39,277 nucleotides of DNA from an uncultured Oscillospiraceae bacterium (lineage in GTDB: Bacteria > Bacillota > Clostridia > Oscillospirales > Oscillospiraceae): assembly GCA_947588955.1 (NCBI GenBank), contig CANPYX010000023.1, positions 1 through 39,277 on the forward strand, in the 5' to 3' direction. Position 1 is the first letter of the stretch, and every line of letters starts with the position of its first letter. A program made the translations under genes and the position numbers. Positions 1 through 39,277 of the stretch are shown in pieces. Under the pieces are notes generated by a model. It did not search any database and was not told where the DNA came from. It saw only the letters and a program-made list of their open reading frames with translations.

Positions 1-119
1 AAGAAGCGGCAATCGTCTTAAAGAAAAACGAACGCCAGGTAAGGAATCTCCTATATAGGGCAAAGCGGTCTTTGAGAGCAAAGCTTAACGAAGAGGGATT
101 TATTTATGAAGAACAGTGA
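1..119 (+). CDS. ECF-type sigma factor, C-terminal fragment (5' end outside window)
   Basis: Reading from base 3, the frame gives 38 residues ending at a TGA at 117-119. They include VLKKNERQVRNLLYRAKRSL followed by a short acidic tail. This resembles the end of sigma region 4 of ECF sigma-70 factors, where a helix-turn-helix contacts the -35 promoter element; the RQVRNLLYRAK segment is the typical recognition-helix end. The gene overlaps the next one by 14 bases, which suggests translational coupling and fits a sigma/anti-sigma pair. Only the last part of the protein is visible, so the subgroup cannot be assigned. Confidence 0.72.
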   Translation, partial: EAAIVLKKNERQVRNLLYRAKRSLRAKLNEEGFIYEEQ

Positions 120-891
120 TGAAATGTTTAATAGCCTGTTGGAACGCAGAAAACAGTATATCACCGGGCAAAGGCGAAGGAGAAAGGCGTTCATCCGCGC
201 GGCAACTCCTGTGTGCTGCCTGTGTCTTATAGCTCTGATCGGGGTTGGCGTTTGGCGATTTGGCAGCTCAAAAGGGCTGTATTATGAGAAGGATAAGTAC
301 ACTATTGTTGGGGGAAGCTGCGGCGGCAACAGAGTTATTCCGTCGACTTTTGATGAGCTTGAAGCGCGCGCCCGGTATTCGATCAACGGAGAGGAAAACA
401 AAAACGGCGTTATTATTCAATGCTCTGTTGACGGCGCCAGCGTGAATCGAATTATTGAACCGACTGAGGAAGAACGCGATAAATCAAAAATATATGGGAT
501 CAATCATGTTTTGACGCCAATTAAAGTTGAGAAAATCTTTTACGCCGGATCGAATGTAAATATTGAGGAGGGCGGAGTATATCTTGTGAAGGAGCCATTC
601 TTCTACATCACCGATGAATCGTGCGAACCCTATTTCAGTACGTATGGGCCGGGGACAATATACGCGGAAGAATACACACCCATGCAGAAAGGGAATCAGT
701 ATATCGCGTATATAACCCTTTTGGATAATGAGATTTATAACTATAACGGCGAACCGATCCTGACCCTGATCGGGCTCCAGGAGGCCGTCTACTGCGTAGC
801 TTCTGAAGCAGACGCAAAAGCTGTCACAACCGGAGCTGACAGTGATTACTGGACATTGTGGAAAGCTGTAATGAAGAATTATTCAAAGTGA
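106..891 (+). CDS. Membrane-anchored protein, probable anti-sigma or sigma-operon partner
   Basis: This 261-residue protein has a basic N-terminal tail (about residues 13-28, with QRRRRK), one hydrophobic segment at about 31-52, and an extracytoplasmic domain of some 200 residues that I do not recognise. The ATG overlaps the end of the upstream sigma-factor gene and is preceded by an AAGAGGG ribosome site. Topology and gene order match anti-sigma factors of Clostridia, which hold an ECF sigma at the membrane. No zinc-binding HxxxCxxC motif is visible, so the anti-sigma role is an inference from context. Base composition is clearly lower in GC than the his genes, which could reflect horizontal acquisition. 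A strong terminator follows. Confidence 0.6.
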   Translation: MKNSDEMFNSLLERRKQYITGQRRRRKAFIRAATPVCCLCLIALIGVGVWRFGSSKGLYYEKDKYTIVGGSCGGNRVIPSTFDELEARARYSINGEENKNGVIIQCSVDGASVNRIIEPTEEERDKSKIYGINHVLTPIKVEKIFYAGSNVNIEEGGVYLVKEPFFYITDESCEPYFSTYGPGTIYAEEYTPMQKGNQYIAYITLLDNEIYNYNGEPILTLIGLQEAVYCVASEADAKAVTTGADSDYWTLWKAVMKNYSK

Positions 892-918
892 CCCACGTCT
901 CCGGAGAGAGGAGCCAGT

Positions 919-960
919 GTAAAAAGGTCCCGGAACCGTAACAGTTCCGGGACCTTTTAC
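919..960 (+). terminator. Intrinsic terminator after the sigma/anti-sigma pair
   Basis: The arms AAAGGTCCCGGAAC and GTTCCGGGACCTTT form a near-perfect stem of about 17 bp around a CGTAACA loop, with A-rich left and T-rich right ends. It lies about 28 bases after the stop codon of the 106-891 gene. Confidence 0.8.
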
Positions 961-993
961 ATTGGAATAAGTGATTAAAACTCCTACAAGAAC

Positions 994-1089
994 AAAACGC
1001 GAGCCCAGCGCAGCGGGTCGCGTTTTGAGAGGAGGAGCAAAGCGGGCGAGTGAGTCAAAGGGCAGGCGCCTTTAGCGTCTGCCCTTTGA
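994..1089. repeat. Two stem-loops in the gene-free stretch before the tRNA genes
   Basis: The first hairpin is at 994-1026, with arms AAAACGCGAGCCC and GGGTCGCGTTTT and a one-base bulge. The second is at 1056-1089, with arms CAAAGGGCAGGCG and CGTCTGCCCTTTG and one G-T pair. Neither is followed by a clear T-run on either strand. They lie downstream of the minus-strand tRNA-Ser pair and could mark the 3' end of that transcript. No coding region is visible between 892 and 1120. Confidence 0.4.
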
Positions 1090-1120
1090 GGAACTATCGC
1101 CGCTTTCGCGACGACGATTA

Positions 1121-1209
1121 CGCGGAAGGAGGGATTTGAACCCTCGCACGCGGTTTAGACGTCTACTCCCTTAGCAGGGGAGCCCCTTCGGCCACTTGGG
1201 TACTTCCGC
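1121..1209 (-). tRNA. tRNA-Ser (anticodon GCT)
   Basis: The reverse strand folds into a long-variable-arm tRNA. The acceptor stem is GCGGAAG/CTTCCGC with a G discriminator. The anticodon arm is CTCCC-CTGCTAA-GGGAG, giving GCT, and the T-arm contains GGTTCAAATCC. CCA is not encoded. It is the second tRNA of a two-gene transcript. Confidence 0.95.
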
Positions 1210-1267
1210 ATTTATTCTGTTTTCCACTCTCTCCCCCACAAATCCCCGATCCCGCGGGCACTTGTGG

Positions 1268-1353
1268 CGGAGAGAGTGGGATTCGAACCCACGGGCGGTT
1301 GCCCGCCGACGGTTTTCAAGACCGCTCCGTTATAACCACTTCGGTATCTCTCC
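1268..1353 (-). tRNA. tRNA-Ser (anticodon TGA)
   Basis: The reverse strand has the acceptor stem GGAGAGA/TCTCTCC with a G discriminator, the anticodon loop CTTGAAA (anticodon TGA), a GC-rich serine-type variable arm, and the T-arm GGTTCGAATCC. CCA is not encoded. It is the promoter-proximal member of the tRNA-Ser pair. Confidence 0.95.
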
Positions 1354-1369
1354 AATTCAGTGCCATGAT

Positions 1370-1398
1370 ATATTAACACATTCCTTTAGCTTTGTCAA
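1370..1398 (-). promoter_or_regulatory. Sigma-A promoter for the tRNA-Ser pair
   Basis: On the minus strand the -35 box TTGACA (1398-1393) and the -10 box TAATAT (1375-1370) are exactly 17 bp apart. Transcription would start near 1363, about ten bases before the tRNA-Ser(TGA). Confidence 0.8.
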
Positions 1399-1444
1399 TC
1401 GAATTTGCAAAACATTTTACGTATTTTTTGTGCCATTTCTTCAC

Positions 1445-1473
1445 TTGACTAACATGCTAACACATAATATAAT
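1445..1473 (+). promoter_or_regulatory. Sigma-A promoter of the his operon
   Basis: TTGACT (1445-1450) and a perfect TATAAT (1468-1473) are separated by 17 bp. Transcription would start near 1480, giving a leader of about 80 nt before hisZ. The leader holds a perfect 18-base palindrome at 1513-1530. It is too short for a T-box, and no histidine-rich leader peptide is visible. Confidence 0.8.
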
Positions 1474-1512
1474 GTTGTTACTCCGTAAAATGCGGATTTT
1501 TGGGACATTTCG

Positions 1513-1530
1513 TGCCGCCGCGCGGCGGCA
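1513..1530 (+). promoter_or_regulatory. GC-only palindrome in the his leader
   Basis: TGCCGCCGCGCGGCGGCA is its own reverse complement. It sits about 30 bases after the predicted start of the his transcript and ends about 17 bases before the hisZ ribosome site (GAGG, 1548-1551). No T-run follows, so it is not a simple terminator. It could be an operator, or a hairpin affecting transcript stability or translation. Confidence 0.4.
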
Positions 1531-1558
1531 GGCAAATCATAGCAAATGAGGTATCTTC

Positions 1559-2653
1559 ATGTCCGACGCCCGTTTTTCCTCCGCCCTTGACGGGATCTTC
1601 ACAAAGCTCCGGGAGATCTACACCTCCAGGGGCTACACGCGCTACCGTGTGGGCAGGTTCGAGGAGTACGACCTTTACGCCAAAAACCGTTCCTTCATCA
1701 CGGGAAGCTCCATACTCACCTTTACCGACACCGACGGGCGGCTCATGGCGCTGAAGCCCGACGTGACGCTCTCGGTCATCAAAAACACCGCCCCGTCCCG
1801 GGGGCTCAGAAAGGTATACTACTGCGAGAGCGTCTACCGCGCCGCCGACCCCTCCTCCGGCTTTTCCGAAATACAGCAGGCGGGGCTTGAGTGCATCGGG
1901 AGCCTCACGCTTTTTGACGTGTGCGAGGTCATCGAGCTGGCGGCAGGCAGTCTGGCCGCGCTCTCCGAAAGGTACATGCTGGACCTCTCCCACCTGGGGC
2001 TTCTGGACGGCTTTCTTGAGGACAACGGTGTCCCCGCCCACATCCGCCCGGAGCTTCTTCGACTGGCGGAGGAGAAAAACTCCCACGAGGCTATGGCGCT
2101 GGCGGAAAAAAACGGCGTCCCGCTGTATGTCATGGACGCCTTCAACACCATGATACATCTTCGCGCGCCACTGGAGGAGGCTGTTCGGCGGCTGTCCTCC
2201 CTGCCCCTGGGCGAGAGGGCGGCGGAGGCGCTTTCGGAGCTTGCCAGGGTCGCCGTGGCGCTTAGGGGCGTGGAGGGCATATACCTGGACCTCTCCCTGC
2301 GCTGTGACGGGCGGTACTACAACGGTATTGTCATGCGGGGCTATATCCCCGACGTGCCCTCCCCCGTGCTCTCCGGCGGCAGGTACGACGGGCTCACAAA
2401 AAGGCTCCACCGGGACGCCGGCGCCATGGGCTTTGCCGTATATTTAAACCTCCTGGATCGCCTTGTCCCCGAACCCGACGGCACAGACACGGATATACTC
2501 ATCCTCCACAACGGCTCGGACCCGGAGGGGCTTTTGCGCGCCGTGCGCGCTCTCACCGCCGAGGGGAAGCGCGTCAGGACCGACACGGCGGCGCCGGAGG
2601 GGTTCCGCTTCGGAAAACTCCTGCACTATGAAGGAGGTGAGCTCCGTGAGTGA
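1559..2653 (+). CDS. hisZ: ATP phosphoribosyltransferase regulatory subunit HisZ
   Basis: HisZ is a catalytically inactive class II aminoacyl-tRNA synthetase homologue. It binds the short form of HisG to make the active, histidine-inhibited octamer for step one of histidine synthesis. The 364 residues begin with an FSSALDGIFTKLREIYTSRGY segment characteristic of histidyl-tRNA synthetase-like folds. They also contain MALKPDVTLSV (class II motif 2-like region) and the motif-3-like LSGGRYDGL near residue 275. The C-terminal anticodon-binding domain of true HisRS is absent or reduced. The start has a GAGG site at 1548-1551. It is the first gene of the operon and overlaps hisG by 8 bases, fitting a fixed subunit ratio. 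Confidence 0.93.
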   Translation: MSDARFSSALDGIFTKLREIYTSRGYTRYRVGRFEEYDLYAKNRSFITGSSILTFTDTDGRLMALKPDVTLSVIKNTAPSRGLRKVYYCESVYRAADPSSGFSEIQQAGLECIGSLTLFDVCEVIELAAGSLAALSERYMLDLSHLGLLDGFLEDNGVPAHIRPELLRLAEEKNSHEAMALAEKNGVPLYVMDAFNTMIHLRAPLEEAVRRLSSLPLGERAAEALSELARVAVALRGVEGIYLDLSLRCDGRYYNGIVMRGYIPDVPSPVLSGGRYDGLTKRLHRDAGAMGFAVYLNLLDRLVPEPDGTDTDILILHNGSDPEGLLRAVRALTAEGKRVRTDTAAPEGFRFGKLLHYEGGELRE

Positions 2654-3281
2654 CATACTCAACGTCGCCCTCCCCAAGGGGAGGCTCGGCGACAAGGTAT
2701 ACGCCCTCTTTGAGCGGGCGGGGTACGGCTGTCCGGAGCTTCTGGAGCCCGGCAGGAAGCTGATATTCGAATCCGCGGAAAACGGTGTCCGGTACTTCTT
2801 CGTGAAGCCCTCGGACGTTGCCATATACGTGGAGCGGGGCGCCGCCGACGTGGGCGTCGCCGGCAAGGACATACTTCTTGAGTACACGCCGCAGGTTTAC
2901 GAGCTGCTCGACTTCGGCATAGGAAAATGCAAAATGTGCGTGTGCGGACGGCCCGACTTCCGCGACGACCCGGCAAGGACGCTTCGAGTCGCCACAAAAT
3001 TCACAAAGATCGCCCGCGACTACTACGCGGGGCTGGGCAGGCAAATCGACATGATCCACTTAAACGGCTCGATAGAGCTCGCCCCCATTCTGGGGCTTTC
3101 CGACGTGATAGTGGACATAGTTGAGACCGGCGCCACGCTTCGTGAAAACGGTCTTGCCGTGCTCTCACAGGTGTGCGACATCTCGGCGCGGCTCATCGCC
3201 AACCGGGTCAGCAGTAAATTCAAATACGAGGCCGTCACCCAGCTTACGAGGCGGCTTTCCCAAGTGACAGAGGTGAAATGA
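2646..3281 (+). CDS. hisG: ATP phosphoribosyltransferase catalytic subunit, short form HisG
   Basis: HisG condenses ATP with PRPP to give phosphoribosyl-ATP, the committed step of histidine synthesis. I place the start at GTG 2646 because AAGGAGG at 2631-2637 lies 8 bases upstream and the protein then begins MSDILNVALPKGRLGD, the usual HisG N-terminus. An in-frame ATG at 2628 lies upstream of that ribosome site. The resulting 211 residues match the short HisG class, which lacks the C-terminal regulatory domain and needs HisZ; hisZ is immediately upstream. The PRPP-binding segment DVIVDIVETGATLRENGL is visible. The end overlaps hisD by 4 bases (ATGA). Confidence 0.94.
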   Translation: MSDILNVALPKGRLGDKVYALFERAGYGCPELLEPGRKLIFESAENGVRYFFVKPSDVAIYVERGAADVGVAGKDILLEYTPQVYELLDFGIGKCKMCVCGRPDFRDDPARTLRVATKFTKIARDYYAGLGRQIDMIHLNGSIELAPILGLSDVIVDIVETGATLRENGLAVLSQVCDISARLIANRVSSKFKYEAVTQLTRRLSQVTEVK

Positions 3282-4561
3282 TGATAAAGCTCATGACATT
3301 GGGGCAGGTCCCCGACAGCGAGATATTCGCAAGGGCCCAGGAGACCTGGGACGTTTCCGCGCCGGTGGCGGAGATACTTAAAAACGTGCGGGAGCGCGGC
3401 GACGCCGCGCTGAGGGAGTACTGCGACAAATTTGACGGCGGCGCGCCGGAGTCCCTGGAGGCGACAGCCGAGGAGATCGACGGGGCGGTGGCGTCCCTTG
3501 ACCCTGAATTTGTCCGCGTGATGCGCAACGCGGCGGCAAACATTGCGGATTTCCACGAAAAGCAGCTCCGCCGGGGCTACACAACGAATCCCCGCCCCGG
3601 TGTGACGCTGGGGCAGAGGGTACACCCCATTGAGAAGGTGGGCATATATGTTCCCGGAGGCACCGCGCCGCTCTTTTCCAGTGTGCTCATGGGCGTGATC
3701 CCCGCGAAAATCGCCGGGTGCCGCGAGATCGCCGTCGTCACCCCCGCCAAGGGCGGTGCTGTGGCGCCGGAGATACTGGCGGCGGCGAAAATCGGCGGCG
3801 CGGACCGCGTATTCAAGATAGGCGGCGCCCAGGCGGTGGCGGCGCTGGCATACGGCACAGAGAGCGTCCCGCGTGTGGACAAGATACTGGGCCCCGGCAA
3901 CGCCTACGTCGCCGAGGCAAAGCGTCAGGTTTTCGGGAAGGTCGCCATCGACATGATAGCGGGCCCCAGTGAGATACTCATCCTCGCCGACAAAACGGCG
4001 GACCCGGAATTTGTGGCGGCGGACCTGCTGAGTCAGGCGGAGCACGACAAAAACGCCTCCGCCGTGCTGGTCACGGACTGCGTCGAGCTGGCAAGCGCCG
4101 TTCGGGACGAGCTGGAGCGCCAGATACCCCTGCTCCCCCGCCGGGAGATCGCCAGGGCGTCCATTGACCGCAACGGAAGGATAATCGTCACCGACGACCT
4201 GGGAAAGGCGATAGACGTGGCGAACCGCATAGCGCCGGAGCACATGGAGATTTATACGGAAAACCCCATGGCGTACCTGGAGAAGGTCACCAACGCCGGG
4301 TCCGTGTTCGTCGGCGGTGCGACGCCGGAGCCCGTGGGGGACTATTACGCCGGCTGCAACCACACCCTTCCCACCGGCGGCACCGCCCGCTTCTCCTCGC
4401 CGCTGAGCGTGGACGATTTCGTGAAAAAATCCCAGTTCCTCTTCTACGAGCCCTCCGCCCTTCTGCGGGAGGGCTCGGACATAGCGTATTTTGCCCACAG
4501 GGAGGGTCTGGACGGACACGCCGGGAGCGTGGAGAGAAGGCTTGAGAGGTGGGGCAAATGA
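3278..4561 (+). CDS. hisD: Histidinol dehydrogenase
   Basis: This zinc- and NAD-dependent enzyme oxidises L-histidinol to L-histidine in two steps at the end of the pathway. The 427 residues show family landmarks: VPGGTAPLFSSVLMGVIPAK, the glycine-rich GPGNAYVAEAKR, DMIAGPSEILI, the AEHDKNA segment carrying zinc-ligand and catalytic histidine positions, and APEHMEI with the general-base Glu-His pair. Length is typical. The ATG overlaps the hisG stop as ATGA; a second ATG directly follows at 3281, so the start is uncertain by one codon. The end overlaps hisC by 4 bases. Confidence 0.95.
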   Translation: MMIKLMTLGQVPDSEIFARAQETWDVSAPVAEILKNVRERGDAALREYCDKFDGGAPESLEATAEEIDGAVASLDPEFVRVMRNAAANIADFHEKQLRRGYTTNPRPGVTLGQRVHPIEKVGIYVPGGTAPLFSSVLMGVIPAKIAGCREIAVVTPAKGGAVAPEILAAAKIGGADRVFKIGGAQAVAALAYGTESVPRVDKILGPGNAYVAEAKRQVFGKVAIDMIAGPSEILILADKTADPEFVAADLLSQAEHDKNASAVLVTDCVELASAVRDELERQIPLLPRREIARASIDRNGRIIVTDDLGKAIDVANRIAPEHMEIYTENPMAYLEKVTNAGSVFVGGATPEPVGDYYAGCNHTLPTGGTARFSSPLSVDDFVKKSQFLFYEPSALLREGSDIAYFAHREGLDGHAGSVERRLERWGK

Positions 4562-5622
4562 GCCGCTTCCGCTCCTCCAGGTTCGGCGGCATTGAGGTCT
4601 ACGTTCCGGGTGAACAGCCACGGGACAAAAAATACATCAAGCTCAACACCAACGAATCCCCCTACCCCCCCTCCCCCGCCGTCCTCAGCGCCGCCGGCGG
4701 CGCGGCGTGGAACCTCAACCTCTACTGTGACCCCACGGCGCGGAGACTGCGCGCGGCGACGGCGGAGGTATTCGGCGTGGAGCCGGAGTGCGTACTGCCG
4801 GTAAACGGCTCCGACGAGATACTTGATTTCGCGTTCATGGCGTTCTGCGACAGCAGCACCGCCGTGGCATACCCAGAGACAAGCTACGGCTTCTACCCCG
4901 TCCTCGCGGGGCTCCACGGCATAGAAAAGCGGGAAATACCGCTGAAAAAGGACTTTTCCGTCGACTGCCGCGACTATCTGGGGCTGGGCTGTACAATCGT
5001 GATCGCCAACCCCAACGCCCCCACGGGGCTGGCGCTGGGGCTTGAGGATATTGAAAAAATTCTGCGCTCCAACCCGGACAACGTGGTGGTCGTCGACGAG
5101 GCGTATGTGGATTTCGGCGCGGAGAGCGCCATACCGCTCACAAAGCACTACGGCAACCTGCTGGTGACCCGCACCTTCTCCAAGTCCCACTCCCTCGCGG
5201 GGGCACGGCTGGGGTTCGGCGTCGCCTGTCCAGAGCTTATAGCGGACCTCACCGCCATAAAGGACTGCACAAACCCCTACAACGTAAACGCCATGACACA
5301 GGCGGCGGGGGTCGCGGCGTTTGAGGACAACGGCATATATATGTCAAACTGCCGCGCCGTGGCGGAGACGCGCGACAAAACCGCGTCGGAGCTTCGCGCT
5401 CTTGGCTTTGAGCTCACGGACTCCAAGGCAAACTTCCTTTTCCTCCGCCATCCCGCCGTCTCCGGCGGGGAGCTTTACGCGCGGCTGCGGGAGAAGGGCA
5501 TACTTGTGCGGCATTTTTCAAAGCCGTCCATCGAGGACTACAACAGGGTGACCGTTGGATCTCCAGATGAGATGGAGGCGTTCATAAGCGCTGTAAAGGA
5601 GGTACTTCATGAGAAGGGCTGA
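4558..5622 (+). CDS. hisC: Histidinol-phosphate aminotransferase
   Basis: This PLP-dependent class I/II aminotransferase converts imidazole-acetol phosphate plus glutamate to histidinol phosphate. I use the ATG at 4558, which overlaps the hisD stop as ATGA and has GAGAGG about 8 bases upstream, rather than the GTG at 4549. The 354 residues contain NTNESPYPPSP near the N-terminus, PNAPTG, VVDEAYVDFG, and RTFSKSHSLAGARLGFG with the PLP lysine at about residue 209. It is moderately short but complete. The end overlaps hisB by 14 bases, with the hisB ribosome site inside the hisC coding sequence. Confidence 0.94.
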   Translation: MSRFRSSRFGGIEVYVPGEQPRDKKYIKLNTNESPYPPSPAVLSAAGGAAWNLNLYCDPTARRLRAATAEVFGVEPECVLPVNGSDEILDFAFMAFCDSSTAVAYPETSYGFYPVLAGLHGIEKREIPLKKDFSVDCRDYLGLGCTIVIANPNAPTGLALGLEDIEKILRSNPDNVVVVDEAYVDFGAESAIPLTKHYGNLLVTRTFSKSHSLAGARLGFGVACPELIADLTAIKDCTNPYNVNAMTQAAGVAAFEDNGIYMSNCRAVAETRDKTASELRALGFELTDSKANFLFLRHPAVSGGELYARLREKGILVRHFSKPSIEDYNRVTVGSPDEMEAFISAVKEVLHEKG

Positions 5623-6196
5623 AATCGAAAGGACCACCGGCGAGACGCGTATCTCACTGTGCCTTGAGCCGGACGGCTCAGGAAAATACGACATACGCAC
5701 CGGCGTGGGGTTCCTCGACCACATGCTGGCGCTGTTCGCGGTACACGGGCGCTTTGACCTGACGGTGGAGTGCTCCGGCGACACGCAGGTAGACGACCAC
5801 CACAGCGTTGAGGACATCGGAATATGCCTGGGGCGGGCGTTAAGGGAAGCCCTGGGCGACAGAGCAGGTATTTGCCGGTACGCCGACGCCACGGTGCCCA
5901 TGGACGAGGCGCTGGTGCTGTGCGCCGTGGACATATCCGGGAGGGGCTTCCTCGGCTTCGATCTGCCCATCCCCGCCCAGAAGATCGGGACCTTTGACAC
6001 CGAGCTCGTGGAGGAATTTTTCGCCGCCTTTGTCAGGGAATCGGGCGTCACCCTCCACATAAAATATCTCGCCGGACGCAACTCGCATCACATAGTTGAG
6101 GGCGCGTTCAAGGCGTTCGCCCGCGCTATGAGGGCGGCCGTCAGGATCGACCCGGAGCTCTCCGGCGCCGTCCCGTCCTCGAAGGGCGTGCTATGA
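5609..6196 (+). CDS. hisB: Imidazoleglycerol-phosphate dehydratase
   Basis: This manganese enzyme dehydrates imidazoleglycerol phosphate to imidazole-acetol phosphate. The 195 residues are the monofunctional form, without the histidinol phosphatase domain seen in Escherichia coli HisB. The duplicated metal-binding motifs are visible as GFLDHMLALFAVHG with DDHHSVEDIGI in the first half, and KYLAGRNSHHIVEGAFKAFA in the second. It ends in the usual SSKGVL. AAAGGAGG at 5595-5602 supports the start. It overlaps hisH by 4 bases. Confidence 0.95.
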   Translation: MRRAEIERTTGETRISLCLEPDGSGKYDIRTGVGFLDHMLALFAVHGRFDLTVECSGDTQVDDHHSVEDIGICLGRALREALGDRAGICRYADATVPMDEALVLCAVDISGRGFLGFDLPIPAQKIGTFDTELVEEFFAAFVRESGVTLHIKYLAGRNSHHIVEGAFKAFARAMRAAVRIDPELSGAVPSSKGVL

Positions 6197-6801
6197 CGGG
6201 GATCATCGACTACGGCGTCGGGAACCTCTTTTCCCTGCGCAGCTCCCTCGCCGCCATTGGTGAGGAGTGCGTCGTCTCAGGCGACGCGAGGGAGATACGA
6301 AGTGCCGACAGGCTCATACTCCCCGGCGTGGGCGCCTTTGAGGACGCGGCGAAAAAGCTCAGGGACACGGGGCTTTTTGACCTGGTCATCGAGGAGGCGC
6401 GCGCCGGAAAGCCGCTGATGGGCATATGCCTTGGTATGCAGCTCCTCTTTGAAAAAAGCCTGGAGTACGGCGAGCACGCGGGGCTGGGGCTCATACCCGG
6501 CACGGTCGTCCCCATCGCGGAATATATAGCCCCCGGTCTCAAGATACCCCACATCGGCTGGAACGCCCTGAGCTTCCGGCACGGCTCCCAAATATATTCC
6601 GGCGTACCGGAGGGCTCCCACGTCTATTTCGTCCACTCCTACCACGCCGCGGGGTGCGACGGCTTCATCACTGCCGTAACGGAATACGGCGGCACGCTGA
6701 CGGCGTCGGTCCAGCGGGAAAACGTGGTGGGGTGCCAGTTCCACCCTGAGAAAAGCGGTCCCGTGGGGCTTGCTATACTCAGGAATTTCACGAAAATGTG
6801 A
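6193..6801 (+). CDS. hisH: Imidazole glycerol phosphate synthase, glutaminase subunit
   Basis: HisH hydrolyses glutamine and passes ammonia through HisF to make imidazoleglycerol phosphate and AICAR. The 202 residues form a class I glutamine amidotransferase with all three catalytic residues present: Cys79 in MGICLGMQ, and His184 and Glu186 in QFHPEKS. The N-terminal IDYGVGNLFSLRSSL is typical. It starts inside the hisB stop (ATGA) and is followed after 9 bases by hisA. Its partner hisF lies one gene downstream. Confidence 0.95.
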   Translation: MTGIIDYGVGNLFSLRSSLAAIGEECVVSGDAREIRSADRLILPGVGAFEDAAKKLRDTGLFDLVIEEARAGKPLMGICLGMQLLFEKSLEYGEHAGLGLIPGTVVPIAEYIAPGLKIPHIGWNALSFRHGSQIYSGVPEGSHVYFVHSYHAAGCDGFITAVTEYGGTLTASVQRENVVGCQFHPEKSGPVGLAILRNFTKM

Positions 6802-6810
6802 GGTGTACCC

Positions 6811-7524
6811 ATGAAGATATTTCCCGCCGTTGACCTCTACGACGGCAAGGCAGTGCGCCTCCGGCGAGGCGAATATGACAAGATGACCGTATACTCCGAT
6901 GAGCCCACGGAGAAGGCGGCGGAGTTTCGGGACAAGGGCGCGGAATACCTGCACCTGGTGGATCTGGAGGGCGCGCGGGACGGGGTTAGCCGCAATTTTA
7001 CCGCTGCCGCCGCCATCGCCCGACTTCCCGGCATCAAGGCGGAGCTGGGCGGCGGGATACGCGACGAGGACGCGATAAAGCGCGCCCTGGACGCGGGATT
7101 TTTCCGGGTGATACTCGGCACCTCCGCCATTGAAAGCTTTGATTTCCTCATCAAAATGACAGAGAAATACGGTGACAGGATAGCCGTCGGCGCGGACGCC
7201 CGTGACGGGGTCGTGGCTGTACGAGGCTGGCTTGAGTCAAGCGGCGTGGAGATTTTCGACTTTATCTCGCGGCTTGAAGGGGCGGGCGTCAAGACCGCCA
7301 TATGCACCGACATATCCACCGACGGCGCCATGTCCGGCACCAACACGGGACTTTTCAAAAGGCTCGCCCAGGGCTCCCACATGGACATAATAGCCTCCGG
7401 CGGGGTCACCACCCTTGAGGATGTCACAGCCCTTCGTGAAACAGGCGTGCGCGGCGCGATAATCGGCAGGGCGCTGTACGACGGGACCATTGACCTCTCC
7501 CGTGCCATTGAGGTGGCGGAATGA
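6811..7524 (+). CDS. hisA: ProFAR isomerase HisA
   Basis: HisA is a TIM-barrel isomerase acting on the ProFAR intermediate by an Amadori rearrangement. The 237 residues start MKIFPAVDLYDGKAVRLRRG, with catalytic Asp8. They carry the phosphate-binding segments AELGGGIRD and IASGGVTTLEDV, and a second acidic catalytic position in TDISTDGAM. A GAGGTG ribosome site precedes the ATG. It overlaps hisF by 4 bases. The related TrpF activity in some actinobacterial homologues cannot be judged from sequence here. Confidence 0.94.
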   Translation: MKIFPAVDLYDGKAVRLRRGEYDKMTVYSDEPTEKAAEFRDKGAEYLHLVDLEGARDGVSRNFTAAAAIARLPGIKAELGGGIRDEDAIKRALDAGFFRVILGTSAIESFDFLIKMTEKYGDRIAVGADARDGVVAVRGWLESSGVEIFDFISRLEGAGVKTAICTDISTDGAMSGTNTGLFKRLAQGSHMDIIASGGVTTLEDVTALRETGVRGAIIGRALYDGTIDLSRAIEVAE

Positions 7525-8279
7525 TAACAAAACGTATCATTCCCTGCCTGGACGTGCGGGACGGCAGGGTCGTCAAGGGCGTGAATTTCGGGGGCATACG
7601 CGACGTGAGCTCCCCGGTGGATCTGGCGAAATACTACTCGGATTCCGGCGCCGACGAGCTGGTCTTCTACGACATAACCGCCTCCGCCGAGGGGCGCGGG
7701 CTCTTTACCGACATACTCGCCGGTGTCGCCTCCCAAATTTTCATTCCCCTCACCGTGGGCGGAGGCATAAACACGCTGGAGGACTTCGACAGGGTCCTCA
7801 AATGCGGCGCCGACAAGGTGTCGGTAAACTCCGGCGCCATACGCGACCCCTCGCTCATCGGGCGCGCGGCAAGGCGCTACGGCGACCAGTGCGTGGTCAT
7901 ATCTGCCGATGTAAAGCGCGTTAACGGCGTCTTTACCGTCTTCGCCCGCGGCGGCAGGGACAACACGGGGCTTGAGGCCATCGAGTGGCTGCGCCGCTGT
8001 ACCGGCGAGGGCGCGGGCGAGGTCGTCCTCAACTCCATCGACACCGACGGCGTGCGTGGAGGCTTTGACATCGAAATGCTCCGCGCCGTCTCCGACGCCG
8101 TGAGCGTCCCGGTGATAGCCTCCGGCGGCGCCGGGAGCGTACAGGACTTTCTCACGCTTTTTAAGACCCTCCACCGTGTGGACGCCGGCCTTGCCGCCTC
8201 CATACTCCACTTCGGGGATACCACAGTTGCGGACATAAAAAAAGCCCTCCGGGACAAGGGAATAAATGTGAGGTTATGA
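7521..8279 (+). CDS. hisF: Imidazole glycerol phosphate synthase, cyclase subunit
   Basis: HisF is the TIM-barrel synthase partner of HisH. It uses the ammonia channelled from HisH to close the imidazole ring. The 252 residues begin [20 protein letters not shown], with catalytic Asp11. The second catalytic residue is Asp130 in [12 protein letters not shown]. Phosphate loops [12 protein letters not shown] and [12 protein letters not shown] are present, as is the NSIDTDG motif. Its start overlaps hisA and its end overlaps hisIE, both by the ATGA arrangement. Confidence 0.95.
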   Translation: [252 protein letters not shown]

Positions 8280-8932
8280 TACCTATGGTGAACATTGACG
8301 AACTGAAATTTGATGAAAACGGGCTGATACCGGCCATAGTTGTGGACACGGAGTCCAAAAAGGTGCTGACCTTGGCGTACATGAACAGGGAGAGCCTCAG
8401 TATCTCCATGGAAAAAGGGCTGACATGCTTCTGGTCCCGCTCCCGCAGGACACTCTGGCTCAAGGGGGAGACCTCCGGCAATTATCAGCACATCGTCTCC
8501 ATCACCGCCGACTGCGACAGGGACGCGCTGGTGGTGGAGGTCCGCAAGGACGGTCCCGCCTGCCACCTGGGTACGGACTCCTGCTTCACCGCGCCGGTCT
8601 ATGACAGCGACGCGCCGGAGGAGTTCACCTATCGGGGGCTCTATGAGCTCCTCCAGGGCCGCAAGGCCTCTCCAAAAGAGGGCAGCTACACCAGCTACCT
8701 TTTTGACAAGGGAATTGACAAAATCCTAAAGAAGGTGGGCGAGGAGTCCACCGAGGTGATAATCGCCGGAAAAGCCGGCGACAAGCGGGAGACCGTCTAC
8801 GAGCTTGCGGACCTTGCCTACCACGCCACGGTCCTCATGGTGGAGATGGGCATAACCCCCGAAGAGCTCAAGGCGGAGCTCGCCTCCCGCCACGTAATTG
8901 ACAAAAAGGTTAAGCAGGAAAAAATGACATAA
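8276..8932 (+). CDS. hisIE: Bifunctional phosphoribosyl-AMP cyclohydrolase / phosphoribosyl-ATP pyrophosphatase
   Basis: This fused enzyme carries out steps two and three of histidine synthesis. The HisI cyclohydrolase domain spans about residues 1-110 and shows LAYMNRESL, the FWSRSRRTLWLKGETSGN core, and cysteine zinc ligands in ADCDRD and PACHLGTDSCF. The HisE pyrophosphatase domain spans about 120-205 and shows DKGIDKILKKVGEESTEVIIA with the metal-binding ELADLAYH. The 218-residue length fits a HisIE fusion. The ATG at 8276 overlaps hisF; an in-frame ATG at 8285 has better spacing from GAGG (8270-8273) and may be the real start. It is the last gene of the operon. Histidinol phosphatase is absent from this cluster. 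Confidence 0.94.
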   Translation: MIPMVNIDELKFDENGLIPAIVVDTESKKVLTLAYMNRESLSISMEKGLTCFWSRSRRTLWLKGETSGNYQHIVSITADCDRDALVVEVRKDGPACHLGTDSCFTAPVYDSDAPEEFTYRGLYELLQGRKASPKEGSYTSYLFDKGIDKILKKVGEESTEVIIAGKAGDKRETVYELADLAYHATVLMVEMGITPEELKAELASRHVIDKKVKQEKMT

Positions 8933-8934
8933 AC

Positions 8935-9112
8935 TGCCGAAAAAGGGCCGCGCCCTTTTCCGGCAAGGGGGACGCGTGCGAAAAAGGATTCTGAAATGTC
9001 TGCGGACATTTCAGAATCCTTTTTCTGCTGTTTTGCTGCGCGCACGCCCCGTAGGGGCGCACGCTTGCAAAACAAAAGGTTATTTTTTCGACGTACATGC
9101 CGCCGGAAAAAT
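8935..9112 (+). repeat. Multi-hairpin element, copy A (behind hisIE)
   Basis: Four consecutive stem-loops start 2 bases after the hisIE stop. h1 (8935-8965) has 14-bp arms ending AAAGGGC/GCCCTTT with one mismatch. h2 (8980-9025) has 21 perfect pairs with loop TGCG. h3 (9029-9074) has outer arms TGTTTTGC/GCAAAACA, an internal loop TGCGCGCA opposite CACGCTT, and inner stem CGCCCC-GTA-GGGGCG. h4 (9082-9112) has arms beginning ATTTTT and ending AAAAAT around TACATGC, with one wobble and one mismatch. The same modules recur at 27355-27526 in the same order, and at 18079-18292 (minus) in another order. No protein is supported here. Confidence 0.85.
8980..9025. terminator. Bidirectional terminator-like hairpin h2 of element A
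   Basis: A perfect 21-bp stem with a TGCG tetraloop is flanked by AAAAA on the left and TTTTT on the right. It therefore presents a T-run after the stem on both strands. It lies between the convergent hisIE and pgi genes and could end transcription from both sides. Confidence 0.65.
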
Positions 9113-9129
9113 ATTGAATTTTTAAGATT

Positions 9130-9157
9130 AAAGCGGGCGCCGAAGGGCGCCCGCTTT
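9130..9157 (-). terminator. Hairpin directly behind pgi
   Basis: AAAGCGGGCGCC and GGCGCCCGCTTT form a perfect 12-bp stem with a GAAG loop, starting 5 bases beyond the pgi stop on the minus strand. On that strand the stem ends in TTT and is followed by an AT-rich stretch, which fits an intrinsic terminator for the glycogen operon. On the plus strand a T-run also occurs a few bases downstream. Confidence 0.7.
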
Positions 9158-9161
9158 GGGG

Positions 9162-10733
9162 TTATTTTTTGCTGAATTTGCTCAGGGTCACGTCGTCATC
9201 GTCGTAGGTGACGGTGAGGGCGGGGTCGTTGGAGCACAGGTGCAGCATGAGGCGGAAGACATCCTGGGGGTCGGCGTTCAGGGCCTCGGCGATCTCCGGG
9301 GCGGTCATCGCCCTGCCGGTCTTCAAAAGCAGCTCGCGGGCGCGGTTCTTCACCTCGATGAGGACGCCGGCGCACTTCTTGCCGTACTCCACGGCGGGCT
9401 GATGATAGGCGTTGATATTGATGAGGGCGGCGTAAATTCCCACGGCGCGCTCCCAGATGGCGATGAGCTGACCCACATTGTAGGCGGAAACACAGGGGAC
9501 GGTGACGGTCATTGTCTTCTTCCCGTGGTCCTCCAGATTCTTCTTGGTGCCCAGCATGAAGGCGTTCAGATAGTCGCCGGAGGTGGAGTCCTCGCCAACG
9601 CATACGGAGTCTCCCGCCCTGTCCTTTAGGACCTGGACGAATATCACGAATATGTTGGAAGGACCGCCGACGAGCTGCTGGACGTAGGAGTGCTGGTCGG
9701 AGGTGCCCTTGTTGCCCATCACTGCAAGGCCCTGGTTGACCTTGTTGCCGTCCAAATCCAGCTCCTTGCCCAGTGACTCCATCACCAGCTGCTGGAGGTA
9801 CTTGGCCAGCAGGTCCAGGCTGTCCTTATAGGGCAGGACCACCTGGGTGACGCCGCCCTTGCCGCCGGACATACGGTACCAGGCAAGCGCCATTATCGCG
9901 GCGGGGTTTTCCAAAATGTTGGGCTCCCTGCCCAGCTCGTCGCAGTCCGCGGCGCCCTGGAGGAAGGAGTCGATGTCAATGCCCTGGAGGGCAAGGGGCA
10001 GGAGCCCCACGGCGGACATGACGGAGGTGCGTCCGCCCACCCAGTCCCACATGGGAAACCGGTCGAGCCAGCCCTCTGAGACGGCCACCTTGTCAAGCTT
10101 GGAGTCCACGCCGGTGACGGTGACGGTGTGCTTGGCGAAGCTCAGCCCGTGGCTCTCATAGAACGCCTTTGCCTCCACCATGCAGTTTCTCGTCTCGATG
10201 GTGCCGCCGGACTTGGAGATTATGACGGTAAGCGTCTCGTCCAGCTCCGGCTCCACGGCGCGGAACACCGCGTCCATGCCTGCGGGGTCGGTGTTGTCCA
10301 AAAAGTAGAGCTTCATCTTGTCCTCAGGAGTCCCCAGCGCCTTGCTGACGAATAGGGGCCCCAAAGATGAGCCGCCGATGCCGCCCACCATGACGTTCCT
10401 CATGGCGCCGCCCTTCTCGCCGCAGACCTTACCGGAGTGGACGTCCGCCACAAAGGCCTTTATGTGGGCAAGGGTGTCGGTTATCTCCTTTGTCAGCTCC
10501 TTGGTGGGGGCGAGCTTCGGGGCGCGCAACCAATAGTGGCCCACCATGCGCTCCTCGTCGGGGTTGGCTATCGCGCCGCCCTCCAGCTCGTGCATGGCGC
10601 GCATGGCGGTGTTCATCTTCTTCTCCATGGAGAAGATGTACTCCGGGTCCATGCCCATGCCGCCCCACTCCATCATGAGCTTTGTCTTGGGGGAATAGAG
10701 AACGGTGTTGCTGTACATTGTCCAATCGTCCAT
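9162..10733 (-). CDS. pgi: Glucose-6-phosphate isomerase
   Basis: This cytoplasmic enzyme interconverts glucose 6-phosphate and fructose 6-phosphate. The 523 residues show the family signatures GGIGGSSLGPLFV (phosphosugar-binding SIS domain), VIISKSGGTIETRN and VGGRTSVMSAVGLLPL. The catalytic region around NKGTSDQHSYVQQL is present. A C-terminal extension of about 70 residues after the isomerase core (GRAMTAPEIAEALNADPQDV onward) looks like a small helical domain. An AAGGAG site precedes the ATG. It is the last gene of the minus-strand glycogen operon, just 30 bases after the GH13/GH77 gene. That places the entry of glycogen-derived hexose phosphate into glycolysis under the same control. Confidence 0.95.
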   Translation of the reverse strand: MDDWTMYSNTVLYSPKTKLMMEWGGMGMDPEYIFSMEKKMNTAMRAMHELEGGAIANPDEERMVGHYWLRAPKLAPTKELTKEITDTLAHIKAFVADVHSGKVCGEKGGAMRNVMVGGIGGSSLGPLFVSKALGTPEDKMKLYFLDNTDPAGMDAVFRAVEPELDETLTVIISKSGGTIETRNCMVEAKAFYESHGLSFAKHTVTVTGVDSKLDKVAVSEGWLDRFPMWDWVGGRTSVMSAVGLLPLALQGIDIDSFLQGAADCDELGREPNILENPAAIMALAWYRMSGGKGGVTQVVLPYKDSLDLLAKYLQQLVMESLGKELDLDGNKVNQGLAVMGNKGTSDQHSYVQQLVGGPSNIFVIFVQVLKDRAGDSVCVGEDSTSGDYLNAFMLGTKKNLEDHGKKTMTVTVPCVSAYNVGQLIAIWERAVGIYAALININAYHQPAVEYGKKCAGVLIEVKNRARELLLKTGRAMTAPEIAEALNADPQDVFRLMLHLCSNDPALTVTYDDDDVTLSKFSKK

Positions 10734-10763
10734 TTTAAATCAGCTCCTTAATAAAATATTGTG

Positions 10764-13700
10764 TTATAGGCCTTCATATATATCCAGCCGCCGGCTTTCC
10801 TTTGTATCAGCCAGAAGCCTGTCAGCGGCGCTCTTGTAGTCCGAGAATCGCTCCTCCCGGAAATCAGCCGGCTTTACGCGCCAGCGCCAGTTGCCGCCGG
10901 TGGTGCCGGGGGTGTTCATCCGCGCCTCGTTCCCCAGTCCGCAAACGTCCTGGAGCTGGAGTATCACCACGTCGGCTGAGGAGGCAAACAGATTTTTGCG
11001 CATCCTCCTTGCCGCCAGTACGGGCTTTTCATTGGGATACCTGTTGGCGGCGTAACCTACGAGCGTCTCATTGTCATGGGTGCCGGAGTACGCCACCTTG
11101 TCCTTCTGGGGCCAATAGCCGTACACCGGGTCGAACTGGTACTGCATTATATCCGTCCCAGGGAATCCGCAGCGGGAGAGAAGCGCCCGGATAGCTGGGG
11201 TTATGGCGCCCAGGTCCTCCGCCAGGAATGGCAGAGGTCCGAATTTGTCGTATGCCGCCTTGAAGAGCTTTATGCCCGGTCCGAAGCGCCACTGCCCGTC
11301 GGCGGGACCCTTCCCCGCCGGTATCGCCCAGCAGGACTCGAAGCCCATGAAGTGGTCAAGGCGCACGTAGTCGTAAAGGTCCATCATCCGCTTGAAGCGG
11401 CGCAGCCACCAGGTGTAGCCGTCCTTCTCCATAACGTCCCAGTTGTATAGCGGGTTGCCCCAGACCTGTCCGTCGTCGTTCCACGCCGGCGGCACACCGG
11501 CGATGAAAACGGCGTTACCGTCCCCGTCCACGGTGAATTCCTCCGGGTTTGCCCACACGTCGGCGGAGTCGGCGGAGACATACATGGGTATGTCGCCTAT
11601 TATCTTTATCCCCCTGGAGTTGGCGTATGCGCGCAGCTCGTGCCACTCGGTGTCGAACTGGAACTGGCAGAATTCCTGAAAGTCCCGCTCCGCCGCAAGC
11701 TCGGAGTCGCCGTCGCATATCCCGCTCCTAAAGCGCCGGTACTCCCGTGGCCACTGGGTAAACGGCTTGCCGCCGAAGCGTTTTTTTAATGCGGCGTAGG
11801 AGCACCATGGCTCCAGCCAGTGGGCGTTTTCCGTTTTGAACCGCTCATATGCTTTGTCCGGAACGAACTCATCAAACATGTGACGCAGTGTACTGCCCTT
11901 GAAGCGGCAGAAGTCCAGGTTTCCGGCAAAGGCTGACGGCCCCGCATAGGGTGACCCGTGCTCGTCGGTGGGGTTAAGCGGGAGCAGCTGCCAGTACTTC
12001 TGACCGGTTTTGTAAAGGAAGTTGACAAATTCCTCGCCGTCGGACCGAAGCTCCACCTTGTCGGCGCTGCGGGCGACGCTGGTGATGTGCGCCAGAATAC
12101 CCGCCCCGCGTTCCATGGGCAGTCCCAGGCGGACCCTTTTGTGGAAGTGGAGAATGGCGGAGCCCAGCGACCACAAGACCACACGGACCTTTCCGTCGCG
12201 AAGCTCGAATTTTGTGCCGCCCAATATGTCGGTGACGTCCTCTCCGTGGGAGTCGATGGTGACCTCCTGGGAACGGCTCCCCCGGTTCACAAGCACGGCG
12301 ATGCCCTCATCCTCCCAGTCGCGGTAGAAGCCGAACACGTCGTCCCCGAAGCAGAACGGTGAAAAGTCCGCGCCGGCAAGCTCGGGGAAGGCGCGGCGGA
12401 GGTTTATGGCGTTGCGGTAGATGGTATAGCAGTCCTTGTCCTCCCTGCCCCAGGGGTAGGTCCCGCGGTTGAAGGGGTCGGCATATCCCTCCATGCCCGC
12501 CTCGTCGCCGTAATAGACGCAGGGCACGCCGGGGAGCGTCATTTGCAGCAGCGCCATAAGCCACAGCTTTCCCTTGGCAAGCCCGCGCTGGGAGTCTGAG
12601 AGGCGGTAGCTTTTCTTCTGCTCCTCGCTGAGCTGTTCAGGTCTTGGGGCGCCTCCCAGGGCGGTGAGTACCCTCGCCCTGTCGTGACTGCCCATGAGGT
12701 TGAAGGAGGCGTTGAAATTTTCCGGCGGGTAGTTCTCCTTGAGGCTCCACATCGTCTCGTTCAGCGCCCAGGCGGGAACGTCGCCCAAAAGGTAGTAAAG
12801 GACGGCGTAGCGCACGGGATAGTTCATCACGCAGTCAAGCTCAGAACCCAGGAAGTACCGCCTCAGCTCGCCGTAGGCGACCTTGTTAGAGGCGTCCTCC
12901 CATACCTCGCCCATGAGGAGCCCCTCGCCGCCCTTTTCGGCGACAACGGCTGTCTTTATGTCCTCAATGAAGTCGTCGGGGAGCTCATCCGCCACGTCCA
13001 GCCTCCAGCCCTTAGCGCCCAGGCGGAGCCAGTGGCGCACCACGCTGTCGGTGTCGCCGGCGATGTAACTCTTAAAATCCGGGTCGTGCTCCTCCACGTC
13101 CGGGAGCTCGTCGTTTCCCCACCAGCACTCGTAGCGGTTGGGGAAATCGTAAAAGCGAAACCAGTTATAATATCTCGAAGCCGGTCCCTGGCAGGCGCCG
13201 GGGTCCGGGTAGTTTCCGAATTTGTTGAAATACTTGCTGTCACAGCCGGTGTGGTTGAAAACGCCGTCAAGGATCAGGGAGATTCCCCGCTCCTCCGCCG
13301 CGCGGCACAGGCTGGCAAACTTCTCCTCGTCCCCCAGCATGGGGTCCACCTTGCGGTAGTCGCCGGTGTCGTAGCGGTGGTTGCTGACAGCCTCGAAGAT
13401 GGGGTTTAAGTATATGGCGGTGATCCCCAGCCCCTTCAAATAGTCCAGCTTCTCCTCGATGCCGGAGAGTGTGCCGCCGTAAAACTCCCAGACGCTTATT
13501 CGCCCGTCGCGCATACGCTTGTAGCTCACGGGGGTGTTCCAATCCTCCACCAGCGCCTTCGGGGTCCCGTTTCTGGGCTTGGAGAGCGCCTTCATGGCGT
13601 TCTCCCGCCAGTCCTCGCCCCGGAAAAAGCGGTCGGGGAATATCTGATAGCATATGGCGTTCTTGTACCAATCGGGGACGGCGCGCGGCACGTAGGCGGT

Positions 13701-14039
13701 TATCTGGTACTCAGGGCACTGCCCGTCGTACATTTGCCCTATGCCTCCCACACTGCCCTGCCGCGGTCCGTACCAGCGCACGGCGCCGCCGGGGTAGTGG
13801 AGGATAAAGGAGTACCAGTGGATGTCCGCGGTCTTGGGTGTGACGGTGACGTAAAAGTGCCCGCCGTCACGGTCCATGGTGTAATATCTGTCCTCTTTTT
13901 TGTCCACACGCACCTTCAGCTCAGCCCATTCGGGCTCGCCGTCCCAGGTGTCGATGGAAATGGAAACAGCGCCGCCGAGGGCGACAGCGCCAAAGGGGTA
14001 ACGGAATTTAAGTTCTCGGGAGTCGTGGTAAGCTCTCAT
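10764..14039 (-). CDS. Fused GH13 alpha-amylase-type / GH77 4-alpha-glucanotransferase (glycogen debranching type)
   Basis: This 1091-residue protein has three parts. Residues 1-120 form a beta-rich domain like the N-terminal sandwich of neopullulanase-type enzymes. Residues 121-630 are a GH13 barrel with nucleophile Asp348 (GWRLDVADE), acid/base Glu378 (GEVWED) and Asp453 (GSHDRAR, where many relatives have NHD). Residues 640-1085 are a GH77 amylomaltase domain with SPYAGPSAFAGN, nucleophile Asp895 (VRLDHFMGFES), acid/base Glu941 (LAEDLG) and Asp989 (SGTHDNET). All six catalytic acids are present, so both halves look active. The GH13 half would hydrolyse or debranch alpha-glucan and the GH77 half would transfer and recycle short maltodextrins. 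Context: after glgA, before pgi. Confidence 0.93.
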   Translation of the reverse strand: MRAYHDSRELKFRYPFGAVALGGAVSISIDTWDGEPEWAELKVRVDKKEDRYYTMDRDGGHFYVTVTPKTADIHWYSFILHYPGGAVRWYGPRQGSVGGIGQMYDGQCPEYQITAYVPRAVPDWYKNAICYQIFPDRFFRGEDWRENAMKALSKPRNGTPKALVEDWNTPVSYKRMRDGRISVWEFYGGTLSGIEEKLDYLKGLGITAIYLNPIFEAVSNHRYDTGDYRKVDPMLGDEEKFASLCRAAEERGISLILDGVFNHTGCDSKYFNKFGNYPDPGACQGPASRYYNWFRFYDFPNRYECWWGNDELPDVEEHDPDFKSYIAGDTDSVVRHWLRLGAKGWRLDVADELPDDFIEDIKTAVVAEKGGEGLLMGEVWEDASNKVAYGELRRYFLGSELDCVMNYPVRYAVLYYLLGDVPAWALNETMWSLKENYPPENFNASFNLMGSHDRARVLTALGGAPRPEQLSEEQKKSYRLSDSQRGLAKGKLWLMALLQMTLPGVPCVYYGDEAGMEGYADPFNRGTYPWGREDKDCYTIYRNAINLRRAFPELAGADFSPFCFGDDVFGFYRDWEDEGIAVLVNRGSRSQEVTIDSHGEDVTDILGGTKFELRDGKVRVVLWSLGSAILHFHKRVRLGLPMERGAGILAHITSVARSADKVELRSDGEEFVNFLYKTGQKYWQLLPLNPTDEHGSPYAGPSAFAGNLDFCRFKGSTLRHMFDEFVPDKAYERFKTENAHWLEPWCSYAALKKRFGGKPFTQWPREYRRFRSGICDGDSELAAERDFQEFCQFQFDTEWHELRAYANSRGIKIIGDIPMYVSADSADVWANPEEFTVDGDGNAVFIAGVPPAWNDDGQVWGNPLYNWDVMEKDGYTWWLRRFKRMMDLYDYVRLDHFMGFESCWAIPAGKGPADGQWRFGPGIKLFKAAYDKFGPLPFLAEDLGAITPAIRALLSRCGFPGTDIMQYQFDPVYGYWPQKDKVAYSGTHDNETLVGYAANRYPNEKPVLAARRMRKNLFASSADVVILQLQDVCGLGNEARMNTPGTTGGNWRWRVKPADFREERFSDYKSAADRLLADTKESRRLDIYEGL

Positions 14040-14056
14040 ACGGTCGGTTATCCTTT

Positions 14057-14149
14057 AATGAATGGAATGCCGGGGATCTCTCCCCCTGCCGGTTTCCCGG
14101 CTTCTCCCCTCAGGGGAAAACGGGGCGGCGGTGTGCCGCCCCATTCATT
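14057..14149. repeat. Multi-stem structure between glgA and the GH13/GH77 gene
   Basis: Outer arms AATGAATGG (14057-14065) and CCATTCATT (14141-14149) are perfectly complementary. They enclose four small hairpins: GGGGA/TCCCC (14072-14085), GCCGG/CCGGC (14088-14101), a CCCC/GGGG stem around 14106-14117, and GGGGCGGC/GCCGCCCC (14122-14142, which slightly overlaps the right outer arm). The whole spacer could fold into a multi-branched structure within the operon mRNA. No clear T-run follows on the minus strand. Confidence 0.55.
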
Positions 14150-14165
14150 TGATTTTGTCGGAGTT

Positions 14166-15671
14166 TTACTCCTCCTCCGCCTCGTCCGGCTCGCCCTTTT
14201 TCTTTACCCAGGGCTCTATCTCCGGATGGGTGCGCTGGTACATCTCCAGATACTCCTGGGCGGCGCGGTTCCAGCTGAAATCGGCAGCCATGGCGTTATC
14301 CTGGAGCTTGCTCCACGCCTCCTTGTCGGTCCAGAAGACCTCGCAGGCGTTAAAGATGGTGAAAAGCATCTCGTGGGCGTTGTAGTTGGCGAAGGAGAAG
14401 CCGGTGCCCTCGCCGGTGAACTGGTTGTATGGCGTCACGGAGTCCTTTAGGCCCCCGGTCTCGCGGACCACGGGAAGGGTTCCGTAGCGCATTGCTATCA
14501 TCTGGGAGAGTCCGCAGGGCTCAAAGAGGCTGGGCATAAGCAGGATGTCCGCGCCGGCGTACATCCTGTGGCTCAGCGCCTCGTCAAAGCGTATGCAGGC
14601 GGCGCAGCTTCCGCCGCGCTCCCAGGCATAGTAGCTGAGCATATCCTCATACTGCTTGTCCCCTGTGCCCAGGACGGCAATCTGTACGGAGCGGTCAAGC
14701 ATCTCGCCGATGACGCGCTGGACAAGGTCCATGCCCTTCTGCTCGGTTAGGCGCCCTATCATAACCACCAGCGGGCGGTCGGGGTTGACCTCAAGCCCCA
14801 GCTCCTTTTGAAGCTCCGCCTTGCACTTTGCCTTGCCGGAGCGGTCCTTGGCGTCGTAATTGAAGGGTATCATCGGGTCTGTGGCGGGGTTCCAGTCCAC
14901 CACGTCGATGCCGTTCATTATGCCGTAGAGGATGCTGGCGCGGTCCCGGAATATGCCGTCCATCTTCTCGCCGAAGAAGGGCGTCTTGATCTCCTCGGCG
15001 TAGGTCTTGGAGACGGTGCTGAGGATGTCGGAGTAAAGCAGCGCGCCCTTCATGTAATTTATGCTGCGCTCGTCGGAGCGGAGCTGTGAGGCCGCCGCCG
15101 GAATTCCCCAGAGCCCCAAGACGTCGCCGAGGACCAGGTCGCTCATCTGACCCTGGAACTTCAGGTTGTGGACGGAGAACACCGTCTTGACGTTCTCATA
15201 GAGCGGCAACCCCTGATAGAACTCCCGAAGGAACACGGGGGCAAGGGCGGTGTGCCAGTCGTTGCAGTGCAGAACGTCGCATTTGAAATCGGGCAGGTAT
15301 TGGAGGCACTCAACGATGGCCTTGGAGAAATACGCTATCCTCTCGCCGTCGTCAAAGTAGCCGTAGGCGCGCTCACGGTTGAAGTAATACTCGTTGTCAA
15401 CGAAATAGTACACAACGCCCTTGTGGGTGAGCTTCTCAATGCCGCAGTAGACATTTCGCCAGCCCAGGGATACGTAAAAATCCGTCACGTGGGTCATTTT
15501 GGACTTGTATTCCTCTGGTATGGTCATGAACTTGGGGATTATGACGCGGCACTCGCACCCCGCCTCCTTGAGAGCCTGGGGGAGCGAACCGCCCACGTCG
15601 CCAAGGCCTCCGGTCTTCATAAAAGGCACGGCCTCAAAGGCGGCGAAAAGAACACGTAATTTTCTCCTCAT
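14166..15671 (-). CDS. glgA: Glycogen synthase (ADP-glucose)
   Basis: This GT5 enzyme adds glucose from ADP-glucose to the non-reducing ends of glycogen. I start it at ATG 15671, preceded by AAAGGAGG (15684-15677 on the minus strand). The protein then reads MRRKLRVLFAAFEAVPFMKT and has 501 residues. An upstream in-frame start would add 21 atypical residues. The ADP-glucose-binding KTGGLGDVGGSLP motif starts at Lys19. The GT-B C-terminal half contains VVMIGRLTEQKGMDL, the MPSLFEPCGLSQMIAMRYG nucleotide-sugar region and PVVRETGGL. The C-terminus is charged (KKKGEPDEAEEE). Upstream glgD and glgC supply the substrate. Confidence 0.95.
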   Translation of the reverse strand: MRRKLRVLFAAFEAVPFMKTGGLGDVGGSLPQALKEAGCECRVIIPKFMTIPEEYKSKMTHVTDFYVSLGWRNVYCGIEKLTHKGVVYYFVDNEYYFNRERAYGYFDDGERIAYFSKAIVECLQYLPDFKCDVLHCNDWHTALAPVFLREFYQGLPLYENVKTVFSVHNLKFQGQMSDLVLGDVLGLWGIPAAASQLRSDERSINYMKGALLYSDILSTVSKTYAEEIKTPFFGEKMDGIFRDRASILYGIMNGIDVVDWNPATDPMIPFNYDAKDRSGKAKCKAELQKELGLEVNPDRPLVVMIGRLTEQKGMDLVQRVIGEMLDRSVQIAVLGTGDKQYEDMLSYYAWERGGSCAACIRFDEALSHRMYAGADILLMPSLFEPCGLSQMIAMRYGTLPVVRETGGLKDSVTPYNQFTGEGTGFSFANYNAHEMLFTIFNACEVFWTDKEAWSKLQDNAMAADFSWNRAAQEYLEMYQRTHPEIEPWVKKKGEPDEAEEE

Positions 15672-15701
15672 TTTTTCCTCCTTTTGCAAAATAGACGCAT
15701 C

Positions 15702-15759
15702 TGACCGCTTTACCTCGCCCCGTCCCTCCCCCATTCGTGGGGAGGGACGGAGACGGTCA
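15702..15759. repeat. Nested hairpin in the glgD-glgA spacer
   Basis: The inner stem CGTCCCTCCCC (15721-15731) / GGGGAGGGACG (15739-15749) is a perfect 11 bp. Outer arms TGACCG (15702-15707) and CGGTCA (15754-15759) enclose it. It starts about 9 bases after the glgD stop on the minus strand. Such a structure can stabilise or separate segments of an operon mRNA; there is no following T-run. Confidence 0.5.
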
Positions 15760-15767
15760 TTTTGTTG

Positions 15768-16850
15768 TCACCTCTTGATGAAGGTGGTGTCGCCGGTGCC
15801 CTTGATCACGGTCCCCGCCTTGACGATCTGGGATTTGTCGAGAATCACGTTCTCCACCACGGCGCCGTCCTCAATGACGCAACGCTGCATGATGATAGAG
15901 TTTTTCACCTTCGCGCCCTTTCCCACCTTGACCTCCCGGAAGAGGATGGAGTGGTCCACCTCGCCCTGGATGAGGGAGCCGTCGGACACCATGGAGTTGC
16001 GGACCTTTGCGCCCTCCAGATACTTGGCGGGGGACGCCTCGGAGGCCTTGGTCGCCAGGGGGCGCTCACGGCTAAAGAGCTCCTTCGCCACGTCCAGGTT
16101 CAAAACCTCCATGGAGTACTCAAAGTAGTCGCGGCTGGTGAACATCTGGCGGGCGTAGCCCTCGTACTTATACGCGCGAATGTCCATCTTGTCCAGATCG
16201 CCCTCTATCGCCTCGAAGAAATCGAGGTAATCTATGGCGGCGTACCACTCAAGTATCTTCATGAGAAGATCGCGGGAGATGACGAAGGTGTCCAGCACCG
16301 CGTCCTCGTACTTTTTGGGGTTGGGCTTAAAGCCCACCACCCTGCCGTTTTCCACGGTCACGCCCAAACGGTGGACCTCGTCCCTGTCGGCGGTGTTGTA
16401 GACCATGGTGATGTCCGCGCCGGACTTTATGTGCTCCATTATGAGGGGGCGGTAGTCCATGTGGCTGATGACATTGGCTGCGGTAACAAGTATGTAGGGC
16501 GCCGGGCTGCGCTCAAGGTAGATGGTGTTGCGGCGGATGTCGCGCAGGAGGAAGTGGCTGTTCTCGCTGTGTACGCCGAAAACTGAGCCCGGCAGGACGA
16601 AAAGTCCGCCGTTCTTGCGGTCTAAGTCCCATGCCTTGCCCGCGCCCACATGGTCAATGATGGAGCGGTATTTGTAGGGGGTGATGAGGCCGATGGTGTT
16701 GATCCCGGAGTTTACCATGTTGGAAAGGGGGAAATCCACGACCCTGTAGTTGCCGCCGTAAGGGAGCGAACCGATGGTGCGGTCCTCCGTGAGCTCGCCC
16801 ATGTCCTTTGTCTCAAAGTTGGCGGCGATAAGTCCGATAACTCTATCCAT
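15768..16850 (-). CDS. glgD: Glucose-1-phosphate adenylyltransferase subunit GlgD
   Basis: GlgD is the non-catalytic or weakly catalytic partner of GlgC in Firmicutes ADP-glucose pyrophosphorylase. The 360 residues are a nucleotidyltransferase homologue in which the usual N-terminal AGGxGxRL loop is replaced by IGLIAANFETKDMGELT, the hallmark of GlgD. RVVDFPLSNMVNSGI aligns with the substrate-binding region. The C-terminal part (about residues 260-355) has left-handed beta-helix hexapeptides, for example SLIQGEVDHSILFREVKVG. It starts 14 bases after glgC with an AGGAGGG site. GlgC/GlgD heteromers are known in Firmicutes such as Geobacillus. Confidence 0.94.
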   Translation of the reverse strand: MDRVIGLIAANFETKDMGELTEDRTIGSLPYGGNYRVVDFPLSNMVNSGINTIGLITPYKYRSIIDHVGAGKAWDLDRKNGGLFVLPGSVFGVHSENSHFLLRDIRRNTIYLERSPAPYILVTAANVISHMDYRPLIMEHIKSGADITMVYNTADRDEVHRLGVTVENGRVVGFKPNPKKYEDAVLDTFVISRDLLMKILEWYAAIDYLDFFEAIEGDLDKMDIRAYKYEGYARQMFTSRDYFEYSMEVLNLDVAKELFSRERPLATKASEASPAKYLEGAKVRNSMVSDGSLIQGEVDHSILFREVKVGKGAKVKNSIIMQRCVIEDGAVVENVILDKSQIVKAGTVIKGTGDTTFIKR

Positions 16851-16864
16851 TATTCACACCCTCC

Positions 16865-18004
16865 TTATTCAACTACCGCGTTGTCGCCGACGACGGCGAT
16901 GGCAACATCCTTATCGGCGCTGCCGAACACGGCCTTTGCCTTTATGACGGCGCCCTCGCCAACGATGGCGCGGGTGACCTTGGCGCCCTTCTCAACGGTG
17001 ACGTTGGGGAGAAGTATGGAGTCCACCACCTCGGCGCCCTCCTCGACGGTGCTGCCCTTGGAGATGATGGAGTGCTCCACCTTGCCGAGGATAATGGAGC
17101 CGTTCGCCACGAACGCCCTGTCCACGGAGCCCTTGGGTCCCACATAATGGGGCGGCAGCGAGTCGTCCTGGGTGAGCACGGGGAAGTCCTTGCTCATCAG
17201 GTCGAACTGGGGCTCTGCCTCCAGAAGGTCCATGCTCGTCTCGTGGAAGGTGGGTATGGTCCCCACGTCCTTCCAGAAGCCCTCGAAGCGGTGTACGAAA
17301 AGGCGCTTGCCCTGGGCAAGAAGCGTGGGTATTATGTTCTTGCCGAAGTCGTGCTCGGAGTCGGCGTCACGGGAGTCGGCGATGAGCGAATCCTCCAGCA
17401 CCTTCTTGGAGAATATGTAGATGCCCATGGACGCCAGATTGGACTTGGGCTTTGCGGGCTTCTCCTCAAAGTCGTAGATCTTGCCGGTCTCGTCGGCGGC
17501 AAGGATACCAAGGCGCGGGGCCTCTTCCCAGGGAACGGTCATCACGGCGATGGTCAGGTCCGCGTTGTTCTCGATGTGCGTGCGGAGCATCTTCCGGTAG
17601 TCCATGCGGTAGATGTGGTCACCGGAGAGGATGATGACGTAATCCGGGTCGTAGAGGTTGATGTAATCCAGATTTTGATAGATTGCGTCGGCTGTGCCGG
17701 CGTACCACTGCCCGCCGGTCTCGGTGGCGTAGGGGGGAAGGATCGCGACGCCGCCGTCGTGGGAGTCAAGGTCCCAGGAGGAGCCGGTGCCGATGTATGT
17801 GTTCAGCAGATACGGCCTGTACTGGGTCAGGACGCCCACCGTGTCGATGTTGGAATTGGCACAGTTGGAGAGGGCGAAATCGATGATACGGTACTTTCCG
17901 CCAAAGGAGACAGCGGGTTTCGCGATGTGCTTTGTGAGAGCACCCAGCCTGCTGCCCTGCCCTCCCGCGAGCAGCATGGCTATGAACGGTTTTTTGTTTA
18001 CCAC
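16865..18004 (-). CDS. glgC: Glucose-1-phosphate adenylyltransferase GlgC
   Basis: GlgC makes ADP-glucose from ATP and glucose 1-phosphate, the committed step of bacterial glycogen synthesis. I choose the GTG at 18004 because GGGAGG lies 7 bases upstream and the protein then starts [20 protein letters not shown]. It has 379 residues, a normal length. A longer frame reaches back to 18124 but its first 40 residues come from repeat element C and look non-coding. Motifs include the nucleotide loop [46 protein letters not shown] and GFWKDVGT. The C-terminal beta-helix carries [13 protein letters not shown]. GlgD follows at once. Confidence 0.95.
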
Positions 18005-18078
18005 GAGATGACCTCCCTTTATAAGAAATTTATTATATTGACAGCCTTTTGAGCAAAGCTCACAAAAAAGTTGTAAGT

Positions 18079-18292
18079 ATTTTACCGACGGCATGTACGT
18101 CGGAAAAATCACCTTTTCTTGCATCGCAGATTTCGCGTCCGCAGACGCGAATAAATTTCAATCATTTTTCCAAGGACATGTGCCTTGGAAAAATGCCCTC
18201 TTAGGTCCCCAAGTGTGCGGTCCTCCGGACCGTGCGCGCAGGGGACCGGCAAGTCCCTTTAAATTGAAAAGGGCACCGCCCTTTTCAATTTA
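18079..18292 (-). repeat. Multi-hairpin element, copy C (inside the glycogen operon)
   Basis: Read on the minus strand from the glgP stop, the modules are as follows. h1 (18260-18292) has a perfect 15-bp stem with an AAAGGGC/GCCCTTT base, overlapping the stop codon. h3 (18204-18247) has outer arms GGTCCCC/GGGGACC, internal loop TGCGCGCA opposite CACACTT, and inner CGGTCC-GGA-GGACCG. A first h4 (18164-18194) has 12 perfect pairs around CACATGT. h2 (18132-18151) has TTCGCGTC-TGCG-GACGCGAA. A second h4 (18079-18109) has a TACATGC loop. Compared with copies A and B, the order is changed, h4 is doubled, and h2 lacks its flanking A and T runs. Confidence 0.85.
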
Positions 18293-20707
18293 ATTAAGAT
18301 CCCATACATCCTCCGCGTACTCCCTGATGGTGCGGTCGGAGGAAAATATACCGGAGCAAGCGGTGTTGTGGACGGACTTCCTGTACCACTCGCGCTTGTC
18401 GGAGTGCAGCGCCTCCAGGCGGCCCCAGGCCTCGATATACGGCTGGAAGTCCTTCAAAACGAAGAACTCGTCGTTGGAATTCATAAGATTCGCCCGAACG
18501 GAATCGAACCCGCCTGAGAGCTTGGCGAAGGTGCCGTCGGTGAGCTGGTCCACCACCCGACGCAGGCGCGGGTTGGAATCGTACTCGCCCTGGGCGAAGT
18601 AGTTGTAGTTGCGCTTGAACTCCGCGATCTCCTCGGTCTTAAGGCCGAAAATCTCCGCGTTTTCAAAGCCCACCTGCTCCACTATCTCCACGTTGGCACC
18701 GTCAAGCGTGCCCAGCGTCAGAGCGCCGTTCATCATGAACTTCATGCACCCGGTGCCCGATGCCTCCATTCCGGCGGTGGAGATCTGCTCGGAGATGTCC
18801 GCCGCGGGGTAGATGAGCTGTCCGTTGGAGACGGAGAAGTTGGGTATGAACACCACGCGTATCCTGCCGCGCACGCGGGAATCGGTGTTTATCACGTCGG
18901 CGACGGAGCAGACCAGGCGTATTACGTTCTTGGCGAAGTCGTAGCCCTGGGCGGCCTTGCCGGCGAAGATGAAGGTGGTGGGCTTCACGTCGTAGTTGGG
19001 GTCCTCAAGAATGTGGTTGTAGATGTCCATTATCTTGAAGAGGTTCAAAAGCTGCCGCTTGTAGGCGTGGAAGCGTTTCACCTGGATGTCGAAAATGGAG
19101 TCGGTGTCCACGATTATGCCCGTGGTGTCCTTAATGTAGCGGGCAAGGACTTGTTTGTTCCTGCTCTTGGACTTTGCCGCCTTGTCAAGGAACACGTTGT
19201 CGTTCTCAAATTCCTTGAGCCTGGCAAGCTCCATGGCGTCGGTGTACCACTTGTCGCCTATCGCCTCGGTGATGAGGGAGGCGTAGGTGGGGTTGGCCTG
19301 TGCAAGGAACCTCCTGTGGGTGACGCCGTTGGTCTTGTTGTTGAATTTCTCCGGTGTGAGAGAGTAGAAGTCCCGCAGGACGTCGCGCTTGAGTATCTCC
19401 GTGTGGAGGGCGGCGACGCCGTTGACGGCGTGACCGGCGATGACGGAGAGGTTCGCCATTCTCACCTGCCCGCCCCAGAGTATTGCGGTGTTCATAAGGA
19501 GCTCCTGGTTCTGCTCGCGGCGCATGGCAAAGGACTCGCGGTAGCGGCGGTCGATCTCCGCCACAAAGTCGTAGACGCGGGGCAGGAGGCGCTGGAACAT
19601 ATCTATCGGCCACTTCTCCAGCGCCTCAGGGAGGATGGTGTGGTTGGTGTAGGAGATAGACTTTGTGACGATCTCCCAGGCGGTATCCCAGTCAAGTCCT
19701 TCCTCGTCGATGAGGAGCCTCAAAAGCTCCGGAGCGCAAAGGGCGGGGTGCGTGTCGTTGGTGTGTATGGCGATGAGCTCCGGGAAGCGTTTCCATGCGT
19801 GCTTGCCGTACTCGCGCTTATAATAGCGCAGTATGGACTTGAGCCCCGCCGCCACGAACATATACTCCTGCTTCAGGCGTAGGACCTTGCCGGGGTCGGC
19901 GTTGTCGTTGGGGTAAAGGACGCTGGTGATGGCCTCCACGTCGGAGCGGAACTTCATAGCGCCGGCGTAGTCGCCTCTGTTGAAGGCGTCCATATCGAAA
20001 TTCTGCTTTGCCGGCTCAGCGGACCACAGGCGCAGGTTGTTGACCGTCTTCCCGCCGAAGCCCACGATGGGAACGTCATAGGGGACGGCAAGGATCTCCT
20101 CCCCGCCCGTCCACTCATAGCTCATGGAATTGCCGGAGTATTTGTGGACAACCGTGCCGCCGAAGCGCACCTTGACAGCCTCCTCCGGGCGCTCGATCTC
20201 CCAGGGGTAGCCGCCCTCAAGCCAGTTGTCCGGGTCCTCCACCTGACAGCCGTTCACTATCCTCTGATGGAAAAGCCCGTAGCGGTAACGGATGCCGTTG
20301 CCCTGTCCGATGTAGCCCAGGGAGGCGAGGGAGTCAATGAAGCAGGCGGCAAGGCGTCCGAGACCGCCGTTGCCAAGGCCGGCGTCCTCCTCCTCGGCGG
20401 CGAGCTCCTCGATGGTGACGCCGTAGTCGGCAAGTCCCTCCTCCACCAAGTCCTTGATGCCGAAATTCATTATATAGTTTTCCAAAAGCTTGCCCAGAAG
20501 GAACTCCATGGAGAAGTAATAGACGCGCTTCTTCTCCTCTTGGCGCGTCTCATCGCTGACCACGCGCACGTTGCGCGCGTTGGAGGAGATGAGCTTTGCC
20601 AATGCCTGATACTTGAGCCTGTTGGGCAGCTTGTCAAACTGCTTGCCGAAATTGGCTACCGCCGCGTTTTCCAGCTGTCTTGTGAAGTCTTTTTTGTCCT
20701 TGAACAT
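18290..20707 (-). CDS. glgP: Glycogen phosphorylase
   Basis: This PLP enzyme releases glucose 1-phosphate from the ends of glycogen. The 805 residues are GT35-type throughout: RVYYFSMEFLLGKLLENY, DAGLGNGGLGRLAACF, IHTNDTHPALCAPE, NKTNGVTHRRFL, KRFHAYKRQLLN and the PLP site EASGTGCMKFMMNGALTLGT with Lys656. The common form of that site is SGTSNMKF, so GTGCMKF is a small variant. An AAGGAG site precedes the ATG. It lies between glgB and the element C spacer before glgC. Substrate preference (glycogen versus maltodextrin) cannot be read from the sequence; context favours glycogen. Confidence 0.95.
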   Translation of the reverse strand: MFKDKKDFTRQLENAAVANFGKQFDKLPNRLKYQALAKLISSNARNVRVVSDETRQEEKKRVYYFSMEFLLGKLLENYIMNFGIKDLVEEGLADYGVTIEELAAEEEDAGLGNGGLGRLAACFIDSLASLGYIGQGNGIRYRYGLFHQRIVNGCQVEDPDNWLEGGYPWEIERPEEAVKVRFGGTVVHKYSGNSMSYEWTGGEEILAVPYDVPIVGFGGKTVNNLRLWSAEPAKQNFDMDAFNRGDYAGAMKFRSDVEAITSVLYPNDNADPGKVLRLKQEYMFVAAGLKSILRYYKREYGKHAWKRFPELIAIHTNDTHPALCAPELLRLLIDEEGLDWDTAWEIVTKSISYTNHTILPEALEKWPIDMFQRLLPRVYDFVAEIDRRYRESFAMRREQNQELLMNTAILWGGQVRMANLSVIAGHAVNGVAALHTEILKRDVLRDFYSLTPEKFNNKTNGVTHRRFLAQANPTYASLITEAIGDKWYTDAMELARLKEFENDNVFLDKAAKSKSRNKQVLARYIKDTTGIIVDTDSIFDIQVKRFHAYKRQLLNLFKIMDIYNHILEDPNYDVKPTTFIFAGKAAQGYDFAKNVIRLVCSVADVINTDSRVRGRIRVVFIPNFSVSNGQLIYPAADISEQISTAGMEASGTGCMKFMMNGALTLGTLDGANVEIVEQVGFENAEIFGLKTEEIAEFKRNYNYFAQGEYDSNPRLRRVVDQLTDGTFAKLSGGFDSVRANLMNSNDEFFVLKDFQPYIEAWGRLEALHSDKREWYRKSVHNTACSGIFSSDRTIREYAEDVWDLN

Positions 20708-20788
20708 ATGGTTCTCCTTAAAAATATATAGGATAGCTTTTAAGGCGCCCCGCCTGTTATTTTATTTTCGCGGGAGCTGCCGTTAAAT

Positions 20789-22693
20789 TCATTTTTCCGC
20801 TCTTTTAGGCGGGAGCCTCTTGAGGATGAGCCCTCCGATGGGCGGCGTGCGCACCGTCACGGAGTATTTCATCCCGTGGGCGGGGACCTTCTCCGCCTCC
20901 ATGGGCTCTGGGTTTATCCTGCCTGAGCCGCCGAAGCGTTGGTCGTCGGAGTTGAATATCTCCACGTATGTCCCCTTCCTGGGAACTCCTATGCGGAACC
21001 CGTCGTAGGTCTCCGGGACGAAGCTCAAAAGGCACGTCAAATCCTCCGTGGGCGTCTTTCCGCTGCGGACGAAGGTGAGTATGGACTGGGCGGAGTCGTC
21101 GGCGTCCAGCCACTTGAAGCCCTCCCAGGAGAAATTCTTCTGCCAGAGGGATTTTTCCTTCAAAAACAGGTGGTTGAGCTCCTTCACGTACTGCTGGTGC
21201 CTGCGGTGGGCGTCATAGTCCAGCAGGAACCACTCAAGCCCCTCATAGTAGCGCCACTCGATAAACTGGGCTATTTCCGCGCCCATGAAGTTGTGCTTTG
21301 CGCCGGAGTGGAGCATCTGGTAGAGCATCAGCACCCTGAGCCCCGCGAACTGCCGCCAGTAGTCCCCCGGCATACGCCCTATGAGCGACGCCTTGCCGTG
21401 GACCACCTCGTCATGTGAGAGGGCGAGGATAAAATTCTCGTTGAAGGCGTACATCATTGAGAAGGTCAGCGCCCCGTGGTGGGCGGGACGGTACGGGAAG
21501 TCCGTCTTCATGTAGTTTAGCGTGTCGTGCATCCAGCCCATGTCCCACTTGAAGTGGAAGCCCAGTCCCCCGTCCTCTGGCGGGTAGGTCACCAGCGGCC
21601 AGGCGGTGGACTCCTCGGCTATCATCATAACGTCCGGGTATATTTTGGAGACGGTGGAGTTTATCTTGCGTATGAGGGCTATGGAGTCATAGTCGTGCTC
21701 CGTGCCGTCGGAGGCGTGCTTTTTAAGCCGCTCGTCGTCTATGCCGAAATTCAGATACAGCATACTTGTGACGCCGTCCATGCGTATCCCGTCGGCGTGG
21801 AAGCGTTCAAGCCAATAGACGGCGTTGGAGATGAGGAAGGAGCGCACCTCGCCGCGCCTCACGTCAAATTTGTAGGTGCCCCACTGGGGATGCGAGCCGC
21901 CCTCGTAAAGCGGCTCTCCCACGAACTCCCCAAGCCCGTGGGCGTCACGGCAGAAGTGTGCGGGCGCCCAGTCAAGAATTATTCCCAGCCCTGCCCTGTG
22001 CGCCTCGTTTATAAAGTGCTGGAACTCCTGAGGCGAGCCGTAGCGGGAGGTGGGGGCGTAATAGCCGGTGAGCTGGTAGCCCCAGGAGCCGTCAAAGGGG
22101 TGCTCCATAACCGGCATGATCTCCAGGTGCGTGTAGCCCATGTCCACAGCGTAGGGCACCAGCGTCTCGGCAAGCTCCGTGTAGGAAAGCACCGTGCCGT
22201 CCTCGTGCCGCCGCCAGGAGCCCAGGTGGACCTCATATATGTTGAGGGGCTTTTCCCTCATGTTCCCCTTTTTGCGGGATGCCATCCACTTGTCGTCCGT
22301 CCATTTGAAGGAGGTGACGTCCGCGACGCGGGAGGCCGTCTCAGGCGGGCGCTCGCAGTAGTTGCCGTAGGGGTCGGCCTTGTAAATGAGCCTGCCGTTT
22401 TTCGTCTCGATGACGTACTTGTAGCTCTCCCCCTCGTTGAGCCCCGGCATAAATACGGTGAATATCCCGTTGTCCCCCGTGGGCTCCATGAAGTGGCGCT
22501 GCGGGTCCCAGTCGCACCAGGAGCCGGTGAGCCTGACGGACTTGGCGCCCGGCGCCCATACGGTGAAGCTCCAGCCCCACACGCCGTCAACGCATACCTT
22601 GTGCGCGCCGAAAACGTCAAAAGCGCGCACCCACGTGCCCTCGGCAAACTCCCAGCTTTCGTCGTTAGTAAGTATTTTTTTATCCATCGTCAT
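20789..22693 (-). CDS. glgB: 1,4-alpha-glucan branching enzyme
   Basis: GlgB cuts alpha-1,4 chains and rejoins them in alpha-1,6 linkage, creating glycogen branches. I start it at ATG 22693, with AGGGG about 5 bases upstream; an ATG at 22687 is an alternative. The 634 residues have a CBM48 domain (about 35-130: TVWAPGAKSVRLTGSWCDWD) and a GH13 barrel. Nucleophile Asp306 is in GIRMDGVTSMLYLNFG, acid/base Glu360 in MIAEESTAWP, and Asp428 in LSHDEVVHGK. A C-terminal beta domain follows. It is the first gene of the operon, with a good promoter upstream. Confidence 0.95.
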   Translation of the reverse strand: MTMDKKILTNDESWEFAEGTWVRAFDVFGAHKVCVDGVWGWSFTVWAPGAKSVRLTGSWCDWDPQRHFMEPTGDNGIFTVFMPGLNEGESYKYVIETKNGRLIYKADPYGNYCERPPETASRVADVTSFKWTDDKWMASRKKGNMREKPLNIYEVHLGSWRRHEDGTVLSYTELAETLVPYAVDMGYTHLEIMPVMEHPFDGSWGYQLTGYYAPTSRYGSPQEFQHFINEAHRAGLGIILDWAPAHFCRDAHGLGEFVGEPLYEGGSHPQWGTYKFDVRRGEVRSFLISNAVYWLERFHADGIRMDGVTSMLYLNFGIDDERLKKHASDGTEHDYDSIALIRKINSTVSKIYPDVMMIAEESTAWPLVTYPPEDGGLGFHFKWDMGWMHDTLNYMKTDFPYRPAHHGALTFSMMYAFNENFILALSHDEVVHGKASLIGRMPGDYWRQFAGLRVLMLYQMLHSGAKHNFMGAEIAQFIEWRYYEGLEWFLLDYDAHRRHQQYVKELNHLFLKEKSLWQKNFSWEGFKWLDADDSAQSILTFVRSGKTPTEDLTCLLSFVPETYDGFRIGVPRKGTYVEIFNSDDQRFGGSGRINPEPMEAEKVPAHGMKYSVTVRTPPIGGLILKRLPPKRAEK

Positions 22694-22772
22694 TACAGCC
22701 CCTATGTAAATAATGGTATAAATCTCCCATAACGGCATGCCGCGCGCAGGCGTACATCGCCGCCATGCTCAC

Positions 22773-22801
22773 ATTATAACAGACGGTTTTGGATTTGTCC
22801 A
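22773..22801 (-). promoter_or_regulatory. Sigma-A promoter of the glycogen operon
   Basis: On the minus strand TGGACA (22801-22796) and a perfect TATAAT (22778-22773) are 17 bp apart. Transcription would begin near 22766, about 73 bases before the glgB start. Confidence 0.75.
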
Positions 22802-22949
22802 CCGTTTTCCATCAGTTTCAGGCGCCCTTTTTAGTTATTTTTTACGGATTGTCCAAAAAATTCATTCCGTTTTTGCAAATCTTGCACAAAAGCGCCCCTT
22901 TGTACACAAAATCCACATCATTTGTTAACATTTGATTTACCTAAAAGTC

Positions 22950-22978
22950 TTGATTTCGCAAAAAACGGAGGATAAAAT
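22950..22978 (+). promoter_or_regulatory. Possible promoter of the carbohydrate-binding lipoprotein gene
   Basis: TTGATT (22950-22955) and TAAAAT (22973-22978) are 17 bp apart, about 30 bases before the ATG. The region between this and the divergent glgB promoter (22802-22949) is AT-rich, and I see no gene in it. Confidence 0.45.
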
Positions 22979-23010
22979 CTGTCCCATCTTCACGAAATGA
23001 GGTCAAACCC

Positions 23011-24573
23011 ATGAAAAAATTTACGCTTTTGCTCATAGCCGCGGCGCTGCTCCTTTCCCTCGCCGCCTGCTCCCCGGTTGAGGAGCCCGCGGGAAACGAC
23101 AGCATAAACGAGCCGCCGACCGACGGCGCTGACGCCTCCGGCGTCCCTGAGTCCGAGGACAACGCCGCCGACGAGGTCCTCGTAGATATACCCACGGGTC
23201 ACATCATCAGCCTCTCCGACGACGCCGTCACCATGGACGGCGCTGCGCTCACCGAGGACATGACCGACGTTTACACCGTCAGGGACATAGTCTATTACCG
23301 CGCGGGCCTGGGCTTCACCTACGGCGAGGGCGCCGAGGAGGACGAGCACTCCCAGGAGGAGGCGGATTCCCACACGGTCGTACACATCGCCTCTCCAGGT
23401 ACTTACGTCCTCACCGGAAAGCTCTCCGCCGGTCAGGTGGCGGTCGACCTGGGCGAGGACGCCGAGTCCGACCCCTCCGCCGTGGTGAACCTGGTACTGG
23501 ACAACGCCGACATCACCTGCACCGTTGCTCCCGCCATCATATTCTACAACGTGTACGAGTGCGGCGACAAGGACACCGCCTCCTCCACGGTGGACACCTC
23601 CTCCGCCGGCGCCAACGTCTACATCGCCGACGGCTCGGTCAACACCCTCAACGGCTCCTACGTGGCGCGCATCTACAAATCCATTGAGCTGAGCGAGGAC
23701 AAGACCGAAGTCATCGACAGCAAGAAGCTCCACAAGTACGACGGCGCACTCTACTCCAAAATGAGCATGAACGTCACCGGCAACGACGGCGTCCTCAACA
23801 TAAACGCGGAGAACGAGGGCCTGGACACCGAGCTCCACCTCACAATAAACGGCGGCGTCATCAACATCGTCTCCGGCAACGACGGTATCAATACCAACGA
23901 GGACGGGGTGTCCGTCACCACCGTCAACGGCGGCCTCCTCACCGTCACCGTCAACGGCTCCACCGGCGAGGGCGACGGCATCGACTCCAACGGCTGGCTC
24001 GTCATCAACGGCGGCACGGTCCGCGCCTACGCCTGCTCCACCTCCGGCGACGCCGGTATCGACTCCGACATGGGCATAATCATAAACGGCGGCGAGGTCG
24101 TCGCCACCGGCAACATGCTTGACGCCATCGACGGGGCAAGCACCCAGAGCTACGTCCTCTTCAACTCCCTCCGCTCCAAGGGCAGGACCTCCTTCACCCT
24201 GAAGGACGCCGAGGGCGCGGAGCTCATGGACGTGCCCGTCTCGGAAAATTCCTTCTCCATACTCATCGTCTCCGGCCCGAAGCTCACCTCCGACGGCCTG
24301 TGCGCCCTCTATGAGGGCTCCACCCTCATAGCCTCCGCCACCCCCGGAGGCGCTGACCGCGGCGGCTTCGGCGGATTCGGCGGCGGTATGCGTCCCGGCA
24401 ACGGCGAGCGCCCGGAAATGCCGGAGGGCTTCGACCCCCAGAACCCTTCCGAGGACTTCCGCGGCGGCAACCGAGGCGGCTTTGGCGGAGAAACTCCCCC
24501 CGAAATGCCCGACGGTCAGGAACCCCCGGAGGTCCCAGAGAACGGCTCCCCCTCCATCGGCACTCCTGTCTGA
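23011..24573 (+). CDS. Carbohydrate-binding (Cthe_2159-like, DUF4353) lipoprotein
   Basis: The 520 residues start with a lipoprotein signal (MKKFTLLLIAAALLLSLAAC, lipid-modified Cys20) and an acidic linker. A long right-handed beta-helix-type region follows at about residues 120-430, with repeated turns such as NVTGNDGVLNINAENEGLDT, LTINGGVINIVSGNDGINTN and GWLVINGGTVRAYA. This matches the family of Clostridium thermocellum Cthe_2159, described as a polysaccharide-binding parallel beta-helix. The asparagine/aspartate-rich turns could bind calcium. The C-terminal 75 residues are low complexity, rich in Gly, Pro and Glu with RGGFGG repeats. It is divergent from the glycogen operon. The sugar ligand is unknown, and a direct link to glycogen metabolism is only positional. 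Confidence 0.82.
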   Translation: MKKFTLLLIAAALLLSLAACSPVEEPAGNDSINEPPTDGADASGVPESEDNAADEVLVDIPTGHIISLSDDAVTMDGAALTEDMTDVYTVRDIVYYRAGLGFTYGEGAEEDEHSQEEADSHTVVHIASPGTYVLTGKLSAGQVAVDLGEDAESDPSAVVNLVLDNADITCTVAPAIIFYNVYECGDKDTASSTVDTSSAGANVYIADGSVNTLNGSYVARIYKSIELSEDKTEVIDSKKLHKYDGALYSKMSMNVTGNDGVLNINAENEGLDTELHLTINGGVINIVSGNDGINTNEDGVSVTTVNGGLLTVTVNGSTGEGDGIDSNGWLVINGGTVRAYACSTSGDAGIDSDMGIIINGGEVVATGNMLDAIDGASTQSYVLFNSLRSKGRTSFTLKDAEGAELMDVPVSENSFSILIVSGPKLTSDGLCALYEGSTLIASATPGGADRGGFGGFGGGMRPGNGERPEMPEGFDPQNPSEDFRGGNRGGFGGETPPEMPDGQEPPEVPENGSPSIGTPV

Positions 24574-24580
24574 TTTTCCC

Positions 24581-24609
24581 TTTACTAATTTGCGATCATA
24601 TGTTACAAT
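24581..24609 (+). promoter_or_regulatory. Probable glpK promoter
   Basis: TTTACT (24581-24586) and TACAAT (24604-24609) are separated by 17 bp. Directly after it, ATATCTC and GAGATAT (about 24609-24634) could pair as a small stem-loop in the leader. Confidence 0.55.
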
Positions 24610-24643
24610 ATCTCTGCGGATCTCACGGAGATATTTGTATATT

Positions 24644-24675
24644 TTTATATATGGAGGTCTTTATATATGGAGGTC
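24644..24675 (+). repeat. 16-bp tandem duplication of the glpK ribosome-site region
   Basis: TTTATATATGGAGGTC occurs twice with no gap (24644-24659 and 24660-24675). Each copy holds a GGAGGT ribosome site and an ATG; the second GGAGGT sits 7 bases before the glpK start at 24682. Confidence 0.9.
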
Positions 24676-24681
24676 ACCGGC

Positions 24682-26184
24682 ATGAAAAAATACCTTCTCG
24701 CCCTGGACCAGGGAACAACCAGCTCCCGCGCCATACTCTTTGACACCGACCAGAACATCGCCGGTGTCGCCCAGCGTGAGTTCACCCAGTATTTCCCCCA
24801 AAACGGCTGGGTGGAGCACGACCCCATGGAGATATGGGACTCCCAGCGCGCCGTGATGGAGACGGTCCTGCGGGAAAGCGAGGTCTCCCCCGCCGACGTG
24901 CTGGCGATAGGCATAACCAACCAGCGCGAGACCACCATCCTCTGGGACAAAAGCACCGGCAAGCCGGTATTCAACGCCATCGTCTGGCAGTGCCGCAGGA
25001 CGGCGGACATAGTTGAAAAGCTGGAGCGCGACGGCCTCACGGAGCACATCAAAGCCGTCACCGGCCTTGTGCCCGACGCCTATTTCTCCGGCACAAAGAT
25101 AAAATGGATACTCGACAACGTCCCCGGCGCGCGGGAGAGGGCACAGCGCGGCGAGATACTTTTCGGCACGGTGGACACCTGGCTTTTGTGGAACCTGACA
25201 GGCGGCAAGGTCCACGCCACGGACCTCACCAACGCCGCCCGCACCATGCTCTTCGACATCCACAGGCTGTGCTGGGACGACACCCTCCTCAGCGCCCTTG
25301 ACATCCCCCGCGCCATCCTCCCAGAGGTGCGCCTGAGCAGTGAGATATACGGCTACGCCGACATCGGCGGCACGTCCGTGCCCGTCGCGGGCATGGCCGG
25401 CGACCAGCAGGCGGCGCTTTTCGGTCAGAGCTGCTTCGACGCCGGGGACGCCAAAAACACCTACGGCACCGGCTGCTTCCTCCTGATGAACACCGGCACG
25501 GAGCCCTTTGTCAGCCGCAACGGGCTTGTTACCACCGTCGCCGCCGGTCTCCCCGGAAAGGTCACCTACGCCCTGGAGGGCAGCGTATTCGTGGGCGGCG
25601 CCGTGATACAGTGGCTCCGGGACGAGCTGCGCATACTCACCGAGGCGCGGGAGGCGGAGACGATGGCAATGTCCGTCCCCGACAACGGCGGCGTGTACCT
25701 GGTCCCCGCCTTCACCGGCTTTGGCGCGCCCCGCTGGGACATGTACGCCCGCGGCGCCATCGTCGGCCTCACCCGCGCCACAACAAGGGAGCACATCGTC
25801 CGCGCGGCGCAGGAGTCCATCGCCTACCAGGTGGCGGAGCTCACCCGCAGCATGGAGGCGGACACCGGCATGACCCTGGACTCCCTCCGCGCCGACGGCG
25901 GAGCCAGCCGCGACCGCTTCCTCATGCAGTTCCAGGCGGACATCATCAACAAATCCGTCCGCCGCCCCGTGATCCGCGAGACAACCGCCCTGGGCGCGGC
26001 GTACCTCGCCGGGCTCGCCGTAGGCGTTTGGAACAGCACCGAGGAGCTCAAATCCCTCTGGCGCGTGGATGCGGAATTTAGCCCCTCCATGTCCGATACC
26101 GAGAGGTCCCGCCTCCTCTCCGAGTGGGACCGTGCCGTGGGCAGGAGCCTGGGCTGGGCCCTCCCCGACCCCGGCGGAAAATAA
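24682..26184 (+). CDS. glpK: Glycerol kinase
   Basis: GlpK phosphorylates glycerol to glycerol 3-phosphate with ATP. I place the start at ATG 24682 ([20 protein letters not shown]), 7 bases after the second copy of a duplicated GGAGGT; the ATG at 24667 lies within that repeat. The 500 residues are full length for the FGGY family. The N-terminal ATP-phosphate loop DQGTTSSRA, the [20 protein letters not shown] substrate region, [14 protein letters not shown] and [17 protein letters not shown] are visible. The phosphotransferase-dependent histidine loop common in Firmicutes GlpK is not obvious. No glpF, glpD or glpO is adjacent, so it appears to be a single-gene unit. Confidence 0.95.
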
Positions 26185-26209
26185 AATTGCCCTTTTTCAA
26201 TATTTTTTC

Positions 26210-26238
26210 TTGACACGCCGTACTTTTTGTGTTATTAT
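26210..26238 (+). promoter_or_regulatory. Sigma-A promoter of rplJ-rplL
   Basis: A perfect TTGACA (26210-26215) and TATTAT (26233-26238) are separated by 17 bp, 26 bases after the glpK stop. Transcription would start near 26245. Confidence 0.85.
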
Positions 26239-26244
26239 GCCCTA

Positions 26245-26345
26245 GCGTTCCAAAGACAGCAGGTGGCGAAGAGCCGTAAATCCTGCCGAGGGCAGCAAGA
26301 AAATTGCTATTCCATGCCCCGATGCTTTGCGCGTCGGGGCATTTT
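26245..26345 (+). ncRNA. Ribosomal protein L10 leader (autoregulatory mRNA structure)
   Basis: The rplJ 5' leader contains AAGACAGCAGGTGGC and GTAAATCCTGCCGAGG, the pairing elements of the known L10 leader in Firmicutes. There the L10(L12)4 complex binds and represses its own mRNA. The helix AGCAGG/CCTGCC is visible. It is followed by a GC-rich hairpin, ATGCCCCGA (26314-26322) with TCGGGGCAT (26334-26342) and a TTTT run. That hairpin resembles an intrinsic terminator and suggests control by premature termination as well as by translation. Confidence 0.85.
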
Positions 26346-26384
26346 CTGTGGACGCCATCAAAAACCACGGAGGTGAAAACAAAA

Positions 26385-26915
26385 ATGCCCAATGCAAAGG
26401 TCCTGAGCGAGAAGCAGGCAGTAGTTGCCGAGCTCAAGGAAAAGCTCAAGGGAGCCGCCGCCGGCGTGCTGGTTGACTACTCCGGTATCACCGTGGCTGA
26501 CGACACCGCCCTCCGCCGCAAGATGCGCGAGGAGAAGGTGGACTACGCCGTAGTCAAGAACACCCTGGTCCGCTTCGCCATTGACGACGCCGGATACGCC
26601 GAGCTTGACCCCCTGCTCCACGGCACGACTTCCCTGGCCATCTCCCACGATGACGCCCTGGCGCCCGCCAGAGTCGTCTCCGAGTTTGCCGAGAAGCTCC
26701 AAAACTGCTTTGAGATCAAGGGCGGCTTCATGGACGGCAAGGTCATATCCGTCGATGAGATAAAGGCCCTTGCCAAGATCCCCCCGCTGCCTGTTCTGCG
26801 CGCACAGGTCCTCGGCACCATGCTGGCCCCCATTTCAAGCCTTGCCTGCGTGCTGAAGGCCATCGCCGAGAAGAACGGCGCCCCCGCCGAGCCCGAAGCG
26901 GCTCCCGCGGAGTAA
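26385..26915 (+). CDS. rplJ: 50S ribosomal protein L10
   Basis: L10 anchors the L7/L12 stalk on the large ribosomal subunit. I choose ATG 26385 with GGAGGTG at 26369-26375; upstream in-frame codons fall in the leader. The 176 residues start MPNAKVLSEKQAVVAELKEK and show GVLVDYSGITVADDTALRRKMRE and YAVVKNTLVRFAI, typical of L10. The C-terminal helices that bind L7/L12 dimers follow, ending in an Ala/Pro/Glu-rich tail. rplL follows after 53 bases. rplK-rplA is not upstream and rpoB is not downstream, so the usual ribosomal-RNA polymerase cluster is split here. Confidence 0.95.
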   Translation: MPNAKVLSEKQAVVAELKEKLKGAAAGVLVDYSGITVADDTALRRKMREEKVDYAVVKNTLVRFAIDDAGYAELDPLLHGTTSLAISHDDALAPARVVSEFAEKLQNCFEIKGGFMDGKVISVDEIKALAKIPPLPVLRAQVLGTMLAPISSLACVLKAIAEKNGAPAEPEAAPAE

Positions 26916-26968
26916 TCAACCGCAATCTGCAACATCCTTAAAAAATACTTACAGGAGGAAAATTTAAA

Positions 26969-27349
26969 ATGGCTGCTGAAAAAATCGCTGCCCTGATCGA
27001 AGAGGTCAAGGCTCTTACCGTTCTCGAGCTCTCCGAGCTCGTACATGCCCTTGAGGAGGAGTTCGGCGTTTCCGCCGCTGCCATGGCCGCTCCCGCCGCC
27101 GGCGCCGCCGCCGCTGCTCCCGCCGCCGAGGAGAAGACCGAGTTTGACGTCGTTCTCGCCGGCTTTGACGCCGCCGCCAAGATCAAGGTCATCAAGGCCG
27201 TCCGTGAGATCACCAACCAGGGCCTCGCCGAGGCGAAGGCCACCGTCGAGGGCGCTCCCAAGACCATCAAGGAAGCCTGCTCCAAGGACGAGGCTGAAGA
27301 GCTCAAGAAGAAGCTTGAGGAAGCCGGCGGTAAGGTAGAGCTGAAGTAA
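26969..27349 (+). CDS. rplL: 50S ribosomal protein L7/L12
   Basis: L7/L12 forms the flexible stalk that recruits translation factors. The 126 residues have the N-terminal dimerisation helices (about 1-35: [20 protein letters not shown]), an Ala-rich hinge (about 36-55) and the conserved C-terminal domain with [40 protein letters not shown] and the ending [14 protein letters not shown] at 26954-26959 supports the start. Element B starts 5 bases beyond the stop. Confidence 0.97.
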
Positions 27350-27354
27350 CTGGC

Positions 27355-27526
27355 TTGAAAGGGCTTCGCCCTTTCAATGCCAACAGGATACGTGCGAAAA
27401 AGGATTCGGAAATGTCTGCGGACATTTCCGAATCCTTTTTCTGCTGTCGCGCTGCGCGCGCCGCCGGAGGCGGCACACTTGCGCGACAAGAGGTAATTTT
27501 TCCGACGTACATGCCGTCGGAAAAAT
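27355..27526 (+). repeat. Multi-hairpin element, copy B (behind rplL)
   Basis: The module order is the same as in copy A. h1 (27355-27377) has a perfect TTGAAAGGGC/GCCCTTTCAA stem. h2 (27396-27441) has 21 perfect pairs around TGCG. h3 (27445-27488) has outer arms TGTCGCGC/GCGCGACA, TGCGCG opposite CACACTT, and inner CCGCC-GGA-GGCGG. h4 (27496-27526) has 12 perfect pairs, ATTTTTCCGACG/CGTCGGAAAAAT, around TACATGC. Against copy A, the h2 stem differs by one fully compensated pair (T-A to G-C). The outer h3 stem is almost completely replaced but still perfectly paired. Confidence 0.87.
27396..27441. terminator. Bidirectional terminator-like hairpin h2 of element B
   Basis: A perfect 21-bp stem with TGCG loop is flanked by AAAAA and TTTTT. 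It sits between the convergent rplL and SLOG genes and offers a T-run after the stem on both strands. Confidence 0.65.
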
Positions 27527-27542
27527 ATTGGATTGGGGGATT

Positions 27543-28082
27543 TTATTCCTCGACCTTTATTCTGTCCACTATTTTTTTCTTTTCTTCAAATAAAATATCT
27601 TCATCATCCGTAAGCAGGGGCTTAACCGGGATTTCGCGTACCCACACGCCCTGTTTTTCGGCGTATTTCACCGTATAACAGGTCCCACCGCTGGGGCGGC
27701 CGTCGTAGGCGGCGAGGACGAGGGAGGAATTGTCCACCATGTATTTGTTGCGCCTGTAATAAACACCCTTGTCGTACCGGTCCGAGAGCACCCTGACCTC
27801 GTCGCAAAGCTTCAAAAGCCGCTGGAATTCCGGGTCCTTCGCCTTGAGCCGTCCCGCGTGGGATATGACCGCCACCAGCTTGATGTCCGGACGCCGCCTC
27901 CGCTCCGTCAGCACGACCTCGGCAAATATCTGGTCCGCACCCTCGGCAAGCCCTGTCATAAAACAGTTGTACCCATTGATCAATGCGTCCCCCACCTCAT
28001 CGAACAGAATTATCTCGATGTTATCCCATATCTCCTCCGGAAGATCCCGGTGTCCCGTAAAGCAACAGGTTTTTTCTCTCAT
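27543..28082 (-). CDS. SLOG-family (DUF1273/YpsA-like) protein
   Basis: The 179 residues begin MREKTCCFTGHRDLPEE; the CCFTGHR start is the mark of the DUF1273/YpsA group of the SLOG superfamily. These are Rossmann-like domains thought to bind nucleotides or nucleotide-derived ligands. A second glycine-rich site, MTGLAEGADQIFAEVVL, follows. The YRRNKYMVDNSSLVLAAYDG segment is also typical. No effector domain is fused. GGAGG precedes the ATG. A consensus promoter lies upstream, back to back with an XRE regulator gene, so the two may form a regulated pair. The function of this group is not well established; YpsA in Bacillus affects cell division and stress responses. Confidence 0.85.
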   Translation of the reverse strand: MREKTCCFTGHRDLPEEIWDNIEIILFDEVGDALINGYNCFMTGLAEGADQIFAEVVLTERRRRPDIKLVAVISHAGRLKAKDPEFQRLLKLCDEVRVLSDRYDKGVYYRRNKYMVDNSSLVLAAYDGRPSGGTCYTVKYAEKQGVWVREIPVKPLLTDDEDILFEEKKKIVDRIKVEE

Positions 28083-28128
28083 ATATCATACCTCCGGATT
28101 TATGCATTTATATAGAACGCACGAGTGC

Positions 28129-28157
28129 AGTATATCAGCACGTATATAATTTGTCAA
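28129..28157 (-). promoter_or_regulatory. Promoter of the SLOG gene
   Basis: On the minus strand TTGACA (28157-28152) and TATACT (28134-28129) are exactly 17 bp apart. Transcription would begin near 28122, about 40 bases before the ATG. Confidence 0.75.
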
Positions 28158-28175
28158 CATGAATGTATGCTGATA
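28133..28175. promoter_or_regulatory. Inverted repeat between SLOG and XRE genes, candidate operator
   Basis: TATCAGCA (28133-28140) and TGCTGATA (28168-28175) are perfect inverted copies 27 bases apart. The left arm touches the -10 box of the SLOG promoter. The right arm runs into a possible plus-strand -10 (TAGATA, 28174-28179), which lies 17 bp from TTGTCA (28151-28156). The neighbouring helix-turn-helix protein is the obvious candidate to bind here. Confidence 0.5.
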
Positions 28176-28216
28176 GATAGCGCAAACTTCTATTACGCAG
28201 AACATTGGAGGAAGAA

Positions 28217-28543
28217 ATGGAAAGCCGTTTATTGGGAGAACAAATCAGAACAGCGCGAAAACAGCGGGGAATGACCGCGGAGAAATTGGCTGAGGCATGT
28301 AATATCGACGCCGCTTATCTGCGCCAAATCGAGTGCGGCATGAAAACCCCCAGTCTTTCCACGTTTATCATCCTCTGCCGAGAGCTGCGCGTCTCGCCTG
28401 CGTTCCTTCTCTCCACCATCCTCCCGGAGCCGGAGTACGCCGAGCGCGACAACCTCCACGAGCTCTACCGCACCCTCACCCCCGAACAAAAGGACCTCCT
28501 AAAAACCCTCTTAACCACCATCTCCTCCCACCTAACCCCCTGA
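28217..28543 (+). CDS. XRE-family helix-turn-helix regulator
   Basis: The 108 residues have a Cro/C1-type helix-turn-helix at about 5-62 (LLGEQIRTARKQRGMTAEKL, then NIDAAYLRQIECGMKTPSLS and ILCRELRVSPAFLL). A short C-terminal helix of about 35 residues follows (LHELYRTLTPEQKDLLKTLL). I start it at ATG 28217 with GGAGG at 28207-28211; a TTG at 28205 lies before the ribosome site. It is divergent from the SLOG gene and shares a 134-base control region with an inverted repeat. It is probably an autoregulator and repressor of its neighbour; target genes elsewhere cannot be excluded. Confidence 0.88.
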   Translation: MESRLLGEQIRTARKQRGMTAEKLAEACNIDAAYLRQIECGMKTPSLSTFIILCRELRVSPAFLLSTILPEPEYAERDNLHELYRTLTPEQKDLLKTLLTTISSHLTP

Positions 28544-28770
28544 ACCCGCCCTATTTCCCGTTCCCCGTCGCAACCGCTACCGGTCGAGTTCTCCGGGGGT
28601 GTCTCCAGTAGGGGGGCCTCAGCCCCCCTAACTGGTCGTTTTTAAAAGGGGAGTCCAGAGGGGGAAAATCGAAATCCCCCTCTGGTCGCTTTTCTCTCCT
28701 TTGTTTCTTTCCTCTCTTTTGGCGAATCCAAAAGAGAGGAAAGAAAATCCCCCGCCCCATAAGGGCGGAC
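28544..28770. repeat. Array of hairpins in a gene-free region
   Basis: Several strong stems follow one another. At 28605-28635, CCAGT/ACTGG encloses GGGGGGC-CTCA-GCCCCCC. At 28655-28685, CCAGAGGGGGA/TCCCCCTCTGG is a perfect 11 bp. Both begin in TCCAG and end in CTGGTCG followed by a T-rich stretch, so they are paralogous terminator-like units in tandem. At 28704-28746, TTTCTTTCCTCTCTTTTGG pairs perfectly over 19 bp with its complement around CGAAT. At 28752-28768, CCGCCC/GGGCGG forms a small stem. Nothing here looks coding. Confidence 0.7.
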
Positions 28771-28777
28771 ACCTTAT

Positions 28778-28826
28778 AAAAAGCCCCGCGGCTTCGGAGC
28801 GATTGCTCCTGAGCCACGGGGTCTTT
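28778..28826 (-). terminator. Terminator downstream of rubrerythrin
   Basis: On the minus strand a long imperfect stem (AAAGACCCCG, GGCT and GGAGC blocks pairing with GCTCC, AGCC and CGGGGCTTT) is followed by TTTTTATAAGG. It lies about 115 bases beyond the rubrerythrin stop and would end that transcript. Confidence 0.65.
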
Positions 28827-28882
28827 AAATCTCACCGGCAAAATTTTGTTGAAAATGACGAAGTATTTTTAATTATTTTTGC

Positions 28883-28910
28883 TTGACATTTTCAAATTTT
28901 GTGGTATAAT
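28883..28910 (+). promoter_or_regulatory. Orphan extended -10 promoter pointing antisense into rubrerythrin
   Basis: A perfect TTGACA (28883-28888), a 16-bp spacer and a perfect TATAAT (28905-28910) preceded by TGG (extended -10) face the 3' end of the minus-strand rubrerythrin gene. No plus-strand gene follows within the next kilobase. Confidence 0.6.
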
Positions 28911-28940
28911 GCATCTATAAACGAAAGCAGTTTTACTTAA

Positions 28941-29477
28941 TCAATAGTTCTCCGCGTGGACCTCAAAAAAGCTTTGGGGATGATTGCAGGTGGGGCAGAT
29001 CTCCGGCGCCTTGGTGCCGATGACGATATGCCCGCAGTTGCGGCACTCCCACACCTTCACCTCGGACTTCTCAAAGACCTGAGCTGTCTCCACGTTCTTT
29101 AAAAGCGCGCGGTAGCGTTCCTCGTGATGGCGCTCGATCTCTGCCACAAGGCGGAAACGGGCGGCGAGCTCCGGGAAGCCCTCCTCCTCGGCGGTCTTGG
29201 CAAAGCCGGCGTACATGTCGGTCCACTCGTAATTTTCGCCGTTGGCGGCCTCGGCAAGGTTCTGGGCGGTGTTTCCGATGCCCTCCAGCTCCTTGAACCA
29301 GAGCTTAGCGTGCTCCTTCTCGTTGTCAGCGGTCTTCAAAAACAGCGCGCTTATCTGCTCATAGCCCTCCTTTTTCGCGACAGAGGCGAAATAGGTGTAC
29401 TTGTTGCGCGCCTGGGATTCCCCCGCGAATGCCGCCTGGAGGTTCTTCTCGGTCTGAGTGCCTGCGTATTTGCTCAT
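28941..29477 (-). CDS. rbr: Rubrerythrin
   Basis: Rubrerythrin reduces hydrogen peroxide in anaerobes using a di-iron centre and a rubredoxin-type iron. I start at ATG 29477 with AAAGGAG 8 bases upstream, giving 178 residues ([20 protein letters not shown]). The four-helix diiron domain spans about 1-135, with the ligand motifs [29 protein letters not shown] and [10 protein letters not shown]. The C-terminal rubredoxin-like domain has two CxxC pairs, CRNCGH and CPTCNH. It is a single gene with its own promoter. It supports an anaerobic lifestyle. Confidence 0.96.
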
Positions 29478-29523
29478 TTTGTTATCTCCTTTCAATTTCT
29501 TAATAAGAATGATTCCTGTTAAT

Positions 29524-29552
29524 ATAATACCTCATATCCCCCGCCCTGTCAA
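29524..29552 (-). promoter_or_regulatory. Sigma-A promoter of rubrerythrin
   Basis: On the minus strand TTGACA (29552-29547) and TATTAT (29529-29524) are 17 bp apart. The AT-rich leader just downstream contains the short palindrome GAATGATTC. PerR control would be expected for this gene, but no convincing PerR box is visible. Confidence 0.8.
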
Positions 29553-29565
29553 GCGGAAAATATCC

Positions 29566-30126
29566 TTATTCCCCCGTTGTGTGAACGGTCCTGTCGGTCT
29601 GGCTGAGTATGGCGGACACTCCGTCCACAATGCCCGTTATAATTAGTGCTATCGCCGTGAACACCCACAGGGTCTTGCGTATGCGAAATGGGCTTGAGAG
29701 CACCACAATGGCGACGATTATGGAGAGCACCGAGGCTATGGCGGAGGTCTGCCAGTTGCCGCGCCTGAGCCTTATCATGTCCACGGTCCACTGGAGCTTG
29801 ACTATGCCCGTGAGCAGCGCCGCTATGCCGTAAAGCACGGTTATAGGCATGAAGGAGCGGACTATCCAATCGCTCCTAAAGACTATGAACACGCCCAGCG
29901 CCAGCGCCACGAGCCCGCGCGTCAGCTGTTGGCTCAGCGCCGCCTCCTCAGGGTCGGCGGAGAAATAGCCTATGGCGGCCACCGCGCCCAGTATGCAGAA
30001 AAGTATGCCCACGGCGGTGACAATGATCTTGGTGAAGCCCTCCGGGTCGATGAACAAAACCACGCCCACCGCTATCTCGCAGGCGCACATCAGGAGCTTC
30101 CCGCCCATCCTCTTGAATTTTTCCAT
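29566..30126 (-). CDS. DUF308 (HdeD-like) membrane protein
   Basis: The 186-residue protein has about six membrane segments (roughly 10-27, 33-54, 70-86, 91-109, 126-146, 150-170) in two similar halves. This is the DUF308 arrangement named after Escherichia coli HdeD, a protein linked to acid resistance. The start at ATG 30126 follows AAGGAGG by 5 bases; longer frames add a non-conserved N-terminus. The charged C-terminus is short (SQTDRTVHTTGE). It has its own promoter, divergent from the next gene. The biochemical function of the family is unknown. Confidence 0.82.
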   Translation of the reverse strand: MEKFKRMGGKLLMCACEIAVGVVLFIDPEGFTKIIVTAVGILFCILGAVAAIGYFSADPEEAALSQQLTRGLVALALGVFIVFRSDWIVRSFMPITVLYGIAALLTGIVKLQWTVDMIRLRRGNWQTSAIASVLSIIVAIVVLSSPFRIRKTLWVFTAIALIITGIVDGVSAILSQTDRTVHTTGE

Positions 30127-30181
30127 GATGTCCTCCTTATGTATTGTTTTTTGCCGTTTCACGGGAAATTACGGTATTTCC

Positions 30182-30247
30182 ATAATACACCGTTTTTTTG
30201 AAAAACACAAGGGGTACATTGACAAACAGGCGCCGGCGATGTATTAT
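30182..30247. promoter_or_regulatory. Back-to-back promoters between the DUF308 gene and the 30300 gene
   Basis: Minus strand: TTGTGT (30210-30205) and TATTAT (30187-30182), 17 bp apart, drive the DUF308 gene. Plus strand: a perfect TTGACA (30219-30224) and TATTAT (30242-30247), 17 bp apart, drive the 30300 gene. The two -35 boxes are only 8 bases apart, so one regulator or polymerase competition could affect both. Confidence 0.75.
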
Positions 30248-30299
30248 TTTACCGAAGCGAACCGCGTCAAACATCATTTATTTTTTGGGGGGAATAAAA

Positions 30300-31352
30300 A
30301 TGACCAAGGAAGAATATAAGGAGATGTGCCGGTCCCACTCTCTGACAATAATCTCCGACACAAAGGCCGTGTGCTCCGAGAGGGGCTATCAGTCCGTGGT
30401 GCAGTACGCCGGCAAAAAAACCGTATCCCTGAGCCTCCCCACCGGGAAGGACGACGATAAGACCTACAAAAACGAGCTCAAGGCAAAGCTCAAAGAGAAC
30501 TTCGGCAAAAACGCCAGCGCCGCCTGGGGCGACGGGTACGTCACCATTTTCCTGGACTCAAAGAAAATACCCGACATATACTGCCAGGGCGTGATTCCGG
30601 CTCTTGACACCCTCAAGGGCATCGGCTTCACCGTCCCCGACAGGTGCTCCGTGTGCGGCGGCTCCGGCTGCGACGTGGCAATTCCACGGGGCGCGGCATA
30701 CGCCCCCGTCCACAGGTCGTGCCTTGAAAAGGGCGTGACCGGCGCGCAGGAGAAGGCGGACAAAAACATAGAGCAGGGAAGCTACCTTTTGGGCGCGCTG
30801 GGAGCTCTTCTGGGCGCCATTGTGGGAATTATCCCCTCCATGCTCACCATCATCGCCGCGGAGAGGATCTACGTCTATCTCTTTGCCGTCATCCCCATAT
30901 GCAGCTACTTCGGCTACAAGCTCCTGCGCGGGAAGATGACAAAGGTTGCGCTGGTGTTCACCATCGTCTTTTCTATCCTGGGCGTATACCTCCTGAACTT
31001 CATCGTCAACCTCTACTACATAGCCGACTACTACGAAATAGGCGTGGGAACCGCCCTGGGGCTCCTGCCTTACATGATAGCGGACCCGGAGATGTGGCTG
31101 GAGATAACCAAGACAAGCGACTTCCTCCTGTGCCTGGTCTTTGTGGCGCTGGGCTTCTTCCTCACCTGGGGCAGGATCTCCCGCACCGCCAAATCCGACG
31201 TGAAGGACGCATCGGAGCTTTTGGGCTCCGCCATTCCCTATTCGTTCGGAACCACTCAAAGCTTTGCCTATGACCCCGCCGACTATATCCCCGACGCCCC
31301 CGCCGGGGACGGTGACGGCGAGGAGGCTTCAAATAATTCTCCGGAGGAATGA
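30300..31352 (+). CDS. Unknown membrane protein with a cysteine-rich (zinc-type) motif
   Basis: I do not recognise this 350-residue protein. Residues 1-110 are soluble and mixed alpha/beta. Residues 116-141 carry Cys116, Cys119, Cys124, His138 and Cys141 (DRCSVCGGSGC ... HRSC), which could bind zinc. Residues 160-291 hold four hydrophobic segments (about 160-180, 188-209, 215-240, 274-291). The C-terminal 50 residues are acidic and proline-rich. The start is ATG 30300, after a GGGG-rich site and a consensus promoter. The exchanger gene follows 3 bases after its stop, with its ribosome site inside this gene, so the two are co-translated. Confidence 0.75.
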   Translation: MTKEEYKEMCRSHSLTIISDTKAVCSERGYQSVVQYAGKKTVSLSLPTGKDDDKTYKNELKAKLKENFGKNASAAWGDGYVTIFLDSKKIPDIYCQGVIPALDTLKGIGFTVPDRCSVCGGSGCDVAIPRGAAYAPVHRSCLEKGVTGAQEKADKNIEQGSYLLGALGALLGAIVGIIPSMLTIIAAERIYVYLFAVIPICSYFGYKLLRGKMTKVALVFTIVFSILGVYLLNFIVNLYYIADYYEIGVGTALGLLPYMIADPEMWLEITKTSDFLLCLVFVALGFFLTWGRISRTAKSDVKDASELLGSAIPYSFGTTQSFAYDPADYIPDAPAGDGDGEEASNNSPEE

Positions 31353-31355
31353 AAA

Positions 31356-32321
31356 ATGCTCAAAGCCGTAATTCTTTTCGCCGTGGGGCTCGTGTGCCTC
31401 ATCAAGGGCGGGGACTGGTTCGTTGACGGAGCCACAGGTATCGCCCGCAGGTTCCACCTGCCTGAGCTTTTGATCGGCGCCACTGTCGTCTCCATCGGCA
31501 CCACTCTGCCGGAGGTGATGGTCTCCACCACCGCCGCCATCGAGGGCAGCAGCTCCATCGCCTACGGCAACGCCATAGGCTCCGTCATCTGCAACACCTC
31601 CCTCATCGCCGCCATCACCGTGGCGGTAATGCCGGGGAAGGTGGACAAAAAGGCCCTGCGCACGCCGGTAATATGCTTCTTCATCGCCGCCGGCTTTTAC
31701 GCCGCCGTGGCCTACACCACCGGCGAGTTCACCCGCCCCGTGGGGATCATCCTTTTGGCGGGCTTTGTGGCGTACATGCTCCTGACGGTGTTCCAGATGA
31801 AAAAATCCCCCTCCGCCCCGGAGGAGGACGCCGGAGACGAAAAGGAGCGCACGCTTATTATGGAGCTTGTTCTCCTGGTCGTCGGCGCGGCGCTTATCGC
31901 CGTTGGCGCCAGGCTCTTAGTGGACAACGGCACCATAATCGCCCGCGAGCTGGGCGTCCCTGAGACTGTCATCGCCCTCACCTTCGTGGCGCTGGGCACC
32001 TCACTGCCTGAGCTTGTCACCGCCATAACCTCCCTTGCCAAGGGCCACGGCGCTCTCTCCCTGGGAAACGTCATCGGCGCCAACATCTTCAATCTGGTGC
32101 TTGTCTCCGGCATGGCGGTCACCGTCCGCCCCTTCCACATCCCCACCGCGGCGACCATCGCCGGCCACAACGCCTCGCTGGTGATGGATATACCCGTGAT
32201 GTTCGCGGTCATGGCGCTGCTGACCCTGCCGGCGGTATTCAGAGGGAAGCTTTCACGGGTGCAGGGCATACTTCTTCTTTGCATATACGCGGGCTTCTGC
32301 GCCGTTCAGTTCACCCTGTAA
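31356..32321 (+). CDS. Calcium/sodium antiporter (CaCA family)
   Basis: This integral membrane exchanger swaps cytoplasmic Ca2+ for Na+ or H+. The 321 residues have the two inverted alpha-repeats of the family: ATVVSIGTTLPEVMVSTTAA with GNAIGSVICNTSL in the first half, and ALTFVALGTSLPELVTAITS with GNVIGANIFNL in the second. The acidic ion-binding Glu is present in both (TLPE and SLPE). About ten hydrophobic segments are visible, with a charged loop at about 150-165 (PSAPEEDAGDEKERT). It resembles YrbG of Escherichia coli. GGAGG sits inside the end of the preceding gene, to which it is translationally coupled. Confidence 0.92.
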   Translation: MLKAVILFAVGLVCLIKGGDWFVDGATGIARRFHLPELLIGATVVSIGTTLPEVMVSTTAAIEGSSSIAYGNAIGSVICNTSLIAAITVAVMPGKVDKKALRTPVICFFIAAGFYAAVAYTTGEFTRPVGIILLAGFVAYMLLTVFQMKKSPSAPEEDAGDEKERTLIMELVLLVVGAALIAVGARLLVDNGTIIARELGVPETVIALTFVALGTSLPELVTAITSLAKGHGALSLGNVIGANIFNLVLVSGMAVTVRPFHIPTAATIAGHNASLVMDIPVMFAVMALLTLPAVFRGKLSRVQGILLLCIYAGFCAVQFTL

Positions 32322-32332
32322 GGACGCCGTAT

Positions 32333-32354
32333 CCCCCCGTATATTTACGGGGGG
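32333..32354 (+). terminator. GC hairpin behind the exchanger gene
   Basis: CCCCCCGTA and TACGGGGGG form a perfect 9-bp stem with loop TATT, 11 bases after the stop codon. No T-run follows directly, so it may stabilise the mRNA end or be a weak terminator. Confidence 0.45.
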
Positions 32355-32399
32355 AGAAGTGTATTCGGACGCTTTTTTCGATTTCTTCGAGGACATTTT

Positions 32400-33320
32400 A
32401 TGAGATACAGAAAAATAATACCCCTCGCCGTCGCCGCCGCGCTCGCCCTTTCGCTTTCGGCATGCGACAGGTACTCCGAGGGCTTTGAGGACGGACGCGG
32501 CGAGGGCTACGCCGTCGGATACGCCGCCGGCGCCGCGCTGAACGGCTCCGAAGACGGCGGCGGATTTGACGCCGGATACTCCCAGGGGTACTCGGAGGGA
32601 TACTCAGACGGGCTCAAATCGGCCTCGGAATACCCTCCGAATGGGGTCACAGACCCCTCAAACGGGGGTGAAAACTACCCCGATCCGGTGTCCCCGGAGC
32701 AGGACAGCTCCGGCTTCGTGAGCCTCTCCGACCAGGTCCCCGGCGTGCTTTTGGAGCTCAGGTACTACTCAAGCTACAACTTTGTGGGCGAGCGCATAGA
32801 CGGCTACGAGGAGCCCGTGGCGCTGATAACCCGCGAGGCGGCGGATGCCTTGAAATCAGCCGAGGAGGAGCTTGAGACGCTGGGTTACAGGCTGAAAATA
32901 TACGACGCCTACCGCCCGCAGACGGCTGTAAACTGCTTTATTCGCTGGTCAGAGAACGGCGACACCCAAATGAAGCCCTATTTTTACCCGAACGAGGACA
33001 AAACGGCGCTTTTTGACAAGGGATATATTTCCAAAACCTCAGGTCACACCAGGGGCTCCACGGTGGACGTGACGCTCTTTGACATGGCTCTGGGGAGGGA
33101 CGCGGACATGGGCGGCACCTTTGATTTCTTCGGCGAACGCTCCCACCGGGACTACACCGACGGGCTCACCGAGGCGCAGATCGCCAACCGCTCTCTTTTG
33201 CGCAGGGTCATGGAGGAAAACGGCTTCAAGTCCATATCCACCGAGTGGTGGCACTTCACATTAAAGGACGAGCCCTACCCCCGCACCTACTTCGATTTCC
33301 CCGTAAAAGCCCTCGATTGA
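32400..33320 (+). CDS. VanX/DdpX-like D-Ala-D-Ala dipeptidase lipoprotein (M15 family)
   Basis: The 306 residues begin with a lipoprotein signal ending in LSLSAC (Cys22). A spacer rich in GY repeats follows (about 24-72: GFEDGRGEGYAVGYAAG, GYSQGYSEGYSDG), then an M15D zinc peptidase domain. The catalytic motifs are intact: Arg172 in YDAYRPQ, zinc ligands His216 and Asp223 in SGHTRGSTVDV, Glu282 and His285 in TEWWHF. Such enzymes split D-Ala-D-Ala or trim peptidoglycan peptides. No vanH or vanA ligase is nearby, so a housekeeping cell-wall or recycling role outside the membrane is likelier than vancomycin resistance. Confidence 0.88.
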   Translation: MRYRKIIPLAVAAALALSLSACDRYSEGFEDGRGEGYAVGYAAGAALNGSEDGGGFDAGYSQGYSEGYSDGLKSASEYPPNGVTDPSNGGENYPDPVSPEQDSSGFVSLSDQVPGVLLELRYYSSYNFVGERIDGYEEPVALITREAADALKSAEEELETLGYRLKIYDAYRPQTAVNCFIRWSENGDTQMKPYFYPNEDKTALFDKGYISKTSGHTRGSTVDVTLFDMALGRDADMGGTFDFFGERSHRDYTDGLTEAQIANRSLLRRVMEENGFKSISTEWWHFTLKDEPYPRTYFDFPVKALD

Positions 33321-33358
33321 CCCCATTTTGGCAGTTTTTTTGAACCTTTTCCCCCGCT

Positions 33359-33387
33359 TTGACAAGGCGCGGATTTTATGATACAAT
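33359..33387 (+). promoter_or_regulatory. Sigma-A promoter of the nnrD-lipoprotein-alr unit
   Basis: A perfect TTGACA (33359-33364) and TACAAT (33382-33387) are separated by 17 bp. Transcription would start near 33394, about 58 bases before nnrD. Confidence 0.82.
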
Positions 33388-33451
33388 AGGGAAAACTTTA
33401 GACCGCCGCGGTTTGCGATATTGAAGAGGACGCGGGAGGGGATTTGGGGCT

Positions 33452-34297
33452 GTGAGGAAGTTGAGTGAGGGCACGTTTGAAATGACCGCCTCTGACGCTG
33501 TGCTCCCGGAGAGGCGGGTTGACGCGCACAAGGGGGACTTTGGGCGGGTGCTTATAATCGCCGGCTCCGTGGGCTTCACAGGAGCGCCGGCATTTGCCGC
33601 CAAAGCGGCTGTGAGGAGCGGCGCGGGGCTTGTGTTCCTGGGGGTGCCGGAGGATATTTACGAAATAGAGGCCGTAAAAAACGACGAGGCGATGGTCTTC
33701 CCGCTCCCCGGCACGGTCCCTGGGGCGCTGAAGGAGCTTTTGCCGCGCATGGAAAAATGCGACGCGGTGCTGATAGGACCGGGGCTCGGTCTCTCCCGTT
33801 GGGCGCGGGAGCTGGTGCCGGGGGTGCTGGAGGCGGCGAGAGCTCCGGTAATTGTGGACGCGGACGGCATAACGGCGATTTCCGGGCATATAGATTTACC
33901 GGATAAGCTGTCATGTCCCGTTGTCCTGACGCCCCACGAGGGGGAATTTGCCAGGCTCTCCGACGCTCTTACGCGCCTGGACCGAATCTCCGCCGCCAGG
34001 GAATACGCCCAAAGGCACGGCGTCACGCTGGTTTTGAAGGGTCACAGAACGGTGACCGCGACGCCCGACGGCAGGTGCGTGGTTAACACCACCGGCAACC
34101 CCGGAATGGCCACCGGCGGCTCCGGCGACGTGCTGGCGGGAATGATAACGGCGTTTATCGCCCAGAAAATCCCCGACCCTGTTGTCAAGGCGGTGTACCT
34201 TCACGGTCTTGCCGGAGACAGGTGCGCGGAGGAGTTCGGGCAGTACGCCATGACCCCCACGGATATGACAGAACGTCTTAAATTCATTTTGAGGTGA
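33452..34297 (+). CDS. nnrD: ADP-dependent NAD(P)H-hydrate dehydratase
   Basis: This enzyme repairs hydrated NADH and NADPH, using ADP as phosphate donor. The 281 residues are the stand-alone dehydratase (ribokinase-like YjeF C-terminal) domain; the epimerase domain often fused to it is absent. Visible motifs: HKGDFGRVLIIAGSVGFTGA near the N-terminus, VLIGPGLG, PVVLTPHEGEFARL, and the nucleotide loop NTTGNPGMATGGSGDVLAGM. It starts with GTG after GGGAGGGG. It overlaps the following lipoprotein gene region and is transcribed with alr, an arrangement also seen in Bacillus, where yjeF-type genes and alr are neighbours. Confidence 0.93.
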   Translation: MRKLSEGTFEMTASDAVLPERRVDAHKGDFGRVLIIAGSVGFTGAPAFAAKAAVRSGAGLVFLGVPEDIYEIEAVKNDEAMVFPLPGTVPGALKELLPRMEKCDAVLIGPGLGLSRWARELVPGVLEAARAPVIVDADGITAISGHIDLPDKLSCPVVLTPHEGEFARLSDALTRLDRISAAREYAQRHGVTLVLKGHRTVTATPDGRCVVNTTGNPGMATGGSGDVLAGMITAFIAQKIPDPVVKAVYLHGLAGDRCAEEFGQYAMTPTDMTERLKFILR

Positions 34298-34302
34298 GTT
34301 TC

Positions 34303-34869
34303 TTGCGTCATATCCCTGCGTGCTTTGTGGCTTTATTATCCTGTCTTTTTCTTGCCTCCTGCTCAGGCGTGAGCTCCGACCGGGCGGCGGAGGAGATACA
34401 AAGATCCTTCCGGGACGCCGACTCCGTTGCCTTCGACGCGGATGTGCGGGCGGACTACGGGGACAGGACCTTTGACTTCGGGGTGAAGTACCAGTCCTCC
34501 GGGGACAGCGGACTCCTCAGCGTCACCTCGCCGGAGATCATCGCGGGCGCCACGGTGAGGATAGGCGACGGCGGCGCGGTGCTGGCCTTTGACGGGGCGG
34601 AGGTCTACACCGGCGAGATACTCCCGGAGGGGCTCTCCCCCGTTGACGCCATGCCGGTGATGGTTTCCTCCTGGCGGGACGGGCTCATCACCGAGACGGT
34701 GAGGGAGAAGCTGGGGGACGAGGACTGCGTCGCGGCGGTATTCCGCGTGGACGACAGAGTTGACCTGCGGACCTGGTTCGACGGCGAGGGGCTCCCGCTC
34801 CGGGCGGAGTTTTCCTTTGACGGCTACACCGTGGTTTCAGCGGATTTTTATGATATGAAGGTCGAGTGA
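34303..34869 (+). CDS. Small lipoprotein of unknown function
   Basis: I choose TTG 34303 because GAGGTG (34291-34296) lies 6 bases upstream; a GTG at 34294 overlapping the nnrD stop is possible but lacks a ribosome site. The product then starts MRHIPACFVALLSCLFLASC, a lipoprotein signal with Cys20. About 168 exported residues follow, with alternating beta-type segments (FDADVRADYGDRTFDFGVKY, SGLLSVTSPEIIAGATVRIG). The pattern resembles LolA/LppX-like or germination-type lipoproteins that form a half-barrel, but no family is certain. Its place between nnrD and alr resembles the ydcC lipoprotein next to alr in Bacillus. Confidence 0.75.
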   Translation: MRHIPACFVALLSCLFLASCSGVSSDRAAEEIQRSFRDADSVAFDADVRADYGDRTFDFGVKYQSSGDSGLLSVTSPEIIAGATVRIGDGGAVLAFDGAEVYTGEILPEGLSPVDAMPVMVSSWRDGLITETVREKLGDEDCVAAVFRVDDRVDLRTWFDGEGLPLRAEFSFDGYTVVSADFYDMKVE

Positions 34870-34875
34870 ATCGAA

Positions 34876-35994
34876 ATGGACTTGCGAAAGAGGACCTGGG
34901 CGGAGATAAGCCTTGACAACATCGAGCACAACTACCGGACGATACGCTCCACCCTGCCGGAGGGGTGCAAATTCCTGGGCGTGGTGAAGGCGGACGCCTA
35001 CGGCCACGGGGCGGTGCCGGTCTCCCGGCGGCTTGAGGCGGCGGGGGCGGACTACCTCGCCGTGAGCTGTCTTGACGAGGCGGCGGAGCTTCGTGACGCG
35101 GGGATAAAAATGCCCATACTCATACTTGGGCACACGCCGAGGGAGTTTGTCGGGGAGCTCATCGAGCTTGACCTGACGCAGACCGTCACCTGCGAGGCGA
35201 AGGCGGTGGAATACTCCCGCGAGGCGGCAAGGCTGGGGAAGACGCTGCGGGTCCACATAAAGGTGGACACGGGGATGTCTCGCCTGGGCTTTCTTGTGGC
35301 GGGAGGGCATTTCCGTCAGGGGATTGAGAACATCGTCTCAGCCTGCCGGCAGGAGAATCTTGACCCGGAGGGGATATACACCCACTTTGCCGTCTCCGAC
35401 GAGCCGGGCGAGGAAAACGTTGAATTTACAAAAAATCAATTTTCCCTCTTTATCCGTGTGATAGAATGTTTGAAGGATGCGGGGATAAGCTTCAAGCTCC
35501 GCCATTGCGCAAATACGGGCGCCGTGGTGAGCTACCCCGAAACGGCGCTGGACATGGTACGCCCCGGCATACTCCTTTACGGCTTTGGGGACGGCGGCAG
35601 GCTGGGGCTTCGCCCCTGCATGAGGCTGATGACCCACGTCTCCACCATCAAGCACATCGACCCGTCTCTCCCCGTGAGCTACGGTGGGACCTTCATAACG
35701 CCGCGCAGGACGAGAATGGGCGTGATACCAATTGGCTACGCCGACGGGCTTTTCAGGTCCCTTTCAAACAACTGCTCCTTCATGACCTCGGATGGTCCCG
35801 CGCCCCAGAGAGGCAGGATATGTATGGATATGTGCATGATCGACCTCACGGACCTTCCGGGGGTGAATCTTGAGAGCCTCATTGAGATATTCGGCGAAAA
35901 ACAAAGCGCGGAGGAGCTGGCAAAGCGCGCCGGCACCATTTCCTATGAGCTTCTCTGCTCCGTGAGCAAGCGGGTGCCCAGGGTATACGTATGA
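34876..35994 (+). CDS. alr: Alanine racemase
   Basis: This PLP enzyme interconverts L- and D-alanine for peptidoglycan. The 372 residues are full length: an N-terminal TIM barrel with the PLP Lys38 in VVKADAYGHG, HIKVDTGMSRLGF, and a C-terminal beta domain with catalytic Tyr269 in PVSYGGTF, IPIGYADG and RGRICMDMCMIDLT. It starts 6 bases after the lipoprotein gene. It is followed by an EndoA/MazF-type gene, the same order as alr-ndoAI-ndoA of Bacillus subtilis but without the antitoxin gene. Confidence 0.95.
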   Translation: MDLRKRTWAEISLDNIEHNYRTIRSTLPEGCKFLGVVKADAYGHGAVPVSRRLEAAGADYLAVSCLDEAAELRDAGIKMPILILGHTPREFVGELIELDLTQTVTCEAKAVEYSREAARLGKTLRVHIKVDTGMSRLGFLVAGGHFRQGIENIVSACRQENLDPEGIYTHFAVSDEPGEENVEFTKNQFSLFIRVIECLKDAGISFKLRHCANTGAVVSYPETALDMVRPGILLYGFGDGGRLGLRPCMRLMTHVSTIKHIDPSLPVSYGGTFITPRRTRMGVIPIGYADGLFRSLSNNCSFMTSDGPAPQRGRICMDMCMIDLTDLPGVNLESLIEIFGEKQSAEELAKRAGTISYELLCSVSKRVPRVYV

Positions 35995-36151
35995 GCACCG
36001 CGCACCGGCGCGGCATACAATGAACCGGGGCGGCTTTGCCCTCCGGGTAATTTGTACCAAGCTGTATAAATTACTCTGCTTTGTGAAAGAATTATAGTGT
36101 CCGGTACATAAAAACGCCGGACGACTATAAATTCGTCGGAGAGTGAAAAAC

Positions 36152-36505
36152 GTGCTTAGCGGAGTCAAAAGAGGAGACATCTACTACGCCGACCTGAGCC
36201 CCGTGGTGGGGTCCGAGCAGGGCGGCATGAGGCCTGTACTTATTGTCCAGAACGATACCGGCAACAAGCACAGCCCGACGGTCATCGCGGCGGCGATAAC
36301 TTCACAGATAGGCAAGGCCCGCCTTCCCACGCACATCGAGCTGGAGGCCCGTTCCTTCGGGCTGACAAAGGACTCGGTGGTGCTCTTGGAGCAGATACGC
36401 ACCATTGACAAGCGTAGGCTCAGGGAGCGCATGGGAAGGGTGGACGAGGAGCTCATGAACAAGGTGGACGACGCCATTGCCGTGAGCTTCGGCCTGCACG
36501 GATAA
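36152..36505 (+). CDS. EndoA/MazF-family mRNA endoribonuclease (PemK-like)
   Basis: This small RNase of the MazF/PemK fold cleaves single-stranded mRNA at short motifs. I use GTG 36152 with GGAGAG 8 bases upstream, giving 117 residues ([20 protein letters not shown]), close to the family norm. A GTG at 36143 is too near that site. Conserved parts are present: [40 protein letters not shown], the [15 protein letters not shown] segment with the catalytic-region Arg and Thr, and a C-terminal helix. The 157 bases between alr and this gene contain no antitoxin-like frame, so the antitoxin is missing, unlinked or replaced. Confidence 0.93.
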
Positions 36506-36512
36506 GAAAACA

Positions 36513-36533
36513 GGGGGAGGCTCTGCCTCCCCC
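36513..36533 (+). terminator. GC hairpin between the MazF-type gene and the 36559 gene
   Basis: GGGGGAGGC and GCCTCCCCC form a perfect 9-bp stem with loop TCT, 7 bases after the stop codon. It is followed by A-rich sequence and the next ribosome site, not by T residues, so it may be a processing or stability element rather than a full terminator. Confidence 0.4.
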
Positions 36534-36558
36534 GACGGAAAAAAGGAGACACATACAT

Positions 36559-37098
36559 ATGAGTAAAGGCACTAAAGCAGTTATCGCCATAGCCGTCCTG
36601 GTGGCGGTCGCCGTGGTCTCGGGGCTCACCACCATGGCGGTCACGAATTACGGCTCCAAGGACGACCCGCTGGTCACCCTGAGCTACCTCAACGAGACAG
36701 TGACCCCCGCCATCACCGACGCCTTCAACAAGGCGCTGGATGAGAAGGCGGCGGAGCTCACTGGGCAGTTCAACGACCTTATCGCCCAGGCGGGGCTGGG
36801 CGAGGAGGAGAACACCTCCTCAACACAGCCCTCCGGCTTTGTGGTGGTGACGCTGAAAAACGGGCAGACCGTCACCTGCGGCGTGGGCACGGAGATAATG
36901 CTCCGCATCGGCACCGCCGAGTCCTTCGGTCCCGATACGCCGCGCCTCATCGACGAGACGGGCGGTCAGAGCGTCAACGACGCCGGCACGCAGCTTACGG
37001 TGAACCACATGTACATGGTCACCATCAAGGGCAACGGCGTGAAGGCCACCCGCGACAACACCAAGATACTCATTCGCGGGGAGTACACCGTGGCGTAA
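36559..37098 (+). CDS. Membrane-anchored or secreted protein of unknown function
   Basis: The 179-residue protein has one N-terminal hydrophobic segment (about 7-28, AVIAIAVLVAVAVVSGLTTM), an uncleaved anchor or a signal peptide. A predicted helical region follows at about 40-80 (LNETVTPAITDAFNKALDEK). Residues 90-179 form a compact domain (GFVVVTLKNGQTVTCGVGTE, LIRGEYTVA). I do not recognise a family. AAAGGAG lies before the ATG. It follows the MazF-type gene after a small hairpin and ends at a strong terminator, so it may be co-transcribed with it. Confidence 0.7.
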   Translation: MSKGTKAVIAIAVLVAVAVVSGLTTMAVTNYGSKDDPLVTLSYLNETVTPAITDAFNKALDEKAAELTGQFNDLIAQAGLGEEENTSSTQPSGFVVVTLKNGQTVTCGVGTEIMLRIGTAESFGPDTPRLIDETGGQSVNDAGTQLTVNHMYMVTIKGNGVKATRDNTKILIRGEYTVA

Positions 37099-37125
37099 CG
37101 ATCAAACGATCAAGAATAAATAAAG

Positions 37126-37169
37126 ATGTCCGGACGTATAATTAAACGTCCGGGCATTTCTATTTTTTT
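37126..37169 (+). terminator. Intrinsic terminator behind the 36559 gene
   Basis: ATGTCCGGACGT (37126-37137) and ACGTCCGGGCAT (37146-37157) pair over 12 bp with one G-T pair and are followed by TTCTATTTTTTT. Confidence 0.85.
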
Positions 37170-37181
37170 GGAGGACGAAAA

Positions 37182-37856
37182 ATGTCTTATGATGTGTTCA
37201 CCAAAGACGGACGGAGCGCGGGGACCCTCAGCGTGGAGCGGCGGGGACCCAGGACAGTATTTGAATATTCCTCCGATTTGGACCCTGGCGTCTCACGGCT
37301 GGTGCTTTTGACGCCCGCGGGTCCCTTCTCCCTGGGGATACCCACGCCGAGGGCGGGAGGGCTGTATCTGAGCCGGACGATGTCCAGGCTGGAGCTGGGC
37401 GGGCTGGAGCTCACAGGGGACATACGGGCCCTGCTGGCGCCGGCGGAGGAGGAGCTTTCGAAGCTTGCGTATCCCGGAGACGCCGAGCCTCCCGAAGCCG
37501 ACGCGCCGCCTGAAACTGCCGCGTTGCCCGAAACCGCCGCGTTGCCCGAAGACTCCGCGCCGTCACAGGTCTCGCCAACGGCGGAGGCGCCGGAGGCGGG
37601 AGCGGAGATGGCGCCCTCCCAATGGCAGCCGGAGGCGGAACCGGGGCGGCACTTCTCCGATCCTGAGCTTGCGGAGGAGGCGGCGGGGATAACCGGGGCG
37701 ATGGTGAAATATGAGGACGGCACCGTGCTACTGGCCTTCCCCTGGTCCCCCTCACAGCCCTTCCCCATGGTCTCCGCCTTCCGGCAGGGCGCCCCGGCGC
37801 AGATTGGGGACAGGCGGTACATAGTTTTCCGTATGGCAGATGGGAGAATTTTGTAA
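37182..37856 (+). CDS. Unknown protein with a Pro/Ala/Glu-rich linker
   Basis: I do not recognise this 224-residue protein. Residues 1-90 form a probably folded, beta-rich domain (MSYDVFTKDGRSAGTLSVER, VSRLVLLTPAGPFSLGIPTP). Residues 95-150 are low complexity, rich in Pro, Ala and Glu, with a short tandem repeat (PETAALPETAALPE). Residues 160-224 form a second small domain (TGAMVKYEDGTVLLAFPWSP, IGDRRYIVFRMADGRIL). No signal peptide or membrane segment is present, so it should be cytoplasmic. GGAGG precedes the ATG. It stands alone between a terminator and the ireB promoter. Confidence 0.68.
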   Translation: MSYDVFTKDGRSAGTLSVERRGPRTVFEYSSDLDPGVSRLVLLTPAGPFSLGIPTPRAGGLYLSRTMSRLELGGLELTGDIRALLAPAEEELSKLAYPGDAEPPEADAPPETAALPETAALPEDSAPSQVSPTAEAPEAGAEMAPSQWQPEAEPGRHFSDPELAEEAAGITGAMVKYEDGTVLLAFPWSPSQPFPMVSAFRQGAPAQIGDRRYIVFRMADGRIL

Positions 37857-37895
37857 AGGTTACAGAACTGTAATAAAAAAATGTCGGTTTTCCGC

Positions 37896-37923
37896 TTTAC
37901 AAAGGCAAATTTTTTGATATAAT
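37896..37923 (+). promoter_or_regulatory. Promoter of ireB
   Basis: TTTACA (37896-37901) and a perfect TATAAT (37918-37923) are separated by 16 bp, about 55 bases before the ATG. Confidence 0.65.
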
Positions 37924-37977
37924 TGATATATTCACGTCCAAGCGCAAATCATATAAGACAAGGAGGGACCAGGGGAC

Positions 37978-38229
37978 ATGGATGATCTTGATTTTACAAG
38001 GAAATATGACGTTTTGGATAAGAGAATAGGCACGCGGGAGATACTGTCATCGGTGTACGATTCGCTGAAGATCAAGGGCTACAACCCAATCAACCAGATC
38101 GTGGGCTATATCCTGTCCGAGGACCCCACCTACATCACCAACTACAACAACGCCCGCTCGCTGATATGCCGCATCGACCGCGATGAGCTGCTGCAGGAGC
38201 TGGTGGAGAGCTACTTGGAGAAAGAATAA
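37978..38229 (+). CDS. ireB: IreB-family regulatory phosphoprotein (UPF0297, DUF965)
   Basis: The 83-residue protein is nearly all conserved family sequence: [60 protein letters not shown]. In Enterococcus the homologue is phosphorylated on N-terminal threonines by the PASTA kinase IreK and modulates cephalosporin resistance; Thr7 is at a matching place here. AAGGAGG lies upstream. The usual partners in Firmicutes are alaS upstream and ruvX (yqgF) downstream. Neither is present: directly behind the gene the sequence changes to AT-richer DNA with an opposing kinase gene. Confidence 0.93.
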
Positions 38230-38332
38230 AAAACCTTCTTAAAGTAAAAAAGCCGCCGTCAGGTAGCTTCCAATAAAACAGTATCGAAACAATACTGACA
38301 CAGGGTAGTTGCCAAGCAGGGGTGCAACAAAG

Positions 38333-38378
38333 AGAACAGCCATATTCGGAAATCAATCCGGGTATGGCTGTTCTTTTT
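38333..38378 (+). terminator. Intrinsic terminator downstream of ireB
   Basis: AGAACAGCCATA (38333-38344) and TATGGCTGTTCT (38363-38374) pair perfectly over 12 bp and run into TTTTT. It lies about 100 bases behind ireB. The bases between contain a small stem, CAGTAT/ATACTG. Confidence 0.8.
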
Positions 38379-38417
38379 GCGTGGGTCGAAATCTACGTCG
38401 AATGTGAATTGTTCAAA

Positions 38418-38453
38418 GTGAAAAGCCGCAGGCTCCTTTCTACGGCTTTTCAC
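38418..38453 (-). terminator. Terminator behind the sensor kinase gene
   Basis: GTGAAAAGCCG (38418-38428) and CGGCTTTTCAC (38443-38453) form a perfect 11-bp stem, 10 bases beyond the kinase stop on the minus strand, followed there by TTTGAAC. Confidence 0.65.
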
Positions 38454-38463
38454 TGTCATGATG

Positions 38464-39277
38464 TTATTTTGAAGATTTAGGAAAGATGATGGTGATGGTT
38501 GTACCTTTACCCTCTGTGCTTTGCAGTTCTATTTTTGCATTATGCAAGCGGGCGGCGTGTTTGACGATAGATAATCCTAAACCAGTACCGCCAAGCTCTT
38601 TTGACCGGCTCTTGTCTACCCGGTAGAAACGCTCGAAAATGCGCTCCCGATGCTCCGGCGGGATACCGATTCCCGTATCGGCTACTGAAAGGCGAACGCC
38701 ATCCGAAAGGGGTTCTACTGATACTTTTACCGTTCCGCCCTGTCGGTTATACTTGATTGCATTGTCCGTAAGGTTATAAATAATGCTTTCAAGAAGCTGC
38801 GGTATGCCATATACCACAGCATTTTCACCCTCAATGCTGACGGAAACATCAGCGCTTTCTGCCTCACGGGAAAGTGATTTCATCGTTTCGGCAGCCAGAT
38901 CATAAAGATCGACGCACTCCCGCTTCATGTCCTCCGCTCCTTCGTCCAAATGGGAAAGGCGAATAATATCTTCTACCAAAGCAATCATGCGACCAGCTTC
39001 GCCGCGAATTTGAGAATAGAACCTCGCCGTATCTTCGGGGCGCACCATGCCGTTTTCTAAAAGCTCTGCGCACCCCGCTATGGTATGCAGCGGTGTTTTG
39101 AGTTCATGGGACACATTCGCTGTAAACTCCCGGCGCATTTGTTCCGCTTGCTCTTTTTCCGTAACGTCCAGCATGAGAAGCACAGCGCCGGAGATATTGC
39201 CGCTCTCTCTGACCGGGTTTAACGCAAGTTGGTATTTTCCACCGTTCAAGTCTATGATTTTTTCTTTCCGCACACCG
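38464..39277 (-). CDS. PhoR-like sensor histidine kinase, C-terminal part (5' end outside window)
   Basis: About 271 residues are visible; the frame is open to the window edge and the first GTG inside is probably internal. The order is the end of a PAS-like domain (LNPVRESGNISGAVLLMLDV), the dimerisation/phosphoacceptor domain with FTANVSHELKTPLHTIAG (H-box His), then the ATPase domain. The ATPase domain has an N-box (ESIIYNLTDNAIKYN), a G1/F box (VADTGIGIPPEHRERIFERF) and a G2 box (GGTGLGLSIVKHAARLH). All catalytic motifs are intact. Architecture fits PhoR-type kinases of Clostridia; its response regulator should lie upstream, outside the window. The DNA is AT-richer than the neighbouring genes. 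Confidence 0.93.
   Translation of the reverse strand, partial: GVRKEKIIDLNGGKYQLALNPVRESGNISGAVLLMLDVTEKEQAEQMRREFTANVSHELKTPLHTIAGCAELLENGMVRPEDTARFYSQIRGEAGRMIALVEDIIRLSHLDEGAEDMKRECVDLYDLAAETMKSLSREAESADVSVSIEGENAVVYGIPQLLESIIYNLTDNAIKYNRQGGTVKVSVEPLSDGVRLSVADTGIGIPPEHRERIFERFYRVDKSRSKELGGTGLGLSIVKHAARLHNAKIELQSTEGKGTTITIIFPKSSK

Follow-up and report, generated by a model that had tools for sequence, protein, structure and literature searches.

Among the closest described systems, BOX repeats are known to be modular, and insertion sequences (IS) of the IS1182 family are associated with direct repeats of 0-60 bp, a range that plays no part in our argument. IS1272/TnSha1, an IS1182-family element of staphylococci, is reported to target hairpins with hardly any preference for primary sequence and to cut bluntly, deleting part of the stem-loop without target duplication; among seven target sites, hairpins A to E were confirmed as terminators (PMC4923244). 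In a review, BOX, RUP and SPRITE of Streptococcus pneumoniae are presented as short repeats, some of them terminator-like, that nest in one another, and QMITE2 of Coxiella burnetii as an element of ~190 bp with inverted-repeat ends, a structured interior and direct repeats of 7-9 bp, truncated copies of which resemble palindromic repeats (PMC10969869). The Oscillospiraceae repeat analyzed here shares hairpin targets with IS1272, and the transposases of IS elements in its genus belong to the same family by NCBIfam; unlike IS1272 as reported, it is short and carries no gene, and terminators are duplicated at some of its sites. It differs from BOX, RUP and SPRITE, as they are described in the review, in having an interior common across genera, IS1182-matching ends and module replacement at orthologous sites, and from QMITE2, as presented, in having duplications as long as a terminator in a subset of copies. 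Hairpin targeting by IS1182 is already known; the duplication of terminators, the structured interior common to several genera and the hairpin-wise turnover are new. No title or abstract found in our literature search describes this repeat, and no paper found combines "Oscillospiraceae" with "miniature inverted-repeat".

The window, a stretch of 39,277 nt from an uncultured Oscillospiraceae bacterium (contig CANPYX010000023.1), carries three copies of the repeat, A, B and C, exactly where a preceding sequence-only reading had placed them. That reading took all three to consist of the same four hairpin modules, h1 to h4, which holds for A and B but not for C, where h1, h3, h4, a short h2-like hairpin, a tail and a second h4 are found. 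The features are as follows.

8935..8965, + strand: copy A h1, from sequence, fold and ORF list; starts 2 nt past the stop of ORF 8276-8932
8980..9025, + strand: copy A h2, a perfect 21-bp stem with TGCG loop, from inverted repeat and fold
9029..9074, + strand: copy A h3, outer stem TGTTTTGC/GCAAAACA, internal loop, inner stem with GTA loop
9082..9112, + strand: copy A h4, ATTTTTTCGACGTACATGCCGCCGGAAAAAT, from R1 match 9025-9116 and consensus fold; absent from the minimum-energy fold of A itself
27355..27377, + strand: copy B h1, inner part, directly past the stop of ORF 26969-27349
27396..27441, + strand: copy B h2, from inverted repeat and fold
27445..27488, + strand: copy B h3, outer stem TGTCGCGC/GCGCGACA, from sequence and fold
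27496..27526, + strand: copy B h4, from R1 match 27441-27530 and fold
18260..18292, - strand: copy C h1, from sequence and fold; overlaps the stop of ORF 18290-20707
18204..18247, - strand: copy C h3, family-wide form, outer stem GGTCCCC/GGGGACC; the fold forms the inner stem only
18164..18194, - strand: copy C h4, family-wide form, from R2 match 18121-18196 (80.7 bits)
18132..18151, - strand: copy C h2', TTCGCGTC-TGCG-GACGCGAA, placed after h4 and not before h3, from fold and R2 match
18121..18130, - strand: copy C tail TCTGCGATGC, belonging to a mini-hairpin
18079..18109, - strand: copy C remnant h4, genus form, a slightly degenerate second h4
8268..8277, + strand: empty site at the presumed hisF-hisI junction (genes named by position, not by family search), GTGAGGTTAT, once in the window genome

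The ORF at 26969-27349 is presumably rplL, a name taken from its position behind an L10 leader and not from a family search; in the fold of copy B the h1 stem beyond it reaches about 27351-27382. The 5' side of h1 in copy A looks like a degenerate left end repeat. The minimum-energy RNA fold of copy B consists of exactly the four hairpins (z -9.26), that of copy A of h1, h2 and h3 without h4 (z -7.67), and that of copy C of h1, h4, h2', the second h4 and only the inner stem of h3 (z -6.15); for none of the three did any of 200 shuffles fold as well.

Copies A, B and C are members of one large hairpin-rich repeat family, for which a count of three is far too low. The genome-wide covariance-model search proposed in the sequence-only reading found further copies, with 121 matches to the h3-h4 core (model R1) in the 2.56 Mb genome of the window and 131 in its close relative G316. 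R1 matches were present in 140 of 300 genomes of the family, counted under strict filters, with no more than 14 candidates scored in any genome and ~28 top loci read by eye. The element is ~180-205 nt long, and a transposase-sized reading frame does not fit inside. Copies A and B are of a genus form, h1-h2-h3-h4; a family-wide form, h1-h3-h4-h2'-TCTGCGAxGC, has the module order seen in other genera and is carried, for example, by Pseudoflavonifractor gallinarum. Copy C, one of the 35 sequences in the R2 model, is a family-wide form on top of a genus-form remnant, and the orthologous site in G316 holds a plain genus-form element. The outer pair of the mini-hairpin containing the tail differs on both sides across genera. 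A circular permutation relating h2-h3-h4 to h3-h4-h2' was weighed and set aside, the homology of h2 and h2' being unproven and drawn from a short loop and adjacent letters. No Rfam family reached its gathering threshold in the elements of the window or at 10 loci taken from other genomes; near-misses in copy A, the best of which were microRNA hairpins far under their gathering scores, were rejected as chance. The exact h4 core pattern had 0 occurrences in viral contigs, leaving carriage by phages or viruses unsupported.

A subset of copies possesses outer end repeats like CAGACTGTCAAAAAA, of the type CAGnCTGTCrAmAAA. The right end in this subset is TTTTTGACAGTCTGAA-like and the left end AGnCTGTCrnCAAAG-like, resembling the ends of IS1182 elements of the genus, CAGTCTGTCAAAAAAC; a clear match to a known transposon end, which the sequence-only reading had counted against itself, is thus present in part. 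With up to 2 mismatches, TTTTTGACAGTCTGAA occurs 16 times in the window genome and the reversed pattern 0 times, and of these 16 sites, only 5 coincide with the right end of an element; a loose right-end pattern is matched by 40 of 193 tails, some by chance. Copies A and B, in common with most copies, are without the outer right end. Among 30 loci of the genus that match PF13751, both ends were found in five, ~1.5 kb apart, the end pattern having been imposed. All five are flanked by palindromic duplications of 22-31 nt, which were not imposed, and all five transposases belong to the IS1182 family above the NCBIfam cut-off. Many of the other 25 loci are cut by contig ends, and one (L456) has a different end type. 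The assembly of the window itself has no PF13751 match and shows only probable IS ends, at contig edges.

In a minority of elements, direct duplicates of a host terminator lie on both sides, and the longest of these comprise a whole hairpin (32 bp in the genus, 40 bp elsewhere). For the genus form, left and right flanks have a word of at least 13 nt in common in 11 of 189 copies, where re-paired flanks predict 0.4; this is 14 reported cases minus 3 contig-edge artefacts, and two pairs look orthologous, leaving ~9 sites. The 32-nt duplication CGCTCCGGCGATTTAAAATCGCCGGAGCGGTT is an example. In a family-form sample drawn mostly from other genera, with some of this genus, a shared word of at least 14 nt flanks 11 of 50 unique copies (0.05 expected; longest 40 nt). 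The shared words are hairpins or hairpin parts in most listed cases, several being a half-hairpin or a diverged copy and not an exact whole hairpin. Target duplication is not visible at copies A, B and C or at most others. The sole clean empty/filled case is the hisF-hisI junction, at which the G316 element lies between two copies of (A)GTGAGGTTAT; this duplication of 10-11 nt is not a hairpin and is an exception to hairpin targeting.

The element is probably a high-copy non-autonomous MITE, with ends matching the IS1182-family IS of the genus, that we infer to be moved by an IS1182-type transposase. It is short, gene-less and present in many copies, and IS-like terminal repeats and target duplication are found in a subset only. 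Of the two readings first offered, copying of a structured mobile unit is well supported by the more than 100 copies, the empty and filled sites and the ends and duplications of the subset, and selection on an RNA fold is possible. A plain MITE does not need a conserved interior, yet h3, h4 and h2' are common to several genera. We propose that an IS1182 transposase would mobilize the element in trans, recognizing an extruded terminator hairpin and nicking both strands at the base of its stem, so that fill-in would duplicate the hairpin, of whatever length. The hairpins of the inserted element may then act as the 3' end of the gene, and sense insertions at terminators would therefore be tolerated. 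Hairpins h1, h2 and h3 may then be swapped whole as the many copies recombine, insert into one another and undergo deletion; pairing would thereby be preserved without a compensatory mutation for each base.

The elements are situated at the 3' ends of genes. Neighboring genes, taken from codon-usage ORF calls and not from a standard gene finder, were oriented ++ at 45, +- at 39, -- at 16 and -+ at 1 of the copies in the window genome, with 17 of 118 copies lacking a neighbor on one side or lying at an edge; for the family form, the counts were 23, 16, 7 and 1. Between tandem genes, sense copies accordingly stand to antisense copies at 45:16, and at 23:7 in the family form. A terminator scan at copy A flagged h1 (on the minus strand), h2 and a flanking host terminator, and at copies B and C it flagged nothing within the four hairpins. 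The elements may terminate transcription.

Orthologous sites were compared with G316 for 118 of the 121 copies; for 47 of these, both flanks were present in the sampled G316 loci, which had been chosen for 84 of the 131 copies there and covered 75 of them. Of these 47, 34 were clean and 24 were parsed, the 10 unparsed ones including copy C, interrupted copies and variant-h4 copies. While the flanks of the 24 pairs are 88.8-99.3% identical, at least 90% identity between orthologues is seen for h4 in 21 of 24, h1 in 6 of 23, h2 in 7 of 24 and h3 in 8 of 24, and h2 stems switch type whole. Pairing is imperfect in orthologous copies, with values as low as 0.68, h1 was not found in one orthologue, and in two cases the orthologous copy is inverted. 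Elsewhere in the window genome, 76 of 86 h2 modules and 21 of 88 h1 modules have a relative that is at least 90% identical, the h1 count speaking against simple exchange for h1. Eight of 193 copies have a double h1, the first of which could be a host terminator in two cases; such copies are compatible with nested insertion only when no second h2 is left over. Both genomes hold a whole or partial element at 25 of 29 sites, a value biased upward because the G316 contigs were already known to hold orthologues; in this comparison, site 18 is without h4 and site 75 retains it. The gene in the rplL position has an element within 400 nt in 9 of 28 genus genomes and none in 19, as judged by eye.

Several of these observations would also suit a structured 3'-UTR RNA (a terminator, stabilizer or protein-binding element) selected as a transcript and spread by duplication, an account we hold to be possible but rather doubtful. 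The sense bias between tandem genes and the shared occupancy of sites are in its favor, as is TGCG, a UNCG-type loop found in 155 of 159 h2 copies by a finder that permitted only 16 loop patterns. Covariation, the lack of which would have told against the initial interpretation, is present: double changes occur in 11 of 14 pairs of the family-wide core against 4.5 expected, a figure matched by 0 of 500 shuffles, with the core structure derived from the same alignment. In alignment A3, the tail served to select sequences, and its invariant pairs therefore carry no weight. An excess of G.T over A.C in h2 (34:13, p 0.003) points to RNA, but this excess is missing in h1 (29:27) and reversed in h3 (23:35) and h4 (2:139, mostly one column), and the counts give no clear RNA-strand signature. 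Selection as a transcript also fits poorly with the 16 of 61 tandem copies that are antisense, the two inverted orthologues, the replacement of stems within a few percent of flank divergence and the 19 genomes without an element at the rplL-position gene.

It had further been claimed that stems vary between copies with pairing kept, as in h2 of A and B, where T-A is replaced by G-C on both arms (8980-9000/9005-9025 versus 27396-27416/27421-27441). This substitution is real and the pairing is strongly maintained, but much of the difference between copies is whole-module replacement and not slow compensatory change. That pairing is instead upheld by mutation (template switching or cruciform-based correction) and not by selection, with the stems drifting as a result, seems unlikely to us. 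Near-perfect stems would be expected, and Watson-Crick pairs make up 98.3% of h2 and 97.4% of h1, values that are upper bounds because the finder rewards pairing; a swapped-arm control was built from the same arms. The similar G.T and A.C counts in h1 and the few h1 modules with a near relative also suit such a process, as does the poorer match of arms in copies with an interrupted h3 (7 of 12, one of which, C40:10925, may be misparsed, versus 147 of 152 otherwise), but mismatched arms in interrupted copies are expected from recombination within the insert as well. The whole changes of h2 type between orthologues and the near relatives of most h2 modules are a better fit to exchange. REP/BIME sequences, the extragenic palindromes near gene 3' ends associated with RAYT transposases, resemble the element as small, high-copy palindromic repeats in the same position, but movement by a single-strand RAYT (Y1) transposase is very improbable here: Y1_Tnp (PF01797) has 0 matches in the window genome, with 5 of 14 control genomes positive, and the ends are different. 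Long target duplications and inverted-repeat ends, as found here, are not known for the RAYT pattern.

Beyond the MITE that we favor, we can envisage, as a speculation more likely wrong than right, a mobile 3'-end cassette that duplicates a whole terminator hairpin, takes over the 3' end of the gene and keeps reshuffling its modules over more than 100 loci, with a conserved folded core read by a dedicated factor as RNA or single-stranded DNA. In such a cassette, hairpins would evolve as exchangeable units around a core of the h3 loop, h4, the TGCG hairpin and the TCTGCGAxGC mini-hairpin.

The duplication of the target hairpin is a sequence-level footprint by which the hairpin-cutting step of IS1182-type transposition can be put to the test. 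Covariation that looks compensatory and yet arises largely from module replacement calls for caution when bacterial repeats are used to infer conserved RNA structures. Should the elements supply transcript ends, they would act as portable terminators that reshape the 3' ends of genes across a common gut family.

The repeat is a mobile, hairpin-built, terminator-targeting element of the MITE kind. Its three window copies, flagged by the sequence-only reading, were confirmed by sequence (h1 to h4 denote hairpin modules, and h2' a short h2-like hairpin located after h4):

8935-9112, forward strand: copy A, genus form (h1-h2-h3-h4)
27355-27526, forward strand: copy B, genus form (h1-h2-h3-h4)
18079-18292, reverse strand: copy C, family-wide form (h1-h3-h4-h2'-tail)

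The aligned repeats of A and B share 78-79% identity. The four hairpins ascribed to each copy are formed in the predicted fold of B (z -9.26; 0 of 200 shuffles as good), while the minimum-energy fold of A gives h1 to h3 and leaves out h4 (z -7.67; 0/200). The fold of C reaches z -6.15 (0/200). Its module order departs from that of A and B: h1, h3 and h4 are followed by a short hairpin with the TGCG loop of h2, then by the tail TCTGCGATGC, and last by a remnant of a second h4. The usual form in the window's genus is h1, GGGGAACGTGCG, h2, CTGC, h3, AAAAGGTG, h4; the family-wide unit, seen at many loci of other genera, is h1, TGC, h3, AGARGT, h4, GATTTGA, a hairpin whose loop is mostly TGCG, and ACTCTGCGAGGC. 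A covariance model built from 35 sequences for the family-wide core (R2) finds three strong copies of this form in the window's own genome (C7:56103, C23:18121 in the window, and C16:38231). The close relative G316 carries a plain genus-form element at the orthologous site, so C is a composite.

Searched at the DNA level with B, the own genome gave 54 rows (40 long, 14 short self-complementary), and the genome-wide search proposed earlier did recover further copies: a covariance model of h3-h4 (R1, 43 sequences) finds 121 in its 2.56 Mb, and 131 in G316. Under strict filters R1 matches 140 of 300 family genomes and 67 of 106 genera (own included). R2 matches 3 of 391 class genomes, all three from the window's family. 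Among the matches listed, the exact h4 core occurs in Pseudoflavonifractor gallinarum, in Dysosmobacter and Butyricicoccus MAGs and in many 'Lapin'-series records from uncultured Oscillospiraceae; no viral contig matched it. The suggested comparison with Rfam, covering the window and loci of other genomes, gave no family up to its threshold over the elements.

Pairing is maintained despite extensive sequence change. Watson-Crick pairs make up 98.3% of h2 (159 copies, own and G316; 108 distinct 5' arms) versus 71.2% with arms exchanged between copies, 97.4% of h1 versus 55.9% (162 copies, 127 arms), and 87.4% of the h3 outer stem versus 69.1% (148 copies, 19 arms). Each of the four Watson-Crick pairs is frequent at one h2 position (TA 50, CG 50, GC 34, AT 13), and a 35-sequence family alignment has double changes in 58 cells versus 9.8 in shuffles, with both-sided variation in 11 of 14 pairs. 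Counts of G.T versus A.C (h1 29:27, h2 34:13, h3 23:35, h4 2:139) do not point to either strand as RNA.

Nearly every copy lies at a gene 3' end, as follows from neighbour orientations: with the element read h1 to h4, these are ++ 45, +- 39, -- 16 and -+ 1 for the 101 own copies having both neighbours called, and ++ 23, +- 16, -- 7 and -+ 1 for 47 copies of the family form, most of them from other genera. Sense copies are in excess between tandem genes (p 0.0003, own copies; p 0.005, family form). Within 400 nt behind the rplL-position gene, inspection of 28 genus genomes by eye showed an element in 9, the own one among them, and none in the other 19, which mostly have a plain terminator; in G322 (L213) a sequence like an IS200/IS605-type transposase start directly follows that terminator. 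The window also holds an Rfam L10 leader (26232-26355), located upstream of ribosomal protein genes, and a pair of neighbouring tRNA-Ser genes (1121-1353).

Of 29 own copies with both flanks inside selected G316 stretches, 25 have a whole or partial element in G316 (23 by h4 pattern, two more with variant h4), one reduced to ends plus h4; four sites lack it by the h4-pattern test, one of them keeping h1. Across 24 parsed orthologous pairs (flank identity 88.8-99.3%), modules at least 90% identical number 21/24 for h4, 6/23 for h1, 7/24 for h2 and 8/24 for h3, and those below 75% number 13 for h1, 10 for h2, 9 for h3 and 0 for h4, combined in many different ways; two elements have the opposite orientation at the orthologous site. 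Most of the replaced stems pair well, though not all. Near relatives at other places in the own genome exist for 76 of 86 h2 modules and only 21 of 88 h1 modules, and 8 of 193 copies were flagged for two hairpins preceding h2 (junction ACGT in seven, GCGT in one). We infer that hairpins are exchanged between copies as units, the case being best for h2. A second structured repeat of at least 100 bases (CTCGTCGTCGCTGAAGCCGCTTAACCTCGCCCCGC...CTCCTCTCCCC...GGGGACCCC) lies inside the h3 loop in 12 or more own-genome copies (e.g., C6:60241, C9:13905, C5:61825), and similar sequence occurs outside elements. The h3 arms match well in 7 of 12 copies interrupted by a longer repeat versus 147 of 152 compact copies, as expected if the interrupted halves recombine. 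A tandem h3-h4 duplication with a second-type right end (G316:C42:19995-20214) is a possible intermediate of module turnover.

Flanks share direct words of at least 13 letters in 11 of 189 genus-form copies, after three edge artefacts were discarded (0.4 expected), and of at least 14 letters in 11 of 50 family-form copies (0.05 expected). The longest are a gene's entire terminator hairpin (e.g., 32 nt at C17:35419, and 40 nt at L407, outside this genus), and in other copies the word is part of one; in G315 the rplL-position terminator stands on either side of its element. Between duplicates the left end of the element resembles AGCCTGTCGGCAAAG and its right end TTTTTTGACAGTCTGA; a second kind of right end is GGGTTTGTCAACAGTCTGAA. 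One clean empty site lies at 8268-8277 of the window; its filled G316 counterpart has a 10-11 nt duplication that is not a hairpin.

These repeats are most likely moved by IS1182-type transposases. Of 31 genus genomes, 12 carry PF13751 transposases; a PF13751 search of the own assembly gave no match. Both ends, sought by a pattern that we imposed, were found about 1.5 kb apart in 5 of 30 PF13751 loci; all five are flanked by palindromic duplications of 22-31 nt and encode IS1182-family transposases (NCBIfam). Another IS1182 element, in G316, starts with CAGTCTGTCGACAAACCC, similar to the second-type right end. The published IS1182 member IS1272 likewise targets terminator hairpins but is reported to delete them partly, without duplication (PMC4923244), whereas terminator duplicates surround a subset of repeat copies. 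Differing IS-like ends closing in TTTTCACAGCCCC are fused directly to h1 or h2 at the ends of contigs C55, C17, C10, C26 and C46, which points to the element hairpins as insertion targets in their own right. The end at C17:130 and C46:14978 resembles that next to an IS1182 transposase in G316 (L456). Contig ends C3:1, C50:1 and C48:5 share one probable IS end that contains a start codon as well as promoter-like sequence and, on C3 and C50, adjoins a terminator-like hairpin; the body of this IS was not found in the own assembly.

Mobility alone accounts for neither the conserved interior of the repeat nor its hairpin-wise turnover, and the repeat may function as a 3'-end RNA.
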